From NCBI GenBank assembly GCA_037893245.1, contig JBAIAA010000028.1, positions 1,116,001-1,180,000 of the forward strand: a stretch of DNA of 64,000 nucleotides. Direction: 5' to 3'. The notes under the pieces are model-generated. The model had not been told where the DNA came from. It saw nothing but the letters and a program-made list of their open reading frames with translations, and did no database searches. Numbering within the stretch: the first letter of the stretch is position 1; the number at the start of each line of letters is the position of its first letter. The stretch comes from Crossaster papposus (taxonomy: Eukaryota; Echinodermata; Asteroidea; Velatida; Solasteridae). This document shows, in pieces, positions 1 to 64,000 of the stretch. The position numbers were made by a program, and so were the translations under genes.

Positions 1-61
1 TTCGATTATTCATTAATTAATTTTCTTATTTGCACTAAATGATCGCCTCATATACGGGACA
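1..61 (+). repeat. Partial array unit: spacer and 5' flank
   Basis: This is the truncated first unit of the array. It holds the AT-rich spacer and the conserved 5' flank (ACTAAATGATCGCCTC, then a variable ATATACGGGACA) that precedes the first complete tRNA gene at 62. The upstream tRNA gene of this unit lies outside the window. Confidence 0.9.
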
Positions 62-3000
62 TCCCCAGTAGCACAATCGGTTAGCGCGTTGTACTTATAG
101 ACAGTGACCACACGCGTTACTGTAGAGAGATGGAAAGGTTGTGAGTTCGAGACTTACCTGGGGAATTGTCTGATATTTTGTAACACTTTTCTCTTCGATT
201 ATTCATTAATTAATGTTATTATTAATGGACTAAATGATCGCCTAATATACGGGACATCCCCAGTAGCACAATCGGTTAGCGCGTTGTACTTATAGACAGT
301 GACCACACGCGTTACTGTAGAGAGATGCAACGGTTGTTACTTCGAGCCTCACCTGGGGAATTGTCTTATAATTTTTAACACTTTTCTCTTCGATTATTCA
401 TTAATTTATTTTCTTATTTGCACTAAATGATCGCCTCATACACGGGACATCTCCAGTAGCACAATCGGTTAGCGCGTTGTACTTATAGACAGTGACCACA
501 CGCGTTGCTGCAGAGAGATACAAAGGTTGTGAGTTCGAGCCTCACCTGGGGAATTGTCTGATTTTTTTAAACACTTTTCTCTTCGATTATTCATTAATTA
601 ATGTTATTATTAATGGACTAAATGATCGCCTAATATACGGGACATCCCCAGTAGCACAATCGGTTAGCGCGTTGTACTTATAGACAGTGACCACACGCGT
701 TGCTGCAGAGAGATACAAAGGTTGTGAGTTCGAGCCTCACCTGGGAAATTGTCTGATTTTTTTAAACACTTTTCTCTTCGATTATTCATTAATTAATGTT
801 TTTATTAATGGACTAAATGATCGCCTCATACACGGGACATCCCCAGTAGCACAATCGGTTAGCGCGTTGTACTTATAGACAGTGACCACATGCGTTGCTG
901 TAGAGAGATGCAAAGGTTGTGAGTTCGAGCCTCACCTGGGGAATTGTCTGATATTTTTTAACACTTTTCTCTTCGATTATTCATTAATTAATGTTTTTAT
1001 AAATGGACTAAATGATCGCCTCATACACGGGACATCCCCAGTAGCACAATCGGTTAGCGCGTTGTACTTATAGACAGTGACCACACGCGTTGCTGCAGAG
1101 AGATGCAAAGGTTGTGAGTTCGAGCCTCACCTGGGGAATTGTCTGATATTTTTAAAAACTTTTCTCTTCGATTATTTATTAATTAATTTTCTTATTTGCA
1201 CTAAATGATCGCCTCATATATGGGACATCCCCAGTAGCACAATCGGTTAGCGCGTTGTATTTATAGACAGTGACCACACGCGTTACTGTAGAGAGATGCA
1301 AAGGTTGTGAGTTCGAGCCTCACCTGGGGAATTGTCTGATATATTTTAACACTTTTCTCTTGGATTATTCATTAATTAATGTTATTATTAATGGACTAAA
1401 TGATCGCCTCATATACGGGACATCCCCAGTAGCACAATCAGTTAGCGCGTTGTACTTATAGACAGTGACCACACGCGTTGCTGCAGAGAGATGCAAAGGT
1501 TGTGAGTTCGAGCCTCACCTGGGGAATTGTCTGATTTTTTTAAACACTTTTCTCTTCGATTATTTATTAATTAATGTTTTTATTAATGGACTAAATGATC
1601 GCCTCATACACGGGACATCCCCAGTAGCACAATCGGTTAGCGCGTTGTACTTATAGACAGTGACCACATGCGTTGCTGTAGAGAGATGCAAAGGTTGTGA
1701 GTTCGAGCCTCACCTGGGGAATTGTCTGATATATTTTAACACTTTTCTCTTGGATTATTCATTAATTAATGTTATTATTAATGGACTAAATGATCGCCTC
1801 ATATACGGGACATCCCCAGTAGCACAACCGGTTAGCGCGTTGTACTTATAGACAGTGACCACACGCGTTACTGTAGAGAGATGCAACGGTTGTGAGTTCG
1901 AGCCTCACCTGGGGAATTGTCTAATAATTTTTAACTTTTTTCTCTTCGATTATTCATTAATTAATTTTCTTATTTGCACTAAATGATCGCCTCATATACG
2001 GGACATCCCCAGTAGCACAATCGGTTAGCGCGTTGTACTTATAGACAGTGACCACACGCGTTACTGTAGAGAGATGCAAAGGTTGTGAGTTCGAGACTTA
2101 CCTGGGGAATTGTCTGATATTTTGTAACACTTTTCTCTTCGATTATTCATTAATTAATGTTATTATTAATGGACTAAATGATCGCCTAATATACGGGACA
2201 TCCCCAGTAGCACAATCGGTTAGCGCGTTGTACTTATAGACAGTGACCACACGCGTTACTGTAGAGAGATGCAACGGTTGTGAGTTCGAGCCTCACCTGG
2301 GGAATTGTCTAATAATTTTTAACTTTTTTCTCTTCGATTATTCATTAATTAATTTTCTTATTTGCACTAAATGATCGCCTCATATACGGGACATCCCCAG
2401 TAGCACAATCGGTTAGCGCGTTGTACTTATAGACAGTGACCACACGCGTTACTGTAGAGAGATGCAAAGGTTGTGAGTTCGAGACTTACCTGGGGAATTG
2501 TCTGATATTTTGTAACACTTTTCTCTTCGATTATTCATTAATTAATGTTATTATTAATGGACTAAATGATCGCCTAATATACGGGACATCCCCAGTAGCA
2601 CAATCGGTTAGCGCGTTGTACTTATAGACAGTGACCACACGCGTTACTGTAGAGAGATGCAACGGTTGTTACTTCGAGCCTCACCTGGGGAATTGTCTTA
2701 TAATTTTTAACACTTTTCTCTTCGATTATTCATTAATTTATTTTCTTATTTGCACTAAATGATCGCCTCATACACGGGACATCTCCAGTAGCACAATCGG
2801 TTAGCGCGTTGTACTTATAGACAGTGACCACACGCGTTGCTGCAGAGAGATACAAAGGTTGTGAGTTCGAGCCTCACCTGGGGAATTGTCTGATTTTTTT
2901 AAACACTTTTCTCTTCGATTATTCATTAATTAATGTTATTATTAATGGACTAAATGATCGCCTAATATACGGGACATCCCCAGTAGCACAATCGGTTAGC

Positions 3001-4664
3001 GCGTTGTACTTATAGACAGTGACCACACGCGTTGCTGCAGAGAGATACAAAGGTTGTGAGTTCGAGCCTCACCTGGGAAATTGTCTGATTTTTTTAAACA
3101 CTTTTCTCTTCGATTATTCATTAATTAATGTTTTTATTAATGGACTAAATGATCGCCTCATACACGGGACATCCCCAGTAGCACAATCGGTTAGCGCGTT
3201 GTACTTATAGACAGTGACCACATGCGTTGCTGTAGAGAGATGCAAAGGTTGTGAGTTCGAGCCTCACCTGGGGAATTGTCTGATATTTTTTAACACTTTT
3301 CTCTTCGATTATTCATTAATTAATGTTTTTATAAATGGACTAAATGATCGCCTCATACACGGGACATCCCCAGTAGCACAATCGGTTAGCGCGTTGTACT
3401 TATAGACAGTGACCACACGCGTTGCTGCAGAGAGATGCAAAGGTTGTGAGTTCGAGCCTCACCTGGGGAATTGTCTGATATTTTTAAAAACTTTTCTCTT
3501 CGATTATTTATTAATTAATTTTCTTATTTGCACTAAATGATCGCCTCATATATGGGACATCCCCAGTAGCACAATCGGTTAGCGCGTTGTATTTATAGAC
3601 AGTGACCACACGCGTTACTGTAGAGAGATGCAAAGGTTGTGAGTTCGAGCCTCACCTGGGGAATTGTCTGATATATTTTAACACTTTTCTCTTGGATTAT
3701 TCATTAATTAATGTTATTATTAATGGACTAAATGATCGCCTCATATACGGGACATCCCCAGTAGCACAATCAGTTAGCGCGTTGTACTTATAGACAGTGA
3801 CCACACGCGTTGCTGCAGAGAGATGCAAAGGTTGTGAGTTCGAGCCTCACCTGGGGAATTGTCTGATTTTTTTAAACACTTTTCTCTTCGATTATTTATT
3901 AATTAATGTTTTTATTAATGGACTAAATGATCGCCTCATACACGGGACATCCCCAGTAGCACAATCGGTTAGCGCGTTGTACTTATAGACAGTGACCACA
4001 TGCGTTGCTGTAGAGAGATGCAAAGGTTGTGAGTTCGAGCCTCACCTGGGGAATTGTCTGATATATTTTAACACTTTTCTCTTGGATTATTCATTAATTA
4101 ATGTTATTATTAATGGACTAAATGATCGCCTCATATACGGGACATCCCCAGTAGCACAACCGGTTAGCGCGTTGTACTTATAGACAGTGACCACACGCGT
4201 TACTGTAGAGAGATGCAACGGTTGTGAGTTCGAGCCTCACCTGGGGAATTGTCTAATAATTTTTAACTTTTTTCTCTTCGATTATTCATTAATTAATTTT
4301 CTTATTTGCACTAAATGATCGCCTCATATACGGGACATCCCCAGTAGCACAATCGGTTAGCGCGTTGTACTTATAGACAGTGACCACACGCGTTACTGTA
4401 GAGAGATGCAAAGGTTGTGAGTTCGAGACTTACCTGGGGAATTGTCTGATATTTTGTAACACTTTTCTCTTCGATTATTCATTAATTAATGTTATTATTA
4501 ATGGACTAAATGATCGCCTAATATACGGGACATCCCCAGTAGCACAATCGGTTAGCGCGTTGTACTTATAGACAGTGACCACACGCGTTACTGTAGAGAG
4601 ATGCAACGGTTGTTACTTCGAGCCTCACCTGTGGAATTGTCTTATAATTTTTAACACTTTTCTC
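1..4664 (+). repeat. 12-unit higher-order repeat, period 2332 bp, two copies
   Basis: The order of unit variants in 1-2332 recurs in 2333-4664: variant units whose introns begin at 104, 492, 687, 882, 1270, 1465, 1660 and 2048 reappear exactly 2332 bp later. Differences are few, such as the TGG at 131 that is TGC in the second copy. A third, shortened copy follows: units at 3019-4183 recur 1751 bp downstream at 4770-5934. The unit at 4533 is a hybrid. Its gene matches the variant at about 2590-2700, but its downstream spacer matches the next unit, as expected from unequal exchange. Confidence 0.85.
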
Positions 4665-7600
4665 TTCGATTATTCATTAATTAATGTTATTATTAATGGA
4701 CTAAATGATCGCCTAATATACGGGACATCCCCAGTAGCACAATCGGTTAGCGCGTTGTACTTATAGACAGTGACCACACGCGTTGCTGCAGAGAGATACA
4801 AAGGTTGTGAGTTCGAGCCTCACCTGGGGAATTGTCTGATTTTTTTAAACACTTTTCTCTTCGATTATTCATTAATTAATGTTTTTATTAATGGACTAAA
4901 TGATCGCCTCATACACGGGACATCCCCAGTAGCACAATCGGTTAGCGCGTTGTACTTATAGACAGTGACCACATGCGTTGCTGTAGAGAGATGCAAAGGT
5001 TGTGAGTTCGAGCCTCACCTGGGGAATTGTCTGATATTTTTTAACACTTTTCTCTTCGATTATTCATTAATTAATGTTTTTATAAATGGACTAAATGATC
5101 GCCTCATACACGGGACATCCCCAGTAGCACAATCGGTTAGCGCGTTGTACTTATAGACAGTGACCACACGCGTTGCTGCAGAGAGATGCAAAGGTTGTGA
5201 GTTCGAGCCTCACCTGGGGAATTGTCTGATATTTTTAAAAACTTTTCTCTTCGATTATTTATTAATTAATTTTCTTATTTGCACTAAATGATCGCCTCAT
5301 ATATGGGACATCCCCAGTAGCACAATCGGTTAGCGCGTTGTATTTATAGACAGTGACCACACGCGTTACTGTAGAGAGATGCAAAGGTTGTGAGTTCGAG
5401 CCTCACCTGGGGAATTGTCTGATATATTTTAACACTTTTCTCTTGGATTATTCATTAATTAATGTTATTATTAATGGACTAAATGATCGCCTCATATACG
5501 GGACATCCCCAGTAGCACAATCGGTTAGCGCGTTGTACTTATAGACAGTGACCACACGCGTTGCTGCAGAGAGATGCAAAGGTTGTGAGTTCGAGCCTCA
5601 CCTGGGGAATTGTCTGATTTTTTTAAACACTTTTCTCTTCGATTATTTATTAATTAATGTTTTTATTAATGGACTAAATGATCGCCTCATACACGGGACA
5701 TCCCCAGTAGCACAATCGGTTAGCGCGTTGTACTTATAGACAGTGACCACATGCGTTGCTGTAGAGAGATGCAAAGGTTGTGAGTTCGAGCCTCACCTGG
5801 GGAATTGTCTGATATATTTTAACACTTTTCTCTTGGATTATTCATTAATTAATGTTATTATTAATGGACTAAATGATCGCCTCATATACGGGACATCCCC
5901 AGTAGCACAACCGGTTAGCGCGTTGTACTTATAGACAGTGACCACACTCGTTGCTGTAGAGAGATGCAAAGGTTGTGAGTTCGAGCCTCACCTGGGGAAT
6001 TGTCAGATATTTTTAAACACTTTTCTCTTCGATTATTCATTAATTAATGTTCATATTTGCACTAAATGATCGCCTCGTATACGGGACATCCCCAGTAGCA
6101 CAATCGGTTAGCGCGTTGTACTTATAGACAGTGACCACATACGTTGCTGTAGAGAGATGCAAAGGTTGTGAGTTCGAGCCTCACCTGGGGAATTGTCTGA
6201 TATTTTGTAACACTTTTCTCTTCGATTATTCATTAATTAATGTCATTATTAATGGACTAAATGATCGCCTAATAAACGGGACATCCCCAGTAGCACAATC
6301 GGTTAGCGCGTTGTACTTATAGACAGTGACCACACGCGTTACTGTAGAGAGATGCAACGGTTGTGAGTTCGAGCCTCACCTGGGGAATTGTCTAATAATT
6401 TTTAACTTTTTTCTCTTCGATTATTCATTAATTAATTTTCGTATTTGCACTAAATGATCGCCTCATATACGGGACATCCCCAGTAGCACAATCGGTTAGC
6501 GCGTTGTACTTATAGACAGTGACCACACGCGTTACTGTAGAGAGATGCAAAGGTTGTGAGTTCGAGACTTACCTGGGGAATTGTCTGATATTTTGTAACA
6601 CTTTTCTCTTCGATTATTCATTAATTAATGTTATTATTAATGGACTAAATGATCGCCTAATATACGGGACATCCCCAGTAGCACAATCGGTTAGCGCGTT
6701 GTACTTATAGACAGTGACCACACGCGTTACTGTAGAGAGATGCAACGGTTGTGACTTCGAGCCTCACCTGGGGAATTGTCTTATAATTTTTAACACTTTT
6801 CTCTTCGATTATTCATTAATTTATTTTCTTATTTGCACTAAATGATCGCCTCATACACGGGACATCTCCAGTAGCACAATCGGTTAGCGCGTTGTACTTA
6901 TAGACAGTGACCACACGCATTACTGTAGAGAGATGCAAAGGTTGTGAGTTCGACCCTCACCTGGGGAATTGTCTGATATTTTGTAACACTTTTCTCTTCG
7001 ATTATTCATTAATAAATTTTATTATTAATGGACTAAATGATCGCCTCATACACGGGACATCCCCAGTAGCACAATCGGTTAGCGCGTTGTACTTATAGAC
7101 AGTGACCACACGCGTTGCTGTAGAGAGATGCAAAGGTTGTGAGTTCGAGCCTCACCTGGGGAATTGTCTGATATTTTGTAACACTTTTCTCTTCGATTAT
7201 TAATTAATTAATGTTCATATTTGCACTAAATGATCGTCTCATATACGGGACATCCCCAGTAGCACAATCGGTTAGCGCGTTGTACTTATAGACAGTGACC
7301 ACACGCGTTGCTGTAGAGAGATGCAAAGGTTGTGAGTTCGAGCCTCACCTGGGGAATTGTCTGTTATTTTTAAACACTTTTCTCTTCGATTATTCATTAA
7401 TTAATCTCCTTATTTGCACTAAATGATCGCCTCATATACGGGACATCCCCAGTAGCACAATCGGTTAGCCCGTTGTACTTATAGACAGTGACCACACGCG
7501 TTGCTGCAGAGAGATACAAAGGTTGTGAGTTCGAGCCTCACCTGGGGAATTGTCAGATTTTTTTAAACACTTTTCTCTTCGATTATTCATTAATTAATGT

Positions 7601-8715
7601 TTTTATTAATGGACTAAATGATCGCCTCATACACGGGTCATCCCCAGTAGCACAATCGGTTAGCGCGTTGTACTTATAGACAGTGACCACATGCGTTGCT
7701 GTAGAGAGATGCAAAGGTTGTGAGTTCGAGCCTCACCTGGGGAATTGTCTGATATTTTTTAACACTTTTCTCTTCGATTATTCATTAATTAATGTTTTTA
7801 TAAATGGACTAAATGATCGCCTCATACACGGGACATCCCCAGCAGCACAATCGGTTAGCGCGTTGTACTTATAGACAGTGACCACACGCGTTGCTGTAGA
7901 GAGATGCAAAGGTTGTGAGTTCGAGCCTCACCTGGGGAATTGTCTGATATTTTGTAACACTTTTCTCTTCGATTATTAATTAATTAATGTTCATATTTGC
8001 ACTAAATGATCGTCTCATATACGGGACATCCCCAGTAGCACAATCGGTTAGCGCGTTGTACTTATAGACAGTGACCACACGCGTTGCTGTAGAGAGATGC
8101 AAAGGTTGTGAGTTCGAGCCTCACCTGGGGAATTGTCTGTTATTTTTAAACACTTTTCTCTTCGATTATTCATTAATTAATCTCCTTATTTGCACTAAAT
8201 GATCGCCTCATATACGGGACATCCCCAGTAGCACAATCGGTTAGCCCGTTGTACTTATAGACAGTGACCACACGCGTTGCTGCAGAGAGATACAAAGGTT
8301 GTGAGTTCGAGCCTCACCTGGGGAATTGTCAGATTTTTTTAAACACTTTTCTCTTCGATTATTCATTAATTAATGTTTTTATTAATGGACTAAATGATCG
8401 CCTCATACACGGGTCATCCCCAGTAGCACAATCGGTTAGCGCGTTGTACTTATAGACAGTGACCACATGCGTTGCTGTAGAGAGATGCAAAGGTTGTGAG
8501 TTCGAGCCTCACCTGGGGAATTGTCTGATATTTTTTAACACTTTTCTCTTCGATTATTCATTAATTAATGTTTTTATAAATGGACTAAATGATCGCCTCA
8601 TACACGGGACATCCCCAGCAGCACAATCGGTTAGCGCGTTGTACTTATAGACAGTGACCACACGCGTTGCTGCAGAGAGATGCAAAGGTTGTGAGTTCGA
8701 GCCTCACCTGGGGAA
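62..8715 (+). tRNA. Tandem block 1: about 45 intron-containing tRNA-Ile(UAU) genes
   Basis: Head-to-tail copies of a 104-nt tRNA gene recur every 194-195 bp, all on the plus strand, the first at 62-165 and the last at 8612-8715. Each has the TCCCCAG/CTGGGGA acceptor stem, an A-box-like TAGCACAATCGG, anticodon TAT, a 30-nt intron after position 37, the T-stem pair GTGAG/CTCAC around TTCGAGC (B box) and discriminator A. Spacers come in two kinds, one ending TTATTAATGGAC or TTATAAATGGAC and one ending CTTATTTGCAC. Some copies are damaged: those near 301 and 2634, and the one at 4533, have GTTAC in the T-stem with two mismatches, and the copy at 62 has a G29-G41 clash. The count comes from dividing block length by period, not from scoring every copy. 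Many copies may be pseudogenes. Confidence 0.9.
7099..8650 (+). repeat. 4-unit higher-order repeat, period 776 bp, two copies
   Basis: Units in 7099-7874 recur in 7875-8650 with a 776-bp offset. They share rare variants: GTTAGCCCG in the D-arm (tRNA genes at 7446 and 8222), CACGGGTCATCC in the flank, and CCCCAGCAGC at the start of the following gene. The last unit of the second copy (intron CTGCAGAG) runs directly into the insertion at 8752. Confidence 0.85.
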
Positions 8716-8753
8716 TTGTCTGATATTTTTAAAAACTTTTCTCTTCGATTATT

Positions 8754-8783
8754 AGCTGTTTCGGCATTTCAGCCGAAACAGCT
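8754..8783. repeat. 5'-terminal hairpin 1 of the HINE-like element
   Basis: Perfect 12-bp arms AGCTGTTTCGGC / GCCGAAACAGCT around a 6-base loop. The left arm is the extreme 5' end of the element and matches, inverted, the CGAAACAGCT just inside its 3' end. Confidence 0.85.
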
Positions 8784-8804
8784 TTTGTTTTCGTTAAAGT
8801 TTTT

Positions 8805-8833
8805 AGCTGTTTCGGTTTTTCACCGAAACAGCT
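8805..8833. repeat. Hairpin 2 (AGCTGTTTCGGT)
   Basis: Perfect 12-bp arms AGCTGTTTCGGT / ACCGAAACAGCT with a 5-base loop. It is a near-copy of hairpin 1 with one compensated base pair (C-G replaced by T-A), so pairing is kept. Confidence 0.85.
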
Positions 8834-8847
8834 ATTGTTTTCGTTCT

Positions 8848-8849
<2 letters not shown>

Positions 8850-8895
<46 letters not shown>
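8850..8895. repeat. 46-base poly(T) tract
   Basis: An uninterrupted T homopolymer between hairpins 2 and 3. Tracts like this slip in replication and sequencing, so its exact length is unreliable. Confidence 0.95.
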
Positions 8896-8897
<2 letters not shown>

Positions 8898-8924
8898 CTG
8901 TTTCGGTTTTTCACCGAAACAGCT
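8896..8924. repeat. Hairpin 3 (AGCTGTTTCGGT)
   Basis: Same 12-bp arms and 5-base loop as hairpin 2, directly after the T46 tract. It is followed by ATCGTTAAAG and further T-rich sequence to about 8971. Confidence 0.85.
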
Positions 8925-9607
8925 TTTGTAATCGTTAAAGTTTTTTTTTTTCTTTTTTTTTTTTTTCTTTTTCAGATTTTTCTCCATAGGATTTGTACAC
9001 GTTTGTTCAGACAGGTCACTTAGGTACTTTGGTCAATCCGATCGACTTGAAACTTGGCATACATTTAGACAACCACACAAGGACGGTCCTAGAAGAAATT
9101 CGTCGCGATTACGTCACTCAAGGTCACGTGACTTTGCGTTAAAGGTTAAATTTTCCCCATAGGTTTTGTACACGTTTTTCTTCACACTATTGACTTTGAC
9201 ACTTTGGTACATCCGACCGACTTGAAACTTGGCATACACTTAGAACATCACCCACAGATGGTCCTGGAAGAAATTCGGCACGATTGCGTCATTCAAGGTC
9301 ACGTAATGTCACGTTAAAGTTTCAATTGTTTCCCCCATAGGTTTTGTACACGTTTTTCTTTAGTCTATGACTTAGACACTTTCGTAAATTTGATGGACTT
9401 GAGACTTGGCACACACTTAGACCACCATCCACAGACGGTCCTAGAAGACATTCGGCACGATTACGTCATTCAAGGTCACGGGGCGTCACGTTAAAGCCTC
9501 AATTTCCCCCATAGGTTTTGTACATGTTTTTCTTTAGGCTATTGACTTTGACACTTTAGTAAATCCGATCGGCTTGAGACTTGCCACACACAGAAGACCA
9601 CAGCACA

Positions 9608-9672
9608 CATATTGAAAGTAATTTTAGACACTCGAAACAGCTCTGTGTTTGTCCACAAACGCATGTCTAGTT
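9608..9672 (+). repeat. Internal copy 1 of the element's 3' end
   Basis: From ATATTGAAAGTAATTTTAG through CGAAACAGCT, TGTGTTTGT-CC-ACAAACGCA and CATGTCTAG, followed by a T-rich tract. It matches the true 3' terminus at 11350-11414, but the hairpin has one substituted base (G for A). Confidence 0.8.
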
Positions 9673-10328
9673 TTTTTTTTTGTTTTTTTTTTTGCCTTTT
9701 GTTCTCCATAGGATTTGTACACGTTTGTTCAGACAATACACTTTGACACTTTGGTAAATCCGATGGACTTGAGACTTGGCATACACTTAGACAACCACCC
9801 AAGGACGGTCCTAGAAGAAATTCGTCGCGATTACGTCATTCAAGGTCACGTGACTTAGCGTTAAAGGTGAAATTTTCCCCATAGGTTTTGTACACGTTTT
9901 TCTTCAGACTATTGAATTTGACACTTTGGTCAATCCGACCGACTTGAAACTTGCCATACACTCAGAACACCACCACCAGATGTTTCTGAAAAAAATTCAG
10001 CACGATTGCGTCATTCAAGGTCACGTGACGTCAAGTTAAAGGTTTAATTTGTCCCCCATAGGTTTTGTACACGTTTTTCTTTAGACTCTTGACTTTGACA
10101 CTTAGTTAATCCGATCGACTTGAGACTTGGCACACACATAGACCACCATCCACAGACGGTCGTAGGAGAAATTTGGCACGATTACGTCATTCAAGGTTAC
10201 GGGGTGTCACGTTAAAGGTTCAATTTTCCCCCATAGGTTTTGTACACGTTTTTCTTTAGACTATTGACTTTGACACTTTAGTAAATCTGATCGACTTGAG
10301 ACTTGGCACACACAAAAGATTACCACAT

Positions 10329-10394
10329 ACATATTGAAAGTAATTTTAGACACTCGAAACAGCTCTGTGTTTGTCCACAAACACATGTCTAGTT
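10329..10394 (+). repeat. Internal copy 2 of the element's 3' end
   Basis: A second internal copy of the terminal module, with the perfect TGTGTTTGT / ACAAACACA hairpin and CATGTCTAG, followed by a T-tract (about 10393-10407). With the terminal copy, the element has three tandem 3' ends. Confidence 0.8.
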
Positions 10395-11387
10395 TTTTTT
10401 TTTTTTTCTTCCTCTGTTTCAGACTCTTCTCTATACGATTTGTACACGTTTTTCTTCAGCCAATACACTTTGACACTTTGATAAATCCGATCGACTTGAT
10501 ACTTAGCATACACTTAGACCACCATCCACAGATGGTCCTAGAAGAAATTCGTAACGATTACGTCATTCATGGTCACGTGACGTCACGTTAAAGGTTCAAT
10601 TTTTTCCCATAGGTTTTGTACACGTTTTTCTTCAGACTATTGACTTTGACACTTTGGTAAATCCGATTGACTTTAGACTTAATATAAACCTCAACCACCA
10701 TCCTCAGGAGGGCCAAGAGGAAAATCGTCATGATTACGTCATCGGGGGTCATGTGACGTCACGTTAAAGGTGCAGTTTTTAGGACCCTCTATCTCTGGAA
10801 GTACAAGTCCGGTTGGGGTCAAACTTGGTTTGCAAGTATTCTAGGGTGTGTTATAGACGAAAATTAAGATGACGTAATTATGACATCATCGGGTGTCATG
10901 TGACGTCACATTAAATGTTCAATTTTCTCAATAGGTTTTGTACACGTTTTTCTTCAAAATATTGAATTTGACAGTTCTGTAAATTCGATCGACTTGAGAC
11001 TTAGCACAGACCTCGACCACCATCCTTAGGAGGGCCAAGAAAACAATAATCAAGATGACGTCATCGCGGGTCATGTGACGTCACATTAAAGGTGTAGTTT
11101 TTAAGACCCTCTAACTCTGAAAGTACAAGTCCGGTTGGGGTCAAACTTGGTATGCAAGTATTCCAGGATGTGTTACAGACGAAAATTAAGATGACATCAT
11201 GATGACATCATCGGGTATCATGTGACGTCACATTAAAGGTTCAAATTTCCCCATAGGATTTGTACACGTTTTTTCAACTAATATATATTTGGCACTTGTG
11301 TAAATCCAATCGACTTCAGACTTGGCACACACATAGACCACCACACACACATATATTGAAAGTAACGTTAGACAATCGAAACAGCTC

Positions 11388-11414
11388 TGTGTTTGTCCAC
11401 AAACACATGTCTAG
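11388..11414 (+). repeat. 3'-terminal hairpin and CTAG end
   Basis: Perfect 9-bp stem TGTGTTTGT / ACAAACACA with loop CC, then TGT and CTAG at 11411-11414, followed by array sequence TTTATTAATT. A short hairpin a few bases before CTAG is the diagnostic 3' structure of Helitron-class rolling-circle transposons. Confidence 0.7.
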
Positions 11415-11467
11415 TTTATTAATTAATTTTCTTATTTGCACTAAATGATCGCCTCATATACGGGACA

Positions 11468-11961
11468 TCCCCAGTAGCACAATCGGTTAGCGCGTTGTAT
11501 TTATAGACAGTGACCACACGCGTTACTGTAGAGAGATGCAAAGGTTGTGAGTTCGAGCCTCACCTGGGGAATTGTCTGATATATTTTAACACTTTTCTCT
11601 TGGATTATTCATTAATTAATGTTATTATTAATGGACTAAATGATCGCCTCATATACGGGACATCCCCAGTAGCACAATCGGTTAGCGCGTTGTACTTATA
11701 GACAGTGACCATACGCGTTGCTGCAGAGAGATGCAAAGGTTGTGAGTTCGAGCCTCACCTGGGAAATTGTCTGATTTTTTTAAACACTTTTCTCTTCGAT
11801 TATTCATTATTTAATGTTTTTATTAATGGACTAAATGATCGCCTCATACACGGGACATCCCCAGTAGCACAATCGGTTAGCGCGTTGTACTTATAGACAG
11901 TGACCACATGCGTTGCTGTAGAGAGATGCAAAGGTTGTGAGTTCGAGCCTCACCTGGGGAA
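11468..11961 (+). tRNA. Tandem block 2: three tRNA-Ile(UAU) genes
   Basis: Three complete copies, at 11468-11571, 11663-11766 and 11858-11961. The first has T for C at position 32 (TATTTATAG). The second has the rare intron variant GACCATACGCG, also found in the copy 6737 bp downstream. The third is followed by spacer TTAATTAAAGTTATTATTAA, which runs to the DNA transposon at 12032. The next tRNA gene resumes at 17238 beyond the transposon. Confidence 0.9.
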
Positions 11962-12027
11962 TTGTCTGATATATTTTAACACTTTTCTCTTGGATTATTC
12001 ATTAATTAAAGTTATTATTAATGGACT

Positions 12028-12031
12028 AAAT
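12028..12031. other. Target-site duplication AAAT, left copy
   Basis: AAAT precedes the left inverted repeat and recurs at 17213-17216 after the right one. The uninterrupted array copy at 18765-18768 has a single AAAT in the same context, confirming a 4-bp duplication. An alternative reading is a TIR extended by one T/A pair with a 2-bp AA duplication. Confidence 0.8.
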
Positions 12032-12058
12032 CGTCGCAGAGCTGACAAACCGGCGAAT
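12032..12058 (+). repeat. Left terminal inverted repeat
   Basis: Begins CGTCGCAGAGCTGACA and continues AACCGGCGAAT. It matches the reverse complement of 17186-17212 except at positions 17 (A/T) and 22 (G/A). The inner part CTGACAAACCGGCGAA is also a subterminal repeat found at 16853-16868. Confidence 0.9.
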
Positions 12059-12208
12059 CGACCATTTTCGCGATTTTTTTATTTTTATATTTTTGGGGTT
12101 GTTAAAGGTTGCCCTTTCAAGAATTTAAACTAAAACACCTTAATCTTTTGTATTTTCTAAGATTCAGAGCGCCCTCTTTGGCGAATCATTCATAATTGCA
12201 AATTGAGA

Positions 12209-12251
12209 ATTTCACGAAGTGACGAATAAGTGATTCGTCACTTCGTGAAAT
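12209..12251. repeat. Perfect 19-bp palindrome in the transposon left end
   Basis: Arms at 12209-12227 (ATTTCACGAAGTGACGAAT) and 12233-12251 are perfect reverse complements around a 5-base loop. The arms contain GTGACGAAT, a relative of the GACGAA/GGCGAA core of the subterminal repeats, so this could be a paired transposase-binding site. It also lies about 125 bp before the start codon and could regulate transcription. Confidence 0.9.
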
Positions 12252-12273
12252 TTGACGCAGCTATTACTATGAG

Positions 12274-12290
12274 TTGACAAACTGACGAAT
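12274..12290 (+). repeat. Subterminal repeat TTGACAAACTGACGAAT (left)
   Basis: Its first 16 bases are identical to 16978-16993 at the other end of the transposon, and it is closely related to CTGACAAACCGGCGAA of the left TIR. Repeated copies of TIR-like motifs near both ends are typical of transposase-binding sites. Confidence 0.8.
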
Positions 12291-12376
12291 ATGAAGTTTT
12301 CGCTGGTTACCATTCAATTGAAGGTGCGCGTTCAAAGTACCAACGAAGGATGAGCTAGTTATTCACTAATGTCAAG

Positions 12377-15300
12377 ATGTCTCGCAAAACGTGAGTGTTT
12401 AAGACTTAATTAAGGAATGATCTTATCTGTTAATGGCAAAATATATTGCATGTTTAATTCAGAATGCGTAATGTTTTATCGTAATGTTATAACGACAGGC
12501 TTAAGCAACAGTTAGGCGTGTGTATAAACACAGTTTTCGTGTAGGCTATAACTTAAGTACGTGTACTGTATAAGCATTATGATAACGCAGTGGCTGTATG
12601 CGGGATACGGGAAGGGCCTATCGTATGCCTTCACTGATCTGTGTGAAATGTTACATGTAGCAAGAGTTTTATATTGTTTAACAAGACTGACTACATGTAT
12701 ATTTATGGGAAAGTTTTCACCAGGTGGCAATTTATGCTTAGCCTAAACGTCGTATTTTAAGCAATGATCATGATTCATGCAGGCTAAAGTTTAGGCCTAA
12801 CACTAGTGCGCGCGGCGACGAACACGCGGTATTTCGCAATCGAATGTACACCGCTCATTAAAATCTAATTACAACTGGTAACAATGCTGAAATATGTAAT
12901 TTATAAAGTGTCACAACTGTTTAGAAATCTAACAGTATAAAACAGCTTTTTAGTTTACGAACTTCACATACAATTTCTACTATTGTAGTATGTTAATGAA
13001 AAGCACCGTTTCACTATAGTGAATGATGAGTGGCAAGAGCGTACGGTCATGTCGCGGCTATTAACTGGTAGGTTCAACAACTGCGCAAGTTCAATTCCCT
13101 TGGGTGTATTCTTAATTTTTTTAATTGTTTGGAAGCAATAATTGTTCCCTATAGTCTGAATCTATATACACTTATAATTGAGACTTGTTTTCTTTCTTTT
13201 CTTTGTCACATTTTAGAATTCGCAAGCCTGAACCAGGGTCCGATGTGTTAGTGCAATGGGTGGACAATTCAATAAACGTTGTGACCGTTGACGATCTCAG
13301 GTCCTTAACATCGGACGTATTGACTCGTGGCAGCAAAGTCTGTATGTGGTGGAAACCCGATAAAAAGTGGTGGGAGGGAACTGTTGTCAATTTTCAAGGT
13401 GCAGACGATGATGAAAGTGATGAAGAAGACAATATACCGCTGACGCGGCTCATTGAGAAGACCAACATTCAACAAAAAAACACTTGTACAACATTCGGTT
13501 GTCATGATGACATTTGGGCTGCATGCATTGAATGTCTCTGCCTTTTATGCTACAAGCACTTCGAGGAATCATCTCCTTGTTTCCTTCACAATAGAATGAT
13601 TCCAGCCCCAACCTTGAACAGCACAATTCATCACCCGGAATGTTCCACTCAGGACAGAGAGCAACAATTTCGAACCATTGAATTAGATGACATCCTGCAT
13701 TGTCAGCTAGTTGATCTCACCAGTACAGAACTGACAACTGAAGAAATCATAGGTCCGTTTTTAGAGACTATGACAGAGCAACCACTACTTGAAGATGCAG
13801 AAGAGATAAACTGTGTTGGACGACCCGAGGATTTTCGAGTAGATGGCGAACGACGGGATGACGATCCGATAAACAAAGACGACGATCAAGGACAGACATC
13901 TAAGGCACAACACGCAAAGCAACGTAGAAACTCTGGGTTGGCTTATGTAAGCCGGCAATCAAAGAAGGACATGCCGACAAGAAGAGGACTGCGGCCAAGT
14001 TGTACAAACAGTTTGTGTGTCAAACGAGGCTATCATTGTGCAAAGTATTCACAGACTAAGCGCAACGAAATTCAAAGTTCTTTTTTTGATACAGGTCGCT
14101 TATACGAACAAAGAGTTTGGCTGTCTAAGCATGTAATAGTTACGCAACCCAAATCTATGAAAGGGAACCGTAAAACGCAAACCTTAAAGTATTTCTTGCC
14201 CGATGGACAAGGAGGTCTTCAGCAAGTATGTAGAATGATGTTCCTTAACACGATTGGGGTAAGTGAAAGGCAGATTCGGACGGCTTTGAGTAAAACTAAT
14301 GCGTTTGGAGTAGTTGAGAGCGAAAAGCGCGGGGGTGTAAACAAAAGTCGAAAGCAGAAGGTCGACGCACAAAAACAAAGCATAAGGAATCACATCAATC
14401 GATTTCCCAGAACAGAATCACACTATTGTCGAAAGAACAACAATCGGCAATATCTTGCTGAAGACTTAACTGTCATGAAAATGTATGAAATGTACAGTCA
14501 ACAATGTATTGAACGGGCCTCATACACACTCTACCTTAGACAGTTTCGGTCCATGAATCTAAGATTTCATAGGCCTAAAAAAGACTTGTGTGGATTATGT
14601 GATTCATTTCACAAAGGCTCTAAACAGGAAAAAGAAACACTCCATGACAAATTCCAGTCTCATATCAAAGAGAAAGATGAAGTTCGAAAAATCAAGACAA
14701 CACTTAAGGAAACTGCATTCCAAAATAACAAACTACGAGTGGCATCATTTGATCTTGAACAGGTAATATATCTACCAAGAAGCAACAGGTGTGAGCTTTT
14801 CTATAAGAGAAGGCTCGCGTGCTACAATTTTACAATATACGTACTCGATACAAAATGTTGTAAATGTTATTTGTGGCACGAGGGTATTGCTGCTAGGGGA
14901 TCTAACGAAATAGCATCACACCTAAAAGATTTCCTAGCAGAAGCTGACCTAGATGGGATAGAAGAGGTTGCACTGTTTGCTGATGGGTGTGCCGGCCAAA
15001 ACAAAAACACTATAGTAATTGCGATGTTGTTATGGTTTGTACAACAGGCGAAACATGTAAGGCAAATAACTCTACATTTTTTTGAAACTGCGCATGGCCA
15101 AAGCGAAGGCGATTCTGTTCACAGTACAGTTGAACGTGCTCTTAAACGGGCAGGTAGTTTGTACGTCATCTCTCAACTTGAAACGGTAATCAGACTAGCA
15201 AGAAAAAAGCCTTATACTGTGGTTAACGTACAAAAAGGTGACATCCATGATTGGAAAGAGTATTCTCGTCACTTGGGCATCTTGAGAGTCCACAATACCG

Positions 15301-15596
15301 AAGACGGTGTGAAAGTGGACTGGACTAAGATAAGGCAGGTGCGGGTTAAGCGTGAGAACCCACAAACAATTTTCCTCAAAATGTCTCATTTAGAGGAAGG
15401 CTTTGGAGCATTAAAGATTCCTCATAGACGTTCTATTGTGGATGACTCACTGTACTTCACACCACCACCGTCCGTCGAAAATGAGCGGCAAATGCCAAGA
15501 GCTAAGTACAATGATCTCATGAGTCTATGTGATAACGACACACCAGTAATTCCGAGGGAACATTGGAATTTTTTCCAGAGTTTACCTCATAATTAA
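12377..15596 (+). CDS. Putative DDE/RNase H-like transposase, two exons (12377-12390 joined to 13217-15596)
   Basis: The long frame has no ATG at its start: it opens upstream with a T-rich tract ending TTTTAG, a 3' splice site. ATGTCTCGCAAAAC at 12377-12390 followed by GTGAGT supplies a first exon that joins in frame to AATTCGC at 13217, giving 797 residues with no internal stop. Seen in order: a WW-rich basic/aromatic segment at about 13-60, possibly Tudor-like (GSKVCMWW, KWWEGTVV); an acidic run; a Cys/His cluster at about 95-129; a second Cys cluster at about 265-280; HINRFP...SHYCR near 395-410; FHRPKKDLCGLC; then a C-terminal acidic core with D517 (FDLEQV), D594 (ADGCAGQN) and D637/E644 (GDSVHSTVER). 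From memory this pattern matches a large group of uncharacterised invertebrate proteins with an RNase H-like domain (I associate it with Pfam DUF7869). The TIRs around it make transposase the best role. Catalytic residues are inferred. Confidence 0.72.
12391..13216 (+). other. Intron of the transposase gene (826 nt)
   Basis: Starts GTGAGTGTTT after exon 1 and ends in the pyrimidine-rich TTTTCTTTCTTTTCTTTG then TCACATTTTAG. Joining AC to A gives an ACA codon and keeps frame. The short frames inside (for example 12512-12746 on either strand) show no recognisable features. I see no other gene or RNA here. Confidence 0.75.
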
Positions 15597-16852
15597 TTAG
15601 TGATGATGCCAAGAGATAACATTCATGATTGTTTGTTATCCTATCAGATTTTGTTTTAAATAAGTATTATTATTAACCAAGATAAGAATGGAAGACACGA
15701 CCAAATGTGTTACTGTTCCTACTGGGAAGACTTGAGTGATTGGGTTACTGTCAGATACCTAGGGGATATGGCAGGATATAAAGTGAGCATTATTAATAAT
15801 AAACATTGACAATTTTCTTCTTTGTGAATATTATCATATTAAATTTGAATTTATAAGTTAAAATAAAATATTATAATTTTGAAGTTACAAATTTGATGAA
15901 TTTAACGAATAATTATTGTTTGATGAATTGTAATGTTATTGATTGATTGTTGTTTATACGATTTTGTAGAATTTACAGTTTACAGTTGCTAACAAGATAA
16001 GATGATATATAAATGAAAAATTTAGTTTTTTGAGATAAAATGTATGAAAATGTAAGTATACACAAATGTCATGCAACATAATTGAGAAAAATGTATAGAT
16101 TAAACTGATATTGCTGTTATAAAAATTATTGGGTTTTTTCACAATAGATTTTAAACCATGTACAGAAGCTGCCGATAATTTCCAAAATTACATGTGCACA
16201 TGTTATTCTTCTTTTCATTCGAATGTCATAATATTAGAACAATGAATTGCTTTAATGATTGCACCATAAATATTACTTTACTTTAATCATTACAGTTCTT
16301 CTGTTTTCGATCTTGGACACAATCTTGGACAACATTTTCTAAAACGATATTTTTTTAAACGGGTTCAATTTGTGTATCAATATTCGTTTCAAATGAATAA
16401 GTAATAAATTATCAATGTTTTAATTTCTAGTCCTTGATATCAGCATGTACATGTACTTGAATTAATATTGTGAATAAAATTAATTCAGAAAAGAAGAAGC
16501 ATCCAAAAGTATTATTTTATTCGTTGTTGCGCTAGAGTTGTCTGGTTGAGTGGGTATACAAAATGAATGTTTAACCAAATATCCTTGGATTTCATTTCCT
16601 TTATGTTTGTTTCATGAATTGTTATACAGGAATAAAAAAGTACAGGTTTACAAACGCCACTATAGTATAACAAGATTATGTGAAATTTAGTTAATCCCAG
16701 AATTAGTTTTAGCTCAGAATTAATGTTCCAATAATGATATTATTAAGGCTTCACTAAACAGATAAGGCTTTGGCGAAAAACTAAAATTCAGACTGCACGT
16801 TATACTGCATAGACAACTGTGACAAATAACCATGCGGAACGGCTACTGTAAT
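15597..16852 (+). other. 3' untranslated and AT-rich non-coding part of the transposon
   Basis: After the TAA stop (15594-15596) there are no open frames of note. The sequence is AT-rich with many TTAT/AATAA runs, and no tRNA-like sequence or second gene is visible up to the subterminal repeats. Confidence 0.7.
15799..15804 (+). terminator. Candidate poly(A) signal AATAAA
   Basis: AATAAA about 203 nt after the stop codon, followed by the T/GT-rich TTTTCTTCTTTGTGAAT. It is the first good candidate downstream of the coding region. Another AATAAA-like site exists in the AT-rich sequence near 16473. Confidence 0.5.
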
Positions 16853-16993
16853 CTGACAAACCGGCGAACAGAACACAACAGTGACGAACTACAGCGCGCG
16901 CGTAAATTTGTAATCCAGCAAACTGACGAATAGCACACACAGAGTGGCGAATAATCAGCTTTTGGGGATTTCGTAATTTGACAAACTGACGAA
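16853..16993 (+). repeat. Subterminal repeat cluster, right end of the transposon
   Basis: CTGACAAACCGGCGAA at 16853-16868 (identical to the left TIR interior), CAGCAAACTGACGAAT at 16917-16932 and TTGACAAACTGACGAA at 16978-16993, plus shorter GTGACGAA and GTGGCGAA relatives between them. All are in the same orientation as the left-end copies, so at the right end they are direct, not inverted. This is probably a multi-site transposase-binding region. Confidence 0.75.
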
Positions 16994-17185
16994 AAACTTT
17001 ACAATCAAATTAAAACCTATGGCGCAGCTTTATGGTTTAATAAACGAGCTTTATGGATAAAACATTCTCTATTCTAAATGAAATTCGCATAAAAAATGTT
17101 ATTATCGAAACATTAAGAGTGAAATACAACGCCAAGAAACATGTCCAACTTCAAACGCGAATTACTCGAAACAGAGTTTATGCTT
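16994..17185. other. Right subterminal non-coding segment
   Basis: AT-rich sequence between the subterminal cluster and the right TIR. A 64-codon frame from 17053 runs through the TIR into the tRNA array and therefore is not a gene of the element. Confidence 0.6.
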
Positions 17186-17212
17186 ATTCGTCGGTATGTC
17201 AGCTCTGCGACG
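17186..17212 (-). repeat. Right terminal inverted repeat
   Basis: Reads ATTCGTCGG then TATGTCAGCTCTGCGACG. Its reverse complement matches the left TIR in 25 of 27 positions, with the outer 16 bp identical. Confidence 0.9.
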
Positions 17213-17216
17213 AAAT
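17213..17216. other. Target-site duplication AAAT, right copy
   Basis: Second AAAT, followed by GATCGCCTCATATACGGGACA and then the tRNA gene at 17238, 21 bp downstream of the duplication. Confidence 0.8.
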
Positions 17217-18764
17217 GATCGCCTCATATACGGGACATCCCCAGTAGCACAACCGGTTAGCGCGTTGTACTTATAGACAGTGACAACACGCGTTGCTGTA
17301 GAGAGATGCAAAGGTTGTGAGTTCGAGCCTCACCTGGGGAATTGTCTGATATTTTTAAACACTTTTCTCTTCGATTATTCATTAATTAATGTTCATATTT
17401 GGACTAAATGATCGCCTCATATACGGGACATCCCCAGTAGCACAATCGGTTAGCGCGTTGTACTTATAGACAGTGACCACATACGTTGCTGTAGAGAGAT
17501 GCAAAGATTGTGAGTTCGAGCCTCACCTGGGGAATTGTCTGTTATTTTTTAACACATTTCTCTTCGATTATTCATTAATAAATTTTCTTATTTGCACTAA
17601 ATAATCGCCTCACACACGGGACATCCCCAGTAGCACAATCGGTTAGCGCGTTGTACTTATAGACAGTGACCACACACGTTGCTATAGAGAGATGCAAAGG
17701 TTGTGAGTTCGAGCCTCACCTGGGGAATTGTCAGATATTTTTAAACACTTTTCTCTTCGATTATTCATTAATTAATGTTCATATTTGCACTAAATGATTG
17801 CCTCAAATACGGGACATCCCCAGTAGCACAATCGGTTAGCGCGTTGTACTTATAGACAGTGACCACATGCGTTGCTGTAGAGAGATGCAAAGGTTGTGAG
17901 TTCGAGCCTCACCTGGGGAATTGTCTGATATTTTTTAACACTTTTCTCTTCGATTATTCATTAATTAATGTTTTTATAAATGGACTAAATGATCGCCTCA
18001 TACACGGGACATCCCCAGCAGCACAATCGGTTAGCGCGTTGTACTTATAGACAGTGACCACACGCGTTGCTGCAGAGAGATGCAAAGGTTGTGAGTTCGA
18101 GCCTCACCTGGGGAATTGTCTGATATTTTTAAAAACTTTTCTCTTCGATTATTTATTAATTAATTTTCTTATTTGCACTAAATGATCGCCTCATATACGG
18201 GACATCCCCAGTAGCACAATCGGTTAGCGCGTTGTATTTATAGACAGTGACCACACGCGTTACTGTAGAGAGATGCAAAGGTTGTGAGTTCGAGCCTCAC
18301 CTGGGGAATTGTCTGATATATTTTAACACTTTTCTCTTGGATTATTCATTAATTAATGTTATTATTAATGGACTAAATGATCGCCTCATATACGGGACAT
18401 CCCCAGTAGCACAATCGGTTAGCGCGTTGTACTTATAGACAGTGACCATACGCGTTGCTGCAGAGAGATGCAAAGGTTGTGAGTTCGAGCCTCACCTGGG
18501 AAATTGTCTGATTTTTTTAAACACTTTTCTCTTCGATTATTCATTATTTAATGTTTTTATTAATGGACTAAATGATCGCCTCATACACGGGACATCCCCA
18601 GTAGCACAATCGGTTAGCGCGTTGTACTTATAGACAGTGACCACATGCGTTGCTGTAGAGAGATGCAAAGGTTGTGAGTTCGAGCCTCACCTGGGGAATT
18701 GTCTGATATATTTTAACACTTTTCTCTTGGATTATTCATTAATTAAAGTTATTATTAATGGACT

Positions 18765-18768
18765 AAAT
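18765..18768. other. Unoccupied target site for the DNA transposon
   Basis: In the downstream repeat copy the sequence runs GGACTAAATGATCGCC without interruption, with the same rare neighbours as the occupied site: upstream AATTAAAGTTATT, downstream CACAACCGG and GTGACAACACGCG. A single AAAT here corresponds to the two AAATs around the transposon. Confidence 0.85.
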
Positions 18769-20188
18769 GATCGCCTCATATACGGGACATCCCCAGTAGC
18801 ACAACCGGTTAGCGCGTTGTACTTATAGACAGTGACAACACGCGTTGCTGTAGAGAGATGCAAAGGTTGTGAGTTCGAGCCTCACCTGGGGAATTGTCTG
18901 ATATTTTTAAACACTTTTCTCTTCGATTATTCATTAATTAATGTTCATATTTGGACTAAATGATCGCCTCATATACGGGACATCCCCAGTAGCACAATCG
19001 GTTAGCGCGTTGTACTTATAGACAGTGACCACATACGTTGCTGTAGAGAGATGCAAAGATTGTGAGTTCGAGCCTCACCTGGGGAATTGTCTGTTATTTT
19101 TTAACACATTTCTCTTCGATTATTCATTAATAAATTTTCTTATTTGCACTAAATAATCGCCTCACACACGGGACATCCCCAGTAGCACAATCGGTTAGCG
19201 CGTTGTACTTATAGACAGTGACCACACACGTTGCTATAGAGAGATGCAAAGGTTGTGAGTTCGAGCCTCACCTGGGGAATTGTCAGATATTTTTAAACAC
19301 TTTTCTCTTCGATTATTCATTAATTAATGTTCATATTTGCACTAAATGATTGCCTCAAATACGGGACATCCCCAGTAGCACAATCGGTTAGCGCGTTGTA
19401 CTTATAGACAGTGACCACATGCGTTGCTGTAGAGAGATGCAAAGGTTGTGAGTTCGAGCCTCACCTGGGGAATTGTCTGATATTTTTTAACACTTTTCTC
19501 TTCGATTATTCATTAATTAATGTTTTTATAAATGGACTAAATGATCGCCTCATACACGGGACATCCCCAGCAGCACAATCGGTTAGCGCGTTGTACTTAT
19601 AGACAGTGACCACACGCGTTGCTGCAGAGAGATGCAAAGGTTGTGAGTTCGAGCCTCACCTGGGGAATTGTCTGATATTTTTAAAAACTTTTCTCTTCGA
19701 TTATTTATTAATTAATTTTCTTATTTGCACTAAATGATCGCCTCATATACGGGACATCCCCAGTAGCACAATCGGTTAGCGCGTTGTATTTATAGACAGT
19801 GACCACACGCGTTACTGTAGAGAGATGCAAAGGTTGTGAGTTCGAGCCTCACCTGGGGAATTGTCTGATATATTTTAACACTTTTCTCTTGGATTATTCA
19901 TTAATTAATGTTATTATTAATGGACTAAATGATCGCCTCATATACGGGACATCCCCAGTAGCACAATCGGTTAGCGCGTTGTACTTATAGACAGTGACCA
20001 CACGCGTTGCTGCAGAGAGATGCAAAGGTTGTGAGTTCGAGCCTCACCTGGGGAATTGTCTGATTTTTTTAAACACTTTTCTCTTCGATTATTCATTATT
20101 TAATGTTTTTATTAATGGACTAAATGATCGCCTCATACACGGGACATCCCCAGTAGCACAATCGGTTAGCGCGTTGTACTTATAGACA

Positions 20189-23100
20189 GTGACCACATGC
20201 GTTGCTGTAGAGAGATGCAAAGGTTGTGAGTTCGAGCCTCACCTGGGGAATTGTCTGATATATTTTAACACTTTTCTCTTGGATTATTCATTAATTAAAG
20301 TTATTATTAATGGACTAAATGATCGCCTCATATACGGGACATCCCCAGTAGCACAACCGGTTAGCGCGTTGTACTTATAGACAGTGACCACACGCGTTGC
20401 TGTAGAGAGATGCAAAGGTTGTGAGTTCGAGCCTCACCTGGGGAATTGTCAGATATTTTTAAACACTTTTCTCTTCGATTATTCATTAATTAATGTTCAT
20501 ATTTGCACTAAATGATCGCCTCATATACGGGACATCCCCAGTAGCACAATCGGTTAGCGCGTTGTACTTATAGACAGTGACCACATACGTTGCTGTAGAG
20601 AGATGCAAAGGTTGTGAGTTCGAGCCTCACCTGGGGAATTGTCTGTTATTTTTTAACACATTTCTCTTCGATTATTCATTAATTAATTTTCTTATTTGCA
20701 CTAAATAATCGCCTCACACACGGGACATCCCCAGTAGCACAATCGGTTAGCGCGTTGTACTTATAGACAGTGACCACACACGTTGCTATAGAGAGATGCA
20801 AAGGTTGTGAGTTCGAGCCTCACCTGGGGAATTGTCAGATATTTTTAAACACTTTTCTCTTCGATTATTCATTAATTAATGTTCATATTTGCACTAAATG
20901 ATTGCCTCAAATACGGGACATCCCCAGTAGCACAATCGGTTAGCGCGTTGTACTTATAGACAGTGACCATACGCGTTGCTGTAGAGAGATGCAAAGGTTG
21001 TGAGTTCGAGCCTCACCTGGGGAATTGTCTGATATTTTTAAACACTTTTCTCTTCGATTATTCATTAATTAATTTTCTTATTTGCACTAAATGATCGCCT
21101 CATATACGGGACATCCCCAGTAGCACAATCGGTTAGCCCGTTGTACTTATAGACAGTGACCACACGCGTTGCTGCAGAGAGATACAAAGGTTGTGAGTTC
21201 GAGCCTCACCTGGGGAATTGTCTGATTTTTTTAAACACTTTTCTCTTCGATTATTCATTAATTAATGTTTTTATTAATGGACTAAATGATCGCCTCATAC
21301 ACGGGACATCCCCATTAGCACAATCGGTTAGCGCGTTGTACTTATAGACAGTGACCACATGCGTTGCTGTAGAGAGATGCAAAGGTTGTGAGTTCGAGCC
21401 TCACCTGGGGAATTGTCTGATATTTTTTTACACTTTTCTCTTCGATTATTCATTAATTAATGTTTTTATAAATGGACTAAATGATCGCCTCATACACGGG
21501 ACAACCCCAGTAGCACAATCGGTTAGCGCGTTGTACTTATAGACAGTGACCACACGCGTTGCTGCAGAGAGATGCAAAGGTTGTGAGTTCGAGCCTCACC
21601 TGGGGAATTGTCTGATATATTTTAACACTTTTCTCTTGGATTATTCATTAATTAATGTTATTATTAATGGACTAAATGATCGCCTCATATACGGGACATC
21701 CCCAGTAGCACAATCGGTTAGCGCGTTGTATTTATAGACAGTGACCACACGCGTTACTGTAGAGAGATGCAAAGGTTGTGAGTTCGAGCCTCACCTGGGG
21801 AATTGTCTGATATATTTTAACACTTTTCTCTTGGATTATTCATTATTTAATGTTTTTATTAATGGACTAAATGATCGCCTCATACACGGGACATCCCCAG
21901 TAGCACAATCGGTTAGCGCGTTGTACTTATAGACAGTGACCACATGCGTTGCTGTAGAGAGATGCAAAGGTTGTGAGTTCGAGCCTCACCTGGGGAATTG
22001 TCTGATATATTTTAACACTTTTCTCTTGGATTATTCATTAATTAAAGTTATTATTAATGGACTAAATGATCGCCTCATATACGGGACATCCCCAGTAGCA
22101 CAACCGGTTAGCGCGTTGTACTTATAGACAGTGACCACACGCGTTGCTGTAGAGAGATGCAAAGGTTGTGAGTTCGAGCCTCACCTGGGGAATTGTCAGA
22201 TATTTTTAAACACTTTTCTCTTCGATTATTCATTAATTAATGTTCATATTTGCACTAAATGATCGCCTCATATACGGGACATCCCCAGTAGCACAATCGG
22301 TTAGCGCGTTGTACTTATAGACAGTGACCACATACGTTGCTGTAGAGAGATGCAAAGGTTGTGAGTTCGAGCCTCACCTGGGGAATTGTCTGTTATTTTT
22401 TAACACATTTCTCTTCGATTATTCATTAATTAATTTTCTTATTTGCACTAAATAATCGCCTCACACACGGGACATCCCCAGTAGCACAATCGGTTAGCGC
22501 GTTGTACTTATAGACAGTGACCACACACGTTGCTATAGAGAGATGCAAAGGTTGTGAGTTCGAGCCTCACCTGGGGAATTGTCAGATATTTTTAAACACT
22601 TTTCTCTTCGATTATTCATTAATTAATGTTCATATTTGCACTAAATGATTGCCTCAAATACGGGACATCCCCAGTAGCACAATCGGTTAGCGCGTTGTAC
22701 TTATAGACAGTGACCATACGCGTTGCTGTAGAGAGATGCAAAGGTTGTGAGTTCGAGCCTCACCTGGGGAATTGTCTGATATTTTTAAACACTTTTCTCT
22801 TCGATTATTCATTAATTAATTTTCTTATTTGCACTAAATGATCGCCTCATATACGGGACATCCCCAGTAGCACAATCGGTTAGCCCGTTGTACTTATAGA
22901 CAGTGACCACACGCGTTGCTGCAGAGAGATACAAAGGTTGTGAGTTCGAGCCTCACCTGGGGAATTGTCTGATTTTTTTAAACACTTTTCTCTTCGATTA
23001 TTCATTAATTAATGTTTTTATTAATGGACTAAATGATCGCCTCATACACGGGACATCCCCATTAGCACAATCGGTTAGCGCGTTGTACTTATAGACAGTG

Positions 23101-25100
23101 ACCACATGCGTTGCTGTAGAGAGATGCAAAGGTTGTGAGTTCGAGCCTCACCTGGGGAATTGTCTGATATTTTTTTACACTTTTCTCTTCGATTATTCAT
23201 TAATTAATGTTTTTATAAATGGACTAAATGATCGCCTCATACACGGGACAACCCCAGTAGCACAATCGGTTAGCGCGTTGTACTTATAGACAGTGACCAC
23301 ACGCGTTGCTGCAGAGAGATGCAAAGGTTGTGAGTTCGAGCCTCACCTGGGGAATTGTCTGATATATTTTAACACTTTTCTCTTGGATTATTCATTAATT
23401 AATGTTATTATTAATGGACTAAATGATCGCCTCATATACGGGACATCCCCAGTAGCACAATCGGTTAGCGCGTTGTATTTATAGACAGTGACCACACGCG
23501 TTACTGTAGAGAGATGCAAAGGTTGTGAGTTCGAGCCTCACCTGGGGAATTGTCTGATATATTTTAACACTTTTCTCTTGGATTATTCATTATTTAATGT
23601 TTTTATTAATGGACTAAATGATCGCCTCATACACGGGACATCCCCAGTAGCACAATCGGTTAGCGCGTTGTACTTATAGACAGTGACCACATGCGTTGCT
23701 GTAGAGAGATGCAAAGGTTGTGAGTTCGAGCCTCACCTGGGGAATTGTCTGATATATTTTAACACTTTTCTCTTGGATTATTCATTAATTAAAGTTATTA
23801 TTAATGGACTAAATGATCGCCTCATATACGGGACATCCCCAGTAGCACAACCGGTTAGCGCGTTGTACTTATAGACAGTGACCACACGCGTTGCTGTAGA
23901 GAGATGCAAAGGTTGTGAGTTCGAGCCTCACCTGGGGAATTGTCAGATATTTTTAAACACTTTTCTCTTCGATTATTCATTAATTAATGTTCATATTTGC
24001 ACTAAATGATCGCCTCATATACGGGACATCCCCAGTAGCACAATCGGTTAGCGCGTTGTACTTATAGACAGTGACCACATACGTTGCTGTAGAGAGATGC
24101 AAAGGTTGTGAGTTCGAGCCTCACCTGGGGAATTGTCTGTTATTTTTTAACACATTTCTCTTCGATTATTCATTAATTAATTTTCTTATTTGCACTAAAT
24201 AATCGCCTCACACACGGGACATCCCCAGTAGCACAATCGGTTAGCGCGTTGTACTTATAGACAGTGACCACACACGTTGCTATAGAGAGATGCAAAGGTT
24301 GTGAGTTCGAGCCTCACCTGGGGAATTGTCAGATATTTTTAAACACTTTTCTCTTCGATTATTCATTAATTAATGTTCATATTTGCACTAAATGATTGCC
24401 TCAAATACGGGACATCCCCAGTAGCACAATCGGTTAGCGCGTTGTACTTATAGACAGTGACCATACGCGTTGCTGTAGAGAGATGCAAAGGTTGTGAGTT
24501 CGAGCCTCACCTGGGGAATTGTCTGATATTTTTAAACACTTTTCTCTTCGATTATTCATTAATTAATTTTCTTATTTGCACTAAATGATCGCCTCATATA
24601 CGGGACATCCCCAGTAGCACAATCGGTTAGCCCGTTGTACTTATAGACAGTGACCACACGCGTTGCTGCAGAGAGATACAAAGGTTGTGAGTTCGAGCCT
24701 CACCTGGGGAATTGTCTGATTTTTTTAAACACTTTTCTCTTCGATTATTCATTAATTAATGTTTTTATTAATGGACTAAATGATCGCCTCATACACGGGA
24801 CATCCCCATTAGCACAATCGGTTAGCGCGTTGTACTTATAGACAGTGACCACATGCGTTGCTGTAGAGAGATGCAAAGGTTGTGAGTTCGAGCCTCACCT
24901 GGGGAATTGTCTGATATTTTTTTACACTTTTCTCTTCGATTATTCATTAATTAATGTTTTTATAAATGGACTAAATGATCGCCTCATACACGGGACAACC
25001 CCAGTAGCACAATCGGTTAGCGCGTTGTACTTATAGACAGTGACCACACGCGTTGCTGCAGAGAGATGCAAAGGTTGTGAGTTCGAGCCTCACCTGGGGA
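20189..25100 (+). repeat. 9-unit higher-order repeat, period 1747 bp, nearly three copies
   Basis: Units at 20189, 21156, 21351, 21546 and 21741 recur at 21936, 22903, 23098, 23293 and 23488, and some again at 23683, 24650 and 24845. Distinctive variants (CCCCATTAGC, GGGACAACCCC, ATTTTTTTACAC) are shared, and I saw few or no differences between copies, so the amplification looks recent. A 963-bp offset then links 24650-25036 to 25613-25999. Confidence 0.85.
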
Positions 25101-25190
25101 ATTGTCTGATATTTTTAAAAACTTTTCTCTTCGATTATTTATTAATTAATTTTCTTATTTGCACTAAATGATCGCCTCATATACGGGACA

Positions 25191-25288
25191 TCCCCAGTAG
25201 CACAATCGGTTAGCGCGTTGTAGACAGTGACCACACGCGTTACTGTAGAGAGATGCAAAGGTTGTGAGTTCGAGCCTCACCTGGGGAA
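25191..25288 (+). pseudogene. tRNA-Ile copy with anticodon deleted (1 of 3)
   Basis: GTTGTAGACAG replaces GTTGTACTTATAGACAG, a 6-bp loss of CTTATA (positions 32-37) that removes the whole anticodon and the 5' splice-site context. The rest of the gene, including A and B boxes, is intact, so it could still recruit TFIIIC but cannot give a working tRNA. Confidence 0.9.
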
Positions 25289-26153
25289 TTGTCAGATATT
25301 TTTAAACACTTTTCTCTTCGATTATTCATTAATTAATGTTCATATTTGCACTAAATGATTGCCTCAAATACGGGACATCCCCAGTAGCACAATCGGTTAG
25401 CGCGTTGTACTTATAGACAGTGACCATACGCGTTGCTGTAGAGAGATGCAAAGGTTGTGAGTTCGAGCCTCACCTGGGGAATTGTCTGATATTTTTAAAC
25501 ACTTTTCTCTTCGATTATTCATTAATTAATTTTCTTATTTGCACTAAATGATCGCCTCATATACGGGACATCCCCAGTAGCACAATCGGTTAGCCCGTTG
25601 TACTTATAGACAGTGACCACACGCGTTGCTGCAGAGAGATACAAAGGTTGTGAGTTCGAGCCTCACCTGGGGAATTGTCTGATTTTTTTAAACACTTTTC
25701 TCTTCGATTATTCATTAATTAATGTTTTTATTAATGGACTAAATGATCGCCTCATACACGGGACATCCCCATTAGCACAATCGGTTAGCGCGTTGTACTT
25801 ATAGACAGTGACCACATGCGTTGCTGTAGAGAGATGCAAAGGTTGTGAGTTCGAGCCTCACCTGGGGAATTGTCTGATATTTTTTTACACTTTTCTCTTC
25901 GATTATTCATTAATTAATGTTTTTATAAATGGACTAAATGATCGCCTCATACACGGGACAACCCCAGTAGCACAATCGGTTAGCGCGTTGTACTTATAGA
26001 CAGTGACCACACGCGTTGCTGCAGAGAGATGCAAAGGTTGTGAGTTCGAGCCTCACCTGGGGAATTGTCTGATATTTTTAAAAACTTTTCTCTTCGATTA
26101 TTTATTAATTAATTTTCTTATTTGCACTAAATGATCGCCTCATATACGGGACA

Positions 26154-26251
26154 TCCCCAGTAGCACAATCGGTTAGCGCGTTGTAGACAGTGACCACACG
26201 CGTTACTGTAGAGAGATGCAAAGGTTGTGAGTTCGAGCCTCACCTGGGGAA
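26154..26251 (+). pseudogene. tRNA-Ile copy with anticodon deleted (2 of 3)
   Basis: Same CTTATA deletion, 963 bp after the first copy, but with a different downstream spacer (ATTTTGTAACAC), so the copies have recombined since the deletion arose. Confidence 0.9.
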
Positions 26252-27063
26252 TTGTCTGATATTTTGTAACACTTTTCTCTTCGATTATTCATTAATAAAT
26301 TTTATTATTAATGGACTAAATGATCGCCTCATACACGGGACATCCCCAGTAGCACAATCGGTTAGCGCGTTGTACTTATAGACAGTGACCACACGCGTTG
26401 CTGTAGAGAGATGCAAAGGTTGTGAGTTCGAGCCTCACCTGGGGAATTGTCTGATATTTTGTAACACTTTTCTCTTCGATTATTAATTAATTAATGTTCA
26501 TATTTGCACTAAATGATCGTCTCATATACGGGACATCCCCAGTAGCACAATCGGTTAGCGCGTTGTACTTATAGACAGTGACCACACGCGTTGCTGTAGA
26601 GAGATGCAAAGGTTGTGAGTTCGAGCCTCACCTGGGGAATTGTCTGTTATTTTTAAACACTTTTCTCTTCGATTATTCATTAATTAATCTCCTTATTTGC
26701 ACTAAATGATCGCCTCATATAAGGGACATCCCCAGTAGCACAATCGGTTAGCCCGTTGTACTTATAGACAGTGACCACACGCGTTGCTGCAGAGAGATAC
26801 AAAGGTTGTGAGTTCGAGCCTCACCTGGGGAATTGTCAGATTTTTTTAAACACTTTTCTCTTCGATTATTCATTAATTAATGTTTTTATTAATGGACTAA
26901 ATGATCGCCTCATACACGGGACATCCCCAGTAGCACAATCGGTTAGCGCGTTGTACTTATAGACAGTGACCACACGCGTTGCTGCAGAGAGATGCAAAGG
27001 TTGTGAGTTCGAGCCTCACCTGGGGAATTGTCTGATATTTTTAAAAACTTTTCTCTTCGATTA

Positions 27064-28136
27064 TTAGCTGTTTCGGCATTTCAGCCGAAACAGCTTTTGT
27101 TTTCGTTAAAGTTTTTTTTTTTTTTTTTTCTTCCTCTGTTTCAGACTCTTCTCTATACGATTTGTACACGTTTTTCTTCAGCCAATACACTTTGACACTT
27201 TGATAAATCCGATCGACTTGATACTTAGCATACACTTAGACCACCATCCACAGATGGTTCTAGAAGAAATTCGTAACGATTACGTCATTCATGGTCACGT
27301 GACGTCACGTTAAAGGTTCAATTTTTTCCCATAGGTTTTGTACACGTTTTTCTTCAGACTATTGACTTTGACACTTTGGTAAATCCGATTGACTTTAGAC
27401 TTAATATAAACCTCAACCACCATCCTCAGGAGGGCCAAGAGGAAAATCGTCATGATTACGTCATCGGGGGTCATGTGACGTCACGTTAAAGGTGCAGTTT
27501 TTAGGACCCTCTATCTCTGGAAGTACAAGTCCGGTTGGGGTCAAACTTGGTTTGCAAGTATTCTAGGGTGTGTTATAGACGAAAATTAAGATGACGTAAT
27601 TATGACATCATCGGGTGTCATGTGACGTCACATTAAATGTTCAATTTTCTCCATAGGTTTTGTACACGTTTTTCTTCAAAATATTGAATTTGACAGTTCT
27701 GTAAATTCGATCGACTTGAGACTTAGCACAGACCTCGACCACCATCCTTAGGAGGGCCAAGAAAACAATAATCAAGATGACGTCATCGCGGGTCATGTGA
27801 CGTCACATTAAAGGTGTAGTTTTTAAGACCCTCTAACTCTGAAAGTACAAGTCCGGTTGGGGTCAAACTTGGTATGCAAGTATTCCAGGATGTGTTACAG
27901 ACGAAAATTAAGATGACATCATGATGACATCATCGGGTATCATGTGACGTCACATTAAAGGTTCAAATTTCCCCATAGGATTTGTACACGTTTTTTCAAC
28001 TAATATATATTTGGCACTTGTGTAAATCCAATCGACTTCAGACTTGGCACACACATAGACCACCACACACACATATATTGAAAGTAACGTTAGACAATCG
28101 AAACAGCTCTGTGTTTGTCCACAAACACATGTCTAG
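27064..28136 (+). mobile_element. HINE-like insertion, shortened duplicate copy
   Basis: Same left junction, first hairpin, 3' hairpin, CTAG end and right junction as 8752-11414, but 1073 bp instead of 2663. Hairpin 1 and GTTAAAG are followed by a T-run and then CTTCCTCTGTTTCAGAC, which in the long copy lies at about 10408. About 1590 bp are therefore missing between two T-tracts, including hairpins 2 and 3 and both internal 3'-end copies. Shared flanks and the constant 16722-bp offset of the right parts (11260 and 27982; 11510 and 28232) show that this is a duplicate of the locus, not a second insertion. Confidence 0.75.
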
Positions 28137-28189
28137 TTTATTAATTAATTTTCTTATTTGCACTAAATGATCGCCTCATATACGGGACA

Positions 28190-31100
28190 TCCCCAGTAGC
28201 ACAATCGGTTAGCGCGTTGTATTTATAGACAGTGACCACACGCGTTACTGTAGAGAGATGCAAAGGTTGTGAGTTCGAGCCTCACCTGGGGAATTGTCTG
28301 ATATATTTTAACACTTTTCTCTTGGATTATTCATTAATTAATGTTATTATTAATGGACTAAATGATCGCCTCATATACGGGACATCCCCAGTAGCACAAT
28401 CGGTTAGCGCGTTGTACTTATAGACAGTGACCACACGCGTTGCTGCAGAGAGATGCAAAGGTTGTGAGTTCGAGCCTCACCTGGGAAATTGTCTGATTTT
28501 TTTAAACACTTTTCTCTTCGATTATTCATTATTTAATGTTTTTATTAATGGACTAAATGATCGCCTCATACACGGGACATCCCCAGTAGCACAATCGGTT
28601 AGCGCGTTGTACTTATAGACAGTGACCACATGCGTTGCTGTAGAGAGATGCAAAGGTTGTGAGTTCGAGCCTCACCTGGGGAATTGTCTGATATATTTTA
28701 ACACTTTTCTCTTGGATTATTCATTAATTAAAGTTATTATTAATGGACTAAATGATCGCCTCATATACGGGACATCCCCAGTAGCACAACCGGTTAGCGC
28801 GTTGTACTTATAGACAGTGACCACACGCGTTGCTGTAGAGAGATGCAAAGGTTGTGAGTTCGAGCCTCACCTGGGGAATTGTCAGATATTTTTAAACACT
28901 TTTCTCTTCGATTATTCATTAATTAATGTTCATATTTGCACTAAATGATCGCCTCATATACGGGACATCCCCAGTAGCACAATCGGTTAGCGCGTTGTAC
29001 TTATAGACAGTGACCACATACGTTGCTGTAGAGAGATGCAAAGGTTGTGAGTTCGAGCCTCACCTGGGGAATTGTCTGTTATTTTTTAACACATTTCTCT
29101 TCGATTATTCATTAATTAATTTTCTTATTTGCACTAAATAATCGCCTCACACACGGGACATCCCCAGTAGCACAATCGGTTAGCGCGTTGTACTTATAGA
29201 CAGTGACCACACACGTTGCTATAGAGAGATGCAAAGGTTGTGAGTTCGAGCCTCACCTGGGGAATTGTCAGATATTTTTAAACACTTTTCTCTTCGATTA
29301 TTCATTAATTAATGTTCATATTTGCACTAAATGATTGCCTCAAATACGGGACATCCCCAGTAGCACAATCGGTTAGCGCGTTGTACTTATAGACAGTGAC
29401 CATACGCGTTGCTGTAGAGAGATGCAAAGGTTGTGAGTTCGAGCCTCACCTGGGGAATTGTCTGATATTTTTAAACACTTTTCTCTTCGATTATTCATTA
29501 ATTAATTTTCTTATTTGCACTAAATGATCGCCTCATATACGGGACATCCCCAGTAGCACAATCGGTTAGCCCGTTGTACTTATAGACAGTGACCACACGC
29601 GTTGCTGCAGAGAGATACAAAGGTTGTGAGTTCGAGCCTCACCTGGGGAATTGTCAGATTTTTTTAAACACTTTTCTCTTCGATTATTCATTAATTAATG
29701 TTTTTATTAATGGACTAAATGATCGCCTCATACACGGGACATCCCCAGTAGCACAATCGGTTAGCGCGTTGTACTTATAGACAGTGACCACATGCGTTGC
29801 TGTAGAGAGATGCAAAGGTTGTGAGTTCGAGCCTCACCTGGGGAATTGTCTGATATTTTTTAACACTTTTCTCTTCGATTATTCATTAATTAATGTTTTT
29901 ATAAATGGACTAAATGATCGCCTCATACACGGGACATCCCCAGCAGCACAATCGGTTAGCGCGTTGTACTTATAGACAGTGACCACACGCGTTGCTGCAG
30001 AGAGATGCAAAGGTTGTGAGTTCGAGCCTCACCTGGGGAATTGTCTGATATTTTTAAAAACTTTTCTCTTCGATTATTTATTAATTAATTTTCTTATTTG
30101 CACTAAATGATCGCCTCATATACGGGACATCCCCAGTAGCACAATCGGTTAGCGCGTTGTATTTATAGACAGTGACCACACGCGTTACTGTAGAGAGATG
30201 CAAAGGTTGTGAGTTCGAGCCTCACCTGGGGAATTGTCTGATATATTTTAACACTTTTCTCTTGGATTATTCATTAATTAATGTTATTATTAATGGACTA
30301 AATGATCGCCTCATATACGGGACATCCCCAGTAGCACAATCGGTTAGCGCGTTGTACTTATAGACAGTGACCACACGCGTTGCTGCAGAGAGATGCAAAG
30401 GTTGTGAGTTCGAGCCTCACCTGGGGAATTGTCTGATTTTTTTAAACACTTTTCTCTTCGATTATTCATTATTTAATGTTTTTATTAATGGACTAAATGA
30501 TCGCCTCATACACGGGTCATCCCCAGTAGCACAATCGGTTAGCGCGTTGTACTTATAGACAGTGACCACATCCGTTGCTGTAGAGAGATGCAAAGGTTGT
30601 GAGTTCGAGCCTCACCTGGGGAATTGTCTGATATATTTTAACACTTTTCTCTTGGATTATTCATTAATTAAAGTTATTATTAATGGACTAAATGATCGCC
30701 TCATATACGGGACATCCCCAGTAGCACAATCGGTTAGCGCGTTGTACTTATAGACAGTGACCACACGCGTTGCTGCAGAGAGATGCAAAGGTTGTGAGTT
30801 CGAGCCTCACCTGGGGAATTGTCTGATTTTTTTAAACACTTTTCTCTTCGATTATTCATTATTTAATGTTTTTATTAATGGACTAAATGATCGCCTCATA
30901 CACGGGTCATCCCTAGTAGCACAATCGGTTAGCGCGTTGTACTTATAGACAGTGACCACACACGTTGCTGTAGAGAGATGCAAAGGTTGTGAGTTCGAGC
31001 CTCACCTGGGGAATTGTCAGATATTTTTAAACACTTTTCTCTTCGATTATTCATTAATTAATGTTCATATTTGCACTAAATGATCGCCTCATATACGGGA

Positions 31101-34100
31101 CATCCCCAGTAGCACAATCGGTTAGCGCGTTGTACTTATAGACAGTGACCACATACGTTGCTGTAGAGAGATGCAAAGGTTGTGAGTTCGAGCCTCACCT
31201 GGGGAATTGTCTGTTATTTTTTAACACATTTCTCTTCGATTATTCATTAATTAATTTTCTTATTTGCACTAAATAATCGCCTCACACACGGGACATCCCC
31301 AGTAGCACAATCGGTTAGCGCGTTGTACTTATAGACAGTGACCACACACGTTGCTATAGAGAGATGCAAAGGTTGTGAGTTCGAGCCTCACCTGGGGAAT
31401 TGTCAGATATTTTTAAACACTTTTCTCTTCGATTATTCATTAATTAATGTTCATATTTGCACTAAATGATTGCCTCAAATACGGGACATCCCCAGTAGCA
31501 CAATCGGTTAGCGCGTTGTACTTATAGACAGTGACCATACGCGTTGCTGTAGAGAGATGCAAAGGTTGTGAGTTCGAGCCTCACCTGGGGAATTGTCTGA
31601 TATTTTTAAACACTTTTCTCTTCGATTATTCATTAATTAATTTTCTTATTTGCACTAAATGATCGCCTCATATACGGGACATCCCCAGTAGCACAATCGG
31701 TTAGCCCGTTGTACTTATAGACAGTGACCACACGCGTTGCTGCAGAGAGATACAAAGGTTGTGAGTTCGAGCCTCACCTGGGGAATTGTCTGATTTTTTT
31801 AAACACTTTTCTCTTCGATTATTCATTAATTAATGTTTTTATTAATGGACTAAATGATCGCCTCATACACGGGACATCCCCATTAGCACAATCGATTAGC
31901 GCGTTGTACTTATAGACAGTGACCACATGCGTTGCTGTAGAGAGATGCAAAGGTTGTGAGTTCGAGCCTCACCTGGGGAATTGTCTGATATTTTTTTACA
32001 CTTTTCTCTTCGATTATTCATTAATTAATGTTTTTATAAATGGACTAAATGATCGCCTCATACACGGGACAACCCCAGTAGCACAATCGGTTAGCGCGTT
32101 GTACTTATAGACAGTGACCACACGCGTTGCTGCAGAGAGATGCAAAGGTTGTGAGTTCGAGCCTCACCTGGGGAATTGTCTGATATTTTTAAAAACTTTT
32201 CTCTTCGATTATTTATTAATTAATTTTCTTATTTGCACTAAATGATCGCCTCATATACGGGACATCCCCAGTAGCACAATCGGTTAGCGCGTTGTAGACA
32301 GTGACCACACGCGTTACTGTAGAGAGATGCAAAGGTTGTGAGTTCGAGCCTCACCTGGGGAATTGTCTGATATTTTGTAACACTTTTCTCTTCGATTATT
32401 CATTAATAAATTTTATTATTAATGGACTAAATGATCGCCTCATACACGGGACATCCCCAGTAGCACAATCGGTTAGCGCGTTGTACTTATAGACAGTGAC
32501 CACACGCGTTGCTGTAGAGAGATGCAAAGGTTGTGAGTTCGAGCCTCACCTGGGGAATTGTCTGATATTTTGTAACACTTTTCTCTTCGATTATTAATTA
32601 ATTAATGTTCATATTTGCACTAAATGATCGTCTCATATACGGGACATCCCCAGTAGCACAATCGGTTAGCGCGTTGTACTTATAGACAGTGACCACACGC
32701 GTTGCTGTAGAGAGATGCAAAGGTTGTGAGTTCGAGCCTCACCTGGGGAATTGTCTGTTATTTTTAAACACTTTTCTCTTCGATTATTCATTAATTAATC
32801 TCCTTATTTGCACTAAATGATCGCCTCATATACGGGACATCCCCAGTAGCACAATCGGTTAGCCCGTTGTACTTATAGACAGTGACCACACGCGTTGCTG
32901 CAGAGAGATACAAAGGTTGTGAGTTCGATCCTCACCTGGGGAATTGTCAGATTTTTTTAAACACTTTTCTCTTCGATTATTCATTAATTAATGTTTTTAT
33001 TAATGGACTAAATGATCGCCTCATACACGGGACATCCCCAGTAGCACAATCGGTTAGCGCGTTGTACTTATAGACAGTGACCACATGCGTTGCTGTAGAG
33101 AGATGCAAAGGTTGTGAGTTCGATCCTCACCTGGGGAATTGTCTGATATTTTTTAACACTTTTCTCTTCGATTATTCATTAATTAATGTTTTTATAAATG
33201 GACTAAATGATCGCCTCATATACGGGACATCCCCAGTAGCACAATCGGTTAGCGCGTTGTACTTATAGACAGTGACCACACGCGTTGCTGCAGAGAGATG
33301 CAAAGGTTGTGAGTTCGAGCCTCACCTGGGGAATTGTCTGATTTTTTTAAACACTTTTCTCTTCGATTATTCATTATTTAATGTTTTTATTAATGGACTA
33401 AATGATCGCCTCATACACGGGACATCCCCAGTAGCACAATCGGTTAGCGCGTTGTACTTATAGACAGTGACCACATGCGTTGCTGTAGAGAGATGCAAAG
33501 GTTGTGATTTCGAGCCTCACCTGGGGAATTGTCTGATATATTTTAACACTTTTCTCTTGGATTATTCATTAATTAAAGTTATTATTAATGGACTAAATGA
33601 TCGCCTCATATACGGGACATCCCCAGTAGCACAACCGGTTAGCGCGTTGTACTTATAGACAGTGACCACACGCGTTGCTGTAGAGAGATGCAAAGGTTGT
33701 GAGTTCGAGCCTCACCTGGGGAATTGTCAGATATTTTTAAACACTTTTCTCTTCGATTATTCATTAATTAATGTTCATATTTGCACTAAATGATCGCCTC
33801 ATATACGGGACATCCCCAGTAGCACAATCGGTTAGCGCGTTGTACTTATAGACAGTGACCACATACGTTGCTGTAGAGAGATGCAAAGGTTGTGAGTTCG
33901 AGCCTCACCTGGGGAATTGTCTGTTATTTTTTAACACATTTCTCTTCGATTATTCATTAATTAATTTTCTTATTTGCACTAAATAATCGCCTCACACACG
34001 GGACATCCCCAGTAGCACAATCGGTTAGCGCGTTGTACTTATAGACAGTGACCACACACGTTGCTATAGAGAGATGCAAAGGTTGTGAGTTCGAGCCTCA

Positions 34101-34950
34101 CCTGGGGAATTGTCAGATATTTTTAAACACTTTTCTCTTCGATTATTCATTAATTAATGTTCATATTTGCACTAAATGATTGCCTCAAATACGGGACATC
34201 CCCAGTAGCACAATCGGTTAGCGCGTTGTACTTATAGACAGTGACCATACGCGTTGCTGTAGAGAGATGCAAAGGTTGTGAGTTCGAGCCTCACCTGGGG
34301 AATTGTCTGATATTTTTAAACACTTTTCTCTTCGATTATTCATTAATTAATTTTCTTATTTGCACTAAATGATCGCCTCATATACGGGACATCCCCAGTA
34401 GCACAATCGGTTAGCCCGTTGTACTTATAGACAGTGACCACACGCGTTGCTGCAGAGAGATACAAAGGTTGTGAGTTCGAGCCTCACCTGGGGAATTGTC
34501 TGATTTTTTTAAACACTTTTCTCTTCGATTATTCATTAATTAATGTTTTTATTAATGGACTAAATGATCGCCTCATACACGGGACATCCCCATTAGCACA
34601 ATCGGTTAGCGCGTTGTACTTATAGACAGTGACCACATGCGTTGCTGTAGAGAGATGCAAAGGTTGTGAGTTCGAGCCTCACCTGGGGAATTGTCTGATA
34701 TTTTTTTACACTTTTCTCTTCGATTATTCATTAATTAATGTTTTTATAAATGGACTAAATGATCGCCTCATACACGGGACAACCCCAGTAGCACAATCGG
34801 TTAGCGCGTTGTACTTATAGACAGTGACCACACGCGTTGCTGCAGAGAGATGCAAAGGTTGTGAGTTCGAGCCTCACCTGGGGAATTGTCTGATATTTTT
34901 AAAAACTTTTCTCTTCGATTATTTATTAATTAATTTTCTTATTTGCACTA
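28190..34950 (+). tRNA. Tandem block 4a: about 35 tRNA-Ile(UAU) genes related to block 3
   Basis: The array resumes right after the short HINE-like copy. Units repeat block 3 variants: a 28232-28813 series matching 11510-11900, D-arm variants at 29547, 31682, 32840 and 34392, and an anticodon-less copy at 32265. Two copies near 32928 and 33122 have TTCGATC in the T-loop, closer to the B-box consensus. Same gene structure as the other blocks. Counts are estimated. Confidence 0.88.
32265..32362 (+). pseudogene. tRNA-Ile copy with anticodon deleted (3 of 3)
   Basis: Same 6-bp CTTATA loss, exactly 6111 bp after the copy at 26154, so it spread with the segmental duplication. Confidence 0.9.
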
Positions 34951-37900
34951 AATGATCGCCTCATATACGGGACATCCCCAGTAGCACAATCGGTTAGAGC
35001 GTTGTACTTATAGACAGTGACCACACGCGTTGCTGTAGAGAGATGCAAAGGTTGTGAGTTCGAGCCTCACCTGGGGAATTGTCAGATATTTTTTAACACT
35101 TTTCTCTTCGATTATTCATTAATTAATGTTCATATTTGCACTAAATGATCGCCTCATATACGGGACATCCCCAGTAGCACAATCGGTTAGCGCGTTGTAC
35201 TTATAGACAGTGACCACATACGTTGCTGTAGAGAGATGCAAAGGTTGTGAGTTCGAGCCTCACCTGGGGAATTGTCTGTTATTTTTTAACACATTTCTCT
35301 TCGATTATTCATTAATTAATTTTCTTATTTGCACTAAATAATCGCCTCACACACGGGACATCCCCAGCAGCACAATCGGTTAGCGCGTTGTACTTATAGA
35401 CAGTGACCACACACGTTGCTATAGAGAGATGCAAAGGTTGTGAGTTCGAGCCTCACCTGGGGAATTGTCAGATATTTTTAAACACTTTTCTCTTCGATTA
35501 TTCATTAATTAATTTTCTTATTTGCACTAAATGATCGCCTCATATACGGGACATCCCCAGTAGCACAATCGGTTAGCGCGTTGTATTTATAGACAGTGAC
35601 CACACGCGTTACTGTAGAGAGATGCAAAGGTTGTGAATTCGAGCCTCACCTGGGGAATTGTCTGATATTTTTAAACACTTTTCTCTTCGATTATTCATTA
35701 ATTAATGTTCATATTTGCACTAAATGATTGCCTCATATACGGGACATCCCCAGTAGCACAATCGGTTAGCGCGTTGTACTTATAGACAGTGACCATGCGC
35801 GTTGCTGTAGAGAGATGCAAAGGTTGTGAGTTCGAGCCTCACCTGGGGAATTGTCTGTTATTTTTAAACACTTTTCTCTTCGATTATTCATTAATTAATG
35901 TTCTTATTTGCACTAAATGATCGCCTCATACACGGGACATCCCTAGTAGCACAATCGGTTAGCGCGTTGTACTTATAGACAGTGACCACACGCGTTACTG
36001 TAGAGAGATGCAAAGGTTGTGAGTTCGAGCCTCACCTGGGGAATTGTCTGATATTTTTAAACACTTTTCTCTTCGATTATTCATTAATTAATTTTCTTAT
36101 TTGCCCTAAATGATCGCCTCATACACGGGACATCCCCAGTAGCACAATCGGTTAGCGCGTTGTACTTATAGACAGTGACCACACGCGTTGCTGCAGAGAG
36201 ATGCAAAGGTTGTGAGTTCGAACCTCACCTGGGGAATTGTCTGATATTTTTTAACACTTTTCTCTTCGATTATTCATTAATTAATTTTCTTATTTGCACT
36301 AAATGATCGCCTCATATACGGGACATCCCCAGTAGCACAATCGGTTAGCGCGTTGTATTTATAGACAGTGACCACACGCGTTACTGTAGAGAGATGCAAA
36401 GGTTGTGAGTTCGAGCCTCACCTGGGGAATTGTCTGATATTTTTAAACACTTTTCTCTTCGATTATTTATTAATTAATTTTCTTATTTGCACTAAATGAT
36501 CGCCTCATATACGGGACATCCCCAGTAGCACAATCGGTTAGCGCGTTGTATTTATAGACAGTGACCACACGCGTTACTGTAGAGAGATGCAAAGGTTGTG
36601 AGTTCGAGCCTCACCTGGGGAATTGTCTGATATATTTTAACACTTTTCTCTTGGATTATTCATTAATTAATGTTATTATTAATGGACTAAATGATCGCCT
36701 CATATACGGGACATCCCCAGTAGCACAACCGGTTAGCGCGTTGTACTTATAGACAGTGACCACACGCGTTGCTGTAGAGAGATGCAAAGGTTGTGAGTTC
36801 GAGCCTCACCTGGGGAATTGTCAGATATTTTTAAACACTTTTCTCTTCGATTATTCATTAATTAATGTTCATATTTGCACTAAATGATCGCCTCATATAC
36901 GGGACATCCCCAGTAGCACAATCGGTTAGCGCGTTGTACTTATAGACAGTGACCACATGCGTTGCTGTATAAAGAGATGCAAAGGTTGTGAGTTCGAGCC
37001 TCACCTGGGGAATTGTCTGTTATTTTTTAACACATTTCTCTTCTATTATTCATTAATTAATTTTCTTATTTGCACTAAATGATCGCCTCACACACGGGAC
37101 ATCCCCAGTAGCACAATCGGTTAGCGCGTTGTACTTATAGACAGTGACCACACATGTTGCTATAGAGAGATGCAAAGGTTGTGAGTTCGAGCCTCACCTG
37201 GGGAATTGTCTGATATTTTTAAACACTTTTCTCTTCGATTATTCATTAATTAATGTTCATATTTGCACTAAATGATTGCCTCATATACGGGACATCCCCA
37301 GTAGCACAATCGGTTAGCGCGTTGTACTTATAGACAGTGACCACACATGTTGCTATAGAGAGATGCAAAGGTTGTGAGTTCGAGCCTCACCTGGGGAATT
37401 GTCAGATATTTTTAAACACTTTTCTCTTCGATTATTCATTAATTAATGTTCTTATTTGCACTAAATGATCGCCTCATACACGGGACATCCCTAGTAGCAC
37501 AATCGGTTAGCGCGTTGTACTTATAGACAGTGACCACACGCGTTACTGTAGAGAGATGCAAAGGTTGTGAGTTCGAGCCTCACCTGGGGAATTGTCTGAT
37601 ATTTTTAAACACTTTTCTCTTCGATTATTCATTAATTAATTTTCTTATTTGCCCTAAATGATCGCCTCATACACGGGACATCCCCAGTAGCACAATCGGT
37701 TAGCGCGTTGTACTTATAGACAGTGACCACACGCGTTGCTGCAGAGAGATGCAAAGGTTGTGAGTTCGAACCTCACCTGGGGAATTGTCTGATATTTTTA
37801 AACACTTTTCTCTTCGATTATTCATTAATTAATTTTCTTATTTGCACTAAATGATCGCCTCATATACGGGACATCCCCAGTAGCACAATCGGTTAGCGTG

Positions 37901-38068
37901 TTGTACTTATAGACAGTGACCACACGCGTTACTGTAGAGAGATGCAAAGGTTGTGAGTTCGAGCCTCACCTGGGGAATTGTCTGATATATTTTAACACTT
38001 TTCTCTTGGATTATTCATTAATTAATGTTATTATTAATGGACTAAATGATCGCCTCATATACGGGACA

Positions 38069-38172
38069 TCCCCAGTAGCACAACCGGTTAGCGCGTTGTA
38101 CTTATGGACAGTGACCACACGCGTTGCTGTAGAGAGATGCAAAGGTTGTGAGTTCGAGCCTCACCTGGGGAA
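38069..38172 (+). tRNA. tRNA-Ile(UAU) copy with G37
   Basis: CTTATGGACAG instead of CTTATAGACAG changes the purine 3' of the anticodon from A to G (38106). A37 is the site of the t6A modification needed by tRNAs reading ANN codons, so this copy would lack it. A second copy is at 40582-40685 (40619). Confidence 0.8.
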
Positions 38173-40191
38173 TTGTCAGATATTTTTAAACACTTTTCTC
38201 TTCGATTATTCATTAATTAATGTTCATATTTGCACTAAATGATCGCCTCATATACGGGACATCCCCAGTAGCACAATCGGTTAGCGCGTTGTACTTATAG
38301 ACAGTGACCACACGCGTTGCTGTAGAGAGATGCAAAGGTTGTGAGTTCGAGCCTCACCTGGGGAATTGTCAGATATTTTTAAACACTTTTCTCTTCGATT
38401 ATTCATTAATTAATGTTCATATTTGCACTAAATGATCGCCTCATATACGGGACATCCCCAGTAGCACAATCGGTTAGCGCGTTGTACTTATAGACAGTGA
38501 CCACATGCGTTGCTGTAGAGAGATGCAAAGGTTGTGAGTTCGAGCCTCACCTGGGGAATTGTCTGTTATTTTTTAACACATTTCTCTTCGATTATTCATT
38601 AATTAATTTTCTTATTTGCACTAAATGATCGCCTCACACACGGGACATCCCCAGTAGCACAATCGGTTAGCGCGTTGTACTTATAGACAGTGACCACACG
38701 CGTTGCTATAGAGAGATGCAAAGGTTGTGAGTTCGAGCCTCACCTGGGGAATTGTCTGATATTTTTAAACACTTTTCTCTTCGATTATTCATTAATTAAT
38801 GTTCATTTTTGCACTAAATGATTGCCTCATATACGGGACATCCCCAGTAGCACAATCTGTTAGCGCGTTGTACTTATAGACAGTGACCATACGCGTTGCT
38901 GTAGAGAGATGCAAAGGTTGTGAGTTCGAGCCTCACCTGGGGAATTGTCTGTTATTTTTAAACACTTTTCTCTTCGATTATTCATTAATTAATGTTCTTA
39001 TTTGCACTAAATGATCGCCTCATACACGGGACATCCCTAGTAGCACAATCGGTTAGCGCGTTGTACTTATAGACAGTGACCACACGCGTTACTGTAGAGA
39101 GATGCAAAGGTTGTGAGTTCGAGCCTCACCTGGGGAATTGTCTGATATTTTTAAACACTTTTCTCTTCGATTATTCATTAATTAATTTTCTTATTTGCCC
39201 TAAATGATCGCCTCATACACGGGACATCCCCAGTAGCACAATCGGTTAGCGCGTTGTACTTATAGACAGTGACCACACGCGTTGCTGCAGAGAGATGCAA
39301 AGGTTGTGAGTTCGAACCTCACCTGGGGAATTGTCTGATATTTTTAAAAACTTTTCTCTTCGATTATTCATTAATTAATTTTCTTATTTGCACTAAATGA
39401 TCGCATCATATACGGGACATCCCCAGTAGCACAATCGGTTAGCGCGTTGTACTTATAGACAGTGACCACATGCGTTGCTGTAGAGAGATGCAAAGGTTGT
39501 GAGTTCGAGCCTCACCTGGGGAATTGTCTGTTATTTTTTAACACATTTCTCTTCTATTATTCATTAATTAATTTTCTTATTTGCACTAAATGATCGCCTC
39601 ACACACGGGACATCTCCAGTAGCACAATCGTTTAGCGCGTTGTACTTATAGACAGTGACCATGCGCGTTGCTGTAGAGAGATGCAAAGGTTGTGAGTTCG
39701 AGCCTCACCTGGGGAATTGTCTGTTATTTTTAAACACTTTTCTCTTCGATTATTCATTAATTAATGTTCTTATTTGCACTAAATGATCGCCTCATACACG
39801 GGACATCCCTAGTAGCACAATCGGTTAGCGCGTTGTACTTATAGACAGTGACCACACGCGTTACTGTAGAGAGATGCAAAGGTTGTGAGTTCGAGCCTCA
39901 CCTGGGGAATTGTCTGATATTTTTAAACACTTTTCTCTTCGATTATTCATTAATTAATTTTCTTATTTGCCCTAAATGATCGCCTCATACACGGGACATC
40001 CCCAGTAGCACAATCGGTTAGCGCGTTGTACTTATAGACAGTGACCACACGCGTTGCTGCAGAGAGATGCAAAGGTTGTGAGTTCGAACCTCACCTGGGG
40101 AATTGTCTGATATTTTTAAAAACTTTTCTCTTCGATTATTCATTAATTAATGTTCTTATTTGCACTAAATGATCGCCTCATATACGGGACA

Positions 40192-40295
40192 TCCCCAGTA
40201 GCGCAATCGGTTATCGCGTTGTATTTATAGACAGTGACCACACGCGTTACTGTAGAGAGATGCAAAGGTTGTGAGTTCGAGCCTCACCTGGGGAA
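40192..40295 (+). tRNA. tRNA-Ile(UAU) copy with G12 and T22 in the D-stem
   Basis: TAGCGCAATCGG in place of the array-wide TAGCACAATCGG restores a G12-C23 pair, but GTTATCGCG puts T at position 22 and breaks C13-G22. Net pairing is not improved. Confidence 0.8.
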
Positions 40296-43200
40296 TTGTC
40301 TGATATTTTTAAACACTTTTCTCTTCGATTATTCATTAATTAATGTTTTTATAAATGTACTAAATGATCGCCTCATACACGGGACATCCCCAGTAGCACA
40401 ATCGGTTAGCGTGTTGTACTTATAGACAGTGACCACACGCGTTACTGTAGAGAGATGCAAAGGTTGTGAGTTCGAGCCTCACCTGGGGAATTGTCTGATA
40501 TATTTTAACACTTTTCTCTTGGATTATTCATTAATTAATGTTATTATTAATGGACTAAATGATCGCCTCATATACGGGACATCCCCAGTAGCACAACCGG
40601 TTAGCGCGTTGTACTTATGGACAGTGACCACACGCGTTGCTGCAGAGAGATGCAAAGGTTGTGAGTTCGAGCCTCACCTGGGGAATTGTCAGATATTTTT
40701 AAACACTTTTCTCTTCGATTATTCATTAATTAATGTTCATATTTGCACTAAATGATCGCCTCATATACGGGACATCCCCAGTAGCACAATCGGTTAGCGC
40801 GTTGTACTTATAGACAGTGACCACATGCGTTGCTGTAGAGAGATGCAAAGGTTGTGAGTTCGAGCCTCACCTGGGGAATTGTCTGTTATTTTTTAACACA
40901 TTTCTCTTCGATTATTCATTAATTAATGTTCTTATTTGCACTAAATGATCGCCTCACACACGGGAAATCCCCAGTAGCACAATCGGTTAGCGCGTTGTAC
41001 TTATAGACAGTGACCACACACGTTGCTATAGAGAGATGCAAAGGTTGTGAGTTCGAGCCTCACCTGGGGAATTGTCAGATATTTTTAAACACTTTTCTCT
41101 TCGATTATTCATTAATTAATGTTCATTTTTGCACTAAATGATTGCCTCATATACGGGACATCCCCAGTAGCACAATCGGTTAGCGCGTTGTACTTATAGA
41201 CAGTGACCATACGCGTTGCTGTAGAGAGATGCAAAGGTTGTGAGTTCGAGCCTCACCTGGGGAATTGTCTGTTATTTTTTTACACTTTTCTCTTCGATTA
41301 TTCATTAATTAATGTTCTTATTTGCACTAAATGATCGCCTCATACACGGGACATCCCTAGTAGCACAATCGGTTAGCGCGTTGTACTTATAGACAGTGAC
41401 CACACGCGTTGCTGCAGAGAGATGCAAAGGTTGTGAGTTCGAACCTCACCTGGGGAATTGTCTGATATTTTTAAAAACTTTTCTCTTCGATTATTCATTA
41501 ATTAATTTTCTTATTTGCACTAAATGATCGCCTCATATACGGGACATCCCCAGTAGCACAATCGGTTAGCGCGTTGTATTTATAGACAGTGACCACACGC
41601 GTTACTGTAGAGAGATGCAAAGGTTGTGAGTTCGAGCCTCACCTGGGGAATTGTCTGATATTTTTAAACACTTTTCTCTTCGATTATTCATTAATTAATG
41701 TTTTTATAAATGTACTAAATGATCGCCTCATACACGGGACATCCCCAGTAGCACAATCGGTTAGCGTGTTGTACTTATAGACAGTGACCACACGCGTTGC
41801 TGCAGAGAGATGCAAAGGTTGTGAGTTCGAGCCTCACCTGGGGAATTGTCTGATATTTTTAAACACTTTTCTCTTCGATTATTCATTAATTAATTTTCTT
41901 ATTTGCACTAAATGATCGCCTCATATACGGGACATCCCCAGTAGCACAATCGGTTAGCTCGTTGTACTTATAGACAGTGACCACACGCGTTACTGTAGAG
42001 AGATGCAAAGGTTGTGAGTTCGAGCCTCACCTGGGGAATTGTCTGATATTTGTTAACACTTTTCTCTTCGATTATTCATTAATTTATGTTTTTATAAATG
42101 GACTAAATGATCGACTCATACACGGGACATCCCCAGTAGCACAATCGGTTAGCGCGTTGTATTTATAGACAGTGACCACACGCGTTACTGTAGAGAGATG
42201 CAAAGGTTGTGAGTTCGAGCCTCACCTGGGGAATTGTCTGATATATTTTAACACTTTTATCTTGGATTATTCATTAATTAATGTTATTATTAATGGACTA
42301 AATGATCGCCTCATATACGGGACATCCCCAGTAGCACAACCGGTTAGCGCGTTGTACTTATAGACAGTGACCACACGCGTTGCTGTAGAGAGATGCAAAG
42401 GTTGTGAGTTCGAGCCTCACCTGGGGAATTGTCAGACATTTTTAAACACTTTTCTCTTCGATTATTCATTAATTAATGTTCATATTTGCACTAAATGATC
42501 GCCTCATATACGGGACATCCCCAGTAGCACAATCGGTTAGCGCGTTGTACTTATAGACAGTGACCACATGCGTTGCTGTAGAGAGATGCAAAGGTTGTGA
42601 GTTCGAGCCTCACCTGGGGAATTGTCTGTTATTTTTTAACACATTTCTCTTCGATTATTCATTAATTAATTTTCTTATTTGCACTAAATGATCGCCTCAC
42701 ACACGGGACATCCCCAGTAGCACAATCGGTTAGCGCGTTGTACTTATAGACAGTGACCACACACGTTGCTATAGAGAGATGCAAAGGTTGTGAGTTCGAG
42801 CCTCACCTGGGGAATTGTCAGATATTTTTAAACACTTTTCTCTTCGATTATTCATTAATTAATGTTCATATTTGCACTAAATGATTGCCTCATATACGGG
42901 ACATCCCCAGTAGCACAATCGGTTAGCGCGTTGTACTTATAGACAGTGACCACACGCGTTGCTGTAGAAAGATGCAAAGGTTGTGAGTTCGAGCCTCACC
43001 TGGGGAATTGTCTGTTATTTTTAAACACTTTTCTCTTCGATTATTCATTAATTAATGTTCTTATTTGCACTAAATGATCGCCTCATACACGGGCCATCCC
43101 CAGTAGCACAATCGGTTAGCGAGTTGTACTTATAGACAGTGAACACACGCGTTACTGTAGAGAGATGCAAAGGTTGTGAGTTCGAGCCTCACCTGGGGAA

Positions 43201-46200
43201 TTGTCTGATATTTTTAAACACTTTTCTCTTCGATTATTTATTAATTAATTTTCTTATTTGCCCTAAATGATCGCCTCATACACGGGACATCCCCAGTAGC
43301 ACAATCGGTTAGCGCGTTGTACTTATAGACAGTGACCACACGCGTTGCTGCAGAGAGATGCAAAGGTTGTGAGTTCGAACCTCACCTGGGGAATTGTCTG
43401 ATATTTTTAAAAACTTTTCTCTTCGATTATTCATTAATTAATTTTCTTATTTGCACTAAATGATCGACTCATATACGGGACATCCCCAGTAGCACAATCG
43501 GTTAGCGCGTTGTATTTATAGACAGTGACCACACGCGTTACTGTAGAGAGATGCAAAGGTTGTGAATTCGAGCCTCACCTGGGGAATTGTCTGATATTTT
43601 TAAACACTTTTCTCTTCGATTATTCATTAATTAATGTTTTTATAAATGGACTAAATGATCGCCTCATACACGGGACATCCCCAGTAGCACAATCGGTTGG
43701 CGCGTTGTACTTATAGATAGTGACCACACGCGTTGCTGCAGAGAGATGCAAAGGTTGTGAGTTCGAGCCTCACCTGCGGAATTGTCTGATATTTTTAAAC
43801 ACTTTTCTCTTCGATTATTCATTAATTAATTTTCTTATTTGCACTAAATGATCGCCTCATACACGGGACATCCCCAGTAGCACAATCGGTTAGCGCGTTG
43901 TACTTATAGACAGTGACCACACGCGTTGCTGCAGAGAGATGCAAAGGTTGTGAGTTCGAGCCTCACCTGGGGAATTGTCTGATATGTCTAAACACTTTTC
44001 TCTTCGATTATTCATTAATTAATTTTCTTATTTGCACTAAATGATCGCCTCATATACTGCACATCCCCAGTAGCACAATCGGTTAGCGCGTTGTACTTAT
44101 AGACAGTGACAACACGCGTTGCTGTAGAGAAATCCAAATGTTGTGAGTTCGAGCCTCACCTGGGGAATTGTCTAATATTTTTAAACACTTTTCTCTTCGA
44201 TTATTCATTAATTAATGTTATTATTAATGGACTAAATGATCGCCTCATATACGGGACATCCCCAGTAGCACAATCGGTTAGCGCGTTGTACTTATAGACA
44301 GTGACCACACGCGTTGCTGCAGAGAGATGCAAAGGTTTTGAGTTCGAGCCTCACCTGGGGAATTGTCTGATATTTTTAAACACTTTTCTCTTCGATTATT
44401 CATTAATTAATTTTCTTATTTGCACTAAATGATCGCCTCATATACTGCACATCCCCAGTAGCACAATTGGTTAGCGCGTTGTACTTATAGACAGTGACCA
44501 CACGCGTTGCTGTAGAGAGATCTAAAGGTTGTGAGTTCGAGCCTCACCTGGGGAATTGTCTGATATGTCTAAACACTTTTCTCTTCGATTATTCATTAAT
44601 TAATTTTCTTATTTGCACTAAATGATCGCCTCATATACTGCACATCCCCAGTAGCACAATCGGTTAGCGCGTTGTACTTATAGACAGTGACCACATGCGT
44701 TGCTGTAGACAGATGCAAAGGTTGTGAGTTCGAGCCTCACCTGGGGAATTGTCTGTTATTTTTTAACACATTTCTCTTCGATTATTCATTAATTAATTTT
44801 CTTATTTGCACTAAATGATCGCCTCACACACGGGACATCCCCAGTAGCACAATCGGTTAGCGCGTTGTACTTATAGACAGTGACCACACGCGTTACTGTA
44901 GAGAGATGCAAAGGTTTTGAGTTCGAGCCTCACCTGGGGAATTGTCTGATATTTTTAAACACTTTTCTCTTCGATTATTCATTAATGAATTTTCTTATTT
45001 GCCCTAAATGATCGCCTCATACACGGGACATCCCCAGTAGCACAATCGGTTAGCGCGTTGTATTTATAGACAGTGACCACACGCGTTACTGTAGAGAGAT
45101 GCAAAGGTTGTGAGTTCGAGCCTCACCTGGGGAATTGTCTGATATATTTTAACACTTTTCTCTTGGATTATTCATTAATTAATGTTATTATAAATGGACT
45201 AAATGATCGCCTCATATACGGGACATCCCCAGTAGCACAACCGGTTAGCGCGTTGTACTTATAGACAGTGACCACACGCGTTGTTGTAGAGAGATGCAAA
45301 GGTTGTGAGTTCGAGCCTCACCTGGTGAATTGTCAGACATTTTTAAACACTTTTCTCTTCGATTATTCATTAATTAATGTTCATATTTGCACTAAATGAT
45401 CGCCTCATATACGGGACATCCCCAGTAGCACAATCGGTTAGCGCGTTGTACTTATAGACAGTGACCACATGCGTTGCTGTAGAGAGATGCAAAGGTTGTG
45501 AGTTCGAGCCTCACCTGGGGAATTGTCTGTTATTTTTTAACACATTTCTCTTCGATTATTCATTAATTAATTTTCTTATTTGCACTAAATGATCGCCTCA
45601 CACACGGGACATCCCCAGTAGCACAATCGGTTAGCGCGTTGTACTTATAGACAGTGACCACACACGTTGCTATAGAGAGATGCAAAGGTTGTGAGTTCGA
45701 GCCTCACCTGGGGAATTGTCAGATATTTTTAAACACTTTTCTCTTCGATTATTCATTAATTAATGTTCATATTTGCACTAAATGATTGCCTCATATACGG
45801 GACATCCCCAGTAGCACAATCGGTTAGCGCGTTGTACTTATAGACAGTGACCACACGCGTTGCTGTAGAGAGATGCAAAGGTTGTGAGTTCGAGCCTCAC
45901 CTGGGGAATTGTCTGTTATTTTTAAACACTTTTCTCTTCGATTATTCATTAATTAATGTTCTTATTTGCACTAAATGATCGCCTCATACACGGGCCATCC
46001 CCAGTAGCACAATCGGTTAGCGCGTTGTACTTATAGACAGTGACCACACGCGTTACTGTAGAGAGATGCAAAGGTTGTGAGTTCGAGCCTCACCTGGGGA
46101 ATTGTCTGATATTTTTAAACACTTTTCTCTTCGATTATTCATTAATTAATTTTCTTATTTGCCCTAAATGATCGCCTCATACACGGGACATCCCCAGTAG

Positions 46201-49200
46201 CACAATCGGTTAGCGCGTTGTACTTATAGACAGTGACCACACGCGTTGCTGCAGAGAGATGCAAAGGTTGTGAGTTCGAACCTCACCTGGGGAATTGTCT
46301 GATATTTTTAAAAACTTTTCTCTTCGATTATTCATTAATTAATGTTCTTATTTGCACTAAATGATCGCCTCATACACGGGACATCCCCAGTAGCACAATC
46401 GGTTAGCTCGTTGTATTTATAGACAGTGACCACACGCGTTACTGTAGAGAGATGCAAAGGTTGTGAGTTCGAGCCTCACCTGGGGAATTGTCTGATATAT
46501 TTTAACACTTTTCTCTTGGATTATTCATTAATTAATGTTATTATTAATGGACTAAATGATCGCCTCATATACGGGACATCCCCAGTAGCACAACCGGTTA
46601 GCGCGTTGTACTTATAGACAGTGACCACACGCGTTGTTGTAGAGAGATGCAAAGGTTGTGAGTTCGAGCCTCACCTGGTGAATTGTCAGACATTTTTAAA
46701 CACTTTTCTCTTCGATTATTCATTAATTAATGTTCATATTTGCACTAAATGATCGCCTCATATACGGGACATCCCCAGTAGCACAATCGGTTAGCGCGTT
46801 GTACTTATAGACAGTGACCACATGCGTTGCTGTAGAGAGATGCAAAGGTTGTGAGTTCGAGCCTCACCTGGGGAATTGTCTGTTATTTTTTAACACATTT
46901 CTCTTCGATTATTCATTAATTAATTTTCTTATTTGCACTAAATGATCGCCTCACACACGGGACATCCCCAGTAGCACAATCGGTTAGCGCGTTGTACTTA
47001 TAGACAGTGACCACACACGTTGCTATAGAGAGATGCAAAGGTTGTGAGTTCGAGCCTCACCTGGGGAATTGTCAGATATTTTTAAACACTTTTCTCTTCG
47101 ATTATTCATTAATTAATGTTCATATTTGCACTAAATGATTGCCTCATATACGGGACATCCCCAGTAGCACAATCGGTTAGCGCGTTGTACTTATAGACAG
47201 TGACCACACGCGTTGCTGTAGAGAGATGCAAAGGTTGTGAGTTCGAGCCTCACCTGGGGAATTGTCTGTTATTTTTAAACACTTTTCTCTTCGATTATTC
47301 ATTAATTAATGTTCTTATTTGCACTAAATGATCGCCTCATACACGGGCCATCCCCAGTAGCACAATCGGTTAGCGCGTTGTACTTATAGACAGTGACCAC
47401 ACGCGTTACTGTAGAGAGATGCAAAGGTTGTGAGTTCGAGCCTCACCTGGGGAATTGTCTGATATTTTTAAACACTTTTCTCTTCGATTATTCATTAATT
47501 AATTTTCTTATTTGCCCTAAATGATCGCCTCATACACGGGACATCCCCAGTAGCACAATCGGTTAGCGCGTTGTACTTATAGACAGTGACCACACGCGTT
47601 GCTGCAGAGAGATGCAAAGGTTGTGAGTTCGAACCTCACCTGGGGAATTGTCTGATATTTTTAAAAACTTTTCTCTTCGATTATTCATTAATAAATTTTC
47701 TTATTTGCACTAAATGATCGCCTCATATACGGGACATCCCCAGTAGCACAATCGGTTAGCGCGTTGTATTTATAGACAGTGACCACACGCGTTACTGTAG
47801 AGAGATGCAAAGGTTGTGAATTCGAGCCTCACCTGGGGAATTGTCTGATATTTTTAAACACTTTTCTCTTCGATTATTCATTAATTAATGTTTTTATAAA
47901 TGGACTAAATGATCGCCTCATACACGGGACATCCCCAGTAGCACAATCGGTTAGCGCGTTGTACTTATAGACAGTGACCACACGCGTTGCTGCAGAGAGA
48001 TGCAAAGGTTGTGAGTTCGAGCCTCACCTGGGGAATTGTCTGATATTTTTGAACACTTTTCTCTTCGATTATTCATTAATTAATTTTCTTATTTGCACTA
48101 AATGATCGCCTCATATACGGGACATCCCCAGTAGCACAATCGGTTAGCGCGTTGTACTTATAGACAGTGACCACACGCGTTACTGTAGAGAAATACAAAG
48201 GTTGTGAGTTCGAGCCTCACCTGGGGAATTGTCTGATATTTGTTAACACTTTTCTCTTCGATTATTCATTAATTAATTTTCTTATTTGCCCTAAATGATC
48301 GCCTCATACACGGGACATCCCCAGTAGCACAATCGGTTAGCGCGTTGTACTTATAGACAGTGACCACACGCGTTGCTGCAGAGAGATGCAAAGGTTGTGA
48401 GTTCGAGCCTCACCTGGGGAATTGTCTGATATGTCTAAACACTTTTCTCTTCGATTATTCATTAATTAATTTTCTTATTTGCACTAAATGATCGCCTCAT
48501 ATACTGCACATCCCCAGTAGCACAATCGGTTAGCGCGTTGTACTTATAGACAGTGACAACACGCGTTGCTGTAGAGAAATCCAAATGTTGTGAGTTCGAG
48601 CCTCACCTGGGGAATTGTCTAATATTTTTAAACACTTTTCTCTTTGATTATTCATTAATTAATGTTATTATTAATGGACTAAATGATCGCCTCATATACG
48701 GGACATCCCCAGTAGCACAATCGGTTAGCGAGTTGTACTTATAGACAGTGACCACACGCGTTGCTGCAGAGAGATGCAAAGGTTGTGAGTTCGAGCCTCA
48801 CCTGGGGAATTGTCTGATATTTTTAAACACTTTTCTCTTCGATTATTCATTAATTAATTTTCTTATTTGCACTAAATGATCGCCTCATATACTGCACATC
48901 CCCAGTAGCACAATTGGTTAGCGCGTTGTACTTATAGACAGTGACCACACGCGTTGCTGTAGACAGATGCAAAGGTTGTGAGTTCGAGCCTCAACTGGGG
49001 AATTGTCTGTTATTTTTTAACACATTTCTCTTCGATTATTCATTAATTAATTTTCTTATTTGCACTAAATGATCGCCTCACACACGGGACATCCCCAGTA
49101 GCACAATCGGTTAGCGCGTTGTACTTATAGACAGTGACCACACGCGTTACTGTAGAGAGATGCAAAGGTTTTGAGTTCGAGCCTCACCTGGGGAATTGTC

Positions 49201-49865
49201 TGATATTTTTAAACACTTTTCTCTTCGATTATTCATTAATTAATTTTCTTATTTGCCCTAAATGATCGCCTCATACACGGGACATCCCCAGTAGCACAAT
49301 CGGTTAGCGCGTTGTGCTTATAGACAGTGACTACACGCGTTGCTGCAGAGAGATGCAAAGGTTGTGAGTTCGAACCTCACCTGGGGAATTGTCTGATATT
49401 TTTAAAAACTTTTCTCTTCGATTATTCATTAATTAATTTTCTTATTTGCACTAAATGATCGCCTCATATACGGGACGTCCCCAGTAGCACAATCGGTTAG
49501 CGCGTTGTATTTATAGACAGTGACCACACGCGTTACTGTAGAGAGATGCAAAGGTTGTGAGTTCGAGCCTCACCTGGGGAATTGTCTGATATTTTTAAAC
49601 ACTTTTCTCTTCGATTATTCATTAATTAATGTTTTTATAAATGGACTAAATGATCGCCTCATACACGGGACATCCCCAGTAGCACAATCGGTTAGCGCGT
49701 TGTACTTATAGACAGTGACCACACGCGTTGCTGCAGAGAGATGCAAAGGTTGTGAGTTCGAGCCTCACCTGGGGAATTGTCTGATATTTTTAAACACTTT
49801 TCTCTTCGATTATTCATTAATTAATTTTCTTATTTGCACTAAATGATCGCCTCATATACGGGACA

Positions 49866-49969
49866 TCCCCAGTAGCACAATCGGTTAGCGCGTTGTACTT
49901 ATAGACAGTGACCACACGCGTTACTGTAGAGAGATGCAAAGGTTGTGAGTTCGAGCCTCACCTGGGGAA
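49866..49969 (+). tRNA. Representative tRNA-Ile(UAU) gene, fully resolved
   Basis: Acceptor stem TCCCCAG/CTGGGGA pairs at all seven positions. The D-stem GCAC/GCGC has an A12-C23 mismatch. The anticodon stem TTGTA/TGCAA pairs with one T-G wobble around loop CTTATA+A. Anticodon TAT is at 49900-49902, followed by A37. The 30-nt intron is 49904-49933. The variable loop is AGGTT, the T-stem GTGAG/CTCAC is perfect with loop TTCGAGC, and the discriminator is A. Intron-bearing tRNA-Ile(UAU) with a very similar body is known in vertebrates. A T1-A72 first pair is unusual, since most tRNAs start with G. The mature tRNA would be 74 nt before CCA and decode AUA. Confidence 0.9.
49904..49933 (+). other. 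Example tRNA intron with hairpin
   Basis: Starts GACAGTGACC and ends CTGTAGAGAG. ACAGT (bases 2-6) pairs with ACTGT (20-24), extended by G-T and A-T. Other copies have GCTGT or GCTGC as the second arm, weakening the stem. TGTA near the 3' end could alternatively pair with the anticodon-plus-37 TATA, as expected for the bulge-helix-bulge fold seen by tRNA splicing endonuclease. Confidence 0.65.
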
Positions 49970-49979
49970 TTGTCTGATA

Positions 49980-49985
49980 TTTTTT
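49980..49985 (+). terminator. Example Pol III terminator (T6)
   Basis: A run of six T on the coding strand, 11 bases after the discriminator base, as expected for RNA polymerase III termination. Across the array this position has 4 to 7 T, or none in the GATATGTCTAAAC units. A back-up TTTT lies about 10 bases further on, in CACTTTTCTC. Confidence 0.75.
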
Positions 49986-50446
49986 AACACTTTTCTCTTC
50001 GATTATTCATTAATTAATGTTTTTATAAATGGACTAAATGATCGCCTCATACACGGGACATCCCCAGTAGCACAATCGGTTAGCGCGTTGTACTTATAGA
50101 CAGTGACCACACGCGTTGCTGTAGAGAGATGCAAAGGTTGTGAGTTCGAGCCTCACCTGGGGAATTGTCTGTTATTTTTAAACACTTTTCTCTTCGATTA
50201 TTCATTAATTAATGTTCTTATTTGCACTAAATGATCGCCTCATACACGGGACATCCCCAGTAGCACAATCGGTTAGCGCGTTGTACTTATAGACAGTGAC
50301 CACACGCGTTACTGTAGAGAGATGCAAAGGTTGTGAGTTCGAGCCTCACCTGGGGAATTGTCTGATATTTTTAAACACTTTTCTCTTCGATTATTCATTA
50401 ATTAATTTTCTTATTTGCCCTAAATGATCGCCTCATATACGGGACA

Positions 50447-50550
50447 TCCCCAGTAGCACAATCGGTTAGCGCGTTGTACTTAAAGGCAGTGACCACACAC
50501 GTTGCTGCAGAGAGATGCAAAAGTTGTGAGTTCGAGCCTCACCTGGGGAA
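50447..50550 (+). tRNA. tRNA-Ile body with anticodon UAA (1 of 5)
   Basis: CTTAAAGGCAG replaces CTTATAGACAG, changing anticodon TAT to TAA (50481-50483), which would read the leucine codon UUA, and intron base 2 from A to G. The body stays isoleucine type with a short variable loop, so recognition by leucyl-tRNA synthetase is unlikely. The intron change restores a G2-C24 pair in the intron stem, because this copy has the CTGC arm. Confidence 0.85.
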
Positions 50551-52186
50551 TTGTCTGATATTTTTAAACACTTTTCTCTTCGATTATTCATTAATTAATT
50601 TTCTTATTTGCACTAAATGATCGCCTCATATACTGCACATCCCCAGTAGCACAATCGGTTAGCGCGTTGTACTTATAGACAGTGACAACACGCGTTGCTG
50701 TAGAGAGATCCAAAGGTTGTGAGTTCGAGCCTCACCTGGGGAATTGTCTGATATTTTTAAACACTTTTCTCTTCGATTATTCATTAATTAATGTTATTAT
50801 TAATGGACTAAATGATCGCCTCATATACGGGACATCCCCAGTAGCACAATCGGTTAGCGCGTTGTACTTATAGACAGTGACCACACGCGTTGCTGCAGAG
50901 AGATGCAAAGGTTGTGAGTTCGAGCCTCACCTGGGGAATTGTCTGATATTTTTAAACACTTTTCTCTTCGATTATTCATTAATTAATTTTCTTATTTGCA
51001 CTAAATGATCGCCTCATATACTGCACATCCCCAGTAGCACAATTGGTTAGCGCGTTGTACTTATAGACAGTGACCACACGCGTTGCTGTAGAGAGATCTA
51101 AAGGTTGTGAGTTCGAGCCTCACCTGGGGAATTGTCTGATATGTCTAAACACTTTTCTCTTCGATTATTCATTAATTAATTTTCTTATTTGCACTAAATG
51201 ATCGCCTCATATACTGCACATCCCCAGTAGCACAATCGGTTAGCGCGTTGTACTTATAGACAGTGACCACATGCGTTGCTGTAGACAGATGCAAAGGTTG
51301 TGAGTTCGAGCCTCACCTGGGGAATTGTCTGTTATTTTTTAACACATTTCTCTTCGATTATTCATTAATTAATTTTCTTATTTGCACTAAATGATCGCCT
51401 CACACACGGGACATCCCCAGTAGCACAATCGGTTAGCGCGTTGTACTTATAGACAGTGACCACACGCGTTACTGTAGAGAGATGCAAAGGTTGTGAGTTC
51501 GAGCCTCACCTGGGGAATAGTCTGATATTTTTAAACACTTTTCTCTTCGATTATTTATTAATTAATTTTCTTATTTGCCCTAAATGATCGCCTCATACAC
51601 GGGACATCCCCAGTAGCACAATCGGTTAGCGCGTTGTACTTATAGACAGTGACCACACGCGTTGCTGCAGAGAGATGCAAAGGTTGTGAGTTCGAGCCTC
51701 ACCTGGGGAATTGTCTGATATTTTTATACACTTTTTCTTCGATTATCTATTAATTAATTTTCTTATTTGCACTAAATGATCGCCTCATATACGGGACATC
51801 CCCAGTAGCACAATCGGTTAGCGCGTTGTACTTATAGACAGTGACCACACGCGTTACTGTAGAGAGATGCAAAGGTTGTGAGTTCGAGCCTCACCTGGGG
51901 AATTGTCTGATATTTTTTAACACTTTTCTCTTCGATTATTCATTAATTAATGTTTTTATAAATGGACTAAATGATCGCCTCATACACGGGACATCCCCAG
52001 TAGCACAATCGGTTAGCGCGTTGTACTTATAGACAGTTACCACACGCGTTGCTGTAGAGAGATGCAAAGGTTGTGAGTTCGAGCCTCACCTGGGGAATTG
52101 TCTGTTATTTTTAAACACTTTTCTCTTCGAATATTCATTAATTAATGTTCTTATTTGCACTAAATGATCGCCTCATACACGGGACA

Positions 52187-52290
52187 TCCCCAGTAGCACA
52201 ATCGGTTAGCGCGTTGTACTTAAAGGCAGTGACCACACACGTTGCTGCAGAGAGATGCAAAGGTTGTAAGTTCGAGCCTCACCTGGGGAA
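52187..52290 (+). tRNA. tRNA-Ile body with anticodon UAA (2 of 5)
   Basis: Same TAA anticodon (52221-52223), GGCAG intron start and CACACACGTTGCTGCAGAG intron end. It also has GTTGTAAGTTCG, changing G53 to A and weakening the T-stem. Confidence 0.85.
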
Positions 52291-53733
52291 TTGTCTGATA
52301 TTTTTAAACACTATTCTCTTCGATTATTCATTAATTAATTTTCTTATTTGCACTAAATGATCGCCTCATATACTGCACATCCCCAGTAGCACAATCGGTT
52401 AGCGCGTTGTACTTATAGACAGTGACAACACGCGTTGCTGTAGAGAGATCCAAATGTTGTGAGTTCGAGCCTCACCTGGGGAATTGTCTAATATTTTTAA
52501 ACACTTTTCTCTTCGATTATTCATTAATTAATGTTATTATTAATGGACTAAATGATCGCCTCATATACGGGACATCCCCAGTAGCACAATCGGTTAGCGC
52601 GTTGTACTTATAGACAGTGACCACACGCGTTGCTGTAGAGAGATCTAAAGGTTGTGAGTTCGAGCCTCACCTGGGGAATTGTCTGATATGTCTAAACACT
52701 TTTCTCTTCGATTATTCATTAATTAATTTTATTATTTGCACTAAATGATCGCCTCATATACTGCACATCCCCAGTAGCACAATCGGTTAGCGCGTTGTAC
52801 TTATAGACAGTGACAACACGCGTTGCTGTAGAGAGATCCAAATGTTGTGAGTTCGAGCCTCACCTGGGGAATTGTCTAATATTTTGTAAAACTTTTCTAT
52901 TCGATTATTCATTAATTAATGTTCTTATTTGCACTAAATGATCGCCTCATATACTGCACATCCCCAGTAGCACAATTGGTTAGCGCGTTGTACTTATAGA
53001 CAGTGACCACACGCGTTGCTGTAGAGAGATCTAAAGGTTGTGAGTTCGAGCCTCACCTGGGGAATTGTCTGATATGTCTAAACACTTTTCTCTTCGATTA
53101 TTCATTAATTAATTTTATTATTTGCACTAAATGATCGCCTCATATACTGCACATCCCCAGTAGCACAATCGGTTAGCGCGTTGTACTTATAGACAGTGAC
53201 AACACGCGTTGCTGAAGAGAGATCCAAATGTTGTGAGTTCGAGCCTCACCTGGGGAATTGTCTGATATTTTTATACACTTTTTCTTCGATTATCTATTAA
53301 TTAATTTTCTTATTTGCACTAAATGATCGCCTCATATACGGGACATCCCCAGTAGCACAATCGGTTAGCGCGTTGTACTTATAGACAGTGACCACACGCG
53401 TTACTGTAGAGAGATGCAAAGGTTGTGAGTTCGAGCCTCACCTGGGGAATTGTCTGATATTTTTTAACACTTTTCTCTTCGATTATTCATTAATTAATGT
53501 TTTTATAAATGGACTAAATGATCGCCTCATACACGGGACATCCCCAGTAGCACAATCGGTTAGCGCGTTGTACTTATAGACAGTGACCACACGCGTTGCT
53601 GTAGAGAGATGCAAAGGTTGTGAGTTCGAGCCTCACCTGGGGAATTGTCTGTTATTTTTAAACACTTTTCTCTTCGAATATTCATTAATTAATGTTCTTA
53701 TTTGCACTAAATGATCGCCTCATACACGGGACA

Positions 53734-53837
53734 TCCCCAGTAGCACAATCGGTTAGCGCGTTGTACTTAAAGGCAGTGACCACACACGTTGCTGCAGAGA
53801 GATGCAAAGGTTGTAAGTTCGAGCCTCACCTGGGGAA
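53734..53837 (+). tRNA. tRNA-Ile body with anticodon UAA (3 of 5)
   Basis: Exact 1547-bp-offset copy of the previous one, anticodon at 53768-53770, with the same T-stem change. Confidence 0.85.
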
Positions 53838-54895
53838 TTGTCTGATATTTTTAAACACTATTCTCTTCGATTATTCATTAATTAATTTTCTTATTTGCAC
53901 TAAATGATCGCCTCATATACTGCACATCCCCAGTAGCACAATCGGTTAGCGCGTTGTACTTATAGACAGTGACAACACGCGTTGCTGTAGAGAGATCCAA
54001 ATGTTGTGAGTTCGAGCCTCACCTGGGGAATTGTCTAATATTTTTAAACACTTTTCTCTTCGATTATTCATTAATTAATGTTATTATTAATGGACTAAAT
54101 GATCGCCTCATATACGGGACATCCCCAGTAGCACAATCGGTTAGCGCGTTGTACTTATAGACAGTGACCACACGCGTTGCTGTAGAGAGATCTAAAGGTT
54201 GTGAGTTCGAGCCTCACCTGGGGAATTGTCTGATATGTCTAAACACTTTTCTCTTCGATTATTCATTAATTAATTTTATTATTTGCACTAAATGATCGCC
54301 TCATATACTGCACATCCCCAGTAGCACAATCGGTTAGCGCGTTGTACTTATAGACAGTGACAACACGCGTTGCTGTAGAGAGATCCAAATGTTGTGAGTT
54401 CGAGCCTCACCTGGGGAATTGTCTAATATTTTGTAAAACTTTTCTATTCGATTATTCATTAATTAATGTTCTTATTTGCACTAAATGATCGCCTCATATA
54501 CTGCACATCCCCAGTAGCACAATTGGTTAGCGCGTTGTACTTATAGACAGTGACCACACGCGTTGCTGTAGAGAGATCTAAAGGTTGTGAGTTCGAGCCT
54601 CACCTGGGGAATTGTCTGATATGTCTAAACACTTTTCTCTTCGATTATTCATTAATTAATTTTATTATTTGCACTAAATGATCGCCTCATATACTGCACA
54701 TCCCCAGTAGCACAATCGGTTAGCGCGTTGTACTTATAGACAGTGACAACACGCGTTGCTGAAGAGAGATCCAAATGTTGTGAGTTCGAGCCTCACCTGG
54801 GGAATTGTCTAATATTTTGTAAAACTTTTCTATTCGATTATTCATTAATTAATGTTCTTATTAATGGACTAAATGATCGCCTCATAAACGGGGCA

Positions 54896-54999
54896 TCACC
54901 ATTAGCACAATCGGTTAGCGCGTTGTACTTATAGACAGTGACCACACGCGTTGCTGTAGAGAGATGCAAAGGTTGTGAGTTCGAGGCTCACGTGGGGAA
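54896..54999 (+). tRNA. tRNA-Ile copy with altered acceptor stem (1 of 2)
   Basis: 5' strand TCACCAT and 3' strand GTGGGGA. Changes on both strands turn G7-C66 into a T7-G66 wobble, while C3 to A gives an A-G clash with base 70. The T-loop is TTCGAGG. The copy is probably decayed, although the two-sided change at 7/66 is notable. Confidence 0.75.
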
Positions 55000-55219
55000 T
55001 TGTCTGATATTTTTTAACACTTTTCTCTTCGATTATTCATTAATTAATTTTCTTATTTGCACTAAATGATCGCCTCATATACTGCACATCCCCAGTAGCA
55101 CAATTGGTTAGCGCGTTGTATTTATAGACAGTGACCACACGCGTTGCTGTAGAGAGATCTAAAGGTTGTGAGTTCGAGCCTCACCTGGGGAATTGTCTGA
55201 TATGTCTAAACACTTTTCT

Positions 55220-58200
55220 CTTCGATTATTCATTAATTAATGTTCATATTTGCACTAAATGATTGCCTCATATACGGGACATCCCCAGTAGCACAATCGG
55301 TTAGCGCGTTGTACTTATAGACAGTGACCACACGCGTTACTGTAGAGAGATGCAAAGGTTGTGAGTTCGAGCCTCACCTGGGGAATTGTCTGATATTTTT
55401 AAACACTTTTCTCTTCGATTATTCATTAATTAATTTTCTTATTTGCCCTAAATGATCGCCTCATATACGGGACATCCCCAGTAGCACAATCGGTTAGCGC
55501 GTTGTACTTATAGACAGTGACCACACGCGTTGCTGCAGAGAGATGCAAAGGTTGTGAGTTCGAACCTCACCTGTGGAATTGTCTGATATTTTTAAAAACT
55601 TTTCTCTTCGATTATTCATTAATTAATTTTCTTATTTGCACTAAATGATCGCCTCATATACGGGACATCCCCAGTAGCACAATCGGTTAGCGCGTTGTAT
55701 TTATAGACAGTGACCACACGCGTTACTGTAGAGAGATGCAAAGGTTGTGAGTTCGAGCCTCACCTGGGGAATTGTCTGATATTTTTAAACACTTTTCTCT
55801 TCGATTATTCATTAATTAATGTTTTTATAAATGTACTAAATGATCGCCTCATACACGGGACATCCCCAGTAGCACAATCGGTTAGCGTGTTGTACTTATA
55901 GACAGTGACCACACGCGTTGCTGCAGAGAGATGCAAAGGTTGTGAGTTCGAGCCTCACCTGGGGAATTGTCTGATATTTTTTAACACATTTCTCTTCGAT
56001 TATTCATTAATTAATTTTCTTATTTGCACTAAATGATCGCCTCACACACGGGACATCCCCAGTAGCACAATCGGTTAGCGCGTTGTACTTATAGACAGTG
56101 ACCACACGCGTTACTGTAGAGAGATGCAAAGGTTTTGAGTTCGAGCCTCACCTGGGGAATTGTCTGATATTTTTAAACACTTTTCTCTTCGATTATTCAT
56201 TAATGAATTTTCTTATTTGCCCTAAATGATCGCCTCATACACGGGACATCCCCAGTAGCACAATCGGTTAGCGCGTTGTATTTATAGACAGTGACCACAC
56301 GCGTTACTGTAGAGAGATGCAAAGGTTGTGAGTTCGAGCCTCACCTGGGGAATTGTCTGATATTTTTAAACACTTTTCTCTTCGATTATTCATTAATTAA
56401 TGTTTTTATAAATGTACTAAATGATCGCCTCATACACGGGACATCCCCAGTAGCACAATCGGTTAGCGTGTTGTACTTATAGACAGTGACCACACGCGTT
56501 GCTGCAGAGAGATGCAAAGGTTGTGAGTTCGAGCCTCACCTGGGGAATTGTCTGATATTTTTTAACACATTTCTCTTCGATTATTCATTAATTAATTTTC
56601 TTATTTGCACTAAATGATCGCCTCACACACGGGACATCCCCAGTAGCACAATCGGTTAGCGCGTTGTACTTATAGACAGTGACCACACGCGTTACTGTAG
56701 AGAGATGCAAAGGTTTTGAGTTCGAGCCTCACCTGGGGAATTGTCTGATATTTTTAAACACTTTTCTCTTCGATTATTCATTAATGAATTTTCTTATTTG
56801 CCCTAAATGATCGCCTCATACACGGGACATCCCCAGTAGCACAATCGGTTAGCGCGTTGTGCTTATAGACAGTGACTACACGCGTTGCTGCAGAGAGATG
56901 CAAAGGTTGTGAGTTCGAACCTCACCTGGGGAATTGTCTGATATTTTTAAAAACTTTTCTCTTCGATTATTCATTAATTAATTTTCTTATTTGCACTAAA
57001 TGATCGCCTCATATACGGGACGTCCCCAGTAGCACAATCGGTTAGCGCGTTGTATTTATAGACAGTGACCACACGCGTTACTGTAGAGAGATGCAAAGGT
57101 TGTGAGTTCGAGCCTCACCTGGGGAATTGTCTGATATTTTTAAACACTTTTCTCTTCGATTATTCATTAATTAATGTTTTTATAAATGGACTAAATGATC
57201 GCCTCATACACGGGACATCCCCAGTAGCACAATCGGTTAGCGCGTTGTACTTATAGACAGTGACCACACGCGTTGCTGCAGAGAGATGCAAAGGTTGTGA
57301 GTTCGAGCCTCACCTGGGGAATTGTCTGATATTTTTAAACACTTTTCTCTTCGATTATTCATTAATTAATGTTCATATTTGCACTAAATGATTGCCTCAT
57401 ATACGGGACATCCCCAGTAGCACAATCGGTTAGCGCGTTGTACTTATAGACAGTGACCACACGCGTTACTGTAGAGAGATGCAAAGGTTGTGAGTTCGAG
57501 CCTCACCTGGGGAATTGTCTGATATTTTTAAACACTTTTCTCTTCGATTATTCATTAATTAATTTTCTTATTTGCCCTAAATGATCGCCTCATATACGGG
57601 ACATCCCCAGTAGCACAATCGGTTAGCGCGTTGTACTTATAGACAGTGACCACACGCGTTGCTGCAGAGAGATGCAAAGGTTGTGAGTTCGAACCTCACC
57701 TGTGGAATTGTCTGATATTTTTAAAAACTTTTCTCTTCGATTATTCATTAATTAATTTTCTTATTTGCACTAAATGATCGCCTCATATACGGGACATCCC
57801 CAGTAGCACAATCGGTTAGCGCGTTGTATTTATAGACAGTGACCACACGCGTTACTGTAGAGAGATGCAAAGGTTGTGAGTTCGAGCCTCACCTGGGGAA
57901 TTGTCTGATATTTTTAAACACTTTTCTCTTCGATTATTCATTAATTAATGTTTTTATAAATGTACTAAATGATCGCCTCATACACGGGACATCCCCAGTA
58001 GCACAATCGGTTAGCGTGTTGTACTTATAGACAGTGACCACACGCGTTGCTGCAGAGAGATGCAAAGGTTGTGAGTTCGAGCCTCACCTGGGGAATTGTC
58101 TGATATTTTTTAACACATTTCTCTTCGATTATTCATTAATTAATTTTCTTATTTGCACTAAATGATCGCCTCACACACGGGACATCCCCAGTAGCACAAT

Positions 58201-59480
58201 CGGTTAGCGCGTTGTACTTATAGACAGTGACCACACGCGTTACTGTAGAGAGATGCAAAGGTTTTGAGTTCGAGCCTCACCTGGGGAATTGTCTGATATT
58301 TTTAAACACTTTTCTCTTCGATTATTCATTAATGAATTTTCTTATTTGCCCTAAATGATCGCCTCATACACGGGACATCCCCAGTAGCACAATCGGTTAG
58401 CGCGTTGTATTTATAGACAGTGACCACACGCGTTACTGTAGAGAGATGCAAAGGTTGTGAGTTCGAGCCTCACCTGGGGAATTGTCTGATATTTTTAAAC
58501 ACTTTTCTCTTCGATTATTCATTAATTAATGTTTTTATAAATGTACTAAATGATCGCCTCATACACGGGACATCCCCAGTAGCACAATCGGTTAGCGTGT
58601 TGTACTTATAGACAGTGACCACACGCGTTGCTGCAGAGAGATGCAAAGGTTGTGAGTTCGAGCCTCACCTGGGGAATTGTCTGATATTTTTTAACACATT
58701 TCTCTTCGATTATTCATTAATTAATTTTCTTATTTGCACTAAATGATCGCCTCACACACGGGACATCCCCAGTAGCACAATCGGTTAGCGCGTTGTACTT
58801 ATAGACAGTGACCACACGCGTTACTGTAGAGAGATGCAAAGGTTTTGAGTTCGAGCCTCACCTGGGGAATTGTCTGATATTTTTAAACACTTTTCTCTTC
58901 GATTATTCATTAATGAATTTTCTTATTTGCCCTAAATGATCGCCTCATACACGGGACATCCCCAGTAGCACAATCGGTTAGCGCGTTGTGCTTATAGACA
59001 GTGACTACACGCGTTGCTGCAGAGAGATGCAAAGGTTGTGAGTTCGAACCTCACCTGGGGAATTGTCTGATATTTTTAAAAACTTTTCTCTTCGATTATT
59101 CATTAATTAATTTTCTTATTTGCACTAAATGATCGCCTCATATACGGGACGTCCCCAGTAGCACAATCGGTTAGCGCGTTGTATTTATAGACAGTGACCA
59201 CACGCGTTACTGTAGAGAGATGCAAAGGTTGTGAGTTCGAGCCTCACCTGGGGAATTGTCTGATATTTTTAAACACTTTTCTCTTCGATTATTCATTAAT
59301 TAATGTTTTTATAAATGGACTAAATGATCGCCTCATACACGGGACATCCCCAGTAGCACAATCGGTTAGCGCGTTGTACTTATAGACAGTGACCACACGC
59401 GTTGCTGCAGAGAGATGCAAAGGTTGTGAGTTCGAGCCTCACCTGGGGAATTGTCTGATATTTTTAAACACTTTTCTCTT
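55220..59480 (+). repeat. 11-unit higher-order repeat, period 2129 bp, two copies, with inner 581-bp repeat
   Basis: Units at 55710, 56291 and 57065 recur at 57839, 58420 and 59194. Within each copy a 3-unit, 581-bp segment is itself doubled (55710 and 56291; 57839 and 58420), so the inner duplication came before the outer one. Confidence 0.8.
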
Positions 59481-60120
59481 CGATTATTCATTAATTAATT
59501 TTCTTATTTGCACTAAATGATCGCCTCATATACGGGACATCCCCAGTAGCACAATCGGTTAGCGCGTTGTACTTATAGACAGTGACCACACGCGTTGCTG
59601 TAGAGAGATGCAAAGGTTGTGAGTTCGAGCCTCACCTGGGGAATTGTCTGTTATTTTTAAACACTTTTCTCTTCGATTATTCATTAATTAATGTTCTTAT
59701 TTGCACTAAATGATCGCCTCATACACGGGACATCCCCAGTAGCACAATCGGTTAGCGCGTTGTACTTATAGACAGTGACCACACGCGTTACTGTAGAGAG
59801 ATGCAAAGGTTGTGAGTTCGAGCCTCACCTGGGGAATTGTCTGATATATTTTAACACTTTTCTCTTGGATTATTCATTAATTAATGTTATTATTAATGGA
59901 CTAAATGATCGCCTCATATACGGGACATCCCCAGTAGCACAACCGGTTAGCGCGTTGTACTTATAGACAGTGACAACACGCGTTGCTGCAGAGAGATGCA
60001 AAAGTTGTGAGTTCGAGCCTCACCTGGGGAATTGTCTGATATTTTTAAACACTTTTCTCTTCGATTATTCATTAATTAATTTTCTTATTTGCCCTAAATG
60101 ATCGCCTCATATACGGGACA

Positions 60121-60224
60121 TCCCCAGTAGCACAATCGGTTAGCGCGTTGTACTTAAAGGCAGTGACCACACACGTTGCTGCAGAGAGATGCAAAAGTTG
60201 TGAGTTCGAGCCTCACCTGGGGAA
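60121..60224 (+). tRNA. tRNA-Ile body with anticodon UAA (4 of 5)
   Basis: Anticodon TAA at 60155-60157. Has GCAAAAGTTG (variable-loop G45 changed to A) like copy 1 and an intact T-stem. Confidence 0.85.
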
Positions 60225-62249
60225 TTGTCTGATATTTTTAAACACTTTTCTCTTCGATTATTCATTAATTAATTTTCTTATTTGCACTAAATGATCGCCT
60301 CATATACTGCACATCCCCAGTAGCACAATCGGTTAGCGCGTTGTACTTATAGACAGTGACAACACGCGTTGCTGTAGAGAGATCCAAATGTTGTGAGTTC
60401 GAGCCTCACCTGGGGAATTGTCTAATATTTTTAAACACTTTTCTCTTCGATTATTCATTAATTAATGTTATTATTAATGGACTAAATGATCGCCTCATAT
60501 ACGGGACATCCCCAGTAGCACAATCGGTTAGCGCGTTGTACTTATAGACAGTGACCACACGCGTTGCTGCAGAGAGATGCAAAGGTTGTGAGTTCGAGCC
60601 TCACCTGGGAAATTGTCTGATATTTTTAAACACTTTTCTCTTCGATTATTCATTAATTAATTTTCTTATTTGCACTAAATGATCGCCTCATATACTGCAC
60701 ATCCCCAGTAGCACAATTGGTTAGCGCGTTGTACTTATAGACAGTGACCACACGCGTTGCTGTAGAGAGATCTAAAGGTTGTGAGTTCGAGCCTCACCTG
60801 GGGAATTGTCTGATATGTCTAAACACTTTTCTCTTCGATTATTCATTAATTAATTTTCTTATTTGCACTAAATGATCGCCTCATATACTGCACATCCCCA
60901 GTAGCACAATCGGTTAGCGCGTTGTACTTATAGACAGTGACCACATGCGTTGCTGTAGACAGATGCAAAGGTTGTGAGTTCGAGCCTCACCTGGGGAATT
61001 GTCTGTTATTTTTTAACACATTTCTCTTCGATTATTCATTAATTAATTTTCTTATTTGCACTAAATGATCGCCTCACACACGGGACATCCCCAGTAGCAC
61101 AATCGGTTAGCGCGTTGTACTTATAGACAGTGACCACACGCGTTACTGTAGAGAGATGCAAAGGTTGTGAGTTCGAGCCTCACCTGGGGAATTGTCTGAT
61201 ATTTTTAAACACTTTTCTCTTCGATTATTTATTAATTAATTTTCTTATTTGCCCTAAATGATCGCCTCATACACGGGACATCCCCAGTAGCACAATCGGT
61301 TAGCGCGTTGTACTTATAGACAGTGACTACACGCGTTGCTGCAGAGAGATGCAAAGGTTGTGAGTTCGAACCTCACCTGGGGAATTGTCTGATATTTTTA
61401 AAAACTTTTCTCTTCGATTATTCATTAATTAATTTTCTTATTTGCACTAAATGATCGCCTCATATACGGGACATCCCCAGTAGCACAATCGGTTAGCGCG
61501 TTGTATTTATAGACAGTGACCACACGCGTTACTGTAGAGAGATGCAAAGGTTGAGAGTTCGAGCCTCACCTGGGGAATTGTCTGATATTTTTAAACACTT
61601 TTCTCTTCGATTATTCATTAATTAATGTTTTTATAAATGGACTAAATGATCGCCTCATACACGGGACATCCCCAGTAGCACAATCGGTTAGCGCGTTGTA
61701 CTTATAGACAGTGACCACACGCGTTGCTGCAGAGAGATGCAAAGGTTGTGAGTTCGAGCCTCACCTGGGGAATTGTCTGATATTTTTATACACTTTTCTC
61801 TTCGATTATCTATTAATTAATTTTCTTATTTGCACTAAATGATCGCCTCATATACGGGACATCCCCAGTAGCACAATCGGTTAGCGCGTTGTACTTATAG
61901 ACAGTGACCACACGCGTTACTGTAGAGAGATGCAAAGGTTGTGAGTTCGAGCCTCACCTGGGGAATTGTCTGATATTTTTTAACACTTTTCTCTTCGATT
62001 ATTCATTAATTAATGTTTTTATAAATGGACTAAATGATCGCCTCATACACGGGACATCCCCAGTAGCACAATCGGTTAGCGCGTTGTACTTATAGACAGT
62101 GACCACACGCGTTGCTGTAGAGAGATGCAAAGGTTGTGAGTTCGAGCCTCACCTGGGGAATTGTCTGTTATTTTTAAACACTTTTCTCTTCGAATATTCA
62201 TTAATTAATGTTCTTATTTGCACTAAATGATCGCCTCATACACGGGACA

Positions 62250-62353
62250 TCCCCAGTAGCACAATCGGTTAGCGCGTTGTACTTAAAGGCAGTGACCACA
62301 CACGTTGCTGCAGAGAGATGCAAAGGTTGTAAGTTCGAGCCTCACCTGGGGAA
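62250..62353 (+). tRNA. tRNA-Ile body with anticodon UAA (5 of 5)
   Basis: Anticodon TAA at 62284-62286. It is the 8516-bp-offset copy of the one at 53734 and carries the same GTAAGTTCG T-stem change. Confidence 0.85.
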
Positions 62354-63411
62354 TTGTCTGATATTTTTAAACACTTTTCTCTTCGATTATTCATTAATTA
62401 ATTTTCTTATTTGCACTAAATGATCGCCTCATATACTGCACATCCCCAGTAGCACAATCGGTTAGCGCGTTGTACTTATAGACAGTGACAACACGCGTTG
62501 CTGTAGAGAGATCCAAATGTTGTGAGTTCGAGCCTCACCTGGGGAATTGTCTAATATTTTTAAACACTTTTCTCTTCGATTATTCATTAATTAATGTTAT
62601 TATTAATGGACTAAATGATCGCCTCATATACGGGACATCCCCAGTAGCACAATCGGTTAGCGCGTTGTACTTATAGACAGTGACCACACGCGTTGCTGTA
62701 GAGAGATCTAAAGGTTGTGAGTTCGAGCCTCACCCGGGGAATTGTCTGATATGTCTAAACACTTTTCTCTTCGATTATTCATTAATTAATTTTATTATTT
62801 GCACTAAATGATCGCCTCATATACTGCACATCCCCAGTAGCACAATCGGTTAGCGCGTTGTACTTATAGACAGTGACAACACGCGTTGCTGTAGAGAGAT
62901 CCAAATGTTGTGAGTTCGAGCCTCACCTGGGGAATTGTCTAATATTTTGTAAAACTTTTCTATTCGATTATTCATTAATTAATGTTCTTATTTGCACTAA
63001 ATGATCGCCTCATATACTGCACATCCCCAGTAGCACAATTGGTTAGCGCGTTGTACTTATAGACAGTGACCACACGCGTTGCTGTAGAGAGATCTAAAGG
63101 TTGTGAGTTCGAGCCTCACCTGGGGAATTGTCTGATATGTCTAAACACTTTTCTCTTCGATTATTCATTAATTAATTTTATTATTTGCACTAAATGATCG
63201 CCTCATATACTGCACATCCCCAGTAGCACAATCGTTTAGCGCGTTGTACTTATAGACAGTGACCACACGCGTTGCTGTAGAGAGATCCAAATGTTGTGAG
63301 TTCGAGCCTCACCTGGGGAATTGTCTAATATTTTGTAAAACTTTTCTATTCAATTATTCATTAATTAATGTTCTTATTAATGGACTAAATGATCGCCTCA
63401 TAAACGGGGCA

Positions 63412-63515
63412 TCACCATTAGCACAATCGGTTAGCGCGTTGTACTTATAGACAGTGACCACACGCGTTGCTGTAGAGAGATGCAAAGGTTGTGAGTTCGA
63501 GGCTCACGTGGGGAA
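63412..63515 (+). tRNA. tRNA-Ile copy with altered acceptor stem (2 of 2)
   Basis: The 8516-bp-offset copy of 54896-54999, with the same TCACCAT/GTGGGGA acceptor stem and TTCGAGG T-loop. Confidence 0.75.
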
Positions 63516-63990
63516 TTGTCTGATATTTTTTAACACTTTTCTCTTCGATTATTCATTAATTAATTTTCTTATTTGCACTAAATGATCGCCTCATATACTG
63601 CACATCCCCAGTAGCACAATTGGTTAGCGCGTTGTATTTATAGACAGTGACCACACGCGTTGCTGTAGAGAGATGCAAAGGTTGTGAGTTCGAGCCTCAC
63701 CTGGGGAATTGTCTGATATGTCTAAACACTTTTCTCTTCGATTATTCATTAATTAATGTTCATATTTGCACTAAATGATTGCCTCATATACGGGACATCC
63801 CCAGTAGCACAATCGGTTAGCGCGTTGTACTTATAGACAGTGACCACACGCGTTACTGTAGAGAGATGCAAAGGTTGTGAGTTCGAGCCTCACCTGGGGA
63901 ATTGTCTGATATTTTTAAACACTTTTCTCTTCGATTATTCATTAATTAATTTTCTTATTTGCCCTAAATGATCGCCTCATATACGGGACA

Positions 63991-64000
63991 TCCCCAGTAG
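63991..64000 (+). tRNA. Partial tRNA-Ile gene at the window end
   Basis: TCCCCAGTAG, the first ten bases of the next array copy. The array therefore continues beyond the window. Confidence 0.85.

What the first reader, a model, noticed from the sequence alone, without database searches (positions are those of the whole stretch)
62..63901. About 284 tandem intron-containing tRNA-Ile(UAU) genes behaving like a satellite
Nearly all the non-transposon DNA here is a 193-195 bp repeat whose core is a near-complete split tRNA-Ile(UAU) gene with A box, B box, intron and T-run. tRNA-Ile(UAU) is normally a low-copy gene in animals. Hundreds of head-to-tail copies could be a Pol III-transcribed satellite, an amplified supply of a rare decoder or of its fragments, or a dense TFIIIC-binding platform. 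The array runs past both window edges. That the units are tRNA genes is seen directly; their role is inference.
Basis: partly seen in the sequence, partly recalled or inferred. Interest (0 to 1): 0.9.

Follow-up and report, generated by a model that had tools for sequence, protein, structure and literature searches.

The report
Thousand-copy tandem tRNA-Ile(UAU) gene array
An invertebrate genome carries a normally scarce transfer-RNA gene as more than a thousand head-to-tail copies, alongside a solitary copy with the identical mature sequence, so a real gene has been multiplied into something that evolves like satellite DNA; what the extra copies do is not yet known.

Summary
The window has 284 same-strand, mostly 193 or 195 bp units, each centred on a split tRNA-Ile(UAU) gene; 248 of 284 reach Rfam's tRNA cut-off. 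It is a slice of an array of about 228 kb on contig C28 (about 1,130 units, estimated). Contig C830 carries a second version between matching flanks (about 137 kb), probably the other allele. A solitary gene on C243 has exons identical to the array consensus (74 of 74), a diverged intron and no detectable 5' flank homology. So the units are amplified copies of the host's tRNA gene. Among 888 units exon diversity is about one third of spacer diversity, yet alleles below 10% are as dense in exons, and distinct damaging alleles as frequent, as chance predicts: constrained as a whole, nearly expendable singly. The same genome has tRNA-Lys(UUU) arrays too. Tandem tRNA arrays are known elsewhere; this one is extreme in unit size, copy number and being one intron-containing isoacceptor. 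Best reading: a concertedly evolving, probably stage-restricted tRNA-Ile(UAU) supply. Expression is untested.

The parts
1..8753 (+). Array segment 1: 45 tRNA cores in tandem 193-195 bp units
   Evidence: TRF period 195, 45.1 copies; cores by nhmmer
840..943 (+). A representative tRNA-Ile(UAU) gene: exon 1 840-877, intron 878-907, exon 2 908-943
   Evidence: 49.4 bits to RF00005; exon and intron limits by cloverleaf pairing and unit consensus
8754..11414 (.). Insertion 1: repeat-rich element with terminal hairpins, ends in CTAG; Helitron/Helentron-like by recall only
   Evidence: Gap between cores; sequence read
11415..12031 (+). Array segment 2: 3 tRNA cores
12032..17212 (+). Insertion 2: DNA transposon with 16 bp perfect terminal inverted repeats and AAAT target duplication (12028-12031 and 17213-17216)
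   Evidence: Sequence read
13182..15596 (+). 804-codon stop-to-stop frame of the transposon; Pfam DUF7869 (PF25273)
17213..27066 (+). Array segment 3: 51 tRNA cores
27067..28136 (.). Insertion 3: shorter copy of insertion 1 (99.8% identical over 1026 bp) in the same unit context
28137..64000 (+). Array segment 4: 185 tRNA cores, continuing past the window

Best explanation
A tRNA-Ile(UAU) gene of this host, with about 90 bp of flank, was amplified head to tail into a satellite-scale array and is kept alike by unequal exchange and gene conversion. Each unit carries its own internal promoter (A and B boxes), intron and a T-run, so each could in principle be transcribed by Pol III and spliced. 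The array as a whole is preserved as a source of the AUA-decoding tRNA, most plausibly switched on only at a stage of high demand (oocyte or early embryo, as for Xenopus tandem tRNA arrays) and otherwise silent; any one copy is nearly dispensable. Shown: units, extent, two versions, a solitary gene with identical exons, the constraint pattern, low linkage. Inferred: exchange and conversion as the cause, transcription, stage restriction, supply role.
For: A solitary gene at C243:199405-199510(-) has both exons identical to the array consensus (74 of 74); its intron has 5 mismatches and 2 one-base indels against the 30 nt array intron, and its 5' flank aligns no better than shuffles (43 of 200 reach the score). 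If exons had diverged like the intron, with sites independent, 0 of 74 would have probability about 1e-6. 340 of 888 units carry exactly those exons. Exon diversity 0.023 against 0.058 in the intron and 0.070 in the spacer; exon/spacer 0.24-0.48 in all 8 blocks of 111 units. Alleles at 10% or more: 0 in 74 exon sites, 10 (at 9 sites) in 119 intron and spacer sites (Fisher p 0.015); among these ten the highest r2 is 0.38. C830 (35 units) against 100 sampled C28 units: frequency differences above 0.3 at 0 of 74 exon, 1 of 30 intron and 4 of 89 spacer sites. Damaging exon alleles are carried by fewer units than expected (339 against 453, P 0.016). All 7 cells with both sides of a pair changed keep the pair, though all are at one pair and may be one inherited event.
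Against: Distinct damaging exon alleles are not depleted: 73 against 72.7 expected. Alleles below 10% per site are as common in exons (111 in 74) as in intron (42 in 30) and spacer (132 in 89). 298 of 888 units lack at least one consensus pair or invariant base. Single-change pair cells: 300 unpaired, 127 kept. The minimum-energy fold of the spliced consensus is not the cloverleaf (-24.6 against -20.4 kcal/mol). A T4 run within 44 nt downstream is present in 888 of 888, but the spacer consensus holds a second such run, so this says little. The lone decayed copy differs from the consensus at 8 of 74 exon, 3 of 30 intron and 12 of 76 spacer sites, so it shows no clear exon protection. A solitary gene exists, so the array is not strictly needed. 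No expression, ChIP or chromatin data were available. The tests treat related units as independent.
Confidence: 0.5

Rival explanations
1. Inert satellite. A functional tRNA gene was captured in a tandem duplication and spread by unequal exchange; the array is silent heterochromatin and the tRNA content is a passenger. Low exon diversity reflects descent from a functional founder and homogenisation.
For: Distinct damaging alleles at chance frequency and low-frequency alleles equally dense in exons and spacer; weak local higher-order periods (best lag per stretch 9 to 47 units); transposon insertions tolerated and one copied with the array; array length differs between C28 and C830; a solitary gene could suffice.
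Against: No exon allele has reached 10% while ten intron or spacer alleles have, at low mutual linkage; exon/spacer ratio below 0.5 in every block; damaging alleles under-represented by unit count.
Confidence: 0.33
2. TFIIIC/Pol III chromatin platform. The nucleosome-sized spacing of A and B boxes serves as insulator, replication barrier or nuclear-organisation site; the RNA product is secondary.
For: The A-box region is the least variable of seven exon parts scored (0.014 against 0.020-0.053); 193-195 bp period; a human tRNA tandem repeat is implicated as a boundary element (abstract, PMC4041453).
Against: The B box (0.024) is no more conserved than the acceptor stem (0.020); the TAT anticodon is kept in 869 of 888 units, which a binding platform does not need.
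Confidence: 0.1
3. Assembly artefact: a few copies inflated by the assembler.
For: Array length was not checked with reads; only one assembly could be seen.
Against: 483 of 888 units distinct; flanks on both sides; C830 carries another array between matching flanks, with 0 of 35 sampled units identical to any of 888 C28 units. The control is modest: of 24 units from the C28 left end, 3 are identical to another of the 888.
Confidence: 0.04

Closest known systems
Hydractinia tandem arrays of tRNA genes (PMC11067881; passages read)
   [quoted passage not shown] significance unclear
   [quoted passage not shown] here the spacer is 89 bp and one isoacceptor has about 1,130 copies (estimate)
Xenopus oocyte-specific tandem tRNA genes activated at zygotic genome activation (commentary PMC11500080, part 1 of 2 of the text read; the original paper was not seen)
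   Same: Tandemly arrayed Pol III tRNA genes in an animal
   Different: Multi-gene units of about 3 kb (recalled); activity shown there, untested here
Entamoeba tRNA gene arrays (PMC2652664; abstract and outline)
   Same: Tandem tRNA gene arrays, uniform within an isolate
   Different: Almost all tRNA genes are arrayed there, up to 5 genes per unit, in E. histolytica with short tandem repeats between genes
Arabidopsis Ser/Tyr (SYY) tRNA cluster (PMC12308677; passages read)
   Same: Tandem tDNAs with clustered and dispersed copies and minor variants, silent in most tissues
   Different: Tens of Tyr copies, multi-gene unit; expression in root tip cells shown
Human 1q23.3 tRNA VNTR (PMC4041453; abstract and outline)
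   Same: tRNA tandem repeat with large allele-length differences
   Different: 7.3 kb unit, 9-43 copies, CTCF-bound

Membership tests
Nuclear split tRNA-Ile(UAU) gene | Reaches the tRNA covariance model cut-off | tested here: met
   248 of 284 units; 36 not listed
Nuclear split tRNA-Ile(UAU) gene | UAU anticodon, cloverleaf pairs and invariant bases | tested here: met
   TAT in 869 of 888; 20 of 21 pairs in the consensus (A12 x C23 unpaired, also in the solitary gene); 590 of 888 units keep at least 20 pairs and all 15 invariants. Against: the minimum-energy fold is not the cloverleaf
Nuclear split tRNA-Ile(UAU) gene | Transcribed, spliced, charged with Ile | not testable with these tools
   No RNA data
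Tandem tRNA gene arrays | Head-to-tail, evenly spaced, near-identical units with spacer | tested here: met
   892 array cores in C28:1016001-1197526, all +, mostly 193 or 195 bp
Satellite DNA | Long homogenised array, length-variable, with local higher-order repeats | tested here: met
   About 228 kb on C28 against about 137 kb between the flanks on C830; weak local periods; low linkage between common alleles
Satellite DNA | Heterochromatic and mostly silent | not testable with these tools
   No chromatin data; CpG observed/expected 1.09 in the unit, 0.90 in 80 kb of flank
tRNA-derived SINE | Dispersed through the genome | tested here: not met
   C28 accounts for about 1113 of 1116 forward matches, 213 of these by extrapolation; the 36 reverse matches listed, of 579, are on C830
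Helenus-type LTR element with tRNA-like LTR | Paired LTRs, internal part, 5 bp target duplication | not tested
   No such structure was looked for

The most novel reading that the evidence does not exclude
A rare, AUA-decoding, intron-containing tRNA gene has been amplified about a thousandfold beside a solitary copy, as a stage-restricted bank that floods the oocyte or embryo with tRNA-Ile(UAU) or its fragments, and the genome does the same for tRNA-Lys(UUU): a codon-specific gene-amplification strategy carried by satellite-like DNA.
Probability: 0.25. Interest if true: 0.85.

Novelty: new variant of a known kind. Interest (0 to 1): 0.6.

Why it matters
It is a clean natural case where a gene and a satellite are the same DNA: 193 bp, one gene, about a thousand copies, two allele-like versions, and a solitary control gene with identical exons but a different intron. 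Because the introns differ, array and solitary precursor transcripts can be told apart by sequencing, so whether massive tRNA gene amplification changes the tRNA pool, and when, is directly testable. It also gives a quantitative example of concerted evolution in which the mature sequence is kept at array level while single copies decay.

Tried and rejected
Assembly inflation of a few copies: rejected on unit diversity and the C830 version. SINE or dispersed family: rejected, one locus plus C830 as far as the counts and listed places show. A tRNA-Ile(UAU) with the anticodon stem and D-arm that I recall from other animals: 0 matches to two patterns; a looser pattern then found the C243 gene. Its match on C288 was fetched and is no tRNA: no Rfam match up to E = 1 in 400 bp. 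Exact pieces of the unit in prokaryote genome contigs (35 bases) and viral contigs (24 bases): 0. Literature: 'tRNA genes' + 'tandem array' + 'tRNA-Ile' + 'satellite' gave 0 papers; 'tRNA genes' + 'tandem' + 'tRNA-Ile' + 'mollusc' + 'expansion' gave 5, four on mitochondrial genomes by title and one on LTR elements (PMC10886601, passages read), none of them on a nuclear tRNA-Ile array as far as seen. Host identity: transposase best named hit Patella caerulea at 40%, OAS-like exon in the flank best named hit Patiria miniata at 55%; phylum left open. CpG depletion as a sign of methylation: not seen. A first unit split by a fixed word gave 12 C830 and 695 C28 units and was replaced by the nhmmer split. 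Rows dropped: 4 of 284 and 4 of 892 units without a full spacer; one empty row among 36 C830 rows, still counted as a gap.
Full report
WHAT IS THERE. The window is G000:C28:1116001-1180000 of a 1.02 Gb, 1841-contig assembly. It holds 284 head-to-tail units, all on the + strand, mostly 193 or 195 bp. The consensus unit has a 38 nt exon 1, a 30 nt intron one base 3' of the anticodon, a 36 nt exon 2 including A73, and 89 bp of spacer. 248 of 284 reach the Rfam tRNA cut-off; the first unit at 62 is one of the 36 not listed.

EXTENT. In C28:1016001-1280000 there are 893 cores, all +. 892 form the array, whose last core ends at 1197526; one diverged lone core lies at 1249833 and has no match at the Rfam cut-off. 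The first core on the left lies at about 969.25 kb. A 27-base pattern with up to 2 mismatches occurs 1116 times forward and 579 times reverse in the whole genome, the reversed control 0 and 0. The pieces of C28 in hand hold 875 + 25 matches, and about 213 are expected in the 42 kb not fetched, together about 1113. So the forward matches are essentially this one array, about 1,130 units by estimate. Places are listed only in part: the 36 reverse ones listed are all on C830.

SECOND VERSION. The flank right of the C28 array is collinear with C830:208001-214600 in reverse: blocks of 747 and 1649 bp at 96% and 97%, and shorter or repetitive blocks of 80-91% between them, with gaps. The left flank matches C830:351454-353872 at 93-94%; among the 40 of 13,570 candidates that were scored, no other matches over that length, and a repeat in it of about 310 bp occurs widely. 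C830 therefore appears to hold the same locus with an array region of about 137 kb. Units were seen there at its low end, at 245-249 kb and up to 345.7 kb, while a sampled 10 kb (228-238 kb) has none. An allele is the simplest reading; a recent segmental duplication is not excluded. None of 35 sampled C830 units is identical to any of 888 C28 units (best identities 95.4-99.5%, median 97.4). As a control, 3 of 24 units from the C28 left end are identical to one of the 888 (median best identity 97.7), so the difference is small. The commonest exon pair is the same, in 17 of 35. Between C830 and 100 sampled C28 units, frequency differences above 0.3 occur at 0 exon, 1 intron and 4 spacer sites.

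THE SOLITARY GENE. A pattern for the D-arm, anticodon and a base other than G after it gave 21 matches: 5 array variants on C28 and 13 on C830, the lone decayed copy (a positive control), one place on C288 that is no tRNA, and one gene on C243. That gene (C243:199405-199510, minus strand, 49.3 bits) has both exons letter for letter as in the array consensus. Its intron is 32 nt with 5 mismatches and 2 one-base indels. The 5' flank is no more similar than shuffled sequence (43 of 200 reach the score). The 3' side is borderline (21 of 200), and the BLAST alignment runs about 17 nt into the trailer with 4 mismatches. This pattern would miss genes whose intron begins with G or whose fixed bases differ, so 'one' is a minimum. 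The A12 x C23 mismatch and T1-A72 pair are shared by the solitary gene, so they belong to this host's tRNA and are no sign of array decay.

CONSTRAINT. Of 892 units, 888 had a full spacer: 483 distinct units and 154 distinct exon pairs. Diversity is 0.023 in exons, 0.058 in the intron and 0.070 in the spacer, with exon/spacer 0.24-0.48 in each of 8 blocks. Alleles below 10% number 111 in 74 exon sites, 42 in 30 intron sites and 132 in 89 spacer sites; alleles at 10% or more number 0, 2 and 8. Among those ten alleles (nine sites) the highest r2 is 0.38, though the 2 bp insertion that makes the 195 bp form is linked to one of them at 0.91. This argues for conversion or exchange within units. Distinct damaging exon alleles number 73, against 72.7 expected under random placement; by unit count 339 against 453 (P 0.016). 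340 of 888 units have exons identical to the solitary gene. So the mature sequence is held at the level of the array, and selection on a single copy is weak or absent, as expected with such redundancy.

ARRAY DYNAMICS. There is no array-wide higher-order repeat, only weak local periods (best lag per stretch 9 to 47 units, 11 most often). Insertions 1 and 3 are copies of one element in the same unit context, 99.8% identical over 1026 bp, so the array has been copied in blocks after the insertion. Both C28 edges and the end of the lone copy lie at the motif AAATGATCGC, and the lone copy starts with an imperfect form of it. The C830 edge seen does not: it stops shortly after a degenerate last tRNA. 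The motif is unexplained.

THE GENOME AT LARGE. C479 carries tRNA-Lys(UUU) at mostly 572 or 576 bp spacing, and C424 carries tRNA-Lys(UUU)-type matches at about 770 bp spacing in both orientations. One 39-base pattern with up to 2 mismatches has 46 + 761 matches in the genome. C8 has a mixed Lys(UUU)/Asn(GUU) cluster. The Ile array is thus one case of a habit of this genome.

HOW IT MAY WORK. From general knowledge, A and B boxes inside the gene recruit TFIIIC, then TFIIIB and Pol III; a T-run ends transcription; the tRNA splicing endonuclease removes the intron. The unit has these parts in sequence. Whether the array is used is not shown. A survey reports that array-like tRNA gene clusters arose many times in eukaryotes (PMC2888827, passages read). 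The closest functional precedent is the Xenopus set of oocyte-specific tandem tRNA genes activated at zygotic genome activation (PMC11500080); the nearest structural precedent is Hydractinia (PMC11067881). I put supply at about one half and inert satellite at about one third.

LIMITS. One assembly, no reads, no RNA. Statistics treat related units as independent. Two whole-genome searches did not complete. The animal tRNA-Ile motif used, and the statement that this isoacceptor is rare in animals, are recalled.

Noticed in passing
L001, L004-L008 (G000:C479, places listed from 19 to 486 kb) and G000:C424:1269154-1376177: Further tandem tRNA arrays in the same genome: tRNA-Lys(UUU) at 572-576 bp and at about 770 bp spacing; 807 matches to one Lys pattern genome-wide.
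   Followed up: partly
L002, L003 (G000:C8:3521191-3524535): Mixed cluster of tRNA-Lys(UUU) and tRNA-Asn(GUU) genes.
   Followed up: no
window 8754-11414 and 27067-28136: Two copies of one insertion in the same unit context, 99.8% identical over 1026 bp, the second shorter by about 1.6 kb: a marker of block duplication in the array.
   Followed up: partly
window 12032-17212: DNA transposon with 16 bp terminal inverted repeats, AAAT target duplication and a DUF7869 protein; best named relative in Patella caerulea (40%).
   Followed up: partly
L025:9797-10000 (G000:C28:1249.8 kb) and L022:629-700 (C28:1210.6 kb): A lone decayed whole unit 52 kb beyond the array end, and a smaller fragment nearer; both C28 array edges and the lone copy's end lie at the motif AAATGATCGC, the C830 edge seen does not.
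   Followed up: partly
5 of 280 full window units; 11 of 888 in C28: Units whose anticodon reads TAA instead of TAT, which would change decoding if expressed.
   Followed up: no
L023:5459-5920 (G000:C28:1225459-1225920, minus): Exon of a 2'-5'-oligoadenylate synthase-like gene in the flank; its hits carry PF10421, best named hit Patiria miniata 55%.
   Followed up: no
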